62,363 nt of DNA from Sulfuricurvum sp. GTDB lineage: Bacteria > Campylobacterota > Campylobacteria > Campylobacterales > Sulfurimonadaceae. The stretch covers positions 19,224 to 81,586 of the forward strand of contig DZBD01000001.1 in assembly GCA_022729795.1 (NCBI GenBank), written 5' to 3'. Below, one piece after another: positions 1-62,363 of the stretch. The notes below the pieces were generated by a model. It did not search any database. It was not told the origin of the DNA and worked only from the letters and a program-made list of their open reading frames with translations. The translations under genes were made by a program, and so were the position numbers. Within the stretch, counting starts at the first letter, position 1. Every line of letters starts with the position of its first letter.

Positions 1-7
1 AAATTTA

Positions 8-835
<828 letters not shown>

Positions 836-846
836 CTATATTTTCC

Positions 847-1563
847 TTATTTTTTTATATTTTCTAGCTCTTGTGCATATCCTATCATCGTACACATATC
901 ATGCACGTTTAAAGCAGCACTGCCTACCAAAATTCCATCCACCCCATCAAGAGCTAAAACATCCTTGGCATTTGTTACTTTTACACTTCCTCCATAAAGA
1001 AGCGGAGCAGAACATTTCTCTTTTAATTTTAAATGTAAAGATGAAATATCTTCCAAAGTGGGAGTAAGACCTGTTCCAATTGCCCAAACCGGCTCGTAAG
1101 CTACGATGAGATTGGCATAATGAACATCTATACCGATGTATTGAGCATCAAGGTACTCTGCCATTTTTTCATCACCTGATTCTCTCACTTCTAGCGGCTC
1201 GCCGATACAATACACTATAGTGAAGCCAAGTGCTTTATAAAAATCAAATTTTTTCATGATTTGTTCTTGAGATTCACCTAGAATATGACGGCGTTCACTG
1301 TGACCTATTAAAATAGTTTTTATTCCAAACTCTTCTAACTGCTCAAGCCCTATCTCTCCCGTATATGCGCCGTTAACGGTAGCGTATGCATTTTGAGCAC
1401 CCACAGTCAACTTTCCGGCATGTGGATTTAAACTCGAAGCAGTAGGAAAAACAACAACTTTTTGTGAAATATCATGTGCATTTAAAAAACTCTCTAACGC
1501 ATCCATATATTCCTGCGTCTGCTTTCTCGTTAGATTTGTTTTTAAATTTGCGGCAATAATCAT
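847..1563 (-). CDS. tpiA: triose-phosphate isomerase
   Basis: ORF; AANLKTN, GHSERR, AYEPVWAIGTG motifs. Confidence 0.96.
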   Translation of the reverse strand: MIIAANLKTNLTRKQTQEYMDALESFLNAHDISQKVVVFPTASSLNPHAGKLTVGAQNAYATVNGAYTGEIGLEQLEEFGIKTILIGHSERRHILGESQEQIMKKFDFYKALGFTIVYCIGEPLEVRESGDEKMAEYLDAQYIGIDVHYANLIVAYEPVWAIGTGLTPTLEDISSLHLKLKEKCSAPLLYGGSVKVTNAKDVLALDGVDGILVGSAALNVHDMCTMIGYAQELENIKK

Positions 1564-1567
1564 TAGA

Positions 1568-2770
1568 CTATGCCTCTTCTTTTTTAATCAACGGCAAAAC
1601 TCCGGGTAAAATTTTACCCTCCAATAATTCAAGAGAAGCACCGCCTCCCGTAGAGATAAATGTCATCTCTTCATCGAGTCCGATTCTTTGTACCAAGTCT
1701 GCCGTATCCCCGCCGCCTACAACAGTTGTAGCATAACTATCCGCAACAAAGTGTGCTATTTTGTTTGAACCGCGAGCAAATTTTTCCATTTCGTACACAC
1801 CCATAGGTCCATTCCAAAGAACAGTTTGCACATCATTGAGAACCTCTCTATAAAGTCGTACCGTTGCTGGTCCAATATCTAAGCCCATCCAGTTATCCGG
1901 AATTTCCTGTGCCGAGACAAGTTTACTCACAGAATCTTCCGCAAATCTTTCTGCCGCGACCACATCCACCGGAAGATAAAATTTCACTCCAAGACGTCTT
2001 GCTTCATCCATAATATGCTGCGCATCTTGTAAAAGATCATCTTCAACTAGGGAAGCGCCGATATTGTAACCCATCTGCTTTAAAAATGTAAATGCCATCC
2101 CTCCGCCAATAAGAACTTTATCCACTTTTGGAAGCAAGTTCACGAGTGCTTCTAATTTTCCTGAGACTTTCGAACCTCCTACAATGGCGGCAAAAGGGCG
2201 TACCGGCTGTTGAATAAGTTTTCCAAAAAACTGAATCTCTTTTTGAAGTAAAAATCCTGCTGCTTTATGCTCTTCATCAAAAAGATGAGTAATTCCTTCC
2301 ACTGAAGAGTGTGCTCTATGGCTTACTCCAAAAGCATCGTTAACATAAAATTCTGCCATTGAAGCTAATTTTTCAGACAATTCTAGTTCATTTTCCGTTT
2401 CACCCGGTTCGTAACGAAGATTTTCTAAAAGTAAAATTTCAGTCTCTTTAAGAGCTTTGGCTTTTGATATAGCATCTTCACCCACTACGTCTTTAGCAAG
2501 AATAACATCTCTTTTTAAAAGTTGCTGTAATCTTTTTGCAACAGGTGCCAGTGAATATTTTTCAATAACTTTGCCATCGGGTCTGCCTGAGTGCGATGCA
2601 AGGATTACGGCACAATCTTGGTCAATACAATAGTTGATAGTTGCCAATGCCGAACGTATACGTCTGTCATCTGAGATATTTCCGAATTCATCCATAGGAA
2701 CGTTAAAATCACATCTGATAAAAACTTTTTTACCCGCTAAATCCAAATTTTTTATATTTAAAAGTTCCAT
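1568..2770 (-). CDS. pgk: phosphoglycerate kinase
   Basis: [29 protein letters not shown] motifs. Confidence 0.97.
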
Positions 2771-2781
2771 AATAATCTCCC

Positions 2782-3783
2782 TTATTTACTAATATGAAGA
2801 GCCATATCTAACAATCTTGTAGAATAGCCCCATTCATTGTCATACCAAGCCATGATTTTCACCATATTGCCATCCACCACTTGCGTCAAATCCTCTGCTA
2901 TTATTGCACTGTATTCACACCCCACAAAATCTTGAGATACACGCATCTCTTTATCTATGAGAATGATGCCTTTGAGTTCAGTCTCTGCCATTTTATTTAA
3001 TACCGCATTCACTTCCTCTTTTGATGTTTTTCTACTCACAAGAACATTTAAATCAAGCATCGAAACATCGGGCGTCGGAACACGCACGCTTTGTCCATGA
3101 AGCTTGCCTGCGAGTTGTGGAAGAACCAAATTAATAGCTTTTGCGGCACCGGTTGAAGTGGGTATCATATTGATTGCACCGGCACGTGATCTACGTTTGT
3201 CTTTTGAATGTTTAACATCTAAAATATTTTGATCATTCGTGTAGGAGTGAATCGTTGTCATGAGACCTTTTTCAATCCCAAAGGCTTCATCCAATGCTTT
3301 GGCGATGGGGGCAAGACAGTTTGTAGTACAAGAAGCATTGGAAACTATTTTTTGACCCTCATACAGTTTTTCATTCACACCCATTACAAAAGTAGGAGTT
3401 AGTAGATCATTTGAAGGCGCAGAAAAAAGAACCTTGGAAATACCGTTATTAATGTGAATCTGTGCAGCTTCTTGCGTTAAAAAAACACCCGTACATTCTA
3501 AAACCATTTCAGCGCCGCAATCTGCAAAGCTAAGATTTTTAGGTTCACTATCATTAAATACTCTGATTTTCTTTCCGTTAACTAATATATTTTTTTCATC
3601 AATTTGTTCAACGCTACTTTGAAAAGTTCCGTGTACCGAGTCATTCTTAAAAAGATATAGCATCGTATCTATACTTGCCAGATCATTTATAGCAACAACT
3701 TCGATATCATCCCTTGTTGCTGCTATTCGGGCGACACAGCGACCGATTCGCCCAAACCCGTTAATTGCTATTTTTAGCGCCAT
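2782..3783 (-). CDS. gapA: type I glyceraldehyde-3-phosphate dehydrogenase
   Basis: [24 protein letters not shown] motifs. Confidence 0.97.
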
Positions 3784-3847
3784 TATTTCCCCTGATAAAA
3801 ATTATATTCGGTTATTTTATCCAAACTTAGTTATAATTTTAATTAAA

Positions 3848-4390
3848 ATGAAAACTATTGCGCTTTTTGGCGGCTCCTTCGACCCGCCGCATATCGGTCA
3901 CGAGGCTATTGTTAAATCTTTATTGAAACTCGAATATATTGATGCCGTAGTTCTGATGCCAACTTTTTTGAATCCGTTTAAATCTCAATTTCATGCCTCG
4001 GCAGATCTCAGATTAAAATGGCTGAAAGAGATTTTTTCTTCTTATAAAAATGTGGAAATACAAAGCTACGAAATAGATCAAAATAGACCTGTTTCGAGTA
4101 TAGAGAGTGTAAAATATCTTTTAAAAACATACAAAAAGATATATTTAGTGATCGGTGCCGACAACCTCCGTTCACTTGATAAATGGGACCGATACGATGA
4201 GCTAAAAAAGTTAGTGACATTTATAGTGGCATCACGACAAAACATAACTATACCCCAAAGCTTTATAAAGCTGGATATAGACGTAGATATTTCTTCAACT
4301 GCTCTAAGAGAGCATATAGATTTATCAAAACTCTCACAAAAATGTGCGTTAGAAATAAATAAATTTTACAAGGAAAACAATGCAAAATAG
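3848..4390 (+). CDS. nadD: nicotinate-nucleotide adenylyltransferase
   Basis: ORF; FGGSFDPPHIGH motif; overlaps rsfS. Confidence 0.93.
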   Translation: MKTIALFGGSFDPPHIGHEAIVKSLLKLEYIDAVVLMPTFLNPFKSQFHASADLRLKWLKEIFSSYKNVEIQSYEIDQNRPVSSIESVKYLLKTYKKIYLVIGADNLRSLDKWDRYDELKKLVTFIVASRQNITIPQSFIKLDIDVDISSTALREHIDLSKLSQKCALEINKFYKENNAK

Positions 4391-4715
4391 AATAGAAAAA
4401 ATCGTATCGGTTCTTGATACAAACAAAGCTGAGGCGATTGAGGTTTTTGATTTAAGAAATAAAAATTACTTTGTAAGTTATGCAATTATTGCTTCATCAC
4501 TCGGGACTAAACATACGGTAGCACTTCTTAATCACTTAAAAACTGCCTTAAAACCTGAGGAAACTTTTATCAATATAGATGAGAGCGGAGACTGGATTGT
4601 GATAGATTTGGGAGATATACTCATCCATATCATGACTCCGGAATATAGAGTCAAATATGATATGGAAACTTTTTTAAGCAAGTTAGCCGAAGGGAAAGAG
4701 GGAGAGAGTCTTTAG
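4380..4715 (+). CDS. rsfS: ribosome silencing factor
   Basis: ORF; RsfS/Iojap family pattern, downstream of nadD. Confidence 0.92.
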   Translation: MQNRIEKIVSVLDTNKAEAIEVFDLRNKNYFVSYAIIASSLGTKHTVALLNHLKTALKPEETFINIDESGDWIVIDLGDILIHIMTPEYRVKYDMETFLSKLAEGKEGESL

Positions 4716-4730
4716 AATAAAGACTCCACT

Positions 4731-4758
4731 ATTTCCACATGCCATGGCATGTGGAAAT
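4731..4758. repeat. 28-bp perfect palindrome ATTTCCACATGCCATGGCATGTGGAAAT made of two inverted copies of the GGCATGTGGA word; possible bidirectional terminator
   Basis: Read directly; between the convergent genes rsfS (ends 4715) and the transglycosylase (stop at 4761). Confidence 0.9.
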
Positions 4759-4760
4759 CA

Positions 4761-6191
4761 TTAATGTATTTTCTCTAGTGTAGAATTATTTTCTATTTTT
4801 TTATCTTCAATATGGTTCTCAAGTATATCTTTGAGCACATAAATAGAATCTACATATTTTACAGGTTCCTCTCCTCTTGCATACCCGTATTTTAATGTTT
4901 GATTGTATTTTTTCTTAGACAATAAAGGCAAAGCACGCTTCAAATCAGTCCAAATATTTTCATTTAGTCCTAATCTCTTTGCCAAAGCCTGCGCATCAGT
5001 CACATGTCCCAACCCGATATTATAGGCTGCAAGAGCAAATTTAAGACGATTCTCCCCTTCCACTTCTTTTGGTAAGAGCTCCAACATCTTTTTCAAATGC
5101 CTTGTTCCACCTAATATGCTCTGTTTTGGATCTGTTCTATTCTCAATTTCTAATATTTTTGCAGTCTGCAAAGTAAGCATCATAAGCCCTTTCACCCCTG
5201 TAAAACTTATAGAGTTTGGATTCCAATACGATTCTTGATAAGAGATAGCGGCAAGAAGCGTCCAAGGAAGAGAATGTTTTTCTCCGGCTTCAACAAATAA
5301 GTGTTGATATTTTGGTAACCTCACTTCAATTCTTTTATAAAATACCGTAGTGTCATAATAATCAAAAAATTGCATATCACTATAATAATGGTCTTTTAAC
5401 TGTGCCATGGAACCGTCTTGGTTAAAGCCGTTAAACCATGCATACATATCGGCTGCAAGTTCTTTTGAATCAGGTGCTAGAACCCATGCCAACTGCTCTC
5501 TCTCACTAATAGTAAATGCTGAAACTATCTCCGGATAATACCTTAAATTAAGTGCATATATATTTGAATCGGCTATCGTACAATCTATCTCATTTGTTGC
5601 TACTTGTGCAAGTAACTCTTCAGTAGAATATTCCGATGTGAATGTGACGTTTATATCGTATCCTTGGCTTTGAAGAGAATGGATAGTTTCGCTATAACTA
5701 GTATCGTCTCCAACGCTTATTCGAAGACTTGCCAAGCTTTCAATATCCCTTGGAAAATTATTTTTACCTAGCATTCCACGGTTGCAGATAACTTGTTCTT
5801 GTACTTCAAAATAGGAAGGTCCAAAGTTAAAAGTTTTCTCTCTCTCTTTTGTTTTTGCCAGAGCTGCCGATGTGATATGAATGTTTGGATTTTTACTAAG
5901 CTCAATCGCTTCTTTAATAGTATTTGCCGTAGTTATATTTAAATCAACTCCCAAATGCTGTGCATATGCATTCAATAAATCATACTCAAAACCCTGAGGA
6001 CCGTCTGTCCCTATATAATATGCAGACGGGGCGTTCAGAAGTACGACATTGAGTTGCTTTTTTCTTTTTATAGTATCTAAATAGGTTTTTGTAGTATGAA
6101 CCGAACTGTATGATGTTCTACTCATCCATCCAAAGGCAAAAAAAGATATCGCAAAAGATAACAGTAATAAATGCTTTATATATTTATTCAT
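4761..6191 (-). CDS. MltF-like membrane-bound lytic murein transglycosylase (solute-binding domain + SLT domain)
   Basis: ORF; SBP_bac_3-like N-terminal half, SLT motif [27 protein letters not shown]. Confidence 0.88.
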
Positions 6192-6214
6192 TTTAGTAGT
6201 TTACATATATAAAC

Positions 6215-7489
6215 TTATGCAAAAATAAAACGGTTCACGCCGTTATCATATTCATGAGCTAAAACCTGTCCATGTGCCTTGAGGATAGAGTCCACCAAAT
6301 AGAGTCCAAGTCCAAAACTATTTTTAGCCGGATTATCTTTCGTAAACGGTTCTATATAGTATTGGAGGGGATGTGAGATACATTCCCCTTTGCTTTCAAA
6401 ACAAAGTTCACCCTTACTAAGTAATATTTTAACATGTGCATCCCGCGAATACTTGATTCCGTTATCTATCATATTTTTAATTGCCGTAGTGTAGAGTCTA
6501 TAGCTTGCAAATATTTTAACATTAGCTTTGACGTCTACGCTGACGCCGCTTCTATCGACCATAGCCATATCTATTGCACCGTCTATTATATCTACGAGGC
6601 GGTACTCTTTAAAATCACTTTTATCATCAATACTTGTCACCTCTTCTATTAATGCAAATTCGGTAATGAGGCTTTCCAACCTTCCAAAAATAGAGATAAA
6701 TCTATCTTTATGCTTTTGAGAATCCAGCATCTGAGTGACTATTGTGCCCTTTGCTATAGGCGTTTTTAATTCATGCATAAGATTTCGCAAAAAAAGTGTA
6801 CGAGAATCCAAGATAGTTCTTATCTTCACCCTTGCAGATTCAAGTTCGTTGGATACAGATGCGATTTCATCATTGCCTCTTGCCTTAAAAGAGATGTTCA
6901 TATTGCCGTTTCCAAATAAAACAATTTTTCTTCGAAGTCTTATCAAGGGTTTTAATTTTTGTAAAATCAGGAAAAAAGAGACAGTAATTACCGTAATAAT
7001 CACTGTGTACGTATAAAGCACATTCCAATTGCTGTATCCTTTAAGCTCTTCATCTTTTATAAGAATAGAACCCTTAGGTGTTTCAATATAAAAATAGATA
7101 GTATTCTTATTCTCAATCATAGTAGCTCTCAAATCACTCACTACTTGTTGCGTATAAAAGCCTTGTTCACTCAACATCAATGAAGCATCCACACTTTTAA
7201 AGCCTTCACGCTTGAGAACACTGCCTTTTTTTATTACTGCTTTTTTATTGTGTTCATCTTTTTCTATTAAAAGTTTGTAAACAGCCAAGTTGGCTTCGAG
7301 CATAATATCGGGATTTCGTACTTGCTGATGTTCGCGGTATATTTGTGTAATAATGGAATATTTGGTAAAAATGTGGTCTATATACTGTTGTTTATTGAGT
7401 TTATAAAACTCCAAAAACACTGCGCTGACACTGGTGAGTGTCACCACAAAAGCAAAGAGCACAGTGATTAAGACAGCGTGTTTTTTCAT
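6215..7489 (-). CDS. sensor histidine kinase (ArsS-like)
   Basis: ORF; two TM segments, HAMP-like region, MHELKTPIAKG H-box, ATPase domain; overlaps the response regulator gene. Confidence 0.85.
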   Translation of the reverse strand: MKKHAVLITVLFAFVVTLTSVSAVFLEFYKLNKQQYIDHIFTKYSIITQIYREHQQVRNPDIMLEANLAVYKLLIEKDEHNKKAVIKKGSVLKREGFKSVDASLMLSEQGFYTQQVVSDLRATMIENKNTIYFYIETPKGSILIKDEELKGYSNWNVLYTYTVIITVITVSFFLILQKLKPLIRLRRKIVLFGNGNMNISFKARGNDEIASVSNELESARVKIRTILDSRTLFLRNLMHELKTPIAKGTIVTQMLDSQKHKDRFISIFGRLESLITEFALIEEVTSIDDKSDFKEYRLVDIIDGAIDMAMVDRSGVSVDVKANVKIFASYRLYTTAIKNMIDNGIKYSRDAHVKILLSKGELCFESKGECISHPLQYYIEPFTKDNPAKNSFGLGLYLVDSILKAHGQVLAHEYDNGVNRFIFA

Positions 7490-8154
7490 TTAAGCAGTTT
7501 GTATCCAACTCCCCTGACGGATTCTATAAGAGCCTTGTCCCCTAGTTTATTTCGAATACGACCTACCATAACATCAATACTTTTGTTGGAAGAATCTTCA
7601 TTAATCGCATTGACGTTATGAATCAAATCTTCACGTGAGACAACGAGCCCCTGTTTTTGAATCATATACGAAAGTATTCCGAATTCCGCATTCGTAAGAT
7701 CTATATTTCTCCCTTTGTACGTAATAACCATTGTTGACTTATCACACTTAAAATCACTTTTAGATTCTTCTTTTGCTTCTGTTTTTGCCGCATATCTACG
7801 CAAAACTGAATGTATACGAGCTTCTAACTCTCTTGGGTCATAAGGCTTAGGAAGATAATCATCCGCACCGAGTTCAAGAGCCTTAACCTTATCCGTCACG
7901 TCACTTCTTGCCGAGGAGATAATAATAGGAATATCCTGTCTCTCACGGATAGCCTCACAAACTTCCAAGCCGTCCATTCCCGGAAGTGTCAGGTCTAAAA
8001 TCACCAAATCAAATGGCTCCAACTTCAATATACTTACTGCCTTAAAAGGGTCGTCTTCTGTAACAACCTCAAACCCGAATTGCTCAAGATATTCTGTTAA
8101 AATCTCTGCTAATTCCAAGTCATCTTCAATCATTAATATTTTATTCATGAGCAA
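7486..8154 (-). CDS. OmpR-family response regulator
   Basis: ORF; REC domain DLTLPGMDG and winged-helix C-terminus GRIRNKLGD..VRGVGYKL. Confidence 0.93.
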   Translation of the reverse strand: MLMNKILMIEDDLELAEILTEYLEQFGFEVVTEDDPFKAVSILKLEPFDLVILDLTLPGMDGLEVCEAIRERQDIPIIISSARSDVTDKVKALELGADDYLPKPYDPRELEARIHSVLRRYAAKTEAKEESKSDFKCDKSTMVITYKGRNIDLTNAEFGILSYMIQKQGLVVSREDLIHNVNAINEDSSNKSIDVMVGRIRNKLGDKALIESVRGVGYKLLK

Positions 8155-8197
8155 ATTTTAACGCATGCGAACTAATAAGGAGTTAATAGGCAAAATT

Positions 8198-9595
8198 TTA
8201 CTCTCCGATTCTTATAGAACAGGGTCTTTCTTGCACTTTATCTTCGCTGTATTTATTTAGAACGTTTAAAAAGCAATCACTATTGTTTAAAAACAATTGC
8301 ACTATTTTTGGATCAAATTGCGTACCGGAATGCTCTTTTATATAATGGAGCACATCATTGATATGCCATGAATCCTTATATACTCTTTTATTGATAAGGG
8401 CATCAAAAACATCCACCAAAGAGACTATTCGTGCAGATAACGGGATTGCTTCACCGGAGAGTTCGTGAGGGTAGCCGCTCCCGTCATATTTTTCATGATG
8501 ATAAAGTGCTATATCTGTAGCTATCTTCCCAATCTTTGGGTCACTATGAAAAGCTCGTTGGATAAGCTGTTCACCCTTGGTAGTATGGAGTTTCATCTCA
8601 CTAAATTCAGCCTCTGTAAGCTTGCCCGGCTTACAGAGGATACGGTCGGCAACCGTAATTTTACCTATATCATGCAAAACAGACATTTTTGCTATAATTT
8701 TTGCCTCATCTTCATAGATTCCTAAAAGTTTTGCCAAGATATAACTATATTCACTAATTCGCTTTACATGAGAGCCTGTTTCTGCACTTCGAAACTCGGT
8801 TATATCAGATAAAAGCATAATAATATCTTCATCAAAACCTGAACGGATAGTATCAAAAAGCTCAATTGTTTCTATATTATGATAAATTCTAGCGTAAAAT
8901 TCATCGCGAGAAAACGGCTTTGTTATATAATCGTTTGCACCGTCTTTGAGAAAACGGCTAGTAGTGTAGGAGTTTGTCTCAGATGTTAAAACAACAATGC
9001 TCAAATCTTTTTTTGTTCTTTTCTTGCGCACTTGTCGAACCAATTCCAATCCATCCATTAACGGCATGTGGAAATCGGTAATTATAAGCTCTATTTCTGG
9101 ATGCATCTCCAACTTTTTCAGAGCTTCTATCCCGTTGGAAGCGGTGAGAACTTTAAAACGGTGAATCACAAGATTTTGTTTTACGTAATTTGCATACAAA
9201 GAGGAATCATCCACGACTAAAATAAGTTTATTTTTATTGGACTCTAACTGGCGAAGTTTTTCAATAACATAAATAATATTCTCATATCTCTCTTTAAGAA
9301 CATAATCTACAATATTCGCACTCTCAAAGCCATCTCTAAAATCTTCATCAAATATTCCCGTAAAAACAATCGGAGCGATATTGTGCTTGTTTAAAAGTGA
9401 AATAATTTCACCGCTATGCGCATCGGGGAGGTGCATATCGGCAACGGCAAATTCATACCGTGTATTATGCAAAAACGTTTCTGCTTCTTGGTACGTGGTG
9501 GCAATATCAAAAGTAAAATTTGTATATTTCTTCAAGAGATCCTCAAAAACTCTACAAAGCATTTGAGAATCTTCTACAATAAGTAATTTTCCCAC
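8198..9595 (-). CDS. response regulator with two REC domains and an HD-GYP output domain
   Basis: ORF; two receiver domains, HDIGKI and HHEKYDGSGYP motifs. Confidence 0.92.
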   Translation of the reverse strand: MGKLLIVEDSQMLCRVFEDLLKKYTNFTFDIATTYQEAETFLHNTRYEFAVADMHLPDAHSGEIISLLNKHNIAPIVFTGIFDEDFRDGFESANIVDYVLKERYENIIYVIEKLRQLESNKNKLILVVDDSSLYANYVKQNLVIHRFKVLTASNGIEALKKLEMHPEIELIITDFHMPLMDGLELVRQVRKKRTKKDLSIVVLTSETNSYTTSRFLKDGANDYITKPFSRDEFYARIYHNIETIELFDTIRSGFDEDIIMLLSDITEFRSAETGSHVKRISEYSYILAKLLGIYEDEAKIIAKMSVLHDIGKITVADRILCKPGKLTEAEFSEMKLHTTKGEQLIQRAFHSDPKIGKIATDIALYHHEKYDGSGYPHELSGEAIPLSARIVSLVDVFDALINKRVYKDSWHINDVLHYIKEHSGTQFDPKIVQLFLNNSDCFLNVLNKYSEDKVQERPCSIRIGE

Positions 9596-9637
9596 GCAAT
9601 TCCCCTTTATAAACAGAGTATACCTAAAAATATAATT

Positions 9638-11776
9638 TTATAAAATAATTTTTACCGTGTTATACGCAATAAATGCTAAGCTATACGCCACTATAGAGGT
9701 AAACGCCAAAAGGTAGAAAAAGTACTTTATTCCGCCTGCTTCACGGGTAAAAACAATAGAAGCGGCAAGACACGGCAGATAAACCATAATCACAACGATA
9801 AATGAAACAGCGGATGCAAAAGGGATATTTTTGGAAATAGCGGCAATCAAAGAGCCGTTTTGCTCGTTTGCATCCTCTCCTAGAGAATATAAAACTCCCA
9901 AAGTAGAAACAACAACCTCTTTGGCGGCAAGCCCTGCCTGAAGTGCAATACTCATTTTCCAATCAAATCCAAGAGGTTCAAAAAGAGGTTCAGAAAATTT
10001 TCCGATTTGACCTAAATAGCTTTGTTGCAGATTTTCTTCTGCGAGTTTATTTACAAGTGCTGTTTTTTCTTTTTCATTTTGGATATTTTCTATCTTAAGG
10101 GTAAACTCTTTTTGAAGCTGTGCATTGTGAGGATAATTGCTCAAAAACCAAACAAGCAACGATGCCGCTGCGATAAAAGTTCCCGCTTTTTTCAGATACA
10201 TCCAAGTTTTCGTAACAACCGTATGCCAAATAAGTTTTGCAGAGGGAAGTCTGTATTTGGGCATCTCCATAACAAAAGGTTCATCTACCCCTTTGAATGC
10301 CGTGAGTTTGAGTATTTTTGCAGCTACAAGACCCAAAAGTGCGCCTGAGATATAAATTATAAAGAGAACCGTTCCCGCCTTCTCGGGAGAAAAAAATGCA
10401 CCTGCAAAAAGCACGTATACAGGAAGTCTTGCACCGCAACTCATAAACCCTATAATAAAAAGAGTCAAAAGCCTATCTCTGTCATTTTTTAAAATTCTCG
10501 CACTCATATAAGCAGGAATGGAACATCCAAACCCCGTCACAAGCGGAATAAAAGACTGTCCGTGAAGTCCAAACTTATGAAAAAATCCATCTAATAAAAA
10601 GGCAACTCTTGACATATATCCCGTGCTCTCAAGAAGTGCTATACCGATAAACAAAATAATAATATTGGGAACAAAAAGTACAACAGCGCCCACTCCCCCT
10701 ATAATTCCGTCTACAATTAAGGAACGGACATCATCATTTGGTATGGTTGTTCCGATGGTATTGCCAAACCAAGCAAAAAAACCGTCAATCCATTCCATAG
10801 GGATAGAGCCTATTTCAAAGGTAATCTGAAAAAGAAACCACATAAAAAAGAGAAAAATCGGAATTCCTAGTATCGGATGGATTAAAATACTATCTATCTT
10901 TTCTGTTAAGGTTTTTCTTTCATCAAGTTTTTCCTGTTTTAAAACCTCAGCAACTACACCTCTGTTAAATGAAGCATATTCTTCGGCAAAAGCTTCTTTG
11001 ATATCATCGCTGTCGTGATGCAATTCCACATGCCGAGATGCATCTATAAGAATAGGCTGCAACTCCGTCCAAATAGGGTTGTCATGAATTCTAGTATATG
11101 TTTTTTTATTGTTTTTGAGAAGATTAATGGCAACATTTCTGTAAGAGTTCACAGCATCGTACTTATGTTTCGTTAAGTAATCCACGATGATGGCAATTTC
11201 CTCCTCAACGGCTTCGCTAAAGATAAGTTTTGACTCATCTCTGCTTGTCTCGGATTGGCGTATCACAGCTTCGATAAGCTCTTTTATCCCCATTTTTGTA
11301 GCAGCAGACACCTTTACGCAAGGGATTCCAAGAAGAGTCGACATATACTCGGCATCAATCAGGACCCCCTCTTTGTCTGCCTCGTCACTCATATTTAAAG
11401 CAATAACGATAGGCTTGCTCATACTCATCAGTTCTGAGCTTAGCTGAAGATTTTTTTCTAAATTTGTAGAGTCAACTACATTAATAATTAAGTCATAACT
11501 CTCAGCGCAGAGGTAATCATGTGTCACCCGCTCTTCTATAGTGTAATCTGTAAAAGCATATGTTCCCGGCAAATCTACAACCGTAAAATGGTAATCTTTA
11601 TAATCAAATAAGACCTCCGATTTTTCCACCGTCACACCGGTAAAATTTCCTACATGCAAATGTGCGTTGGATATAGAGTTGATAAGCATACTCTTTCCAA
11701 CGTTTGGCTGACCGACTAGAGCTATTTTTATATGCTTTGCAATTACAGGGCAAAACTTTCCAATCGTATCTTTCAT
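9638..11776 (-). CDS. feoB: ferrous iron transport protein B
   Basis: ORF; GQPNVGKSMLIN G-domain, FeoB membrane domain. Confidence 0.96.
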   Translation of the reverse strand: MKDTIGKFCPVIAKHIKIALVGQPNVGKSMLINSISNAHLHVGNFTGVTVEKSEVLFDYKDYHFTVVDLPGTYAFTDYTIEERVTHDYLCAESYDLIINVVDSTNLEKNLQLSSELMSMSKPIVIALNMSDEADKEGVLIDAEYMSTLLGIPCVKVSAATKMGIKELIEAVIRQSETSRDESKLIFSEAVEEEIAIIVDYLTKHKYDAVNSYRNVAINLLKNNKKTYTRIHDNPIWTELQPILIDASRHVELHHDSDDIKEAFAEEYASFNRGVVAEVLKQEKLDERKTLTEKIDSILIHPILGIPIFLFFMWFLFQITFEIGSIPMEWIDGFFAWFGNTIGTTIPNDDVRSLIVDGIIGGVGAVVLFVPNIIILFIGIALLESTGYMSRVAFLLDGFFHKFGLHGQSFIPLVTGFGCSIPAYMSARILKNDRDRLLTLFIIGFMSCGARLPVYVLFAGAFFSPEKAGTVLFIIYISGALLGLVAAKILKLTAFKGVDEPFVMEMPKYRLPSAKLIWHTVVTKTWMYLKKAGTFIAAASLLVWFLSNYPHNAQLQKEFTLKIENIQNEKEKTALVNKLAEENLQQSYLGQIGKFSEPLFEPLGFDWKMSIALQAGLAAKEVVVSTLGVLYSLGEDANEQNGSLIAAISKNIPFASAVSFIVVIMVYLPCLAASIVFTREAGGIKYFFYLLAFTSIVAYSLAFIAYNTVKIIL

Positions 11777-12000
11777 ATCTCTTGCACCTCAATCAAGTCT
11801 GCTTCTTTAGCTCTTAGAGCAATTCTCATTTTTCCCACTTTTATCTCTATGGTACTTTTTGCAGGTGAATGTTCTAATACTTCTACGAGTGCTTCTTTCA
11901 TAATTCCAAAAGAGATAAGTCTTTGCTTTAATTCTGAAGATGCATTCAGTTTCACCACTTGTAACTTTTCGCCTCTTTTGGCTGTTGATAATTTTTTCAT
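11773..12000 (-). CDS. feoA: ferrous iron transport protein A
   Basis: ORF; small SH3-like FeoA, overlaps feoB start. Confidence 0.9.
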   Translation of the reverse strand: MKKLSTAKRGEKLQVVKLNASSELKQRLISFGIMKEALVEVLEHSPAKSTIEIKVGKMRIALRAKEADLIEVQEI

Positions 12001-12029
12001 ACCATCTTCTTTAAGTCTCTTTATTTTTT

Positions 12030-12050
12030 ATAATGATAATAAATATCATA
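12030..12050 (-). promoter_or_regulatory. Fur-box-like AT-rich site upstream of feoAB
   Basis: ATAATGATAATAAATATCATA resembles GATAATGATAATCATTATC; between the porin stop and the feoA start. Confidence 0.5.
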
Positions 12051-12065
12051 TTAATGCTTGTTGAA

Positions 12066-13367
12066 TTAAAAAGAATAATCCATTCTCATATGAACTCTAT
12101 CAAAATCATTAATAGTATCCGTTGAACAGTAGCGAGTATATATTACTTCTACTTTGAGTTTATCATCCGGTTCATAAGCAGCAATCACATCTTTTTCTAT
12201 TATTTTATTTTCACCTTGATAGAGCTCTCCGTAGACTAACTCCGCTACAAGCCCATCGAGTCCCGCATTCACAAAATCATATCCGGCACCGATTCTAAAA
12301 GCTTCACTGTCTTTACGCGATATTTCGGAGATAGCTTCTATGGTGGCTTCATCCAAAGAAGTAAAATAAGGTCCTCCTCCAAATCCGTTGCTAATAAAAT
12401 TTCCCTCTTTCACAAAAGCTTTGTTGTAAGACCCTCCAAAATACAATCCATTATAATCTATAAGAGTCATGACACCCAAAACATTTCCCGCTATTGCAGA
12501 ATTCTCCAACTCTTGAAGATTACTTGCCTGAACCCCATAGTCGATGTGGAAAGAATCACTATCAAGAAAATATCTGCCAGAAATTTCAGCATAAGAGATA
12601 GCGCTCATTTTATCAATATAGTTGTACCAAAAAGAGAATTCTCCCTCTGTGTCGTACTTATATATCAACGATGCGCTCGTCATCCCATTACTCTCTTCAT
12701 TGACCAAATTTTTAAATTTATCTTGTGAGAATACGATATCGTCTTGGGAATCATAACCCGCCCATTTTTTTATATGTACAAGTTGTGTTGCCAGTGACTC
12801 GGTATATTTTATATTCGCCCAAGCCCCTTCAAAAGTATTGGGTGCCATACGAATATCATCACTATTTGCATAGGGTGTATCAATTTTTATACGCCCTATC
12901 TTTGCATCTACACGCTCATCGGAATAACTCACATCAGCTTCTGCAAGATAAGCAAAGGAATCTTTGTCTATATTAAAAAAATCCTCGTTTAAAGTATTTT
13001 TATCTTGATTGACAAAGCCTAAATTTTGAGAAATATAAGTCGCAATATGAAGCCCGAAGCCTTTATAAGCGGCGGTTCGTATTCCAAATTGTCCGCCAAT
13101 GACACTTGCAGATTTTTCTTCTTTTAGAATATTACTAATTTTGTGCGCACCTCTAATATATGCCAATCGTACTGTCCCGTAAGCATCTGCATATTCAAAC
13201 ATCTCATCAAAGTTTTTTGCTTCTTTGGGGAGTTTCAGCGTTTCTTCTTCAAATCTTCCCGGCATTTTTGAATGGATTAAACCGCCCTGTTCTAATGGCT
13301 CTGCTTTTTTTTCTATTATCTGAGGTATCGCTTCATCTCCAAGCGCTATGTACATCATATCAATCAT
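12066..13367 (-). CDS. OprD-like outer membrane porin
   Basis: ORF; beta-barrel-like sequence ending in aromatic residue (RMDYSF); resembles the campylobacterotal Opr porin family. Confidence 0.75.
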   Translation of the reverse strand: MIDMMYIALGDEAIPQIIEKKAEPLEQGGLIHSKMPGRFEEETLKLPKEAKNFDEMFEYADAYGTVRLAYIRGAHKISNILKEEKSASVIGGQFGIRTAAYKGFGLHIATYISQNLGFVNQDKNTLNEDFFNIDKDSFAYLAEADVSYSDERVDAKIGRIKIDTPYANSDDIRMAPNTFEGAWANIKYTESLATQLVHIKKWAGYDSQDDIVFSQDKFKNLVNEESNGMTSASLIYKYDTEGEFSFWYNYIDKMSAISYAEISGRYFLDSDSFHIDYGVQASNLQELENSAIAGNVLGVMTLIDYNGLYFGGSYNKAFVKEGNFISNGFGGGPYFTSLDEATIEAISEISRKDSEAFRIGAGYDFVNAGLDGLVAELVYGELYQGENKIIEKDVIAAYEPDDKLKVEVIYTRYCSTDTINDFDRVHMRMDYSF

Positions 13368-13546
13368 CTTTTTCCTTCGTATTACTTCTTTTTAGCCAAT
13401 TTTTATTTCAGCTTCATTTATGCATGGTATTACTTCCATCCAAAATATAATCTTAAAGAGATAATAGCATTAATCATCTTTTGACGCATTTGTGAGTTTT
13501 GTTTTTTATCCCTTTTGTTGGATATAATTTCACGAAAAGGCAAGAG

Positions 13547-14104
13547 ATGAAATTTTTATTCAATCCTACATCCCACTTTAACTTAGCAAATCTTTTTACA
13601 TTCGTGAATATTACCGCTGGTCTGAGTGCAACCTATTTTATTACACAAAATAACTTCTTCCTAGCTATTGTTTTGGCTTGGATTGGTGGTGCTTTTGATA
13701 TTTTTGATGGAAAAATTGCTAGAAAATACAAACTTTCCAACGAGTTTGGTATTCAACTCGATAGCTTTGCAGATTTTTTAAGTTTTGTTTTGGTGCCTGT
13801 ATTTTTAATTTTTCAAGCCGTCTATTTCACCTCACTCTCTGGCATGTGGATTCTTGCAGCTTCCATCATTAGTATATACTATGTTATTTCAGGTCTGAGA
13901 CGGCTTATCAGTTTTAATATTCATGCAGATGTGGGAGAAGTTGCAAAATTTTTCACAGGTGTGCCGACTCCGCTTGGTGCGATTTTACTCTGGTTGGTTT
14001 ATCTTTCTCATGCATATGGATTTATTCCTGCGTACGTAGTTTTGGTTCTCATGATTGGTATCGGATGGAGCTTGAACTCTACTCTTAAAGTTCCCCATCC
14101 CTAG
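13547..14104 (+). CDS. pssA: CDP-diacylglycerol--serine O-phosphatidyltransferase
   Basis: CDP-alcohol phosphotransferase motif DIFDGKIARKYKLSNEFGIQLDSFAD; likely start at internal Met (13547) of the 13499 ORF. Confidence 0.93.
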   Translation: MKFLFNPTSHFNLANLFTFVNITAGLSATYFITQNNFFLAIVLAWIGGAFDIFDGKIARKYKLSNEFGIQLDSFADFLSFVLVPVFLIFQAVYFTSLSGMWILAASIISIYYVISGLRRLISFNIHADVGEVAKFFTGVPTPLGAILLWLVYLSHAYGFIPAYVVLVLMIGIGWSLNSTLKVPHP

Positions 14105-14112
14105 GCTTTAGC

Positions 14113-14826
14113 ATGCAAAACAAAAGATTATCCGGACTAGATATTTTCAGAGGCTATGCCATTGTGTTAATGGTGCTATTTCATTTTTGTTTTGATTTAA
14201 ACTATTTTAAAATGATTCACATAGATATGCATCATGATATTTTTTGGGTTACTTCTCGATATTTTATAGTTATATTGTTTGTCTTTAGCGCAGGAATAAG
14301 CCTCAAACTCGCCCACCAAGATACAATCTCCTTGCAAAAAATAAAAAAAAGAGTGCTTCTCTTGGGTATTGCTTCTTTAGCGGTGAGTATCGGCAGTTAC
14401 GTGCAGTTTCCAAACACATGGATTTATTTTGGAGTATTGCATTTTATGTTTGTAAGTTCTCTTTTGGCTCTGGCGTTTCTAAAAGTTCCTCTTTTGGCAC
14501 TTTTTACCGCCTTACTTATTTTTTTAGGCTCATTTATGGGCTGGTTTCATATGCATTGGCTCTATTCTATACTCCAAGCACCGCTTCATTTGCCTGTGAA
14601 ATATACCGAAGATATGGTGAAATTTTTCCCTTGGTTTGGAGTGATGCTTCTTGGGATATCTTTTGGAGGATTACAGCTTCACAAAAAAGTTTTTGAGAGA
14701 GAATTTTTCAATGCACCTACAAAAATAAACGGTTTTTTCACCCTCCTTGGCAAAAATTCCTTAGTTATTTATTTAGTGCATCAACCGATTTTGTTTGCTT
14801 TGTTTTTGCTCTATAAAAAATTGTAA
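14113..14826 (+). CDS. DUF1624 / heparan-alpha-glucosaminide N-acetyltransferase-like membrane protein
   Basis: ORF; N-terminal RLSGLDIFRGYAIVLMVLFHFCFDL pattern. Confidence 0.8.
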   Translation: MQNKRLSGLDIFRGYAIVLMVLFHFCFDLNYFKMIHIDMHHDIFWVTSRYFIVILFVFSAGISLKLAHQDTISLQKIKKRVLLLGIASLAVSIGSYVQFPNTWIYFGVLHFMFVSSLLALAFLKVPLLALFTALLIFLGSFMGWFHMHWLYSILQAPLHLPVKYTEDMVKFFPWFGVMLLGISFGGLQLHKKVFEREFFNAPTKINGFFTLLGKNSLVIYLVHQPILFALFLLYKKL

Positions 14827-14834
14827 GACTACTA

Positions 14835-15224
14835 TTATTTGCTGTTAACTGCGTATTTTCCGCTTCCAAGCAAAAAGATAACAATTGCCAGTACAAAATA
14901 AAATAATGGCAACTCTATCAGAGGCGCGCCATGTTTGCCCAAGCTCAAAAACGTGTTCCCGTATGCCAAAAAGATTGCCATCGCCATATTGAGTGCTAGA
15001 AATAAAGAAGCGATTCTCGCATATATTCCCAAAATAATAAAGACGGGAACAATCACCTCCCCAATAAACACCCCATACGCCACAAAAGCTGGCAATCCGG
15101 CATTTACGGTGAGTTGTTGCACCCCGCTTATACCATGCAACATCTTATCTATGCCGTGAAAAAGCATCATCGCTCCCACAAGAAGTCTCAAAAGCAACTT
15201 GGATATATCTACGCTCGAAAACAT
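14835..15224 (-). CDS. DoxX family protein
   Basis: ORF; four TM segments, LLRLLVGAMMLFHGIDKM. Confidence 0.85.
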   Translation of the reverse strand: MFSSVDISKLLLRLLVGAMMLFHGIDKMLHGISGVQQLTVNAGLPAFVAYGVFIGEVIVPVFIILGIYARIASLFLALNMAMAIFLAYGNTFLSLGKHGAPLIELPLFYFVLAIVIFLLGSGKYAVNSK

Positions 15225-15424
15225 TATTGACCCTCCACATGTTTTTCTCTGAATCTACAGTTTCCCACAGTAATCACTTTCCCTTTTTGGATAGCCTCTT
15301 TTACATAAGAGAGTGTCCCTTTTGGATCAGCATCACCGACCTCTTCTTCAATAATCTTTAAAAGATCATCCTCTTTCGTATCCGTCCATTTTTTTTCATA
15401 GGTGTATTGTGTTTGTATTTTCAT
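15224..15424 (-). CDS. conserved hypothetical small protein
   Basis: ORF 15224..15481, but likely start is MKIQTQ at 15424; the upstream extension is the 15458-15479 palindrome read through. Confidence 0.65.
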   Translation of the reverse strand: MKIQTQYTYEKKWTDTKEDDLLKIIEEEVGDADPKGTLSYVKEAIQKGKVITVGNCRFREKHVEGQ

Positions 15425-15457
15425 AAAAACATCATAGCAAAATCTCTCTTTTACTTC

Positions 15458-15479
15458 GGCATGTGGAATTCCACATGCC
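15458..15479. repeat. 22-bp perfect palindrome GGCATGTGGAATTCCACATGCC (two inverted copies of the word)
   Basis: Read directly; just 3' of the cusA-like gene (stop at 15485). Confidence 0.9.
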
Positions 15480-15484
15480 ATGGT

Positions 15485-18400
15485 TTAGTTCTTTTTTCGG
15501 GATTCCACTCTTTTATAAAGAATCGGCAAAATCAAAAGTGTCAGCAAAGTAGAGCTCACTAGTCCTGTTATCACGACAATAGCAAGAGGTTTTTGTATCT
15601 CAGAACCCGGTCCGCTTGCAAATAACATCGGCACAAGACCAAAAGCAGCAATAAGCGCCGTCATAAGAACGGGTCTTAAACGTCTCTTTGCTCCTTCGTT
15701 TACAGCATCTTCTAGCGACATAGTTTTGATAAGTTCATTAAAATAACTCACCATCACCACCCCATTAAGAACGGCGATGCCCAGCAAAGCAATAAAACCC
15801 ACAGATGCCGGAACCGATAAATAATTCCCGCTAAAATACAGTCCGAGAATACCCCCGGTAAGAGCCAGCGGAATCATCGCAAAGACGGCAACTGCCTGAG
15901 CGATGGAGCCAAAAGTAAAAAAGAGAATCATAAAAATAACACTCAAAGCTATCGGTACGACAACAGAGAGGCGCGCCATGGTTCGTTGCTGATTTTTAAA
16001 TGCTCCTCCGTATTCAATTTTATATCCGACGGGAAGTTTTATTTCGCTATTTATCTGCTCTTCTATAGCACTTACAAAAGTTGTCAAGTCTGTTCCGCGA
16101 ACATTGCTTTGTATAGATACGAAACGTTGTGCATGCTCGTGTTTTATCTCAACACTTCCATCCACACGCTCTATTGAGGCTATATTTGCCATAGTAATTC
16201 TCACACCCTCGGGAGTGGTCAAATATATCTCTTCAAGGGGCATACTACCCTGTGCGTACTCTCCTCTAATAAGAATATCGAACTGTTTCATCCCTTCATA
16301 CATTTTTCCGCTTTGCAATCCCATCATTGCTATTTTGAGAATTTTTGCAGCCTCATCAAGGCTCATCCCGTACTTTGCCAACTGCTTTTTATCAAAAACA
16401 ACCTGACTATATGCGACACCCTCATTTTGACGCATATAAACATCTTCGCTCCCCTGCGTCTTACGAAGAATATCTGAAATAGCAAGACCGATGGAATTAA
16501 GTTCCTCTGTATCTTCTCCAAATAATTTCACTACAACATCCCCGCGTGAGCCTGTAAGCATCTCTGAAGTTCGCATCTCTATGGGCTGTGTAAAGCCGTA
16601 TTCTATCCCCGAAATCTTTTCCAAGACCTGACGCATCTGCTCATGTAACCAATCTGTATTTTGTTCTCTCCACTGCGATTTCGGTGCAAGTACTAAAAAT
16701 GTGTCCGTGTCATTCAATCCCATTGGATCAAGCCCAATCTCATCCGACCCGCTTCGAGATATTATAGATGTTATTTCAGGTACATTTGCCATCAGTTGCT
16801 GCTGTATCTGCGTATTGAGTGCAATACCGGCAGGGATATTAATGGAAGGAGCCGATTCAATCCCGATGACTATATTTCCCTCATCCATTGTCGGCATAAA
16901 TGTTTTTCCAACACGCTCAAACATAACAAAGGTAAAAGGGATTAATAATATTAAAAACAAATATATCCACTTCTCATACGCAAAAGCCTTTTTGAGTGTA
17001 GGCAAATATATTTTTTCTATTTGCCGCACAAGCCAAGTCGGCTCTTCTGAAGGATTTTTTATAAACCAATCTGCTATCACGGGGATAAAAAACAAAGCAA
17101 AAACAATCGAAGCGCCAAGGGTAAAAACAATACTCAATGCAACAGGTGCAAAAAGTTTCCCTTCTAAACCTTCAAGCATCAATAATGGAGCAAATATCGT
17201 AATAATAATAACAACGCCTGAGACAATAGGCATACTCACCTCTTTGGCTGCCAAAAAAACAAGTTTTGTTTGTGTTTCATGTTTGTATTTCGGATGCGCA
17301 AGCCATGCAACAATATTCTCTACCATTACAACGGCGGAGTCTACAATCATCCCGATGGCTATAGCGATACCTCCAAGACTCATCAAATTCGCACTGATTC
17401 CAAAGAAATCCATTAAAATAAAAGTGCTTAAAATTGCCATAGGCAAAATAAGCGCAACCGTAAGTGCAGAGATAAGTCCGCCCAACATCAGTAATAAAAT
17501 GATAATTATTAAAAAAACTGCTTCGATGAGAGCTTTTTGCACCGTGCCTACAGCTTTACTCACTAAATCGCTTCTGTCATAAAATACAGATAATTTTACC
17601 CCCTGCGGCAAACTTTTCTCAAGTTCCGTGAGTTTTGTTTTTACAGCGTCTACAGTACGAGAAGCATCGGAACCCTTCAGACCAAGCACCAAACCTTGAA
17701 CAGCTTCCCCTTTAGCGTCTTTGGTTACATATCCATAACGTGCAGCAGCTTCTATTGAGACATCTGCAACATCTTTGACATAAATAGTACTTCCGGAGCG
17801 TTGTGCCAAAACAAGTTCTTTAATATCTTCAATTCCCGTGAGCTTTCCTAAAATACGGACAATCAGTGCTTCATCACCTTTTTCAACACGTCCGGCACCA
17901 TAATTGGCATTATTTTGTTCTAACACTTTTTGCAAAGTATCCACGGAAATTCCAAAAGTCGATAATTTTGCAAAGTCTGGTTTTATTACAAAACTTCGAA
18001 CCTCTCCACCAAGGGCATTGACATCTGCAACCCCCGAGACGCTGCGAAGTGCCGGACGGATAACCCAGTCAAGAAGGGTTCGTTTTTCCATCAGACTGAG
18101 TGTATCAGACTCGATAGTAAACATCAAAATTTCACCCAGAGGCGTGGTAATGGGCGCTATTCCTCCGCTGATATCTTTTGGCAACTCATTTTTTATTGCG
18201 CTAAACTGCTGATATACACGATCTCGCGCCCAATAAAGATCCGTTTTTTCTTCAAAATCGATAGTAATATCTGCTAAGGCATATTTCGAAATAGAACGTA
18301 CAATAGTCTGGTGCGGAATCCCCTGCATCTCAAGCTCTACAGGGATAGTAATTTGTTGCTCCACTTCAGACGGTGTCATTCCGGGAGCTTTAATAATAAT

Positions 18401-18544
18401 TTTAACCTGAGTAGAAGAAACATCCGGAAATGCATCAATCACAAGTTTTCCATAAGAAAGAACTCCGCTCACTGCTATTGCTAGCGCGGCTAAAAGAACG
18501 ATAAATTTTTGGGCTAAAGCATAACGAAGAATATTTTCAATCAT
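15485..18544 (-). CDS. CusA/CzcA-family heavy-metal efflux RND transporter
   Basis: ORF; 1019 aa RND permease, LVIDAFPDVSSTQVKI, GMIVDSAVVMVEN. Confidence 0.94.
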   Translation of the reverse strand: MIENILRYALAQKFIVLLAALAIAVSGVLSYGKLVIDAFPDVSSTQVKIIIKAPGMTPSEVEQQITIPVELEMQGIPHQTIVRSISKYALADITIDFEEKTDLYWARDRVYQQFSAIKNELPKDISGGIAPITTPLGEILMFTIESDTLSLMEKRTLLDWVIRPALRSVSGVADVNALGGEVRSFVIKPDFAKLSTFGISVDTLQKVLEQNNANYGAGRVEKGDEALIVRILGKLTGIEDIKELVLAQRSGSTIYVKDVADVSIEAAARYGYVTKDAKGEAVQGLVLGLKGSDASRTVDAVKTKLTELEKSLPQGVKLSVFYDRSDLVSKAVGTVQKALIEAVFLIIIILLLMLGGLISALTVALILPMAILSTFILMDFFGISANLMSLGGIAIAIGMIVDSAVVMVENIVAWLAHPKYKHETQTKLVFLAAKEVSMPIVSGVVIIITIFAPLLMLEGLEGKLFAPVALSIVFTLGASIVFALFFIPVIADWFIKNPSEEPTWLVRQIEKIYLPTLKKAFAYEKWIYLFLILLIPFTFVMFERVGKTFMPTMDEGNIVIGIESAPSINIPAGIALNTQIQQQLMANVPEITSIISRSGSDEIGLDPMGLNDTDTFLVLAPKSQWREQNTDWLHEQMRQVLEKISGIEYGFTQPIEMRTSEMLTGSRGDVVVKLFGEDTEELNSIGLAISDILRKTQGSEDVYMRQNEGVAYSQVVFDKKQLAKYGMSLDEAAKILKIAMMGLQSGKMYEGMKQFDILIRGEYAQGSMPLEEIYLTTPEGVRITMANIASIERVDGSVEIKHEHAQRFVSIQSNVRGTDLTTFVSAIEEQINSEIKLPVGYKIEYGGAFKNQQRTMARLSVVVPIALSVIFMILFFTFGSIAQAVAVFAMIPLALTGGILGLYFSGNYLSVPASVGFIALLGIAVLNGVVMVSYFNELIKTMSLEDAVNEGAKRRLRPVLMTALIAAFGLVPMLFASGPGSEIQKPLAIVVITGLVSSTLLTLLILPILYKRVESRKKN

Positions 18545-19590
18545 TCAGAACTGCCTTTCATGGCACTTTTAAGAGCAAGCACGGATGAAATAGCTATTTG
18601 TTCATCCCCTTTTAAAGGAGCACTGACATAGCTATACCCTTCAAGCTGTGCCAAAAGTTCTATTTTTAAGAACTTATAACCCTCTTTGGAGAATACGAAA
18701 ACTCCATAACCCTCTTCAAATCCTACAACAGCTGTGGACGGTATTTTCCATGCGCCATATTTTTTGTAAAAACTCACGTTTATGCTCGCACCCGCGCGCC
18801 CGTCACACCCTTTATTTTCATGTAGGTCAAGCCCTCTTGTCTGAGAAACAGGGTCAATTTGCGGTGCCATTGCTGCAATTGTAAAAACGCTTGTATCCGA
18901 ATAAAGATTATCCCCTTTTTTCAAAGTCTCTGCTAATTTCCATGGCATATCCACCTCAAAATGGCATTCCGAAGTGTCCACAAGCTTTGCCATTGTTTCT
19001 CCTTGCTTCACAAAACTGCCAACTTCAACGGATATTTCTGATACCGCCGTATCCGCTGACGCAGTAATAGTAAGTGTCGGATAGGGCTTATGCTGTGCAG
19101 AAATTTTATTTAATTGTATCTCTGACAAGCCGTATGCTCGCAGTACATCACGCTTAAAATTTGCAGACAACAGTAATTTATCAAATTGATTTTTACTTTC
19201 CAAATAACGTTTAGATGCTACAACACCTTTTGCTGCCAAGGGCTCAAGGCGTTGTATCTCTTTTTGATAAAACTGCAACTCCAAGAGTGTATCTACATAG
19301 TTGGACTCTAAGTCAAGTAATTTTGGACTATTTATTACAAAAAGTTTTTGCCCTTTTTTGACGGATGCATAAGGCTTTACGGAGACTTCAGTAATAAATC
19401 CCTCCACATTCGCACTGATAACATAACGGTGTGAAGGGAGATATGCATATGTGCCAAGGTAACTTCCCATAGGTATAGTAGTAGTTTGCTGAGGAGTGGC
19501 AAGTTTTACATTGAGTGAACCTGCATCTACAAGAGTATCTCCGCTAAGTGTTCGTAACAGTATAAGTATAACTATAAATAATTTCATCAA
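18541..19590 (-). CDS. efflux RND transporter periplasmic adaptor subunit (CusB-like)
   Basis: ORF; membrane fusion protein pattern, operon context. Confidence 0.88.
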   Translation of the reverse strand: MMKLFIVILILLRTLSGDTLVDAGSLNVKLATPQQTTTIPMGSYLGTYAYLPSHRYVISANVEGFITEVSVKPYASVKKGQKLFVINSPKLLDLESNYVDTLLELQFYQKEIQRLEPLAAKGVVASKRYLESKNQFDKLLLSANFKRDVLRAYGLSEIQLNKISAQHKPYPTLTITASADTAVSEISVEVGSFVKQGETMAKLVDTSECHFEVDMPWKLAETLKKGDNLYSDTSVFTIAAMAPQIDPVSQTRGLDLHENKGCDGRAGASINVSFYKKYGAWKIPSTAVVGFEEGYGVFVFSKEGYKFLKIELLAQLEGYSYVSAPLKGDEQIAISSVLALKSAMKGSSE

Positions 19591-20765
19591 AAATCCTTTT
19601 GCGGGTCTATCCCCAGCATATAATAAAGTTTAGCTTTTGCAAGCAAAGATTCAGTCACGGTGTCTACACTTCTAATCAAAAGGTTAAAAAGTGTTTTTTC
19701 ACTATCAATGTATTCAAGATAACTTCCCTCTGAGCCCATAAATTGTTCTTTGAGTAAAACAGTTGTTTGATATGCCTTGAGTATGAGTACGTTATTGAGA
19801 CGTTCGAGTGTAGCATTTCTCATTTTTTGTGCTGTTTTGTAGGCTTGGATTTGCATTTGTGTCTTTCTTTGCATAAAAAGTAGTTGCTGCCGTGCGTTTA
19901 TTTGTTCAAGTCTTGCGGATTCGCGTTCATTATCAAGACTATCTCCTGAGCTCAGCGGAATTCTTAAAAAAACTATAGATCTTGTTACATCCATCTCGTT
20001 ATCGTAGCCTGCGCCGAGAGTTATATCCTGCACACTGCCAGAGCGAAATTTATTTAGAGCAGCCGCCGCTGTAATCTCACTTTGCATCTGTGTAAACAAA
20101 GTAGAATGTTCTTGTATATCTTCTTCAATAGCAATCTCATAAGGCAAATCTTTACAAAGAGGCTCACCCGAATTATTTTGCGTATAAGCATAAAGCCCAG
20201 AGAGAACATCATTGTAATTACTCTCAAGAGCATCAATACTCAGCTGCAATTCTTCTACCGCAAGTTCGCTTTGAAGCAAAGAACTCTGATCAAACTCACC
20301 TCCCTCTACACCCTCTTTAATAAGGGATGCAAGTTCGCTCTCACGCTCTTTCGCATCCATCAGCAAACTAATTTTTTCTTTATACGAACAAGCGTTAATA
20401 TAATGCTCAAAGATAAGAGCTTTGAGTCTATTTAGCTCAAGCGCATTCACTTCGGTCAAAGAGAGGTTAAGCGCCTTTAAGTAGGCATCACTATCACCTA
20501 AAAGAATGTTTTTTTCAACCGTTACATGGGATTCATGAGCATTGCGGTTATCATACCTCGTAGAAGCATATCCCGTTTGCGCATTGAGAATAAATCCGCC
20601 TGAGAGAACCTCATTTTTTGCAGTAGAAATTTTTGAGACACTTTGCGTCTCAAGTGCCTTTGCACCTTCGGACGATTTTACAGATTCCAAAAAGTCTCCA
20701 AGTGAAACTGTTTGAGCCTGTAAATATAGAAAAGAAAAAAAGAAAAATATCAGTATTACTTTCAT
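19587..20765 (-). CDS. TolC-family outer membrane efflux protein
   Basis: ORF; coiled-coil OEP repeats, operon context. Confidence 0.85.
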   Translation of the reverse strand: MKVILIFFFFSFLYLQAQTVSLGDFLESVKSSEGAKALETQSVSKISTAKNEVLSGGFILNAQTGYASTRYDNRNAHESHVTVEKNILLGDSDAYLKALNLSLTEVNALELNRLKALIFEHYINACSYKEKISLLMDAKERESELASLIKEGVEGGEFDQSSLLQSELAVEELQLSIDALESNYNDVLSGLYAYTQNNSGEPLCKDLPYEIAIEEDIQEHSTLFTQMQSEITAAAALNKFRSGSVQDITLGAGYDNEMDVTRSIVFLRIPLSSGDSLDNERESARLEQINARQQLLFMQRKTQMQIQAYKTAQKMRNATLERLNNVLILKAYQTTVLLKEQFMGSEGSYLEYIDSEKTLFNLLIRSVDTVTESLLAKAKLYYMLGIDPQKDF

Positions 20766-20855
20766 AAATAACCTTTTTTGTAGAACACCGAAATGTTCAA
20801 ATAATAAAACAGTACTAACTGCAAAAATATAGCATATAAAAGAAAAAAAGAATTT

Positions 20856-21194
20856 TTAGCTTAAAGGGGGACGCTGAAGAACAAAATGAATATGAGAAGT
20901 AAAACAAGCTTGTATTGCAAAAGGATGTATCTCCGCAAACTCCAGAGAAACCGTTATAGTCTCTGCAAGGGGAGCATTCAAAAGCACATGTATCTGTTCA
21001 TGAATTTGGGATGCAAAATCTAAGCTATTTTCAAAAGAAACACCTTGCTTGTTATAGCAAAGCTCGTTTTGAGTATCTGCATCTACGCCTAAAATGACGT
21101 AATCATGCATCACAAAAAATGCAAAGGTAAACAGTAAAAACAATCGTATTTTATTTGGGAATCTTTTCATCTTGCGCAATGCTACAATAAACAA
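20856..21194 (-). CDS. hypothetical protein upstream of the RND operon
   Basis: ORF with N-terminal hydrophobic segment. Confidence 0.5.
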   Translation of the reverse strand: MFIVALRKMKRFPNKIRLFLLFTFAFFVMHDYVILGVDADTQNELCYNKQGVSFENSLDFASQIHEQIHVLLNAPLAETITVSLEFAEIHPFAIQACFTSHIHFVLQRPPLS

Positions 21195-21226
21195 TATACT
21201 TTAAAACTAAAAAAATAAAACAAGTT

Positions 21227-21985
21227 TTAAAACAAGTCGGCATGATCAAAAAAAACTTCATATTTAGTATCTTTACGCAAACTCTCTAAAATAATTTTGG
21301 CTTTGAACTTTGTCTCTTTATCGAAATAAATAAGCATATTTCTTGACATTATAAAGTCAAATTTTCCTATTTTTTTAAAAGAGTTATCAAAGATGTTGGC
21401 TAACTTAAAATGTACAAGTATCTGAACACACTCTTTTAAAGCATAAGATTCATCTATTTTTGTAAAATATTTACTGAGGGTTTCCGGTGGCAAGTTTCTT
21501 ACACTTTTTTGGTTATAAGTGGCTAATTTGGCTTTTTTGAGAGCATCGGCATTAATATCTATACCAAGTATGCAAAAGCGGCTAGGCAAAACACCCGCTT
21601 CCAACAAGGCAATGGCTATGCTATAAGGCTCTTCCCCTGTCGCACAAGGAGCGCAAAGAATTTCCACATGCCAAGGGATTTTTTTTACAAGGTATATTTC
21701 CAAGAGTGCAAAATATTTTAACCTTGCTTGTTAAAATACTCATCTGCGCATCAAAAGTAACTCCGGTTTGTTTTTTAAAAAACTCGGCAATTGGAGTTAC
21801 GTCCGTAAAGTCTTCTTGCTCCAACACTTTTTTTTCAGCCTCTTTAAAGGATGCTTTTTTAAAAAAAATCCACCATATGCTGTGCTATTATGATATTTGT
21901 ATTTTGAAGGAGAGGAAGCGCTAAGATGATTTTTAGTATTTGCCCCAGACCTCCTGAGGAGGCACCTATGAGGACAACATTTTTA
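21227..21985 (-). pseudogene. decayed cheB-cheR remnant
   Basis: Minus frame ~21985-21859 reads [41 protein letters not shown] (CheB start); next frame ASFKEAEKKVLEQEDFTDVTPIAEFFKKQTGVTFDAQMSILTSKVKIF (CheR N-terminus); third frame LEIYLVKKIPWHVEILCAPCATGEEPYSIA..FDFIMSRNMLIYFD (CheR methyltransferase). Confidence 0.82.
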
Positions 21986-24028
21986 TGTTCTAAAAACTTC
22001 AAGTTTAGCGTGAAGGGCATTAGTCATAGAATTAAGATGATCAGCCGCAGCTGCAATCTCTTCTACATTTCTGGCATTTTGTGCAGATATTTTATTTATC
22101 TCAGTCACTTGAGATACGATTAATTCAACATTTTCACCTGTTTTTTCAAAGTCAGTTACCGTTTTGTCGCTTGCAATTACGGCACTGTTTACTATGCCGA
22201 CACTAGAATTAATTTTTTTCTCCACATCGCTCGACACATTTGCAAGTTTTTGAACTTCTGCAGAGTTGGAATTCATTTGAGTACTGACATCTCCGATAGA
22301 CTGGACGATTACATTAATGGTCGCATTTATCTCAGTGAGTGATTTTTGAGTTCTCTCTGCAAGTTTTCTTACTTCATCGGCAACAACCGCAAAACCTCTT
22401 CCATGCTCTCCTGCACGTGCGGCTTCAATTGCGGCATTAAGGGCAAGTAGATTTGTTTGGTCGGCTATATCGGAGATAACTTCAAGAACACTCTTTACCG
22501 CATTTGCTTCACCTGAGAGTGCGTCCATTCTACGGGCTAATTCTATCTCAAGCTGGGCACTTTGCTGTACTCTAGCCGTCATGGAGACAATATCGTTTCT
22601 TGCAGTATTGAGATTGTTATTTGCTTCGATAATATCTTTTTTACTATCTTGTGCATCTCTTATGGCTGCAATAATCTTTCCTTGAATCTCTTTTGCTTTT
22701 GTACTTGCATCATGAATAACGATGACAGATTTTTCGACATTGCTTCCTACACCAAGAGCGGTAGTAGAAAGCTCATGAGAGATAGAGGCGTTTTCTGAAG
22801 CACTTTGCTTAGAAGCTTGGATAAGGTCTCTGAGCGTAAATAAAAGAGCATTAAAACTCTTTGCCATAAGTGAAATTTCTTCCGGAGCATTTTCATCAAC
22901 CTTTATACTAAGGTCGTTGTTGCTTCCAATAGTCAAAAGAGTACTTTTGAACTTTTCTATCGGTCTTATTAAACTTACATTTATCACAAAAAGAGCAATT
23001 AATATAATTATAGTAAGTGTGATAACTGAGGCAATAAGGATAGAGTTTCGGATTTTATTTGGAATACTTAGCACTTCGGCTTCGTCAATCTCAGAGAGTA
23101 TTGCCCAGGTAAAATCTTCACCTATAGCAATCGTTGTATAGGAAGAGAGTACAGGATTTCCGTTATAGTCGGTAAGGATTTTAGTACCTGTTTTGCCCTC
23201 AAGTGCCTCTCTTGAAGCTTGTGTGTCCACTGAGCCTGTTTTAGGATTTGCAAAAGATGCCCGCAAAGAGTGTCCTTTAGGGTCCAAGAAACTATCGCTT
23301 CTCATGAGTTTATCGGCTCCCACGAGATAGTCTTCTTGCGAAGCACCGTACCCGCTTCTGGAATGCATAATTTTACTAATAGCCGCATCACTGATTTGAA
23401 AGGCTAAAATCGCTTCAAAATTGCCGTCTATCATGATAGGTACGCCTATAAACATGGCGGGAGCATTATTGCTCGGACCATAAGGTTTCATATCTGTATA
23501 AACTGCTCTTTTGAGTTTTTTGACTTTGTGATACACTTCCCCCAAACCACTATTTTTAAGAGGTCCAGTGTCAAGATTCGCTCCATAATCAAGCTCTTTT
23601 ACAGCAGTATAAATAACATGACCGTCTTTTTTGTCAATAACAAAAACGTCATTGTAGCCATACACTTTTACATAGTTTTGAAAAAACTTTTCATGAGGAG
23701 CCGTTACTTCTTTGACAAGAGGATGTTCAATCGGAAAAGGTTTTTTACCATCTACAACCATTCTATTATCAAGTCCGTTTAAGTCTTTCACCAGAGTTTT
23801 AAGGTTTTGTACCTCGGCTAATACTTTTATATCCCCTATACGTTCTTCAAAAAAATTAGAGATTTGATTTTTTTTCATATCTCTCATGGTTGTTAAATTT
23901 GCGTAACTTTTATTCATAAGTGCATCTTTGCTCTTTGAAGTAGAAATCGCACTTGTTACAAGCGACAAAGTAATTAGTGAGAGGACAACAAGTAAAATTA
24001 CTTGTATTTTTAGTGAGAGCTTACCCAT
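21983..24028 (-). CDS. methyl-accepting chemotaxis protein with Cache-type sensor domain
   Basis: [44 protein letters not shown] signature. Confidence 0.95.
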
Positions 24029-24099
24029 TATTTGTATCCTTTATTTATTTCAAATCATTATACTTAAATATTATTACTTTGCTATGCCTGCATGTAACT

Positions 24100-25395
24100 T
24101 CATTCATCATCTTCACTAGTAAGCGTTAGTATTTTTTTGGGATTTAATCCTAAATCCTTCATATTTTTTGCTCTTTTTATCACATTCCCTCTGCCGGTAC
24201 TAAGCTTTTTCATTGCCCCTTCATACGTGCTTTGGGTTTTTTGCAGATGTGTGCCGATGGCTTGCATATCTTCTATAAATAATACAAGTTTTTCATACAT
24301 CGCTTCTGCTTCTTGCGCTATACGTTTTGCGTGTTCTTGCTGTTTTTGAGTGCGCCAGATATGTTCTATCGTTCGTAAAGTAACAAGCAAAGTTGAAGGA
24401 GAAACAACCAAAATGTTACTTTCATACGCACGTTTAAAAAATTCTCCGTCCTCTTGCAGTGCCAGTAAAAATGCACCTTCAATAGGCATAAATAAAAGTA
24501 CATAATCCAAAGTGTTCACGCCAAGAAGTTTCTCATAATTTTTCAAACTCAAATCTTTAATATGCCCAGCAATACTTAACAAGTGTTCTTTGAGCGCTTG
24601 TGTCTTGGCATGTGGATTCTCTTCACTCATAAATTTCTCATATGCCACCAGCGAAACCTTGGAATCGATAATAATATCTCTGTGTGATGGCATGTGGATT
24701 ATTACATCTGGACGGTAAATTTTCCCCTCGCTCGATTTAAGCGTAACCTGTGTTTCGTATTCAATCCCTCCTCTCAAACCTGATTGTTCAAGTATTCTCT
24801 CTAAAACGATTTCGCCCCAATTCCCCTGCGTTTTGTTTTCCCCTTTAAGTGCATTTGTAAGATTAATCGCATCGTCTGAGAGCTGTCGGTTCATCTCTTT
24901 GAGTCTTTGGAGTTCCTCTTTTAAAAGATGTCTCTCTATAGATTCTGTATAAAACTGCTCTTTGGACTGCGTAGAAAAATTATTTATCTGTTCTCGAAAC
25001 GGCTTCAACAACATCTCAAACTGTTCTTTATGAGTCGCATTAAATTGCTTTGACTTGTCTTCAAATATCTGATTTGCCAAGATTTTAAATTCCCTTGAAA
25101 GCTCATCTTTTGCGCCCTGAAGAACGCTGAGTTTTTCTAAAGATGATTTTATCTCTTCTTCGTAACGAGTGTTTAATACGGCATGCTTTAGTTCTAAATC
25201 ATTTATATATTTTTGTAATTCCACATGCCGTGTAATTAGCTCATTCTTATCAGATTCACTCTTGAAAAGTGCATCTTTTTGTATCCAAATATACGCAACC
25301 AAAGTAAAAATAACAATACCGCTTAATAAAAAAAGTAGAAAATATAAATCCACATGCCAATCCTCATAGCCAAAAGTAAAAAAATTATACAACAT
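24100..25395 (-). CDS. rmuC: DNA recombination protein RmuC
   Basis: ORF; TQGNWGEIVLERILEQSGLRGGIEYETQ..RPDVIIHMP..IIIDSKVSLVAYEKF. Confidence 0.92.
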   Translation of the reverse strand: MLYNFFTFGYEDWHVDLYFLLFLLSGIVIFTLVAYIWIQKDALFKSESDKNELITRHVELQKYINDLELKHAVLNTRYEEEIKSSLEKLSVLQGAKDELSREFKILANQIFEDKSKQFNATHKEQFEMLLKPFREQINNFSTQSKEQFYTESIERHLLKEELQRLKEMNRQLSDDAINLTNALKGENKTQGNWGEIVLERILEQSGLRGGIEYETQVTLKSSEGKIYRPDVIIHMPSHRDIIIDSKVSLVAYEKFMSEENPHAKTQALKEHLLSIAGHIKDLSLKNYEKLLGVNTLDYVLLFMPIEGAFLLALQEDGEFFKRAYESNILVVSPSTLLVTLRTIEHIWRTQKQQEHAKRIAQEAEAMYEKLVLFIEDMQAIGTHLQKTQSTYEGAMKKLSTGRGNVIKRAKNMKDLGLNPKKILTLTSEDDE

Positions 25396-25613
25396 TCAAA
25401 TATTGGAATTATTTAATATTGCAAAATGCCATTTTTTTGTAGTCACTTTTTCTGCATATACACACATTAGTAACAATTTAAACTTAAACAATATTAAATT
25501 TCTTACACTTTAACTAAAATACAGGTAATAGTGTGTATAATTCGACAAATATTTTCAAGGGGAAGGTATTATTGCCCCGGGCAATCTTGTATCATCTCCT
25601 TGTACAAAGGAAA

Positions 25614-27140
25614 ATGATGCAAGAAAATGCACAAGAAAACGTAGAACAAACAATCACATTTGATGACTTAGGATTAAAAAATGAGGTGCTTCGCAGCATA
25701 AAAGATGCAGGCTTCACAATTCCAAGCCCTATTCAGGCACAGGCAATCCCGTTTATTTTAGCAGGTCGCGACATTGTCGGTCAAGCACATACGGGAACAG
25801 GTAAAACAGCAGCTTTTGGTCTTCCGGCGATTAATAATATGCACAATAAAGGCGGCATCGAAGTTTTAGTAATTACACCTACGCGTGAACTTGCTACACA
25901 GGTAAGTGATGAACTTTTTAAATACGGAAGAAACTTAGGTGTTAAAACAGTTACGGTCTACGGCGGAAGTTCTTATACTCGTCAACTTGACCTTATCAAA
26001 AAAGGTGCAAGCATAGTTATTGCAACTCCGGGAAGACTCTTAGATATCTTAAAAAAAGGGATGATTAAAGATTTTATCCCAAGCATGGTTGTGCTTGATG
26101 AAGCAGATGAGATGCTTGATATGGGATTTTTGGATGATATAAATGAAATATTTTCTTATCTTCCGACCAACCGTCAGACACTTCTTTTCTCAGCTACTAT
26201 GCCTCAGCCGATTAAGACTTTGGCAAGCAGAATCCTTCACAATCCTGAGTTTATCTCGATTACAAAAGGTGAAACAACAAACTCTGACATCGAACAACTG
26301 TATTATGTAATCGAAGAAAGTGAAAGAGATGATGCAATTATTCGTTTGATGGATTCAGAAGAGACAGAAAAATCGATTGTGTTTTGTAGAACAAAAAGTG
26401 AAGTAGATAGACTCTCAAACGTTTTATCAAAAGCAGGCTATTTGGCAAACGGCCTTCATGGCGACATGGAGCAACGTCAACGTGAAAACGTAATTAGAGG
26501 CTTTAAAAACAACGAGGTACAAGTTCTGGTTGCAACAGATGTTGCAGCACGCGGTATCCATGTGAACAACATTTCACATGTATTTAACTACCATATTCCT
26601 TTTGATCCTGAGTCTTATGTTCACCGCATCGGAAGAACAGGTCGTGCGGGAACAAAAGGAAAAGCTATTACGCTTTTAACTCCCCTAGAGTTTAAAGAGC
26701 TACAACGTATCAAACAAAAAGTGGGAACTTCTATGGGTCATGCTTTTGTTCCAAGCAAAAACGACTTAAGAAACAGCACGATAACTTCGCTTGTAAAAAA
26801 AGTAGAAGATCAGTATATTTATGATGAAGCACATAAGGTTCTTGACCTTCTTCGTCAAGATATAGATGAAGAACAAATGGCTTTCAAACTAATCTCTATG
26901 CTTTTAGACAACCAAGAGATTAAAGGACCAAACAATATTGGAATTCCCGCTGATAGACTCGAAGCTATACTAGAGCGTGCAGGAAGAAGAAATGACAGCA
27001 GAGGGAAAGGACCTTCCCGCGGCAGAAGCAATTACAAAGGCTCAAGCCGTGAGAGTACAGGCACAAGCAGAGACCGTAACCGCAGCGGCGGAGATAGAAA
27101 TTCTAGCAGAAGCCCTTCTAGTAGAAGTCACAAAAGTTAA
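25614..27140 (+). CDS. DEAD/DEAH box RNA helicase
   Basis: ORF 25533..27140; AHTGTGKTAAFGLP, VLDEADEMLDMGF, HRIGRTGRAG; RGG/RS-like C-terminal tail; likely start MMQENAQ. Confidence 0.95.
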   Translation: MMQENAQENVEQTITFDDLGLKNEVLRSIKDAGFTIPSPIQAQAIPFILAGRDIVGQAHTGTGKTAAFGLPAINNMHNKGGIEVLVITPTRELATQVSDELFKYGRNLGVKTVTVYGGSSYTRQLDLIKKGASIVIATPGRLLDILKKGMIKDFIPSMVVLDEADEMLDMGFLDDINEIFSYLPTNRQTLLFSATMPQPIKTLASRILHNPEFISITKGETTNSDIEQLYYVIEESERDDAIIRLMDSEETEKSIVFCRTKSEVDRLSNVLSKAGYLANGLHGDMEQRQRENVIRGFKNNEVQVLVATDVAARGIHVNNISHVFNYHIPFDPESYVHRIGRTGRAGTKGKAITLLTPLEFKELQRIKQKVGTSMGHAFVPSKNDLRNSTITSLVKKVEDQYIYDEAHKVLDLLRQDIDEEQMAFKLISMLLDNQEIKGPNNIGIPADRLEAILERAGRRNDSRGKGPSRGRSNYKGSSRESTGTSRDRNRSGGDRNSSRSPSSRSHKS

Positions 27141-27163
27141 ATAAAACACTTCCTCGCTACAGT

Positions 27164-27197
27164 GGCATGTGGAAATATTTCTTTATTTCCACATGCC
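27164..27197 (+). terminator. hairpin from two inverted copies of the word (14-bp stem, 6-nt loop) after the DEAD-box gene
   Basis: GGCATGTGGAAATA tttctt TATTTCCACATGCC read directly; 23 bp after the stop. Confidence 0.75.
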
Positions 27198-27247
27198 GAT
27201 TTCTACAACACACGAAAATTTGTTATAATTGTCAAAAAGAGGTTGTT

Positions 27248-27631
27248 ATGCTAATTTACGAAGATATTGATATCTCAATAGAAACAGAAGAAAGTGAAAT
27301 ACCTTGGGTGAAAATCTTTACAAAAGAGCCTTATAAAGAGCTGGGCGATTTGCCAAAAGAGTTAAGATTGAAACTGTGGGAAGTTTATGATATCGTTGAA
27401 TACGAGATGAAACACTACTATAACCCTAAAAAAATCAACATGGCATCCTTTGCCAATATCCTACCTAGAGTGCATATACATGTTATGGCAAGATTTGAAA
27501 ATGACAGTTGGTTCCCAAATCCCGCATGGGGTGAAAAACTTAGAGAAGCTACGCTTCATCTCCCAAACGAAGATGAATTTTATAAAAGAGTTTTTAATGC
27601 ACTCAGTTTATATGTAAAACATTTGAAATAA
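27248..27631 (+). CDS. HIT family protein
   Basis: ORF 27167..27631 with likely start MLIYEDIDIS at 27248; PRVHIHVMARFENDSWFPNPAWG HIT-like. Confidence 0.75.
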   Translation: MLIYEDIDISIETEESEIPWVKIFTKEPYKELGDLPKELRLKLWEVYDIVEYEMKHYYNPKKINMASFANILPRVHIHVMARFENDSWFPNPAWGEKLREATLHLPNEDEFYKRVFNALSLYVKHLK

Positions 27632-27632
27632 T

Positions 27633-28631
27633 TTATTCCAATGGGGAAAATGGCACCAATGCGCTTCCCCATGTCAATCCGCCTCCAAAAGCATCCAAAA
27701 GCAAAAGCTCCCCTTTTTTAAGAGTGCCGTTTTCATATATCTCATTGATAGCCATAGGGATAGAAGCGCCTGAAGTATTACCGAATTTTTCAACTGTAAT
27801 CACCACTTGGCTCTCTTTCATATTCAGTGCATCGCCGACAGCTTTAATAATTCTATAGTTTGCCTGATGCGGTACAAAATGATTTATTGCTTCACTTTGA
27901 ATATTATTTGCTTGTAAAATATCTACGACATCTTTTGTTAATGTTCTCACTGCTACTTTAAAAGTCTCATTCCCTTTCATCTGCATAAAACAAGAGCTTG
28001 CTTCTTGGTCTAATGAATCATGAGGAGAACCTGTTCCGCCGTTTGGAGACATCAAAAGATCTGCATAAGCACCGTCAGCGCCTGTATGCACATCAATAAT
28101 TGCTTCCTCTTTTTTGTCTGTAGCGCTAATTACGGCAGCCCCGGCACCGTCACCGAACAATATGCATGTGCCTCTATCCGTATAGTCGGTAATTGCAGAG
28201 AGTTTTTCTGCACCGATAATAAGAATATTTTTTTTCATACCGGACTCTATAAATGCTTTTGCAATAGAAAGGATATACACAAATCCTGTACAAGCAGCAG
28301 ATATATCAAATGCCGTAACATTGCCAAGACCTAATTTATTAGAGATAATTGTAGCTGTAGAGGGCATACAAAAATAATCAGGAGATATGGTAGCACATAC
28401 CACCATATCAATATCCTCTTTTTTGATTCCGCTTCTTTGAATAGCTTTTTTTGCAGCTTCCACGCCCATGTCGCTGGTTGTTTCATCTTGAGCCGCAATA
28501 TGACGCTCTTTTATTCCAGTACGCTTTGTAATCCATTCATCTGACGTATCAACCATTTGAGCTAGTTCATCATTTGTTAAAATTTTATCGGGGGCATAAG
28601 CACCGATAGAACGAAGAGCTGCATAAGCCAT
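27633..28631 (-). CDS. fabH: beta-ketoacyl-ACP synthase III
   Basis: [35 protein letters not shown]. Confidence 0.97.
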
Positions 28632-29629
28632 TAGCTTTCCTTTTCTTTTAACTTCTCTAGTCTTGATATAATATGTTCATTAACGCCCGTATCTACATAG
28701 CTAATAGCCTGATAGATGGCATTTTCTATAGCTACGGCATTACTTTTTCCGTGGCTTACAATGACACATCCTTTAATTCCTATCAGCGGCGCACCACCGA
28801 TTTCAGCATAATCTATCTGCTTTTTGAGAAGCTTAAAAACCTTTCTCATTAAAAGGGCACCGGTGATTGCTACGGGAGATTGTCTAATATATTCTTTGAT
28901 TAAAAAGCTTATAGTCGATGCAACCCCTTCGCTTGCTTTAAGAACAAGATTTCCTACAAAACCGTCACAAGTTATTACATCACAACTACCGTTAAAGATA
29001 TCGCTACCCTCAACATTGCCTTTAAAACCTTTGTAACCTTTGAGCATTTTAAATGCCGCTTTCGTCACTTCATTACCTTTTGAATCTTCTTCACCGTTTG
29101 CTAAAAGTCCAATACTTGGATTTTTGATTTTTAACAAATCTTCAGCATAGCATCCACCCATAACGGCAAATTCTACTAAATGTTCCGGCTTGGAATCTAC
29201 ATTAGCCCCAACATCCAAGACAATTGATCTTCTCCCTGTTTTCGTTGGCATCAAAGTGACAAGTGCCGGACGAGAAACGCCCTTAAGTCTGCCGAGTCTG
29301 AGGGTGGCTAATGCCATTGTAGCGCCGCTGTGTCCTGCTGACACTACACCTTGTGCTTCACCATTTTTAACAAGCTCAATCGCTTTGTAAATTGTACTTT
29401 CTTTTCTTTTAATAGCCTCTGTGGCTGCTTCATCCATAGAAATCACATCATCGGCTTCAACAATTAAAATCTTACCTTTATAACGAATAGGTAACAAAGG
29501 TAAAATTTCTGATTTTTTACCGACTAAAATAGGTTCAAATGATTTTTTCTTAAGTGCGCGGATACACCCCATAACAATTGGCTCAGGACCGAAGTCCCCG
29601 CCCATTGCATCAATAGCAATCTTTACCAT
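28631..29629 (-). CDS. plsX: phosphate acyltransferase PlsX
   Basis: [22 protein letters not shown]. Confidence 0.97.
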
Positions 29630-29632
29630 TGA

Positions 29633-29782
29633 CTATTTATACTCACCAGTAGTTTGGTTAATATGGTGTGGTAATTTGTAAGTCCCGTCTTTATCTTTGA
29701 TTGGACGAGCCAAAGAAATTTTGTAGTGAGTTCTTCTTTTCGCTGAACGAGAATGGGATACTCTTCTTTTAGGTACTGCCAT
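29633..29782 (-). CDS. rpmF: 50S ribosomal protein L32 (below the length cut-off of the ORF track)
   Basis: Translated by hand: [49 protein letters not shown]; expected position next to plsX. Confidence 0.95.
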
Positions 29783-29860
29783 AGTTAATTCCTTTCTATT
29801 TAATTTATACGCAAAAAGAACAGCTGCTCTTTTGGATTCTATTAGACCTTTACGGTCATT

Positions 29861-30223
29861 CTATATTGTAGAACTTTTACAATTACCACAACTATGGTAG
29901 TCGCTTTTGATGAGTTCAATTTCAGAGTCTAAAATCTCTTCCAAATCTACAAAAGAGTTGAAAGATTCGACTACATCAAGTTCAATGCCGTCATTGTTTT
30001 CATACACACCGTCAGAAATGAAAAATTCGACTTCATCATCTACAGGCAGTTTGAATTCTTCTGCACACAAGCTACACTCAATATCAAGCGAGCCTTGAAG
30101 TTTTGCTTTAAGCAAAATTAATTTGCCGGCATGGTACTCTAAATAACCTTTAAAAGTTATTTCATTAGATTGTACTTCAAAATCTAATGGGATTTTACTT
30201 ATTTTTCTTAGTGTAACTTTCAT
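29861..30223 (-). CDS. YceD/DUF177 family protein
   Basis: ORF; CSLCAEEF..., upstream of rpmF. Confidence 0.8.
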   Translation of the reverse strand: MKVTLRKISKIPLDFEVQSNEITFKGYLEYHAGKLILLKAKLQGSLDIECSLCAEEFKLPVDDEVEFFISDGVYENNDGIELDVVESFNSFVDLEEILDSEIELIKSDYHSCGNCKSSTI

Positions 30224-30229
30224 ATATCT

Positions 30230-30646
30230 TTAAGAAATTTCTCTTTGTGAGAAAAAGAATGCAATTTCTATAGCTGCGCTTTCAAGAGAATCACTTCCAT
30301 GAACTGCATTTGCATCTATATTTTCAGCAAAATCAGCACGAATAGTACCTGCTTCTGCTTCTTTAGGATTAGTCGCGCCCATAAGATCACGATTAATTTT
30401 CATAGCATTTTCACCTTCTAAAACTGAAACAACTACTGGACCACTTACCATAAAGTCAACTAAATCGTTAAAAAAAGATCTTTCAGAGTGTGCTGCATAA
30501 AATGCTTCTGCATCAGCACGTGAAAGTTGCATTTTTCTTGTTGCTGCTATTTTAAGACCATTGCTCTCAAAACGGTCTAAAATTTTACCTATAACACCTT
30601 TAGCTACTGCATCTGGCTTGATAATCGATAGTGTACGTTCCATCAT
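30230..30646 (-). CDS. ndk: nucleoside-diphosphate kinase
   Basis: [29 protein letters not shown]. Confidence 0.97.
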
Positions 30647-30750
30647 ATCTCCTTAGAATATAAAAATTAAGATGGAATTATACCTAAAAAATAATTGATT
30701 TTAGTTTAAGCGAAGAAGATTAGTGGATTTAAGTAGCATTTTTACTCACA

Positions 30751-30785
30751 AAACAAAGTAAAGCGTTTAGTACTTTACTTTGTTT
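30751..30785 (-). terminator. hairpin downstream of the ferredoxin gene (13-bp stem, 9-nt loop)
   Basis: AAACAAAGTAAAG cgtttagta CTTTACTTTGTTT. Confidence 0.65.
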
Positions 30786-30794
30786 CTATTTAAA

Positions 30795-31079
30795 TTATTC
30801 TACTACAGGAGCTTTATTAGAGCGTTGCTCTTCTGTAATTTCATCACGGTGTGACGGGCTTTCACCAATAGCATCCCATGTAATACAACCATCGGTAGGA
30901 CATGCAGTTGCACATGCAGGTTCGTCATGATAACCAACGCATTCTACACATTTGTTACTATATACGTAATAAATTTCTTCACCCGTTGGGTTATCATCTT
31001 CATCTACGATTGCTTCAACCGGACATTCATCAATACAAGCACCACAATTGATACATGTGTCATTAATATATACTGACAT
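30795..31079 (-). CDS. 4Fe-4S ferredoxin
   Basis: ORF; CINCGACIDECPVEAI and CVECVGYHDEPACATACPT clusters. Confidence 0.92.
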   Translation of the reverse strand: MSVYINDTCINCGACIDECPVEAIVDEDDNPTGEEIYYVYSNKCVECVGYHDEPACATACPTDGCITWDAIGESPSHRDEITEEQRSNKAPVVE

Positions 31080-31239
31080 TTATTTTCTCCTATAATTTAA
31101 TTTAGATAACTATAACGAAAGATTTTTAAATGTAGCTAAAACTTCTTTGGTAAAAAAATAAAAAGGCAAAAGAGTTACATTTTCCGACTAAAAAGTAATA
31201 TTTGGTAAGGGTTGGAGGGTGTTTTGAGAATGGATATTA

Positions 31240-31277
31240 AAAGTATTTTGCAGTGAAAGTTCACTGCAAAATACTTT
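31240..31277 (-). terminator. hairpin downstream of metK (17-bp stem, 4-nt loop)
   Basis: AAAGTATTTTGCAGTGA aagt TCACTGCAAAATACTTT. Confidence 0.75.
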
Positions 31278-31282
31278 GCAGA

Positions 31283-32458
31283 CTAAAGACCTAAATACTC
31301 TTTTATCGCATCCACTCTATCTGTTTTTTCCCAAGTAAAAGTTTCCTCTTCTCTTCCGAAATGTCCATAAGCAGCTGTTTTTTTATAAATAGGACGTAAT
31401 AAATCAAGAGCAACTATAATTCCCTTAGGTGAAAGATCAAAAAGTTCTTTGACACATTCTTCTATTTTTGCCTCTTCTACCTTGCCTGTTCCGTGTGCGT
31501 CAACCATAATAGAAACCGGTTGTACTACACCGATTGCATATGCCACCTGAATAGTCACTCTATCACATGCGCCGGCTGCTACAAGGTTTTTTGCAACCCA
31601 TCTTGCCGCATAAGCCGCACTTCTATCTACTTTGGTCGGGTCTTTACCGCTAAAAGCACCGCCGCCGTGAGGGCAACTTCCACCGTAAGTATCTACGATA
31701 ATTTTTCTACCCGTAAGTCCGGCATCACCTTGCGGACCGCCGACTACAAATTTTCCTGTCGGATTTATATGAAAAACAATATCTTTGCTCATAAGTTCAT
31801 GAGGAATTACTTTATTAATAACTTCATTAATAATATCTTCGTGAATTTTTTCCTGAGAAACATCGGGAGCATGTTGCGTTGACACAACAACCGTCTCTAC
31901 GGAAACCGGCTTATCGCCGATATATTTCACGCTTATTTGCGCTTTTCCGTCGGGACGAAGATAAGGGATAATTCCATCTTTACGAACCTGTGCCAGTCTT
32001 TGCGTTAAACGGTGTGCTAAATATATCGGCAAAGGCATAAGTACCTCTGTTTCCCTACATGCATAACCAAACATTAAGCCCTGATCTCCAGCACCGATTT
32101 CACCGTCTAGCTGAGAAACGCCTTGATTAATATCGGGTGATTGCTCACCGATTCCGTTTAAAACGGCACATGAACGGTAGTCAAAGCCATAGGTTGCGTC
32201 CGTATAGCCTATCTCTTGAACGACTTTACGAGCAATCTCCTGCATAGGAGCATAAGCTGTTGTTTTCAGTTCGCCTGCAATTACACAAAAACCATTTGAT
32301 ACCAAAGTTTCGCACGCTACGTGCGCTTTGGGGTCATGCTCAATAATATAATCCAAAATTGCATCGCTGATTTGATCTGCCATCTTATCAGGGTGCCCTT
32401 CTGTTACAGACTCCGAAGTAAATATATACTCTTTTAAAGTATTAGCTTCTTTTGTCAT
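31283..32458 (-). CDS. metK: S-adenosylmethionine synthetase
   Basis: [60 protein letters not shown]. Confidence 0.98.
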
Positions 32459-32689
32459 CGATTTTTCCTTATTGAAGTACAGAGTCTTGCTCCGTAAATC
32501 GTAAGAATTATATCTAATAAATATAAAATTTTATTTGCATAATCAAGTATGTAAAATCCCTAAGAATAACAAAAAAACAAGAAGATAAAAATTTTCCTTA
32601 AATAATAATATTTGTTTACTTAATCAGAGAATAATTACTTTTATTTTGTTAAAATGCCCGCAACAAAAAAACAACACAAGGATAAATAT

Positions 32690-33286
32690 ATGTTAGTAAC
32701 AAACAAAGCTCCGGACTTTACGGCAACTACGGTTTTAGCAGACGGTTCAATCGTTGATGATTTCAATCTTTATAGTAATTTAGGTGAAAAAGGTGCTGTT
32801 TTATTCTTTTATCCACTCGATTTCACATTCGTGTGCCCATCAGAAATTATCGCTTTTTCTCATAGAATCGATGATTTTACTAGCCGCGGCGTAAATGTTA
32901 TCGGTGTTTCTGTTGATAGCCAATTTTCACACTTTGCATGGAGAGAAACTCCGGTAAACCAAGGTGGAATCGGGAGAGTAAAATTTCCTTTAGTTGCTGA
33001 CCTTACAAAACAAATCTCAAGAGATTATGATGTTTTATTCGGTGATGCAGTTGCACTTCGCGGTTCATTTTTGATTGATGCAGACGGCACTGTACGTCAC
33101 GCAGTCGTCAATGATTTACCGCTTGGACGAAACATCGACGAGATGATTCGTATGGTAGATACTATGATTTTCACAAATGAACACGGTGAAGTTTGTCCTG
33201 CGGGTTGGGTAAAAGGCGACGAGGGGATGAAACCTTCTACAGAGGGTGTTGCCGAGTATTTAGCTTCTCACGCAGAAGAGTTATAA
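32690..33286 (+). CDS. peroxiredoxin (AhpC/TSA family)
   Basis: ORF; FYPLDFTFVCPSE, EVCPAGWVKGDEGMKP; likely start MLVTNKAPDF. Confidence 0.94.
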   Translation: MLVTNKAPDFTATTVLADGSIVDDFNLYSNLGEKGAVLFFYPLDFTFVCPSEIIAFSHRIDDFTSRGVNVIGVSVDSQFSHFAWRETPVNQGGIGRVKFPLVADLTKQISRDYDVLFGDAVALRGSFLIDADGTVRHAVVNDLPLGRNIDEMIRMVDTMIFTNEHGEVCPAGWVKGDEGMKPSTEGVAEYLASHAEEL

Positions 33287-33295
33287 TCTTTCTTT

Positions 33296-33326
33296 TGCAC
33301 ATGCCAAGAATATCTTGGCATGTGGA
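33296..33326 (+). terminator. hairpin from inverted GGCATGTGGA-type copies (one exact, one with a single mismatch) after the peroxiredoxin gene
   Basis: TGCACATGCCAAGA ata TCTTGGCATGTGGA; 12-bp stem around a 3-nt loop. Confidence 0.75.
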
Positions 33327-33342
33327 ACTTCACACATATTCC

Positions 33343-34617
33343 TTAATTTTTCCCTTTTTTTTCACTCTTATTTAAAGTAATTACAAAACATGCTCCGGCT
33401 GAGTTGTTATACCACGTCAAAGCACCGAAAAAATATTTTTCTATAATTGTTTGAGATATATATATTCCTAAGCCCGTGCCGTTGAGTTTTTTGGTTGTAA
33501 AATAGGGTTGATTGATTGTATTCATTATCTCGTGCGGTATTCCGCCTGCGTTATCGCATATACTCAAAATTATTTTATCCTCTGTTTCATTCACGGTTAT
33601 TGTGATAAGTGCCAATTTTACATGTTTAGAAAGAAGCGCATCTTTTGCATTTGCCAGTATATTGAGAAGCACTTGCACCAAAGAATTTTTATGTATAAAA
33701 AGAGCTGTTTTGCTGTGGTTTTGAATATTTACTTCTATACTGTTAGAGAGTAAACTCGTACCGATTACTTTTAAAGTAACTCTCAAAATATCTTCAATTA
33801 TTGCAAACTCTTTTTGAGAATCGGGTTTGAAAAAGTTTCTAAAATCATCTATAGTATCGGACATATAGAGTATATTGCCTGAAATAATTTCTAAATTCTC
33901 ATCAATAGATTTCTCATCCAGCATCTCTAAAGCCTGTTTTGTTTGGATATTTGCTATGGCTATGCCGATAATATTGAGAGGTTGTCTCCATTGGTGAGCT
34001 ATCATAGAAATCATCTCCCCCATAGCGGCGTAGCGTGACTGAACAATCATCATTTTATCTTTGTTTTTCAGCTCCTCTTCCACCCTTTTTTGCTCGCTGA
34101 CGTCACTCAAGACTAATCGGGATATTCTTTTTCCGTCGTGGTCTCTGCCTTGGGTCATCAAAAGATGCATCCAGATAAGCGCTCCGTTACTTGACTTTAC
34201 CCGTAACTCGCAAGAAGGGGGATTTACGGAATAATGGCTGCTTTTTTGATTTATATAATAAATATCCTGATCCTCAGAATAAATAAAATTCGTTATTGCA
34301 TGACCTAATACTTTTTCTTTTCCCAAGCCTAAAGTCAGTAAGGTTTTTAAATTAGCATCCGTGATAAAACCTTTTTCATCAAGAGTGCAATAGCATACGG
34401 GAGCCATATCGTAGAGATCAATATAGCGCTCTTTTGCCTCTTGTAATTGGATGTACGTCTGACGCAACTCTTCATTTTGCATCTCCAATTCAATCTGATG
34501 CACTTCTAATTCATGCAACACCTTTTGGAGCTTTTGGGGAGAATAATCACGTAGCTGCACAAGCTTGTCTTTGACTATTTTTTCTGCCCTGTTTAATATT
34601 GTTTTTTTATCAAGCAT
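33343..34617 (-). CDS. PAS-domain sensor histidine kinase
   Basis: ORF; MIAHQWRQPLNIIGIAIANIQ H-box, GTGLGIYISQ. Confidence 0.9.
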   Translation of the reverse strand: MLDKKTILNRAEKIVKDKLVQLRDYSPQKLQKVLHELEVHQIELEMQNEELRQTYIQLQEAKERYIDLYDMAPVCYCTLDEKGFITDANLKTLLTLGLGKEKVLGHAITNFIYSEDQDIYYINQKSSHYSVNPPSCELRVKSSNGALIWMHLLMTQGRDHDGKRISRLVLSDVSEQKRVEEELKNKDKMMIVQSRYAAMGEMISMIAHQWRQPLNIIGIAIANIQTKQALEMLDEKSIDENLEIISGNILYMSDTIDDFRNFFKPDSQKEFAIIEDILRVTLKVIGTSLLSNSIEVNIQNHSKTALFIHKNSLVQVLLNILANAKDALLSKHVKLALITITVNETEDKIILSICDNAGGIPHEIMNTINQPYFTTKKLNGTGLGIYISQTIIEKYFFGALTWYNNSAGACFVITLNKSEKKGKN

Positions 34618-35310
34618 TTCGATTCCCCTGTATTTTTCTTTGTGTTGTTGCTACTGCATATATCTTGTTTTTTTCATCGACCAAGACTGTTGCCGTTATA
34701 GAAACCTCGACTATTTCCCCGCTTTTCATGAGTCTTTTTGCAATGTAAGGTCGAAGAAATTCGCTCTTGCTGAGCTCGGTTATTTTTGCAAGTGCCTCTT
34801 GTATCTCGGCATGTGGAATTATCATCTCTATATTCATACGCAAAGCTTCCTCCTCGCTCCAGCCGAATATTCTTGTAGCCGCAGGATTCCACGCCAAGAT
34901 TTTACCTTGTAAATCCTGCAAAATAATCGCATCGTTTGCATCTTGAATAACCACGACCATACGTAAGAGTTGCTTATTAGCAAGGCTGAGTTCTTCGCGC
35001 ATTTGTAGTATTTTTGGTCTAAAGTTTGTACCTCAATCTCTTTTGGAACAAGAGTACCTAGAACCTCTTGTAAATCCTCTCGCATACTGTCGTATCCAAT
35101 CATATTGGAGACGATATGATTGACGGGTCGTCCGATATCACTCAAAATAAGGTTGATAATTTTACTCGCAGCGGGAGTAAATCGTAATATACAAAACTTG
35201 TGGTCTACAAATATAGTGCCTATACCCGTTCCTGCCAAAAGGTTATTTGGTATTTTTTTACTCACGTCGGCTCTACCTTCTTTGCGAAAATTTATATCTT
35301 CGGTATATTT
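34610..35310 (-). pseudogene. C-terminal remnant of a CheB-CheR-PAS hybrid protein, frameshifted/deleted near 35005
   Basis: Frame A (KEGRADVSKKIPNNLLAGTGIGTIFVDHKFCILRFTPAASKIINLILSDIGRPVNHI..LVPKEIEVQTLDQKYY) then frame B (REELSLANKQLLRMVVVIQDANDAIILQDLQGKILAWNPAATRIFGWSEEEAL); resembles the linker/PAS part of CheBR hybrids. Confidence 0.78.
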
Positions 35311-36569
35311 TATCTTTCTTTTACAAAATTTAATGCTTTTTCATTGACAAAAGCAAGCTGATACCACTGTTTTTTTGGAGCTATCAGATTCAATCTCGCC
35401 GGATGAGAACTTCGGGAGAGCGCTACATAAAACTGTGAAGGGGCAAAAATCTCGTTGGTCTCTATAATCAAATCTTCTATGCTCATCCCTTGGGATTTAT
35501 GGATGGTTATAGCAAAGCCGAGTTTAATAGGAAACTGATAAACAGTAAAAATATCCTCCTCCACCATCTCTTTTTTTCCCTCTATCGTTTTTTCTTTCCA
35601 CATGCTTTTGCTCTGCCCTACAGCTTCGAGTTTGAGCACTTTGGCATCGTTTTTTTGCACATACACGTTGGCGGCATCGATAGCAACCACCACTCCCCGT
35701 TCGCCGTTAAAATAGTTCCATGAGTTTCTTGTAAAAAGCACGGGAGCGCCTACTTTAAGAAAAAGCTCTTTTTCTATCCTTGCATCATTCATAAACCGCT
35801 CTATCTCGATATCTTTTGCACTTTTGAGATGTTTTACGATTTGCGCCTCTTTGATAAAAAGCTCATTATCTATAAAAGAGAGCTGCAATTTGTTGTGTAA
35901 AGAAGCCGATTCGTTTTTGCCGAACAAAAAAGTATATTCGCTCAAATCCTCCGCAAGAGGCTTAATAAATTCATTGAGATGTTCATGCGTAGATGCGTCT
36001 ATGTGACCGAAGCGAACCTTGTTTAAAAGCTCTATAAATTTCTCATCCTCTGTTCTATAAATATGCGTGAGTTCTATTTTTTCAAAATCAAAATCATCCC
36101 AAGAGCGTGATTCAAAGGCAAATCGCACCTCCCCATAACCGCGAACTACGGGAGGAAGCTGCAAAAAATCCCCTACAACAAGCAAAACACCCTTAAAATC
36201 TGCCTGTGTGAGTCTAAGACTTATCATCTCTAGCAAAGTATCGCTTACCATAGAGATTTCATCAATCACCAACAAATCCATAGAATGAATCAGTTTTTTC
36301 GTTTTTTTACTTATTTCAAGCTTGCCGTTGTACTCCAACTCTTGCATACCCGAAGCGATTCCAAGATCAAGAAAACTATGCAAAGTCTGCCCGTTTATAA
36401 GTGTTGCCGCCATCCCTGTAGAAGCTAGTTTGGCTACTTTTTTTGCTTCTGATTCAAAATAAGCAATCACTTCTCTTGTGAGCGTAGTCTTACCTACCCC
36501 GGCACCGCCTGTCAAAAAAATATTCTGCCGATTCGTTAATTTATTGATAATTATTTTTAAAGTATTCAT
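35310..36569 (-). CDS. PIF1/RecD-like ATP-dependent DNA helicase
   Basis: ORF; FLTGGAGVGKTTLTREV, LLVIDEISMVSD, FAITIHKSQGMSIEDLII. Confidence 0.88.
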   Translation of the reverse strand: MNTLKIIINKLTNRQNIFLTGGAGVGKTTLTREVIAYFESEAKKVAKLASTGMAATLINGQTLHSFLDLGIASGMQELEYNGKLEISKKTKKLIHSMDLLVIDEISMVSDTLLEMISLRLTQADFKGVLLVVGDFLQLPPVVRGYGEVRFAFESRSWDDFDFEKIELTHIYRTEDEKFIELLNKVRFGHIDASTHEHLNEFIKPLAEDLSEYTFLFGKNESASLHNKLQLSFIDNELFIKEAQIVKHLKSAKDIEIERFMNDARIEKELFLKVGAPVLFTRNSWNYFNGERGVVVAIDAANVYVQKNDAKVLKLEAVGQSKSMWKEKTIEGKKEMVEEDIFTVYQFPIKLGFAITIHKSQGMSIEDLIIETNEIFAPSQFYVALSRSSHPARLNLIAPKKQWYQLAFVNEKALNFVKER

Positions 36570-36657
36570 GCCAAAATAATAGCAATTTCAATTGTAAAGA
36601 GAGATAAATGTTGTAAAATATTTTGCAAATAGCTCACCTTATCTAAGGCACTCGAAT

Positions 36658-37404
36658 ATGAATAGAATTTTAATAATAGAAGATAACAAAGCACTCGCAA
36701 ATCTCATCGCAAAAACGATACATACACAGCTAGGGCTTGAAGTGGATGTGGCATATAAACTCTCTGAAGCAAAACTTTTTTTACACAAATACAACTATTT
36801 TGTAGTCCTAAGCGACTTAAATCTTCCGGATGCGCCAAACGGCGAGGTCGTAGAGTACCTCTTGGAAAAAAACAAGCATGTTATTGTCTTGAGTGCAAAT
36901 ACGGATAAAGAGCTCAGACAAAAGATACTCCAAAAAAATATTATAGACTTTATTTATAAAAGCGGTGTAGAGGATATAAGCGTCATCTTGCAGACGCTCC
37001 AAAGAGTAATCAAAAATCAAAAACATAAAATCCTAGTCGTGGATGATTCTCTGGTATTTCGAAAGCAAATAAAGGGGATACTGGAGAATCTTTATTTTCA
37101 AGTGCTCGCAGTTGCGCACGGAGAGGAAGCACTGGGACTTTTGAGTGTGCATCCGGAGATTACTCTCGTGCTGAGTGATTATAATATGCCGGTAATGAAC
37201 GGGCTAGAACTCACCAAAGAGCTTAGATTTGCACATGCCAAGAATGCCCTTGCAATTATTATCCTCTCTAGCGAAAATGATAATGAGACTATTGCCCGTT
37301 TTTTCAAAAACGGTGCCAACGACTACATCACAAAACCCTTCTCAAAAGAAGTATTCACATGCCGAATACATAACGCAATCGAAACACTCGAATACAAGCT
37401 ATAA
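36658..37404 (+). CDS. response regulator with two REC domains
   Basis: ORF; SDLNLPDAPNG and SDYNMPVMNG; ITKPFSKE; paralogous to the N-terminal half of 8198..9595. Confidence 0.9.
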   Translation: MNRILIIEDNKALANLIAKTIHTQLGLEVDVAYKLSEAKLFLHKYNYFVVLSDLNLPDAPNGEVVEYLLEKNKHVIVLSANTDKELRQKILQKNIIDFIYKSGVEDISVILQTLQRVIKNQKHKILVVDDSLVFRKQIKGILENLYFQVLAVAHGEEALGLLSVHPEITLVLSDYNMPVMNGLELTKELRFAHAKNALAIIILSSENDNETIARFFKNGANDYITKPFSKEVFTCRIHNAIETLEYKL

Positions 37405-37517
37405 ATAATTAATAAAAACATAATAAAATTTAAGTATCCTCACAGAATAACAGTTGTACAATTAAGCCAAGAGTAACAATATTTTTAATTGTTATATATA
37501 ATTTCTTGAGGTGTATT

Positions 37518-38495
37518 ATGCATATTCTTATTACGGGTGGTGCGGGCTTTATCGGCTCGAATCTGGTCGCTTATCATATGGAGTGCGGAGATAAGGTTCA
37601 TGTTGTGGATGACCTCTCTACCGGCAGGATTGAGAATATCGCATCTTTTATCAATCATCCCGATTTTACATTTGAGCAAGCAGATTTACTTCTTTGGGAT
37701 GCGCTGGACAATGTTGTCAACTGGGCAGACCGTATTTACCATATGGCTGCCGTTGTGGGGCTTTTTCGTGTCCTGCAAGAACCTGTTTCTGTTTTACGCA
37801 CCAATATTATGGGCACGCAAAAACTTCTTAGCGCCTTACACAAAAGTCATTGGAAGCCCAAGCTCATTATTGCTTCTACTTCCGAAGTATATGGAAACCA
37901 TCACGAAAATATTGCTTTGCATGAGGAGATTGAGCTTCTTGTTACTCCCGGTCATAACTCACGCTGGAACTATGCAATAAGTAAACTCGCCGATGAAGCC
38001 TTTGCCCTTTCCTACGTGCATGAATACGGAGCAGATATTACGATAGTACGTTTTTTTAATGTCATAGGTCTAAACCAAAGCGGGAAATACGGTATGGTTG
38101 TTCCCCGTTTTATTGCTCAGGCTACCGCAAACGAACCAATCACAATTTACGGTGACGGAAGTCAAGTACGCTCTTTTATGGATGTTCGTGACTGCATCGG
38201 TATGTTGCAGATACTCGCAAAAAACAAGCAAACAAAAGGGGAAATTGTCAATGTAGGAACGGATCACGAAAGGAACATTACGGATTTGGCAACAATGATA
38301 AAAGCACGTGCGCAAAGTTCGTCCGAGATAGTTTATGTTTCTTACAATGATGCTTACGGAGCTGGATTTGAAGATTATTTCCACCGCAAACCTGACCTGA
38401 CTAAATTGCAAAGACTTACAAACTATCACCCACAATGGAGCTTGGAAGATACCGTCGATTTTCTCATAAAAAACCGACAATTAAAGGATGCGTAA
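37518..38495 (+). CDS. NAD-dependent epimerase/dehydratase (nucleotide-sugar epimerase)
   Basis: ORF 37506..38495; ILITGGAGFIGSNLVAYHM, extended SDR. Confidence 0.92.
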   Translation: MHILITGGAGFIGSNLVAYHMECGDKVHVVDDLSTGRIENIASFINHPDFTFEQADLLLWDALDNVVNWADRIYHMAAVVGLFRVLQEPVSVLRTNIMGTQKLLSALHKSHWKPKLIIASTSEVYGNHHENIALHEEIELLVTPGHNSRWNYAISKLADEAFALSYVHEYGADITIVRFFNVIGLNQSGKYGMVVPRFIAQATANEPITIYGDGSQVRSFMDVRDCIGMLQILAKNKQTKGEIVNVGTDHERNITDLATMIKARAQSSSEIVYVSYNDAYGAGFEDYFHRKPDLTKLQRLTNYHPQWSLEDTVDFLIKNRQLKDA

Positions 38496-39883
38496 TGGCG
38501 GCAACACCCTATTTTATACTTAGCCCCAACCTTATTTTGAGTGTTATCGGCTTAATTCACGGTGAGGATAAAACAGTCGCAACGCCACCGCAAGATTGGA
38601 GAGAAGCTTCCGTAAACGTGGTTATACCCGCACTTAATGAAGAAAAAAACATTGTCCTTTGTTTAGCCTCTTTACTGCATCAAACTTTAAAACCCAACAA
38701 TATAATTCTCGTGGATGACGGCAGTAAGGATTTAACCATTGCACATGCCATTGCTTTTTGTCGGGAAAACCATCTCAATATCACCATCATCCACAGAGAC
38801 CATCCTATAGGAAAAACTCCTACTATCAAACGTCAGGCACGGGAGTTTACCTCGGATGTAGAGTTTATCATAGACTCCGACACCATCCTTGAATCTCCAA
38901 ACTACATCCAAAGAGTAGTGGAAGAACTTTACAAAGGGGTAGGGATTGCCTCGGCATGTGGAACTATTCTGCCCATACGCGACAAAGACAGAAAAGCGAT
39001 GATACAAAGCCCTGAAGTTGTGAAATTTACACAAAAATTTCCAGATGCCGATATGTATCTCAAACAAGACCCCTTTCATATCTTTGCAAGAAAAGTGAGC
39101 AATCTTTATAGAGAAGTGCTTTATCTTTTTTTACAAAAATTTATCTATCACGGGCAAATGGTATTTTTTGGTTCCATCGTCAATCCCGTCGGGTGCGCCG
39201 TCGCCTACAAAAGAGAATATATTAAAAATCTTTTTGACAAATACGAACCGATTTTAGGTGATGATTTGACAAACTCCGAGGATATATTTATAGGTTTTGC
39301 ACTTCTCAAAGAGGGATACAGGAACATCCAGCTCATGGACGTTTACGCACGTTCGCAAGAACCTGAAATAGAACGTATTCCCCATGAGTTGTATATGTGG
39401 TCCTCCTCCTTTTTTCAGAGTTGCTATTATTTTGATGACTTGGTTCGAAGCCCTTTTAAATCGTTCAAAAGTTATCTCCACCATAAAAAAGCACAAAAGC
39501 TTCATAATAAAGAGATTCAAAAGAAAAGAAAAATTGCAGAGCCTTACAGACAAGCATTCGGAGAGGGGCTAACAATGCAATACGGTCGACCGATGGGGTG
39601 GGTTATTTTCGTCTCCCTTTTGGAAAAAACTTTTTTTCCTGCAACACTTTTTGCCATGATTATTTTGCAATTATGGGAGGGTTTACTACTCACCGTACTC
39701 TTTGAAACCATCGCCTCCGTAACTATTTTAGCTTATATCAACAAAACAAAACGGCTGGAATATCTCTTTAAAGGGATTCTTGTCACGCCAATCCGATATG
39801 CAAGTATCCTTTTTGATTTTGTAACTATGTTTCGGTTTGCCAAAGATATATGGCTTGGCAAGAAAAAAGGGTGGCGCAAATGA
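38495..39883 (+). CDS. family 2 glycosyltransferase, membrane associated
   Basis: ORF; VVIPALNEEKNIVLCLASLLHQTL, DDGSKDLT, FIIDSDTIL, multiple TM segments; TAATG overlap with the upstream gene. Confidence 0.9.
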   Translation: MAATPYFILSPNLILSVIGLIHGEDKTVATPPQDWREASVNVVIPALNEEKNIVLCLASLLHQTLKPNNIILVDDGSKDLTIAHAIAFCRENHLNITIIHRDHPIGKTPTIKRQAREFTSDVEFIIDSDTILESPNYIQRVVEELYKGVGIASACGTILPIRDKDRKAMIQSPEVVKFTQKFPDADMYLKQDPFHIFARKVSNLYREVLYLFLQKFIYHGQMVFFGSIVNPVGCAVAYKREYIKNLFDKYEPILGDDLTNSEDIFIGFALLKEGYRNIQLMDVYARSQEPEIERIPHELYMWSSSFFQSCYYFDDLVRSPFKSFKSYLHHKKAQKLHNKEIQKKRKIAEPYRQAFGEGLTMQYGRPMGWVIFVSLLEKTFFPATLFAMIILQLWEGLLLTVLFETIASVTILAYINKTKRLEYLFKGILVTPIRYASILFDFVTMFRFAKDIWLGKKKGWRK

Positions 39884-40848
39884 AAACTCTTTTTCTTCTA
39901 CTCTTTTTATTCTTTTTTACCCTTAGCGCCCAAGAAAATTTTGAACAAAAAAATACGTCAAGCATCACGGCAGAGGGCTTATTCTTAAAAGATAGCGACT
40001 CGATTCATCACACTATCGCTTCTGCCTACGCAAACTATTTCTTTGATTCGCAAACCTCCCTTTTTGCAGGAGGTGAGATGGATATTCTTGCAGCCGATAG
40101 CACAAGCTTGTACAAAAATAGCGACGGCTCAAATGAGAGTTCTGTTCAAAGCGGAGGCGTGGGTATGAGACATCGTTTTCATAAAACTCTCGAAACGGGG
40201 CTTTTACTCGGCTACACAAAAGAAAAAAAACACGAAACACTTTGGAGCCGTGCCGACATACGACTAGATATAAACGACGAAAGCACTCTTTATTTAGATG
40301 CATCACACGGATTTTATATGATATCACCCCTCTCAACCTCTCTTGGCATCAAAAGAGCCCACGGCAGTACTCTTTTTGAGTTGCGCCCTACTCTTATCGA
40401 CACTGTTTTACTCCAAGGAGAATATGACGTTTTTTCTGATACCAACAGAAGATGGAGTGCTGTGCTAGCCCCTAGACACGGTGTGGTTAGAAACAACAAA
40501 TGGGCTGTAGATCTTGGGGTCAAGGCTTGGCTCTCAGGGTTCAAAAAAGATTTGGAACACGGATATTACGACCCTAAACTTTTTGAAAGTTACATGGCAA
40601 CGCTTCATGCCACCTATGGCATATTCAAATATAATACTCTTTTTTTTATGTCGGGTGCGGGTGCTATCAGAGACAATTTTATGCATGCATACAAACCGGG
40701 GGGAAACATCGATATTATCCTAAGCTCAGAAATAGATAAAGACTGGAAAATTCAAGCCAAAACCGGATATATGAACAACTCTCAGGAGAGACTCGGAGAC
40801 TACTATGACGCATATTATTTTGGTCTCTCGGTGATGCGCAGATTTTAG
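39880..40848 (+). CDS. putative outer-membrane beta-barrel protein of the polysaccharide cluster
   Basis: ORF 39850..40848; signal peptide MKTLFLLLFLFFFTLSAQ, terminal aromatic (MRRF). Confidence 0.6.
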   Translation: MKTLFLLLFLFFFTLSAQENFEQKNTSSITAEGLFLKDSDSIHHTIASAYANYFFDSQTSLFAGGEMDILAADSTSLYKNSDGSNESSVQSGGVGMRHRFHKTLETGLLLGYTKEKKHETLWSRADIRLDINDESTLYLDASHGFYMISPLSTSLGIKRAHGSTLFELRPTLIDTVLLQGEYDVFSDTNRRWSAVLAPRHGVVRNNKWAVDLGVKAWLSGFKKDLEHGYYDPKLFESYMATLHATYGIFKYNTLFFMSGAGAIRDNFMHAYKPGGNIDIILSSEIDKDWKIQAKTGYMNNSQERLGDYYDAYYFGLSVMRRF

Positions 40849-40853
40849 AAATT

Positions 40854-41978
40854 TTACTCTTGCAAAAGAACAAGCTCTCCAAAGGGGACACCCGCAACTT
40901 TGGGACTTATCCACTTTACTTCATAAGAGGGCTTGGCATGTGCAAATATACCCTCTAAATCCGTAAAATACAAAAGAAGTTTTGTATCATGCAGCTCATT
41001 TTCTATAAACTCAAAAACAGGTCGAAAGTCGGTTCCCCCTCCCCCTTTGAGCCTGCATTCCAAAGTCTCACCACTGTAAAAAACAGTGTGGGAGCGGATA
41101 GTATCGTCACACACCAGCATATCGATTTGATAGTTCGGCACCACTTCCATCAAAAAGTTTATCTCGCTCAAAAATGTATTTAAGAGTGTCTCATCCACGG
41201 AACCGGAACTGTCCACCGCTATGACTAAGCGCAAGGTGTTACTGATGCAAGAAGGAAGATACACCCCCGTATAAAGGAACTTTTTATTAGGAGGGATGAG
41301 AATATAATCATCTTTATGAAAGCGCTCAATGGCAACTTTTAGCTCATTTCTCCAGTCTATTTTTGAGTCTCTTTGAAGTTTAAAAAACCGCTCTATCGCC
41401 TTGGGTGCATCCCCTTGTTTCTCTTTTGAGATCAAAACTCCAAGCATCTCCTCGCCAAAGAGCTGCTCTTGGAGTATCTCCTCTTGAAGTTGTTCTTGTG
41501 TTTTTTTTTCATTATTATTATTTTGGACATCACCCGCATCATCGGCTTCATATTCCAAATCTTCATCCTCACGGAGAATATCATCTTGAAGCTGGGCATA
41601 AATCTCCTCCGCGTACATCCCTTTGAAACGTACCCGATACTGTGCTCCGTAGGGAAGTTCCATCTTGTTTTCTACAAGCATATCGTTCACTGCCAAATCC
41701 GTAGCCATCTGCCAAAGCCACCCGCTACGTCCGTTTTTGCGCATCTCATGGGCTAAAGAAGCATGCATCGCCCCGTTGGCAAAAACAAACTCCATCTCCC
41801 CGATACTCAATCCTTCAAAAAAATCGCCGTTATACTCCACTTTGTTTCCGTCACTCTTAAAAGCCTGTATATCATCGTTTTGCACCAAAGTAAGACGAGA
41901 AGCAATAGTTCCAAAAAGGGGATAATCCACAAGAAGTTTCGCTTTGGCTTGGGAAATTTTATCTGCTAATCTTGGCAT
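40854..41978 (-). CDS. VWA-like (DUF2201) metallopeptidase-domain protein
   Basis: ORF; SLAHEMRKNGRSGWLWQMATDLAVND and LVIAVDSSGSVDETLL; start codon lies inside a copy of the word. Confidence 0.85.
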   Translation of the reverse strand: MPRLADKISQAKAKLLVDYPLFGTIASRLTLVQNDDIQAFKSDGNKVEYNGDFFEGLSIGEMEFVFANGAMHASLAHEMRKNGRSGWLWQMATDLAVNDMLVENKMELPYGAQYRVRFKGMYAEEIYAQLQDDILREDEDLEYEADDAGDVQNNNNEKKTQEQLQEEILQEQLFGEEMLGVLISKEKQGDAPKAIERFFKLQRDSKIDWRNELKVAIERFHKDDYILIPPNKKFLYTGVYLPSCISNTLRLVIAVDSSGSVDETLLNTFLSEINFLMEVVPNYQIDMLVCDDTIRSHTVFYSGETLECRLKGGGGTDFRPVFEFIENELHDTKLLLYFTDLEGIFAHAKPSYEVKWISPKVAGVPFGELVLLQE

Positions 41979-42120
41979 GTGGATTTGTACCTTGGGTAAT
42001 TTTTGAAGTATTATAGCAAAGCTCTAATGCGTCAAATGTTAGATTATAAAATACTCTTGGCATGTGGAAATATTTCAAATGCAATTAGATATAATTCACC
42101 CAATTTTCAAAAGGATATGT

Positions 42121-43098
42121 ATGCGATATTTTCTCACTTCATTTATTATTATGGGACTAGGTTTGGTGGCCGCTTTTTTTATCGGCGGTTTGGCAGCGGT
42201 TTATACCGCCTTTCTTCTTATTGTTCTTGAGATTTCTCTCTCCTTTGACAATGCCGTAGTCAACGCAAAAGTGCTCGAGACTATGGATCCTGTTTGGCAA
42301 AAGCGTTTTATTGTTTTTGGTATCCCTATCGCCGTATTCGGGATGCGTTTATTGTTTCCGCTGATGATTGTCGCCATTGTTACGGGGATGGGACTTTTAG
42401 AGACACTCCAAGTTGCAATGGGAGAACCTGCCCGTTATGAGAGCCTTCTAAAAGGAACGGAAGATACTATTTTTGCCTTTGGGGGCGCATTTTTGCTTAT
42501 GGTGTTTTTGGACTTCTTTTTTACGGAACGCGATATCGCATGGATCCGTTTTTTGGAAAATTCAAAAGTTGTCAAGAGTTTCAGCGGTATTGCGAGTATC
42601 GAGCTTATTATTGCTATTATAGTCGGTATTACCCTCGGGCATGTGACGGAGAGTTTTGATGTCGTTTTGGCTTTTATGTATGGGATTTTACTCCATGCCT
42701 TACTTGGAATCGTAGATCATTTTCTCTCCTCAGATACCGTAAAAAGCGGACTTGCCGGTTTTATTTACCTTGAAGTTTTAGATGCAAGTTTTAGTTTTGA
42801 CGGCGTTATCGGGGCTTTTGCACTTAGTAGCAATATCTTTATTATTATGATAGGTTTGGGCGTAGGAGCTATGTTTGTGCGGAGTATCACCTTGTATTTT
42901 GTGGAGCACAAAACCTTATCACAGTTTCAGTATTTGGAGCACGGTGCACATTATGCCATAGGAATTTTAGCGATTATAATGTTGATGAAAATCACTACGC
43001 ATATCGGAGAAGCAGTTACGGGGACTATAGGAATAGGACTGATTTTGGCGGCTTTTTTACACTCTGTTTGGGAAAACAGAAAAAATCTCAAAAGTTAA
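42121..43098 (+). CDS. DUF475 / TerC-family membrane protein
   Basis: ORF 42064..43098; LEISLSFDNAVVNAKVL, YLEVLDASFSFDGVIGAFA; likely start MRYFLTS. Confidence 0.87.
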   Translation: MRYFLTSFIIMGLGLVAAFFIGGLAAVYTAFLLIVLEISLSFDNAVVNAKVLETMDPVWQKRFIVFGIPIAVFGMRLLFPLMIVAIVTGMGLLETLQVAMGEPARYESLLKGTEDTIFAFGGAFLLMVFLDFFFTERDIAWIRFLENSKVVKSFSGIASIELIIAIIVGITLGHVTESFDVVLAFMYGILLHALLGIVDHFLSSDTVKSGLAGFIYLEVLDASFSFDGVIGAFALSSNIFIIMIGLGVGAMFVRSITLYFVEHKTLSQFQYLEHGAHYAIGILAIIMLMKITTHIGEAVTGTIGIGLILAAFLHSVWENRKNLKS

Positions 43099-43107
43099 AT
43101 TATCTCC

Positions 43108-43131
43108 GGCATGTGGAAATCTCCACATGCC
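43108..43131. terminator. hairpin GGCATGTGGA aatc TCCACATGCC between convergent DUF475 and moxR genes
   Basis: 10-bp stem, 4-nt loop; last base overlaps the moxR stop codon. Confidence 0.75.
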
Positions 43132-44126
43132 TAACTTAAAAGATAAGCAAACTTTTGCACCCACTCTTTAAAAACCTCGGAATGTTCCATTTTGACTCCG
43201 TTTCTTTGCAAATCCTGTACCGCCATCACCGCAAATTCACTCTTTAATCCCAAGGTATATTGCAGCAAATTATCAAGATTTTCTTTTGTGTCGTCTCTCA
43301 AAAGAGCACTTACGAGTCCTGTGCAAAGAGCGTACAGTACATCAATCTCATCAGGATATTCCCCATTTCCACATGCCAAGATATTTGCAATATCAGGCAG
43401 TTTATGCATCACTTTTGAAAAACTTAAAAAGCCTACGGCAACATCTTTGCCTACAGCGCCCGACAAACAGTCCAAAAGAAGCTTCTCTTTGAGGGTACTT
43501 TTGAGGATACTGTCTACGTATTCCCAGCTTCTAGGTGTTGCAAAACTTTTGGTATCGCTCTTGGCATCAAAGGTAAAAAGATGCTCATTTTTGTATGCGA
43601 TATAAGCAATAATTCTCTCATCCACTTTTTTTTGATACGCCCAAAAACGCCACTCGTTCACATCTACCTCCATCTCAAAATGGACAAATCTATTGGCAAG
43701 AGGGCTTGGCATACGGTAGGTCACGCCGCGGTCGCCCTCACGGTTTCCCGCGGCAACTATCGCCCAACCCTCGGGGAGTTCATATTCTCCTACTTTTCTG
43801 TCCAAGATAAGCTGATATGCCGATGCTTGCACGCTTGGCGGTGCGGAGTTGAGCTCATCTAAGAACAAAATCCCCTCTCCGCCTCGAGGCAAAAATGCGG
43901 GAGGCGCCCAAAGTGCGGTATGGGATTCTTTGTCATAAAAAGGGATTCCTTTGAGGTCGGTGGGGTCCATCAATGCGAGCCTTAAATCTACAAAACCGAT
44001 ATTTTTTGCCTCAGCTATCTGCTTTACGATGGAGGACTTTCCTATTCCCGGCGCACCCCACAAAAAAGTAGGAACTTTTTGCTCACTCAGCGCAGCAACG
44101 GTACTTATCAAATCTGATGCTTTCAT
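43131..44126 (-). CDS. MoxR-family AAA ATPase
   Basis: ORF; WGAPGIGKSSIVKQIAE, LFLDELNSAPPSVQASAYQLILDRKVG. Confidence 0.92.
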   Translation of the reverse strand: MKASDLISTVAALSEQKVPTFLWGAPGIGKSSIVKQIAEAKNIGFVDLRLALMDPTDLKGIPFYDKESHTALWAPPAFLPRGGEGILFLDELNSAPPSVQASAYQLILDRKVGEYELPEGWAIVAAGNREGDRGVTYRMPSPLANRFVHFEMEVDVNEWRFWAYQKKVDERIIAYIAYKNEHLFTFDAKSDTKSFATPRSWEYVDSILKSTLKEKLLLDCLSGAVGKDVAVGFLSFSKVMHKLPDIANILACGNGEYPDEIDVLYALCTGLVSALLRDDTKENLDNLLQYTLGLKSEFAVMAVQDLQRNGVKMEHSEVFKEWVQKFAYLLS

Positions 44127-44135
44127 CTACTCTCC

Positions 44136-45488
44136 TTAAACCTGCCAACCGATATTAGCACTTTGTATATGTTCCCCGAATGCGGGGTTTTCTTTGACGG
44201 CTCTTTCAAAACGGCTATCAAGCTGAAGCTGGTACAAAACATCCACGGGCGTACTATGATTTTGTGCCAAACCTTGTAATACTTTGACATCTTTACTCAA
44301 AAACAGTAGCCGAAAAATAGCGTGAGGAGTGTTTGGATTATGAGACAAAGCAATATGATTCAAATCATTTTCATATGCTTCTTCAAGAGATTCCTGAGGA
44401 GTGTTTGCATTGGCATACAGTGCCAAAATAATTTCTTGATTCCCGCCGCAAAGCAGTTGGCTCAAAACATCTTCGCCAAGATGAGTATTCGCTGCCAAAG
44501 CAAGCTGGACATCCTCTTTTGCCAAACTCAGCAATCTCTCTTGCATATGAGAATCCAAAGAGATATTTTGAGCCAAATCTAGGGCATTTGTTTGGATAAA
44601 CATCTCAAACATTGCATCATCAAGGCGAATATATTTCGCAATGTTTTTAGCGTAGGTCTCATGTTCAAAAAGCTTTGCGATTAAACCTTCGCAGAGGTTG
44701 GTATTATAAGAAAGCGCTTCTAGCACCATCGGACTTGCGTCCATGTAGAGAGAATTTTGCATTGCCTCATCACAGTCCGAGCGCATCGCTATAAGCGTTT
44801 TGATATAGGTATCGGATTTTTTCACAAGCATTCGTAGTACATTTTTGGGTGTGTAATGGTGTGTTGCTATGGCTGTGAGTATTTTGTAATTTACACCGTT
44901 TGGGCTCTCATTCAAGCTTCTTTGCAAAGGCTCAAGTTCTGCTATAGATTTAATAAGCTCATCATCTCTACACTGCACAATCAGATGCATAAGTCCCAGT
45001 GTTGCATACTGTACGTTGTGGTTTCTTTCTATATTGGGATAAAACCGCACGATAATAGCGGCACTAACATCGCGGTTGTCGTCATTGTCGAAAAAATCTT
45101 CCCCTCTCCATTCATACATCGCCAAAAGGCGTAAAAATAAACCGTCGCTTATGGCGGTATTTTGCAAAAAACCTTTAAGCCTTGTTTTGTCATGGCTGAG
45201 CTTGAGACTCATCAAAAGTGTATTGGAATCTATGTGTTTTGCCAGCTCTAGCTCAAGCGCATCTACGGTGATAAACTCCGCACACTTTTGCTCATAAAGC
45301 TCATCGCTTATATTTTGTTCGTACGGGGTCATCATTTTCCCCTCTACTATCAATACAACTTCTTGGGAATACTTTTTTACTACGCAAATATCGTGATACT
45401 TCATCTGAGCATCAAATTCATCCTGCGTAAATGCACGGCTTTTTCCAAACAACAAGATGGTTTTATTTTCTAATTCTTTTAAATTCAT
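44136..45488 (-). CDS. protein with leucine-rich-repeat-variant (LRV)-like repeats
   Basis: ORF; repeats such as IALSHNPNTPHAIFRLL, VLQGLAQNHSTPVDVLYQL, ILALYANANTPQESLEEA. Confidence 0.65.
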   Translation of the reverse strand: MNLKELENKTILLFGKSRAFTQDEFDAQMKYHDICVVKKYSQEVVLIVEGKMMTPYEQNISDELYEQKCAEFITVDALELELAKHIDSNTLLMSLKLSHDKTRLKGFLQNTAISDGLFLRLLAMYEWRGEDFFDNDDNRDVSAAIIVRFYPNIERNHNVQYATLGLMHLIVQCRDDELIKSIAELEPLQRSLNESPNGVNYKILTAIATHHYTPKNVLRMLVKKSDTYIKTLIAMRSDCDEAMQNSLYMDASPMVLEALSYNTNLCEGLIAKLFEHETYAKNIAKYIRLDDAMFEMFIQTNALDLAQNISLDSHMQERLLSLAKEDVQLALAANTHLGEDVLSQLLCGGNQEIILALYANANTPQESLEEAYENDLNHIALSHNPNTPHAIFRLLFLSKDVKVLQGLAQNHSTPVDVLYQLQLDSRFERAVKENPAFGEHIQSANIGWQV

Positions 45489-45561
45489 AGCTTAATTATA
45501 CTAAGATATTTTTATTTTTATCTTCTTCGTTATAATGCTTCACTCATTTTAAGGAAAAATT

Positions 45562-45825
45562 ATGCCACAAATAGTAGAAGAGGGATTCAGACTCTATAAT
45601 GAAAGAAAATTCAAAGAGGCATTCGACATCCTTTTTGATGCCGCTGCTTACGGTAATGACGCAGAAGCGCAATATTTGATAGGTAAAATGTATAGAGAAG
45701 GGGACGGCGTAGAGCAAAGTCTTGAAAATGCGATGCGCTGGTGGAAAAAAGCCAGACAAAACGGTCAAAGAGACGCCGCCTTTCAAATGTCTGAGATACA
45801 AACTTCTACAAAAAATATTTTTTAG
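45562..45825 (+). CDS. Sel1-like repeat protein
   Basis: ORF; DAEAQYLIGKMYREGDGVEQSLENAMRWWKKA. Confidence 0.85.
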   Translation: MPQIVEEGFRLYNERKFKEAFDILFDAAAYGNDAEAQYLIGKMYREGDGVEQSLENAMRWWKKARQNGQRDAAFQMSEIQTSTKNIF

Positions 45826-45897
45826 TAAGCTAAAAGTGTTAAAAATATTTTATTTTCATATACAAAAGTATAGAATATAAAAAACTAAAGGACTCCA

Positions 45898-46398
45898 ATG
45901 AAAACAGCTCCAAACAATACGGAAAAAACCTTTCCGACGGAACAACTTCTTGTGACGAAAACGGACACGAAGGGGATTATCACGTATGCTAACCAAAATT
46001 TTGCACATATAGTAGGAGTAGATGAAGAGGAGCTTATAGGCAGACCTCATAATATTATCCGTCATCCCGATACTCCCCGGATTATTTTCAAACTTTTGTG
46101 GAACTATCTTCATAGCCAAAAAGAGATTCATGCCTATGTGAAGAATCTCTGTGCGGACGGCTCTTACTACTGGGTTTTTGCCAATGTCACCCCTTCGTTT
46201 GAAGAGACAAAGGTGATTGGATACCACTCCACAAGAAGAAATCCCGATAGAAATACACTCAAAAGCACTATCATTCCTCTGTATCAAACACTTATCCAAG
46301 CAGAAAAAAACGGCGGAATCAATGCTAGTGAAAAAATTTTGAACGATATTATGAAAGAAAAAGGTATGGAATATGACGAATTTATCCTCTCTCTCTAA
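45898..46398 (+). CDS. PAS domain-containing (Aer-like) sensor protein
   Basis: [49 protein letters not shown]; overlaps the MCP gene. Confidence 0.9.
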
Positions 46399-47845
46399 GA
46401 TACATTACGCAAATTATGCGCATATAGCAGTTGTTGTACTCGGAACGACAGTCTCTTTTATTTTTTTTGAATTTCATGTAGGGATATTTATCTTTAATAT
46501 TCTTAATATTATTATCGCTATGTATGCTTACAGACAGATTCAAATTACAAAAACAAGCATAGAAAATTCTTTGTATGTCATCAAAAAAGCTATCCTTGGG
46601 AGTTTTGAAAATCGTCAACATAAGATTGTAGCCGGCGGTGAGCTGGCAGAGCTTGCTTGGAGCATCAATGCCCTTTTCGACCAACTGGAGAATTTAATTC
46701 GCGAGATTAACACCTCAATAGAATATGCAAGCAAAAACCTCTATTTCAGAAGAATCAGCTCCGTAGGGCTCAACGCTTCTTTTGCAAAAACAGCAAAGCT
46801 CATCAATAGAAGCATCGATGCAATGGAGGTGGAGTTTAAAGGTCAAGAGCAAGATAAATTTATATCGAAGCTTGAAAAAACAGGAAAAGGGTATGTTCAG
46901 AACTTTGAGAGTATCGAAAATCAAATCAGCTCTACCAATGAAATACTCTCAACTCTTGCCACAGAAGCACAAGAAAGTGCTTCACTCTCCCGCTCTAACA
47001 ATGAGGTAGTACGGGCAATGAGTGCAAACTTTGAAAAACTTTCGCAAATCATCGCACAAAACAAGGATGCCGTAGACTCTTTTACCGCGAGAACAAACGA
47101 GATTACCTCTATTGTCAGTCTCATTAAAGATATAGCGGATCAGACAAATCTACTTGCTCTCAATGCCGCCATAGAAGCTGCCCGTGCGGGTGAACATGGA
47201 CGCGGATTTGCCGTAGTAGCGGATGAAGTGCGCAAACTTGCAGAGAGAACCGCAAAGGCAACCCATGAAATAGCTATCTCCATCTCCACTCTCCAACAAG
47301 AATCAAATGAAATGCTCAAAAATTCACAAGAACTAAACATAATTGCAGATGCTTCAACACAAAGTGTAGAAACACTTTACAGCTCACTTTCTCATTTTGG
47401 CACAACTTCTGAATCGGTTCTGAGTTCAAGCAGATATATGAAAGATAAAAACTTCATCATTTTAGCCAAGATTGACCATATCCTCTTCAAAGCAAGGGCA
47501 CTTTCGGTCGTGGAAAAAGGGGAATATGAGGAGTTTTCTACACACCAAACCTGCAGATTCGGCAAATGGTATGAGGGAGATGCAAAAGCGCAATTTGCAC
47601 ATTCGCCGAGTTATCCGAAAATTCTCCGGCCCCACTCCGTCGTACACTCGTCTATTATAAATACTTTTGAGCTTATTAAAAATTCAAACCTGCACAAACA
47701 TGAAGATGCAGTACTTAATAATTTTATAAATATGGAAATAGCTTCTGATGAACTTTTTGCACTTATGGATAGTATGCTCGATGAGGAAGCCGTTTATAGA
47801 GATAATAATCTTCATGAAGGGGAAGTGGAATTTTGGGATGCGTAG
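46373..47845 (+). CDS. methyl-accepting chemotaxis protein with C-terminal CZB (zinc-binding) domain
   Basis: [63 protein letters not shown]. Confidence 0.93.
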
Positions 47846-47919
47846 TTAAAATAATTTCTCAAAATTACTGTAAGTTATTTAAGTTATAATCCACACAAAT
47901 TTTAATACAAGGATTCTTT

Positions 47920-49032
47920 ATGAAGCTTCTCTCTAGCCTTTTGATTTTGCTTGCAATTTCACTCCAAGCCAACGACGCAGTGCATAGCTTTGCTCCAAGC
48001 AAAGACTGCAAAGCCTGCCATACGCAGATATACAATGAGTTTGAAGGCTCTATGCACGCAAATGCTACGCCGCAAAAAGACCCTATCCATAATGCCGTGT
48101 GGTCAAAAGACCCGCTTAAACTCCAAGAAGAACGTTACGCATGCGGAAAGTGCCATACACCCGCTGCAAATAATCTCGACAAGATGTTAACGCAGGGAAG
48201 TAAGGCAATGCCGGATATGAACAACTCCACCCACAACGAAGCTATAAGCTGCGCCTATTGTCACCGCATCCAAAGTATAGAGATTCATAAACAAAGCAAT
48301 ACAAACATCATAAGCAAAAATGAAAAAGAGTATTTCGGTACACTCAAAGAGCATATAGAATCTCCGTACCATGCAATAAAAACTGAGAGGAACGAGCATA
48401 TGCAAAACGGCAACGTCTGTATAGGCTGTCACTCCCACAAAATGAACGCACACGGACTCAACGTATGTTCAACCAATATTGCCAACGAGATGGACGGTGC
48501 CAACTGTGTAAGCTGCCACATGCCAAAGGTGAGCGGCACGGTTTCTAATCTCAAAGAGCGTAAAGAACACACTTTTCACGGATTCGCAGGAAGTCATTAC
48601 AATGCAGAGATGCTCACCCGATATGTAGATATTTCATTGCTACGAGAGATAGATGATTTTATAGTAAACATCGACAATCGCACGTCTCATGCGCTCTTAT
48701 TACACCCGCTAAGAACGGCTGTTTTAAAAGTAAGCGTCACAAGAGAGGGAAAAACTACGCAGCTCAAAGATGAGATTTTTGTACGTATCATCGGAAAAGA
48801 GGGTAAACCTACAATGCCTTGGCTAGCTGAGAAAACACTCCAAGATACGATGATTCAGGCAAACGAAAAAAGAGCCGTGAAGTATCCGTTCAAGCTCCAA
48901 AAAGGGGACAAAGTCGATGTAGTTCTGGGATGGTTTTTGGTCAATCCAAAAGCAGTTCCTATGCTCCAACTCGAAAAAGACAAAACAGCAACGCAGTTTA
49001 ATGAGTTCAAAAAAGAGAGTTTTACTTTTTAA
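47920..49032 (+). CDS. multiheme (five CxxCH) cytochrome c family protein
   Basis: ORF; CKACH, CGKCH, CAYCH, CIGCH, CVSCH; signal peptide. Confidence 0.88.
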   Translation: MKLLSSLLILLAISLQANDAVHSFAPSKDCKACHTQIYNEFEGSMHANATPQKDPIHNAVWSKDPLKLQEERYACGKCHTPAANNLDKMLTQGSKAMPDMNNSTHNEAISCAYCHRIQSIEIHKQSNTNIISKNEKEYFGTLKEHIESPYHAIKTERNEHMQNGNVCIGCHSHKMNAHGLNVCSTNIANEMDGANCVSCHMPKVSGTVSNLKERKEHTFHGFAGSHYNAEMLTRYVDISLLREIDDFIVNIDNRTSHALLLHPLRTAVLKVSVTREGKTTQLKDEIFVRIIGKEGKPTMPWLAEKTLQDTMIQANEKRAVKYPFKLQKGDKVDVVLGWFLVNPKAVPMLQLEKDKTATQFNEFKKESFTF

Positions 49033-49056
49033 CTGCTCCCACAACTCCCTAAATCT

Positions 49057-49077
49057 CCCATATCTTTGAGATATGGG
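49057..49077 (+). terminator. hairpin CCCATATCT ttg AGATATGGG after the cytochrome gene
   Basis: 9-bp stem, 3-nt loop, 24 bp after the stop. Confidence 0.5.
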
Positions 49078-49230
49078 GAAAATCTCAAAATACTACTTCA
49101 TTATATTTCTAAAAATCGAAAAAATTTCTACACTAAAAATTACTATTTTATAAAAACTTTCCACATGCCAAGAAAAAAAGTTCCCTCTCTCTCAAGTTTT
49201 GAGACTGTGAAATACTTACGCTCTTGGAGC

Positions 49231-49308
49231 CGATGGCTCTGCCTTCGGTCGGGGAGTGCTCAAAAGTTACAATTCTCAAACGTGCTCCTAGCGAAGGCAG
49301 AGCCATCG
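49231..49308. repeat. 17-bp perfect inverted repeat CGATGGCTCTGCCTTCG / CGAAGGCAGAGCCATCG with 44-nt spacer
   Basis: Read directly; intergenic between the cytochrome and epimerase genes. Confidence 0.85.
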
Positions 49309-49329
49309 CTTCCTATAAAAGGAGTTATT

Positions 49330-50388
49330 TCAGAGCCTCTGCGTCTTTGCGAGCGAAGCGAAGCAATCTATAGGGGAAATCTCGCACCCGTGAAACTCGA
49401 AATCCAAAGTATCGGGCATCTCTTTATACAACAAAGGGCTATCCAAATCCACATGCCAAAGAACATCTCTGTATGCCATTGCCAGATGAAGGGCAATATT
49501 GATAGAATAAGGTCCCTCAAGCATCGAACCTAGCATACATTTTATCCCGTTTTTTCTAGCATATTCGAATATCTCCGCCGCCTTGCTCACACCGCCGCAT
49601 TTCATCAGTTTGATGTTTATCATGTCGGCACTTTTTGATTCTACGACTCTCTTGACATCTTCCAAACTAAATACGGCTTCATCGGCTAAAATAGGGATAT
49701 GAGAATACTCCGTAATGGTTTTGAGCCCCGTCAAATCGCTTGCAATGACGGGCTGTTCTATTAATTCTATTTTCAAATCTTTCACTGCATCGATGAATTT
49801 GAAAGTACTTTGCACATCCCAAGCCTGATTGGCATCCACTAATATCTTGGCATGTGGAACCTCTTTGGCAATCGCTGTGAGTATTTCTACGGCATGTGCA
49901 ATATCTGCACCCACCTTTACTTTTAAAATCCACATGCCCGATTTATAGGCTTTTTTTGCCTCTTCAAGCATGGCATGTGGATTGTTGAGGCTGATAGTTA
50001 TTGCCGTTTGGATAGGCTCAAGTGTAACTGCTCCGAAATACTCATACGGTTTTTTTCCTTGCTCTTGGGCAATAAGTGAAACCAAAGCGATATCCAAAGC
50101 CGCCTTTGCACTGCTTTTCATAGCGCTCTTGTGTAAAATACGGAGTGCATCTTCGGGGATACGGGAAATGAGCTTTTCTTTGAATGCGGCGATGGATTCA
50201 AGAATACTCTCACAATCTTCCCCCGTAATCGCCTTTGTTGCAGGTGCTTCCCCATATGCAAAAGTTCCATTTGCACATGCCATGCGCACCCGTACGAATT
50301 CCACATGCCGAGCTGTTCTTAGAGCAGTAATAAAGGGAGTTTTCAGTTCTATAAGCTCTATTTGCGTTTGTATTTCTATAATTTTCAT
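49330..50388 (-). CDS. dipeptide (L-Ala-D/L-Glu type) epimerase, enolase superfamily
   Basis: ORF; WILKVKVGADI, ILVDANQAWD, IPILADEAVFSLEDV, KLMKCGGVSKA; C-terminus DCFASLAKTQRL lies in the repeat. Confidence 0.88.
   Translation of the reverse strand: MKIIEIQTQIELIELKTPFITALRTARHVEFVRVRMACANGTFAYGEAPATKAITGEDCESILESIAAFKEKLISRIPEDALRILHKSAMKSSAKAALDIALVSLIAQEQGKKPYEYFGAVTLEPIQTAITISLNNPHAMLEEAKKAYKSGMWILKVKVGADIAHAVEILTAIAKEVPHAKILVDANQAWDVQSTFKFIDAVKDLKIELIEQPVIASDLTGLKTITEYSHIPILADEAVFSLEDVKRVVESKSADMINIKLMKCGGVSKAAEIFEYARKNGIKCMLGSMLEGPYSINIALHLAMAYRDVLWHVDLDSPLLYKEMPDTLDFEFHGCEISPIDCFASLAKTQRL
49346..49370. repeat. GAGCGAAGCGAAGCAATC-type dispersed repeat
   Basis: ctttgcGAGCGAAGCGAAGCAATCta read directly; I recognise this word as a common intergenic repeat in unrelated bacteria. 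Confidence 0.65.
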
Positions 50389-51581
50389 TTTGCCAAGCCT
50401 ATTAAAAGATGTCCCACTGCCAAACCTCCGAATGTACCGATAATATAACCCATCACTGCCATCAAAACTCCCACACTTGCAAGCGATTTGTTGTACGTGG
50501 CGGCAAGAATAGGTGCAGATGCCGCTCCACCGATATTTGCCAAACTAGCCACTGCGATACTAAACAAATCAAGCTTAAAGATTTTTGCCCCCGCAACCAT
50601 CAAAACAGCGTGAATCATTAAAATTACAAAACCTGCCAAAACATAAACACCCACCGAAGAAAAATTCTCAAATACGGCTTTGGAGCCGATAAGAGCAACA
50701 AGAAGATAAAGCATTGAAGTTGCCACCTCGCTAGAGCCGTTAACATCTCTTAGTTTCGTAAAAGAGCCCAAAACCCCAAAAACAGATGCCATTAAAACTA
50801 TGGTCGTAGTCGAATTAAATATTTCCACATGCCAAGAGATAAACTGCGAAATAAAAGAAACAATAAGCGCAAAAAATATCAAAAGCCAGTATCTTTTGGC
50901 ACCGATTGTACAAGCACACCCTATTGCATCCAAGCACGCCATCTTTTGAGCGGAGTTTGTAAAAGCGTTAAAATATTTTGCAAAGGGAACCAAAAAAAGC
51001 AAAAACATCACCCAAACCGTATAATTCACACTGTCGACTATCAGCACATATCCGTAGGCTTCTTGAGAAACTCCAAGGGCAGAACCTACCGCAATCATAT
51101 TTGCCGTGCCCCCCATCCAGCTTCCCGACAAAGCACCAAAAGCGCCCGCCTCACTCGGGTTGAAACCAAAAAGCAGAGTAACCGCCACAAATCCACATGC
51201 CAAAGAAAATACCGCCAAAACATATGCGATGAGCAAAGATTTACCAAGCTTAAAAAAATGGCGCAAATCCACCTGCAAAAGCATCAAAAATAACATAGCC
51301 GGAAGAAGATTTGTTTTTGTCAGCAAATAGATATTTTTTATAGCTTCATTATCTCCAAACATCCCAAAACCGGCAAAAATCATACTCACGGCATAAATCA
51401 TTACAACGCCGGGGATAAGCTTAAAAGCTTTAATTTGTGTTTTTTGTTCTATAATTCCAAAAAGAGTTGCAATAAAAGCCAAAGTCAAAAGATAAACAGA
51501 TGCAGAACTTATCAAAAAACATCCTTTTTTTTGATAGTGTAGCATATATTTTAAGGATGAAAGATGAAAAAAATTGCCCAC
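50385..51581 (-). CDS. DUF819 family membrane protein
   Basis: ORF; GSWMGGTANMIAVGSAL, ASLANIGGAASAPILAATYNKSLASVGVLMA; the true start is probably downstream of the ORF start. Confidence 0.82.
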   Translation of the reverse strand: MGNFFHLSSLKYMLHYQKKGCFLISSASVYLLTLAFIATLFGIIEQKTQIKAFKLIPGVVMIYAVSMIFAGFGMFGDNEAIKNIYLLTKTNLLPAMLFLMLLQVDLRHFFKLGKSLLIAYVLAVFSLACGFVAVTLLFGFNPSEAGAFGALSGSWMGGTANMIAVGSALGVSQEAYGYVLIVDSVNYTVWVMFLLFLVPFAKYFNAFTNSAQKMACLDAIGCACTIGAKRYWLLIFFALIVSFISQFISWHVEIFNSTTTIVLMASVFGVLGSFTKLRDVNGSSEVATSMLYLLVALIGSKAVFENFSSVGVYVLAGFVILMIHAVLMVAGAKIFKLDLFSIAVASLANIGGAASAPILAATYNKSLASVGVLMAVMGYIIGTFGGLAVGHLLIGLAK

Positions 51582-52916
51582 ACGCTCCTATTTTACCTCT
51601 TGACACTCAGTACTCTTCAAGCAGCAACACTTAGCAGCAAGATTCACGATAATTCACTCATCGTCTATAACGGCGACATTGCTCTTGTCCATGAAGAAAG
51701 AGACTTCAGCGTACAAACAGGAGACACGCAAATTGTCTACGAGGATGTTGCAAGCACGATAGATACGGATTCCGTCAATGTCAAGCTCTCTGATTCTCTG
51801 CTTCTTTATTCCCAACAATACCGTTTTGACAAGCTGACACACAATAAATTGCTTGATGCGTCCATCAACAAAAAAGTGAAAGTAAAAATGCTTCAAACTC
51901 CCCAAAGTTATGAGACTATAACTGCTCATCTGCTCTCAAACGACGGGAGTTTTTCCCTTGTAAAAACTGCACAAAACGAGATTATTACGGTAGAGAGTAA
52001 AAACCTTATCTTTGAGGCTATTCCAAGCGAGCTGATAACAAAACCCTCTTTGGTATGGAATATCAAGACAGATAAAAATATCAAGACAAGCATGGAGATA
52101 GATTACCTTATTAAGCATGTTTCGTGGCAGAGCAACTACATTTTAGAACTACACAAGGAAAGTGCGAACCTCAGCGGATGGATTACGATAGATAACCGCT
52201 CAGGGAAAAAATTTACCGATACCGATTTGTATGTTTTAGCCGGAGAGATTAACCGTGCCCAAAAACCGCAAACATTTTACAAAGAAGCAAGGGTGATGAT
52301 GGTGTCTGATGCGATGCCAAACGAGATAGCACATGAAGGCTACCATTTTTATACCATCCCTTTTAAGGTCACCCTTGCCGACAATGAAAAAACTCAAATA
52401 AAATTTATAAATAAAAACAATATCTCTATTAACAGAACCTACAGTGCCATGCTCTCTAATCCCACTTTTGTAGAGAGTGAAACAGAACACGACGTAACAC
52501 AGTATATTAACTTCAAAACCACAGATTTTATCCTCCCAAGAGGGGTTATCAGAACCTATTCTCAAATCAAAGAGACCAACATACTTTTAGGGGAGAGCAA
52601 CATCGGACACACTCCCAAAGAAACTCCTCTGACTCTTAAACTCGGGCAAAATTTTGATCTTAAAGTGACCCAAACTCTTCTCAAAAGAGATGATAATAAC
52701 AACTATTACGAAGCAGATATTCTTTATAGTATTCACAATAGTTCCAACGAGGCAAAAACAGTGGACTTGCTTATCCCTTTTGCCAAAGATTCGAAAAACA
52801 CCATAGAGTCTACAAAATCTTATATCTTCACCAAAGGGAATTTGGCTACTTTTACACTTAAAATGCAAGCTGAGTCCCGTGAAAGTTTTAAAGTGAACTT
52901 CAAAATCAAGCGATAA
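51564..52916 (+). CDS. DUF4139 domain-containing protein
   Basis: ORF; signal peptide, VYNGDIALVHEERDFSVQTGDTQIVYEDVASTIDTDSV. Confidence 0.8.
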   Translation: MKKIAHTLLFYLLTLSTLQAATLSSKIHDNSLIVYNGDIALVHEERDFSVQTGDTQIVYEDVASTIDTDSVNVKLSDSLLLYSQQYRFDKLTHNKLLDASINKKVKVKMLQTPQSYETITAHLLSNDGSFSLVKTAQNEIITVESKNLIFEAIPSELITKPSLVWNIKTDKNIKTSMEIDYLIKHVSWQSNYILELHKESANLSGWITIDNRSGKKFTDTDLYVLAGEINRAQKPQTFYKEARVMMVSDAMPNEIAHEGYHFYTIPFKVTLADNEKTQIKFINKNNISINRTYSAMLSNPTFVESETEHDVTQYINFKTTDFILPRGVIRTYSQIKETNILLGESNIGHTPKETPLTLKLGQNFDLKVTQTLLKRDDNNNYYEADILYSIHNSSNEAKTVDLLIPFAKDSKNTIESTKSYIFTKGNLATFTLKMQAESRESFKVNFKIKR

Positions 52917-52920
52917 TTGC

Positions 52921-53301
52921 ATGGCAATACATCGGATAGTCAAACAAAAGTTATTGGGAGGACCCTTTAGCAATGATGCGCTTAGGCTTGCAAAAGCTAT
53001 TTATCATACCTATATTAACGATGAGAAGAATCTTTTTTTGCATATTCATATTCAAAAAGTTCTCTTCTTGTTGGGACTTGAGCACAATGAAAATTCTCTT
53101 TCGTATCTCAGATATTTGTTTGCAGAACTCAACGAACCTTTTGCGGTAAGAAACTTCAAATTTTACGACAAAGTATATTCTATGAGAATTATTGTTTTTT
53201 GCAACTACACTATCAAAGATGAGATTCTTGAGTTGGAACTCAGCGAAGAGTTTATGCATATGGAAAGTGAATATATGTTAGATTCATTTTTAAGTAAATA
53301 A
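52921..53301 (+). CDS. conserved hypothetical protein
   Basis: ORF 4 bp after the upstream gene; good coding character, no family recognised. Confidence 0.6.
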   Translation: MAIHRIVKQKLLGGPFSNDALRLAKAIYHTYINDEKNLFLHIHIQKVLFLLGLEHNENSLSYLRYLFAELNEPFAVRNFKFYDKVYSMRIIVFCNYTIKDEILELELSEEFMHMESEYMLDSFLSK

Positions 53302-53310
53302 GGAAAAAAA

Positions 53311-54054
53311 TTGACAAAAAAATATGTAATATTAGACACCGAAACAACAGGTACAGCAGAAAACGACAGAATAATACAGCTGGGGTACATTGTCCTCGGT
53401 GCGCCGAAAATAGAGGTGCATAATGAATTTTGTGCATCTGCGGTGCCTATTAGTTTTGGCGCTATGGAGGTGCACGGAATCACTCCCGATATGATTGAGG
53501 GAAAATCCACATGCCAAGAAACACACGCCTATAAAAGGCTTCAAGAGCTTAATATTCCCCGAAACTATATTATCATCCATAATGCGCCCTTTGACTTGGG
53601 AATGCTTGAAAAAGAGGGTTTTGATACGCAAATGAAGGTGATTGACACGCTTAGAGTTGCAAAGCATATTTTTGAGGATGAGGATGCGCACAGACTTCAA
53701 TATTTTCGCTATAAAATGGAGCTTTATAAGCAGGAGCAAAAAGAAGCGGATGCGCTGGGAATAGTTGTCAAAGCCCATGATGCAATCGGGGATGTTTTGG
53801 TACTCAAACTTTTTTTAAGCAAGCTCAAAGATGCCGTATCTGCAAAATTCCCAAATGAAAACCCTGTGGAAAAAATGGTAGATTTAACCAACACCCCTAT
53901 TCTGGTAAAAATTTTCAAGTTTGGAAAACACAAGGGTAAAACGCTTGAAGAAGTAGCAGCTGCAGATGCAGGTTATCTTCGATGGATGCTGAGTTCTATG
54001 GAAAATCTCGATGAAGATATGCGCTATTCTATCAATACGGTTTTAGGCAACTAA
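53311..54054 (+). CDS. exodeoxyribonuclease X-like 3'-5' exonuclease (DnaQ fold + DUF3820-type C-terminus)
   Basis: ORF (TTG start); VILDTETTG, IIHNAPFDLGML, KFGKHKGKTLEEVAAADAGYLRWML. Confidence 0.85.
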   Translation: MTKKYVILDTETTGTAENDRIIQLGYIVLGAPKIEVHNEFCASAVPISFGAMEVHGITPDMIEGKSTCQETHAYKRLQELNIPRNYIIIHNAPFDLGMLEKEGFDTQMKVIDTLRVAKHIFEDEDAHRLQYFRYKMELYKQEQKEADALGIVVKAHDAIGDVLVLKLFLSKLKDAVSAKFPNENPVEKMVDLTNTPILVKIFKFGKHKGKTLEEVAAADAGYLRWMLSSMENLDEDMRYSINTVLGN

Positions 54055-55380
54055 ACTAAACAATATAAAAAGCACAAGGGCAAAGCCGCCCGCTATCAAG
54101 GCATAAGGAAGCTGTGTTTTCGTATGCTCTATAACGTCACAATCGCTTGCCATTGCAGAGATTATCGTCGTATCCGAGATAGGGGAACAGTGGTCGCCAA
54201 ACACCCCGCCGGAAATTACTGCACCGATACATAAGGCTATGCTTGCATCCATCCCCACAGCCATCGGTACCGCAACGGGAATCATAATACTAAATGTCCC
54301 CCAGCTCGTTCCCGTAGAAAAAGACAAAAGTGCACTTAGCAAAAATATAACCGCCGCTAAAAGGTAAATACTCAGCACATCACGGACTAAGGATGCCAAA
54401 TACAAACCTGCTTGAAGCTCCACGGTAAGCTTTCCCATAGCAAAGGCAAGAAGAAGTATCAAAGCAATGGGAATGAGCTTTTTTGCCCCGCTAAAAGCAC
54501 TCAAGCTCCATGTGGAGATACTCATATTTTTTGTCCCCACAAAATAAAAAAATGTAAAAAACAAACTTACAAGCATCGTATAAAAGATAGAACTCGAACC
54601 GCTTCCTTTTAAAACATCTCCATCACCCGTAATATACAAAAATAAAAATGTAAAAAATATCATCATAAAAATCGGTAAGAGCATCAGATACATACTTCCG
54701 GCTTTAAAGTTTTTTGTGTGATAGAGTGTCGGCGTAGGTTTTGCATATCGCATCGGTCCGATATCAATACCAAAATAAACGGCTAAAAACGTTACAAGCA
54801 AAGCACTCATGGCATAAAAATTATATACGATAGATTCGAGGAGAATTTCTATTGCGTTTCCCGCAATCACTCCTAATGAAATTTGAGTAGAGATAAGCCC
54901 TAGTAAAAGTGCACCCCACCCGTTGAGAACGATTAAAGAACAAATAGGTGCAGAGGTGGAGTCGCAAACAAAAGCAAGCTTGGCATGTGGAATATTATAT
55001 TTATCACAAAGCGGCTTCCCTACCGCGCCGGCAATGAGCGAAGTGATAGAAGATTCTACAAAAATCACTACACCTATGAGATAACTCAGTAAAAGAGCAG
55101 AACGCCCTGAACGCACATAGGCTTTTTTTTCCATTACAAACTCGACAAACCCGCCAATTCCGCCGCTTTTTTCTATCAAAGCCATAATACTTCCCACCAA
55201 AATTACAAAACCCAAACTCTTCAGTATCCAACCCTCGCCGAGCAAAGAGGAAAAAATAAGAAAAAGGGAGTTCAATGAGGCTAAGAGCGTAAAATCATTT
55301 AAGATAAGAACCCCAAAAAGGATTCCTCCAAAAAGAGATAAAAATACATTTTTTGAATAAAGTGCTACAACGATAGCCAA
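54043..55380 (-). CDS. NhaC-family Na+/H+ antiporter
   Basis: ORF; SFSTGTSWGTFSIMIPVAVPMA, GGVFGDHCSPISDTTIISAMASDCD. Confidence 0.9.
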   Translation of the reverse strand: MAIVVALYSKNVFLSLFGGILFGVLILNDFTLLASLNSLFLIFSSLLGEGWILKSLGFVILVGSIMALIEKSGGIGGFVEFVMEKKAYVRSGRSALLLSYLIGVVIFVESSITSLIAGAVGKPLCDKYNIPHAKLAFVCDSTSAPICSLIVLNGWGALLLGLISTQISLGVIAGNAIEILLESIVYNFYAMSALLVTFLAVYFGIDIGPMRYAKPTPTLYHTKNFKAGSMYLMLLPIFMMIFFTFLFLYITGDGDVLKGSGSSSIFYTMLVSLFFTFFYFVGTKNMSISTWSLSAFSGAKKLIPIALILLLAFAMGKLTVELQAGLYLASLVRDVLSIYLLAAVIFLLSALLSFSTGTSWGTFSIMIPVAVPMAVGMDASIALCIGAVISGGVFGDHCSPISDTTIISAMASDCDVIEHTKTQLPYALIAGGFALVLFILFSLVA

Positions 55381-55425
55381 AAAGGAAGGGATAAGAGAGA
55401 GGGCTGAGAGCTCTATAAAAGAATC

Positions 55426-56049
55426 CTAAAACTCAATAGCGAGCAATTCTAAACCTGCTCTTCCAAATTTTTCTCTGTAAAGTTCACACTCTTTTTCTTG
55501 AACCTCTTTGAAGCCGAGTTTTTTGTAAAACATTTTCGTCTCAAGAGCACCTATCTCGATGATAGTTTGCGCAATTCTATAACCTTTGAGTCTGGCAGTA
55601 AGAAGACTTTTTTGCATCAATGCTTTTAAAATTCCAAGGTCGATAAAACCTTCAACCTCTTGCATAAAATCAAACATGAGTGTTCTGTTGTTCAAATCAA
55701 AATCGCAGCTGTAAAGAACTTCAAGACCTTGAGAAACATTCGGCTCAGAGCCTATCTCTTGTAAAGCATCTACAAAAGCCTGCTTGGTAGCGATTCTCGG
55801 TTCATAACTACAAAGAGTTCCTACGCTTTTACCGCTGAGTTCAGCAATAAGAAAATTAGTATAATGGCAGCGATTCTTCGCCTGTGTTTTACAGAGAGCC
55901 TCTAGTTTTTTGAGTATCTCTTGATTATCGTTTGTGCTAAAGATGAGATCAAACATTCCCTCTTTTTTTCCAGCTCTGCTTCCTTGCAACATCATCTGTG
56001 CTAAAAAAGGTGCATCATCCGCATTAGCTTGTCTTATTTTAATACTCAT
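55426..56049 (-). CDS. GNAT-like acetyltransferase
   Basis: ORF; IRQANADDAPFLAQMM...KLGFKEVQEKE. Confidence 0.65.
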   Translation of the reverse strand: MSIKIRQANADDAPFLAQMMLQGSRAGKKEGMFDLIFSTNDNQEILKKLEALCKTQAKNRCHYTNFLIAELSGKSVGTLCSYEPRIATKQAFVDALQEIGSEPNVSQGLEVLYSCDFDLNNRTLMFDFMQEVEGFIDLGILKALMQKSLLTARLKGYRIAQTIIEIGALETKMFYKKLGFKEVQEKECELYREKFGRAGLELLAIEF

Positions 56050-56102
56050 AACTTTTTCCGTCGATTAATTAGATTCATATAAGAGTAATAGTACCATACT
56101 TT

Positions 56103-56798
56103 ATGATAAAAAGTTTCTTAATTATTACAATTTTACAGATTTTGTTATTTTCATCACAACAAATAATTTTAGTTGTCGCTGAGGATTACAACAGTTCAAA
56201 GGCTTCTTTGGTCTGCTACGAAGAGGGCAAAAAAATATTTGGCACTATGGAAGTAAACATAGGTAAAAATGGCTTGGGAATGGGAATTGGAGCGGTAGAA
56301 CTGCCCGATAAAAATCCTTCCGTGATAAAAAAAGAGGGAGATCAAAAAGCACCCGCGGGTATCTTTAAGCTCACCTCTATATTCTCTTACGATAACAATT
56401 TAGCTTTCCACATGCCGCACTTACATGCTTCAAAAAAACTTATATGCGTAGATGATTCAGACTCAAATCTTTACAATAAAATTGTACAAATGCCCCAAGA
56501 GCCGCCAAAAAGTTTTGAATATATGAAAAGAGATGACCGACAGTACGAATTGGGAGTGGTCATAGAGCATAACAAAGATGGAATAAAAAAAAGAGGTTCT
56601 TGTATTTTTATGCATATCAAAAAATCGGATGATAGCGCTACTGCAGGATGTACGGCTATGAGTTTGCAAGAGATGCAGCAGATAAGTTCTTGGCTGGATG
56701 AGAGTAAAAATCCTTTACTTATCCAGATTCCAAAGTTGCTACAAGAGGAGATTAAAAGACTCTATCCGGAGCTAAAAAACTCCGAACTGCTTCATTAG
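56103..56798 (+). CDS. L,D-transpeptidase (YkuD-like) family protein
   Basis: ORF; APAGIFKL, SCIFMHIKKSDDSATAGCTAMS. Confidence 0.85.
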   Translation: MIKSFLIITILQILLFSSQQIILVVAEDYNSSKASLVCYEEGKKIFGTMEVNIGKNGLGMGIGAVELPDKNPSVIKKEGDQKAPAGIFKLTSIFSYDNNLAFHMPHLHASKKLICVDDSDSNLYNKIVQMPQEPPKSFEYMKRDDRQYELGVVIEHNKDGIKKRGSCIFMHIKKSDDSATAGCTAMSLQEMQQISSWLDESKNPLLIQIPKLLQEEIKRLYPELKNSELLH

Positions 56799-58390
56799 TC
56801 CTCTGTTTTTACCATTCTCTCTTTTGCCTCAATACCCATCAAAGAAAGTCCTGTTTTGAGTGAGAGGGCTACAACCATAAAGAGTTTGAGAAGTTTTGCT
56901 TCATCTTCACTACCCAAAATTCTACAATCATAGTAAAACTTATGTAATGAGCCTGCAAGTGCTTTGAGATAGTCGCTCAGCTTTTGAACCTGACGTGAGC
57001 TAAAGGCATCTTCAATAATCTCAGGAAGAAGCAGTGCATCAAAAAGAAGAGCATCTGCATTTTCATTGAGACCCTTTAAAGAAGCTCTTAAAATCTCTTC
57101 TTGGCTCATATCACTTTTTGCAAGAATAGTCTTGATTCTGGCATGTGCATATTGAATATAGAAGATTGGATTAGAACTGTCTTGTTTTTTAAATTCTGCC
57201 AAGTCAAATTCAAGCGCAGTATCACTTTTTTTGGAGGCAAAAATAAAACGCAAAGCATCTGAGCCTATCTCTTGAACAATATCGCTCATCAAAATAACAT
57301 TTCCTGCTCGTTTACTCATCTTGTACGGCTCGCCGTCTTTGAGTAAACTTACCATTTGAGAGAGAAGTACTTCGAGTTTTGAGCTGTCATAACCCAAAAA
57401 TTCTACTGCTGCTTTGACACGGGGAATATATCCGTGATGGTCTGCTCCCCAGATATTAATATAGTAATCATATCCGCGCTCAAATTTTTGGTTGTGATAG
57501 ACAATATCTCCGGCTAAATAGGTTGGACGGTGGTCTTCACGAACAACTACTCTGTCTTTTTCATCGCCCTTGCTCTCTGATGCAATCCAAATTTTGCCCT
57601 CTTTTTCATATACGCCCTCACCCATCTTTGCAAGAACTCTTTGCCAATCATCATAGAGGGAAGATTCGTTTACGAAAGTGTCAAAAAAGATATTCGTATC
57701 ACCCAAATCTTTGACGATAATATCCATTACGCTGTCTTTTGCCCAAAGTGCAAGCTCTTTTTGGCGAGATACATCACGCAAAATCTCATTACCGAATTTC
57801 TCCACTGCCTCACGCGCTAAAGTTTCTAAGTACTCACCTCTGTAATAACTCTCAGGATATACAACATCCTCATGCAAAATATTACGGCGACCTTCAAGCT
57901 GAATCGAAAGACCCAGTAAATCTATCTGATTTCCGGCATCATTTACATAATATTCTGCGGTAATATCATAGCCGAGATGTCTGCCAAGACGAAGCAGAGT
58001 ATCGCCGTAAACAGCGCCTCTTGCATGTCCTATATGAAGAGGTCCCGTTGGATTTGCACTCACAAATTCCAAAAGAATTCTTTCACTTTTTTCTTGCTTA
58101 CCGAAATCACTGCTATTTTGTAATGCCCAAGTGCTGTATTCACTCAAAAAATTTTCGCTCAAACGAAAATTAAGATATCCTTTTACGGGTTCTACACTGG
58201 TAAATATTTCATTTTCATCAAAAGAAGCAGCAAGTTCTTCAGCAATAATCATAGGGGATTTTCTAAGTTCTTTGGAGAGAGAAAACGCAATGGGTGTGGC
58301 AAAATGACCAAAAGAACGGTCTTTTGGCTTTTCTAAAACAACTTCACGACCAAATTTTTCACGCAAAAGCGCCGATACTCGTTGTTTCAA
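56795..58390 (-). CDS. argS: arginyl-tRNA synthetase
   Basis: ORF; SANPTGPLHIGHARGAVYGD, KMSKRAGN. Confidence 0.97.
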   Translation of the reverse strand: MKQRVSALLREKFGREVVLEKPKDRSFGHFATPIAFSLSKELRKSPMIIAEELAASFDENEIFTSVEPVKGYLNFRLSENFLSEYSTWALQNSSDFGKQEKSERILLEFVSANPTGPLHIGHARGAVYGDTLLRLGRHLGYDITAEYYVNDAGNQIDLLGLSIQLEGRRNILHEDVVYPESYYRGEYLETLAREAVEKFGNEILRDVSRQKELALWAKDSVMDIIVKDLGDTNIFFDTFVNESSLYDDWQRVLAKMGEGVYEKEGKIWIASESKGDEKDRVVVREDHRPTYLAGDIVYHNQKFERGYDYYINIWGADHHGYIPRVKAAVEFLGYDSSKLEVLLSQMVSLLKDGEPYKMSKRAGNVILMSDIVQEIGSDALRFIFASKKSDTALEFDLAEFKKQDSSNPIFYIQYAHARIKTILAKSDMSQEEILRASLKGLNENADALLFDALLLPEIIEDAFSSRQVQKLSDYLKALAGSLHKFYYDCRILGSEDEAKLLKLFMVVALSLKTGLSLMGIEAKERMVKTED

Positions 58391-58393
58391 TGC

Positions 58394-58639
58394 TTATGCT
58401 TGCGTTGTTGTTTTTGTAGATTCTTTTGAGGCAACTTCTTCTTTAGACTCTACTTTTTTGGGTGCTTCACTTACAACTTTATCGGCTGCTTCAGCAACTT
58501 CATCCTCTTTCATTTCACTCTTAAAATTCTTAATCCCTCTACCAATCCCTTTTGCAAGTTCCGGTATTTTTTTAGCACCAAATAATAATACGATAATTCC
58601 AAAAATTACTAACAGTTCCATTCCACTTGGCATTCCCAT
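58394..58639 (-). CDS. tatA: Sec-independent protein translocase TatA/E
   Basis: [36 protein letters not shown]. Confidence 0.93.
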
Positions 58640-58709
58640 GGTTTTTTTCCTTTTTTTTAAGTCGAAAAGTATATCTACACTTAGCTGTATCTACTCTTAT
58701 CTTGCAAAA

Positions 58710-59336
58710 CTACTCGTCGATATCTTCCCACCGCTGGACAAATTCATTGATTTCATTTCCTGAGTGTTTTAATTTTGCAATTTTCACAATCGTTTTTAAT
58801 TTTTCTGCCGCTTCATCAAGGTTGTCATTCACAATCAGATAGTCATATTCAGAAATTCTTTGCACTTCCCTTTTTGCCATTTTGACACGTTTGTCAATCA
58901 CCTCTTGAGAATCCGTTCCCCTTGCTTCTAGTCTATTTTTCAAAACAGAAAGGGAAGGAGTTGTTACAAAAACAGATGTTATAAGCTCCCCAAGTCTATT
59001 TTTTACGATTGCATTTCCTTGTACATCTATGTCAAACAAGACCATTTTTCCATTATGAAGTGCTTCAAGTACAGGTTTTATAGATGTTCCGTAGTAGTTC
59101 CCGTGTACAACTGCGTACTCTAAAAAGTTTTCATTCTCTATATCTTTTATAAATTCCTCTTTGCTTACAAAGTGATAGTGCACTCCGTCTATCTCACCCT
59201 CTCGTATCGGGCGTGTAGTAGTGGAAATAGAGAAATGAAAGTCCCCTATATCTTTTGATATTTTGCTTATTAAAGAGCTTTTTCCTGCTCCGCTTGGACC
59301 TGAAATAACAAGAACTGCTCCGCTATGTTTATTCAC
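58710..59336 (-). CDS. gmk: guanylate kinase
   Basis: ORF; VLVISGPSGAGKSSLI, TTRPIREGEIDGVHYHFVS. Confidence 0.97.
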   Translation of the reverse strand: MNKHSGAVLVISGPSGAGKSSLISKISKDIGDFHFSISTTTRPIREGEIDGVHYHFVSKEEFIKDIENENFLEYAVVHGNYYGTSIKPVLEALHNGKMVLFDIDVQGNAIVKNRLGELITSVFVTTPSLSVLKNRLEARGTDSQEVIDKRVKMAKREVQRISEYDYLIVNDNLDEAAEKLKTIVKIAKLKHSGNEINEFVQRWEDIDE

Positions 59337-60574
59337 TCTATGTCACCCAGTGAGATATTGATATTTATTTTCATACCTTTTAATGAAGCCGCTACATCTT
59401 CGTTGGAAAGTGCTTGGAGTAATTTTTTCAGTGCTTCCACCCCTTTGTTGTCCGGAGTTATTTCTAGGTTGCTTTGTAAAGGTTCATGCACGTCTTGAGC
59501 AGTATCTACTTCTTTGCTCTGCTGAGTCACATCCGACTCATCTTCTCCTAAATCCTCACCGATAGCAAGCTTCAAATCTCGACTACTCAATAAATCTATC
59601 GCATCGATTTCATTCTTTACGCCAATCTCATCTGCTGTGATATCCAATAGCATCTCTTGGCTAAGTTCACTTGCCAAATCTTCTTCAGTGAGAGCATCTA
59701 CCGCCTCTTCTATCTGAGATTCAAGATTCATCTCTTCTTCTTCTGTTTCATCATCATCAAATGCGTCAAGAAAATCAAGATTTGCAGTCTTATCACTTGC
59801 TACCGGACTTTCATTCTCTAAATCCTGAAGTTCTGAGTCATCTATGCTTAACTCATGATCAAAATCTAAATCATCTAAATCATCTAAATCATCTGAATCT
59901 TCTTCAGCATCTTCTAGGAGTTCCTGAACTTCTTGCAGTTCATCCTTGTCTAAAACACTATCCCCCAAACTTGCAACATCCTCATCATTATCATCATCTT
60001 CTTCATCGTTATCATCATCCAATAATAGCAATTCATCATCAAGCGATGCATCAGAGAGCATAATATCCTCTATTTCATTGAGGTCACCCAAATCACCCAA
60101 GTCTTCTAAATTATCTAAGTCTTCTAAATTACCTAAATCACCCAAATCTTCCAAATCATCTAAGCCTTTTTCTTCGTCTAAAGATGTATCTATATTTAAA
60201 TCAATTTCATCTTCAAGAGGTTCTACCGGAAATGCTATCTCTAAATCATCATTTTTGACATCTTTTGCAATGGATGCGAAAATATCTACCAAATCAGTAG
60301 GTAAAAACGGCTTTTTTAAAACCGAAGTAAAACCATCTACTTGCTTAGCATCTCGGGCACAGATATAAAGCGATTTATGAAAATCTACGCTATTTTGCAA
60401 TTCTTCAAATAATGCATCACTGTAAAGCGTATCATCAACCACCAAGAGGTCGTAAGCTTTATTCTTGATTGCATCAACTGTGCCTACTATTTCCAACTCA
60501 TCAGAAGTCTTTTGTGCACTTAGTGTAACTAACTTACTTACTACCGGGTTATTGTTTAAAAGTAATATTTTCAC
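59333..60574 (-). CDS. highly acidic repeat protein with degenerate receiver-like N-terminus
   Basis: ORF; MKILLLNNNPVVSKLVTLSAQK..DLLVVDDTLY..SVLKKPFLPTDL then Asp/Glu/Leu-rich low complexity. Confidence 0.7.
   Translation of the reverse strand: MKILLLNNNPVVSKLVTLSAQKTSDELEIVGTVDAIKNKAYDLLVVDDTLYSDALFEELQNSVDFHKSLYICARDAKQVDGFTSVLKKPFLPTDLVDIFASIAKDVKNDDLEIAFPVEPLEDEIDLNIDTSLDEEKGLDDLEDLGDLGNLEDLDNLEDLGDLGDLNEIEDIMLSDASLDDELLLLDDDNDEEDDDNDEDVASLGDSVLDKDELQEVQELLEDAEEDSDDLDDLDDLDFDHELSIDDSELQDLENESPVASDKTANLDFLDAFDDDETEEEEMNLESQIEEAVDALTEEDLASELSQEMLLDITADEIGVKNEIDAIDLLSSRDLKLAIGEDLGEDESDVTQQSKEVDTAQDVHEPLQSNLEITPDNKGVEALKKLLQALSNEDVAASLKGMKININISLGDIE
59865..59900. repeat. tandem 9-bp repeat (TCTAAATCA x3 + degenerate copy) in the acidic-protein gene
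   Basis: Read directly; a further run of related 9-mers at about 60082-60164. Confidence 0.8.
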
Positions 60575-60644
60575 TCATGTTCCTTTGAGGGTACGCGATT
60601 AGTATGTTTAAAAGCTTTTTGTACATCATTGTAGCAAAAAAAAA

Positions 60645-61409
60645 CTAAAACAATATCTCTAAGGCATTAAATGCCTCTTGCATCTGGATTTCCAAAATAA
60701 GCATCGTAGCAGTGAGTGTCGCAATAAGAACAGCAAAGGCAACCATAATCTTAATAGGAAAACCGATAACAAGCAAGTTAAACTGCGGCATCGTTTTCAT
60801 CAGCATTCCAAATATCACATCAGCCAGCCAAGAGAGTGCCGTAATGGGAAAAGCAATCATAAAACCGACCTGAAACATACTGCTCGTTGCATGCATGGTA
60901 TAATTAAAAAGGTCTTGGCTCATTACAAACCCACCCAGAGGAATAGTACTCAGAGAATGGTCTACAAAGAGCAACATCCAATGGTGTAAGTCTAAGGACA
61001 AAACAACCATCAAAGCCATTAAAGACAAAAATTGTGAAATAATAGGCATGGAAATTCCCGATTGCGGATCAATAGCACTTGCCATAGAAAAGCCCATCAT
61101 AAAAGATATTTGCCCCCCTGCAAAGGTGATTACATTATATGCAAGCAGTAAAATAACACCTATCGCAAGTCCAAATAAAATCTCACTCAAAATTGCAATA
61201 AGCAAATTTGCGACATTGATATCCATCGCCAAAGGAGGCATTGAGGGATAAAAAACAACGGTGAAAAAAAAGGCCATGCCAGCCTTAATATTCATAGGGA
61301 TGCCACTATGAGAAAAGATAGGAACAGCAATAAATAAAGCACCAAAACGAAAAAAGAGCAAGATAAATCCCACAATAAATGTGTCGGAAAATATCTGTGC
61401 CCAAGCCAC
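60645..61409 (-). CDS. fliR: flagellar biosynthesis protein FliR
   Basis: ORF; six TM segments, FRFGALFIAVPIFSHSGIP, FliR family pattern. Confidence 0.9.
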   Translation of the reverse strand: MAWAQIFSDTFIVGFILLFFRFGALFIAVPIFSHSGIPMNIKAGMAFFFTVVFYPSMPPLAMDINVANLLIAILSEILFGLAIGVILLLAYNVITFAGGQISFMMGFSMASAIDPQSGISMPIISQFLSLMALMVVLSLDLHHWMLLFVDHSLSTIPLGGFVMSQDLFNYTMHATSSMFQVGFMIAFPITALSWLADVIFGMLMKTMPQFNLLVIGFPIKIMVAFAVLIATLTATMLILEIQMQEAFNALEILF

Positions 61410-62053
61410 TACTGAATCCTAAGCAACGCTTTACTTTCTAGTCTATATACTTTTTTGCACATGTGTGCCAAAACTTCATCGTGGGTAACAAGTATCATCC
61501 CTGCATTGTTGTTTTGGCAATACTCAAAAAAAAGTTCCATCACTTGGCTTGCAGTTTTTTTGTCTAGATTTCCTGTGGGCTCATCCGCAAAAATGATACG
61601 CGGCTTTTTGGTTAAAACTCTAGCAATAGAAATCCTCTGTTGCTGCCCGCCTGAGAGCTCTGTAACTTTTTGATGAATACATTCATCGATTCCCAATTTC
61701 TTTAAGAGCGATTCTTCCACAGTCTGATGAGAGAGCATTGCCGCGACTTCAAGATTTTCATACCCGCTAAAGCCCTTAAAAAGGTAATGAGACTGAAAAA
61801 CAAGTCCTAACATATCTCTTTTAATCTGTACCAGTTTATTTTTTTTAAGTTTTGAGACATCTTCGCCAAAGAGAGAAACACTGCCCTTGTCTGCTTTTAA
61901 AAGGGTGGATAAAATATGTAAAAGAGTGGATTTACCACTCCCGCTCACACCGATAATAGCAATAGTTTCTTTTTCATCCAACTCTAATGAGACATCATGA
62001 AAAAGTTCATATTCAAATGTTTGTGATAAGTTTTTTGCTGATAATAAATTCAT
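61409..62053 (-). CDS. LolD-like ABC transporter ATP-binding protein
   Basis: ORF; GVSGSGKSTLLHIL, LSGGQQQRISIARVL, IFADEPTGNLD. Confidence 0.92.
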   Translation of the reverse strand: MNLLSAKNLSQTFEYELFHDVSLELDEKETIAIIGVSGSGKSTLLHILSTLLKADKGSVSLFGEDVSKLKKNKLVQIKRDMLGLVFQSHYLFKGFSGYENLEVAAMLSHQTVEESLLKKLGIDECIHQKVTELSGGQQQRISIARVLTKKPRIIFADEPTGNLDKKTASQVMELFFEYCQNNNAGMILVTHDEVLAHMCKKVYRLESKALLRIQ

Positions 62054-62122
62054 GGTGCGATTATAACGAATGTTGACGTAAATTGGTGCATGACGCTTGA
62101 GTGTATGATTAGGTTAAGCTTC

Positions 62123-62323
62123 TTAAATCAAAACCAATTCACAGGCTTTTTCATCATATCTATAATTGACAATCTCACCGCTTATAATCAATTCTATAGC
62201 TTGTTCAATAGTTTTCAGTGATATGATAAACCATTCTCTTGGGATATATCGCTTTCCATCGTCCCCAAAAACATCTACGTTAAGACAAACCTTAGCAAAA
62301 AATCTATGAATAAGTGTCCAGTT
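62123..62323 (-). pseudogene. C-terminal fragment of a GIY-YIG (T5orf172-like) nuclease
   Basis: Hand-translated open frame without ATG: NWTLIHRFFAKVCLNVDVFGDDGKRYIPREWFIISLKTIEQAIELIISGEIVNYRYDEKACELVLI*. Confidence 0.5.
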
Positions 62324-62363
62324 TCACCACGTTATGGTTGCCTAGTTTCATAAATACAAGCAA

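What the first reader, a model, noticed from the sequence alone, without database searches (positions are those of the whole stretch)
1417..56416. Massively over-represented dispersed word GGCATGTGGA: a candidate DNA uptake sequence (DUS/USS) system in a Campylobacterota genome
Seen directly: 34 exact copies of GGCATGTGGA or TCCACATGCC in 62.4 kb (sites listed in the feature). Expectation is about 0.12 with equal base frequencies (124,726 strand positions / 4^10), lower in AT-rich DNA. Orientation is balanced at 17 + and 17 -. Flanks are also constrained: the base before GGC is T or C in 32/34 (21 T, 11 C) and the base after GGA is A or T in 33/34, mostly followed by more A/T, giving about YGGCATGTGGAWW. 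Established knowledge: Neisseria DUS and Haemophilus USS are 9-12 bp, strand-balanced, occur in genes and as intergenic inverted pairs near gene ends, with an AT-rich flank in the case of USS. The pattern here matches on each count. Uptake in Campylobacter/Helicobacter is not known to use such a word, so a sequence-specific uptake signal in this lineage would be new to my knowledge. Function is inference.
Basis: partly seen in the sequence, partly recalled or inferred. Interest (0 to 1): 0.96.

Follow-up and report, generated by a model that had tools for sequence, protein, structure and literature searches.

The report
Species-specific DNA uptake words in Sulfurimonas
A sulfur-oxidising environmental bacterium (Sulfurimonas) carries about 840 copies of one 10-letter DNA word that behaves in every computable way like the 'self' tag some bacteria use to choose which DNA to import, and sister species carry dialects of it or quite different words, which would make this the third bacterial family with such a system and a strikingly varied one.

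Summary
In detail: 34 exact GGCATGTGGA in the window, 17 on each strand (shuffles 0.07), and 410+/430- in the whole 2.25 Mb genome against 0 for the reversed word. The host is a Sulfurimonas species. Of 135 Sulfurimonas species, 19 carry the word or relics of it and the rest are at background; none of the other genera sampled in the order is enriched.

Best reading: a DNA-uptake-sequence system, consensus CTYGGCATGTGGAWWT. It has no strand polarity, is six-fold denser between genes, forms inverted pairs at gene ends, arose by point substitution inside homologous genes, and comes in dialects sharing GCATGT. Intact genomes show no core decay products; relatives G096/L021 and L019 show eroded relics, and in G096 comEC is split by a transposon-like insert. 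ComEC, DprA and a Cts-like DNA-uptake operon are present.

Beyond the finding: two other words, TAAACGCAR (30 species) and TTACATGTAA (17 species), partition the same genus almost without overlap.

Not shown: the receptor, and any uptake experiment. A 2025 paper names Neisseriaceae and Pasteurellaceae as the only families known to do this (PMC12616744).

The parts
1417..1426 (+). GGCATGTGGA copy inside triosephosphate isomerase gene (847-1563 -), opposite strand
   Evidence: same site intact in L022, L034 and L044, ungapped substitutions elsewhere
4734..4743 (-). copy; left arm of inverted pair between two convergent gene ends (4380-4715 + and 4761-6191 -)
   Evidence: pair folds to a 12-bp hairpin, -17 kcal/mol, z -4.8
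4746..4755 (+). copy; right arm of the same inverted pair
9063..9072 (+). copy in response-regulator/HD-GYP gene (8198-9595 -)
11025..11034 (-). copy in feoB-like gene (9638-11776 -)
   Evidence: same site intact in L022, L023, L094
13841..13850 (+). copy in pssA-like gene (13499-14104 +)
15458..15467 (+). copy; left arm of inverted pair just after the end of an RND transporter gene (15485-18544 -)
   Evidence: hairpin z -4.3
15470..15479 (-). copy; right arm of the same inverted pair
21663..21672 (-). copy in cheR-like reading frame (21227-21703 -)
24607..24616 (+). copy in rmuC-like gene (24100-25395 -)
24689..24698 (+). copy in rmuC-like gene
25220..25229 (-). copy in rmuC-like gene
25349..25358 (-). 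copy in rmuC-like gene
27164..27173 (+). copy; left arm of inverted pair 24 bp after the end of a DEAD-box helicase gene (25533-27140 +)
   Evidence: hairpin -23.7 kcal/mol, z -8.3
27188..27197 (-). copy; right arm of the same inverted pair
33317..33326 (+). intergenic copy between convergent genes (32654-33286 + and 33343-34617 -)
34808..34817 (+). copy in PAS-domain reading frame (34610-35002 -)
38953..38962 (+). copy in glycosyltransferase gene (38435-39883 +)
41974..41983 (+). copy overlapping the 5' end of gene 40854-41978 (-)
42059..42068 (+). copy at the start of terC-like gene (42064-43098 +)
43108..43117 (+). copy; left arm of inverted pair between convergent gene ends (42064-43098 + and 43131-44126 -)
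   Evidence: hairpin z -5.8
43122..43131 (-). copy; right arm of the same inverted pair
43368..43377 (-). copy in MoxR-like AAA gene (43131-44126 -)
49160..49169 (-). intergenic copy (between 47920-49032 + and 49330-50388 -)
49448..49457 (-). copy in dipeptide-epimerase-like gene (49330-50388 -)
49849..49858 (+). copy in the same gene, opposite strand
49929..49938 (-). copy in the same gene
49972..49981 (+). copy in the same gene, opposite strand
50300..50309 (-). copy in the same gene
50824..50833 (-). copy in DUF819-like membrane protein gene (50385-51581 -)
51192..51201 (-). copy in the same gene
53506..53515 (-). copy in exonuclease-like gene (53311-54054 +)
54982..54991 (+). copy in NhaC-like antiporter gene (54043-55380 -)
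56407..56416 (-). copy in gene 56103-56798 (+)

Best explanation
GGCATGTGGA (extended CTYGGCATGTGGAWWT) is a DNA uptake word. A surface DNA-binding component of the natural-transformation machine, most likely a minor (pseudo)pilin feeding the Cts-like secretin, binds it and preferentially imports DNA carrying it. Imported strands recombine with the chromosome, so copies that match the receptor are re-imported and spread by gene conversion while mismatched alleles are replaced; over time point mutations that create the word are fixed at tolerated sites in genes and between genes. The word thus marks self DNA. Different Sulfurimonas lineages carry different receptors and hence different dialects. 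Shown here: the distribution, balance, dialects, origin by substitution, lack of decay in carriers, erosion in some relatives, and presence of ComEC, DprA and a Cts-like operon. Inferred: the uptake preference, the receptor, and the drive mechanism.
For: 840 strand-balanced copies, reversed control 0; 247 against 0.51 expected in 546 kb. AT flank and 16-bp consensus. Intergenic density 2.12/kb against 0.35/kb in genes; 25 of 31 close pairs inverted; of 16 tight inverted pairs with clear flanks none lies between divergent genes and 7 lie between convergent ones, although 43 of 169 control intergenic gaps are divergent and 20 convergent. Sites sit at ungapped homologous positions. At orthologous sites carriers are bimodal, 0 or 3-8 mismatches (24 perfect, 2 with one, none with two), whereas L021 (=G096) and L019 have none perfect and many at 1-2 mismatches. 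Core one-mismatch words: 5 observed against 11.7 expected in G000, 0-3 in G066, G095, G067, G081, but 13 against 3.9 in G149 and 7 against 4.1 in G096. Dialects: [AT]GCATGTGGA in G137 and L044, GGCATGTGGR in G119 and G086, CTTGGCATGTG in G129. ComEC intact and DprA present; secretin-AAA-GspE-GspF operon as in C. jejuni cts. comEC of G096 is split by an 8.1 kb insert with a TnsA-like gene.
Against: No uptake experiment exists, and the paper search found no report of transformation in Sulfurimonas. No receptor was identified; the MSHA-like pilus of this genome does not track the word. ComEC, DprA and the Cts-like operon are near-universal in the genus, so their presence alone does not predict the word. 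G143, sister of G096, is equally eroded with an intact comEC, so the comEC insertion is not the cause of the erosion there. G149's missing comEC cannot be used, because its neighbour dnaB is missing too.
Confidence: 0.8

Rival explanations
1. A recombination or segregation signal (Chi-like, KOPS-like) read by a translocase or nuclease.
For: Hundreds of dispersed G/T-rich copies; Chi words are also over-represented (own knowledge).
Against: No polarity at any scale: 410:430, neighbours same:opposite 97:117, gene orientation 89:94. Absent from most sister species and replaced by other words in some, unlike Chi or KOPS, which follow conserved proteins (own knowledge). Inverted pairs are not expected.
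Confidence: 0.04
2. Binding site of a nucleoid-associated or global regulatory protein that differs between species.
For: Broad spread, intergenic enrichment, asymmetric 10-16 bp site.
Against: Most copies (183 of 247) lie inside genes in either orientation; carriers show no decay products, and relatives keep neutral-looking eroded relics, which fits a transfer-driven repeat better than a functional site; different words alternate between close species.
Confidence: 0.07
3. A mobile short repeat (REP/MITE-like) or transcription terminator family.
For: Inverted pairs form stable hairpins at gene ends.
Against: Only about 10-16 bp conserved; sites lie in homologous genes without insertion; most copies are single, not paired.
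Confidence: 0.03
4. A self-recognition word that acts at a later step than surface binding (periplasmic passage, protection from restriction, recombination) or through methylation, as with methylated RAATTY in C. jejuni.
For: C. jejuni, in the same phylum, takes up only DNA methylated at a RAATTY motif (PMC8468864, PMC10046745).
Against: An asymmetric 10-16 bp word with AT flanks and dialect shifts at its edges resembles a direct protein-DNA footprint; no cognate methyltransferase was sought.
Confidence: 0.06

Closest known systems
Neisseria DNA uptake sequence (DUS, GCCGTCTGAA) and its eight dialects
   Same: 10-12 bp, hundreds to thousands of copies, intergenic inverted pairs at gene ends, dialects sharing a short core (CTG there, GCATGT here) (PMC3630211, PMC1852404).
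   Different: Unrelated word, different phylum, lower density (1 per 2.7 kb against about 1 per 0.4-1.1 kb, PMC7371117), no ComP identified, and other species of the same genus carry words with little or no sequence in common.
Pasteurellaceae uptake signal sequence (USS, AAGTGCGGT)
   Same: Short core plus AT-rich flank, accumulation by point mutation (PMC1939737), use in terminators (PMC1852404).
   Different: USS has extended T-tracts downstream (own knowledge); here the informative flanks end about 3 bases on either side of the 10-mer. The proposed USS receptor ComN/PpdA (PMC12616744) was not sought by sequence.
Campylobacter jejuni Cts/ComEC transformation system with methylated RAATTY
   Same: Same phylum; similar secretin-ATPase-inner-membrane operon and ComEC; self DNA discrimination at uptake (PMC8468864, PMC10046745).
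   Different: C. jejuni recognises a methylated 6-mer; here a longer over-represented word of plain sequence.
HIP1 of cyanobacteria (own knowledge)
   Same: Hyper-abundant short word of lineage-specific occurrence.
   Different: HIP1 is a palindrome tied to methylation; GGCATGTGGA is asymmetric. The other word TTACATGTAA is a palindrome and this comparison stays open for it.

Membership tests
DUS/USS-type DNA uptake sequence | Massive genome-wide over-representation of one 9-12 bp word | tested here: met
   840 copies; 247 against 0.51 expected in 546 kb
DUS/USS-type DNA uptake sequence | Both orientations equally frequent, no replichore-like polarity | tested here: met
   410:430; neighbours 97 same, 117 opposite; no closed genome was available
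DUS/USS-type DNA uptake sequence | Intergenic enrichment and inverted pairs at gene ends | tested here: met
   six-fold intergenic excess, 25/31 close pairs inverted; none of 16 tight pairs between divergent genes
DUS/USS-type DNA uptake sequence | Arises by point substitution in homologous sequence | tested here: met
   ungapped orthologous alignments inside genes
DUS/USS-type DNA uptake sequence | Lineage dialects sharing a core | tested here: met
   four forms sharing GCATGT
DUS/USS-type DNA uptake sequence | Competence machinery encoded | tested here: met
   ComEC, DprA, Cts-like operon, pilins
DUS/USS-type DNA uptake sequence | Cognate minor-pilin receptor (ComP, or proposed ComN) | tested here: inconclusive
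   ten pilin-like N-termini found; the MSHA-like system does not track the word; no receptor assigned
DUS/USS-type DNA uptake sequence | Preferential uptake or transformation of DNA bearing the word | not testable with these tools
   needs a culture experiment
DUS/USS-type DNA uptake sequence | Depletion in recently acquired islands | not tested
   density varies by contig (0 in 9.6 kb of C121, 0.88/kb in C86) but island status was not assessed
Chi / KOPS | Strand bias along replication | tested here: not met
   local polarity absent
Cts transformation system (C. jejuni) | Operon secretin (CtsD), AAA ATPase (CtsP), membrane protein (CtsX), GspE-like (CtsE), GspF-like (CtsF) | tested here: inconclusive
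   architecture and order agree, by Pfam/NCBIfam, in G066 and G081, and in G000 as far as the stretch read; C. jejuni order from own knowledge; direct sequence comparison with C. jejuni not run

The most novel reading that the evidence does not exclude
The genus Sulfurimonas holds several self-recognition languages for DNA uptake: GGCATGTGGA with dialects, TAAACGCAR, and the palindrome TTACATGTAA, carried by 65 of 135 species with almost no overlap. Uptake words, so far known only from Neisseriaceae and Pasteurellaceae, would then have evolved in a third, unrelated lineage and been replaced outright several times within one genus, which would let the origin and switching of such a language be studied directly.
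Probability: 0.6. Interest if true: 0.95.

Novelty: new variant of a known kind. Interest (0 to 1): 0.92.

Why it matters
[quoted passage not shown] A third case in another phylum, with carriers, dialects, eroded relics and alternative words among 135 sequenced sister species, gives the comparative series needed to ask how uptake words start, drift, switch and die. It also predicts genetic isolation between Sulfurimonas species of different words, and gives a practical handle: including the right word in donor DNA might make these environmentally abundant sulfur oxidisers transformable in the laboratory.

Tried and rejected
1) MSHA-like pilus of C68 as receptor system: rejected, absent from word-rich G060, G066, G067, G081, G095 and present in many wordless species. 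2) ComEC loss as cause of erosion in G149: withdrawn, because dnaB next to it is also missing from that MAG. 3) comEC insertion as the cause of erosion in G096: not supported, because its sister G143 has intact comEC and the same erosion; the insertion may be later. 4) DprA loss as the cause: rejected, DprA is present in G096, G143 and G149. 5) Viral contigs: a 15-mer of the consensus gave 38 single hits in 2.9 million contigs, no contig with several; uninformative. 7) The literature search for the word itself found only unrelated eukaryotic and primer contexts. 8) Pooled k-mer tests on homologous loci overstate words shared by descent, so only the whole-genome counts are relied on for the other two words. 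9) Genes were called by a simple longest-frame method, so coding/intergenic figures are approximate.
Full report
WHAT WAS CLAIMED AND WHETHER IT IS THERE. The window holds 34 exact GGCATGTGGA, 17 per strand, at the coordinates given; dinucleotide shuffles give 0.07. It is the most over-represented word at k = 8 to 12. The whole genome (2.25 Mb, 140 contigs, 92% complete, 0.7% contamination) has 410 forward and 430 reverse copies, the word read backwards none. In 546 kb taken from 34 contigs there are 247 copies against 0.51 expected from a third-order Markov model. The full consensus is CTYGGCATGTGGAWWT; information falls to background about three bases outside the 10-mer on each side.

WHOSE GENOME. 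Phosphoglycerate kinase of the window matches MAGs labelled Sulfurimonas at up to 90% identity, so the host is a species of Sulfurimonas (Campylobacterota). Among 135 species of its genus, eight are strongly enriched with the exact word (G000 840, G060 758, G066 887, G067 1298, G081 859, G082 721, G093 401, G095 1302), eleven more carry fewer exact copies (31 to 357), and 116 are at background. Allowing one mismatch raises many of the second group strongly (G137 434, G149 677, G096 589, G129 320), which means dialects or decay. In 399 genomes sampled from the order no other genus is enriched. A tree of four proteins from named loci puts carriers in several separate parts of the genus (single-run FastTree, supports not examined), so the word was either old and often lost, or passed around.

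ANATOMY. Gene orientation is neutral (89 same, 94 opposite) and neighbouring sites show no shared polarity (97 same, 117 opposite), which argues against Chi and KOPS. Density is 0.35/kb in genes and 2.12/kb between genes. Of 31 pairs closer than 60 bp, 25 are inverted. Of 16 tight inverted pairs with clear flanking genes, seven lie between convergent genes and none between divergent ones, against 20 and 43 of 169 control gaps. In the window the pairs at 4734/4746, 15458/15470, 27164/27188 and 43108/43122 fold into hairpins of -17 to -24 kcal/mol. This is the Neisseria and Haemophilus pattern of co-opted terminators (PMC1852404, PMC13020248).

ORIGIN BY SUBSTITUTION AND THE FATE OF COPIES. In genes the word sits at ungapped positions of homologous sequence; relatives differ by base changes. 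At sites orthologous to a word in some carrier, other carriers have either the perfect word (24 cases over five targets) or 3-8 mismatches, with only two intermediate cases. Relatives L021 and L019, which lie inside the carrier clade but lack the word there, have no perfect site and many at one to two mismatches: eroded relics. Species with the second word show 2-7 mismatches. Inside carrier genomes, one-mismatch versions at the core positions 3-8 are below chance (G000: 5 against 11.7), in eroded genomes above it (G149: 13 against 3.9; G096: 7 against 4.1; the counts are small). So copies are policed in carriers and decay elsewhere, as expected if they are kept by biased uptake and recombination rather than by a local function.

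DIALECTS. G137 and the single-cell genome L044 use [AT]GCATGTGGA; G119 and G086 GGCATGTGGR; G129 has slid to CTTGGCATGTG; G000 itself tolerates GGCATGTGCA. All share GCATGT. Neisseriaceae have eight dialects sharing CTG (PMC3630211).

MACHINERY. G000 has ComEC next to dnaB, DprA and the hslU-era-linked operon with secretin, AAA ATPase and membrane or periplasmic proteins, read further in G066 and G081 to the GspE-like ATPase and GspF-like protein. This matches the C. jejuni cts order known to me; C. jejuni needs its secretin and ComEC for transformation (PMC10046745). These genes are nearly universal in the genus. Two other pilus or secretion systems (T2SS on C92, MSHA-like on C68) exist; the MSHA-like one does not track the word. 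No receptor is assigned.

A NATURAL EXPERIMENT, WITH LIMITS. G096 (matched to the Lake Pavin MAG LacPavin_0419_WC90_MAG_36_25 by an identical 135,564-base contig length) has comEC split: residues 1-179 follow dnaB, residues 164-419 lie 8.1 kb on. The insert starts with a TnsA-like gene (PF08722), has imperfect TGACAATA/TGTCAATA ends and a 5-bp GTCTC duplication (sequences), the look of a Tn7-like element. Its words are eroded. But its sister G143 has intact comEC and equal erosion, DprA is present in both, and in G149 the missing comEC is uninterpretable because dnaB is missing too. So a broken uptake gene and erosion occur together in this clade, but comEC was not shown to be the trigger.

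MORE THAN ONE LANGUAGE. Two other words surfaced in named relatives and were counted in all 135 species. TAAACGCAR reaches 1305 copies, at least 100 in 30 species, strand-balanced, control word low. The palindrome TTACATGTAA reaches 425 sites, at least 40 in 17 species, control 0-7. The first word and TAAACGCAR share no species (4.2 expected, P 0.006), TAAACGCAR and TTACATGTAA none (3.8 expected, P 0.010), the first word and TTACATGTAA only G148, weak in both (shared descent not corrected for, cut-offs chosen by eye). TAAACGCA sites also sit ungapped in homologous genes. Whether these two are uptake words is less certain than for GGCATGTGGA: TAAACGCAR is shorter and was rarely intergenic in the sample, TTACATGTAA is a palindrome.

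VERDICT. The interpretation as a DNA-uptake-sequence system is well supported by everything computable; uptake itself is unproven. A 2025 paper calls Neisseriaceae and Pasteurellaceae the only families known to have this (PMC12616744), and the paper searches made here found no report of such a word in Campylobacterota (open-access library only).

Noticed in passing
L025, L027, L028, L032, L037, L039, L041, L045; 30 genomes: Word TAAACGCAR is about ten-fold over-represented, strand-balanced, up to 1305 copies per genome, in Sulfurimonas species that lack GGCATGTGGA.
   Followed up: partly
L051, L060, L063, L064; 17 genomes: Palindrome TTACATGTAA is hugely over-represented (up to 425 sites per genome, control 0-7) in yet other Sulfurimonas species.
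   Followed up: partly
L229:716-10119 (G096:C15): comEC is split by an 8.1 kb insert with a TnsA-like gene, a 5-bp GTCTC duplication and imperfect TGACAATA/TGTCAATA ends: a Tn7-like element in a competence gene.
   Followed up: yes
G061 (contigs C3, C10, C13, C21; L146-L151, L261, L262): 71 copies of GGCATGTGGA lie clustered in some contigs while 160 kb sampled elsewhere holds one: imported islands from a carrier species, or bin contamination.
   Followed up: no
G148: Carries weak signals of both GGCATGTGGA (36 exact, 258 within one mismatch) and TTACATGTAA (43): possibly a lineage switching words.
   Followed up: no
L062, L069, L073, L074, L082, L053, L057; L048, L056, L065, L066: Possible further dialects of the second word: CTCACGCAG (15 against 0.5 expected) in the Sulfurimonas indica group and TAAACGCGA (9 against 0.1) in another; pooled homologous loci, so provisional.
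   Followed up: no
G000 sample: GGCATGTGCA is a second tolerated form in this species (37 copies in 515 kb against 0.7 expected), far above any other one-mismatch form.
   Followed up: partly
L169 (C92), L170 (C68), L173 (C58): The genome also encodes a T2SS, an MSHA-like pilus with a 450-aa pilin-like protein, and two pilin-like genes next to a 1787-aa repeat adhesin.
   Followed up: partly
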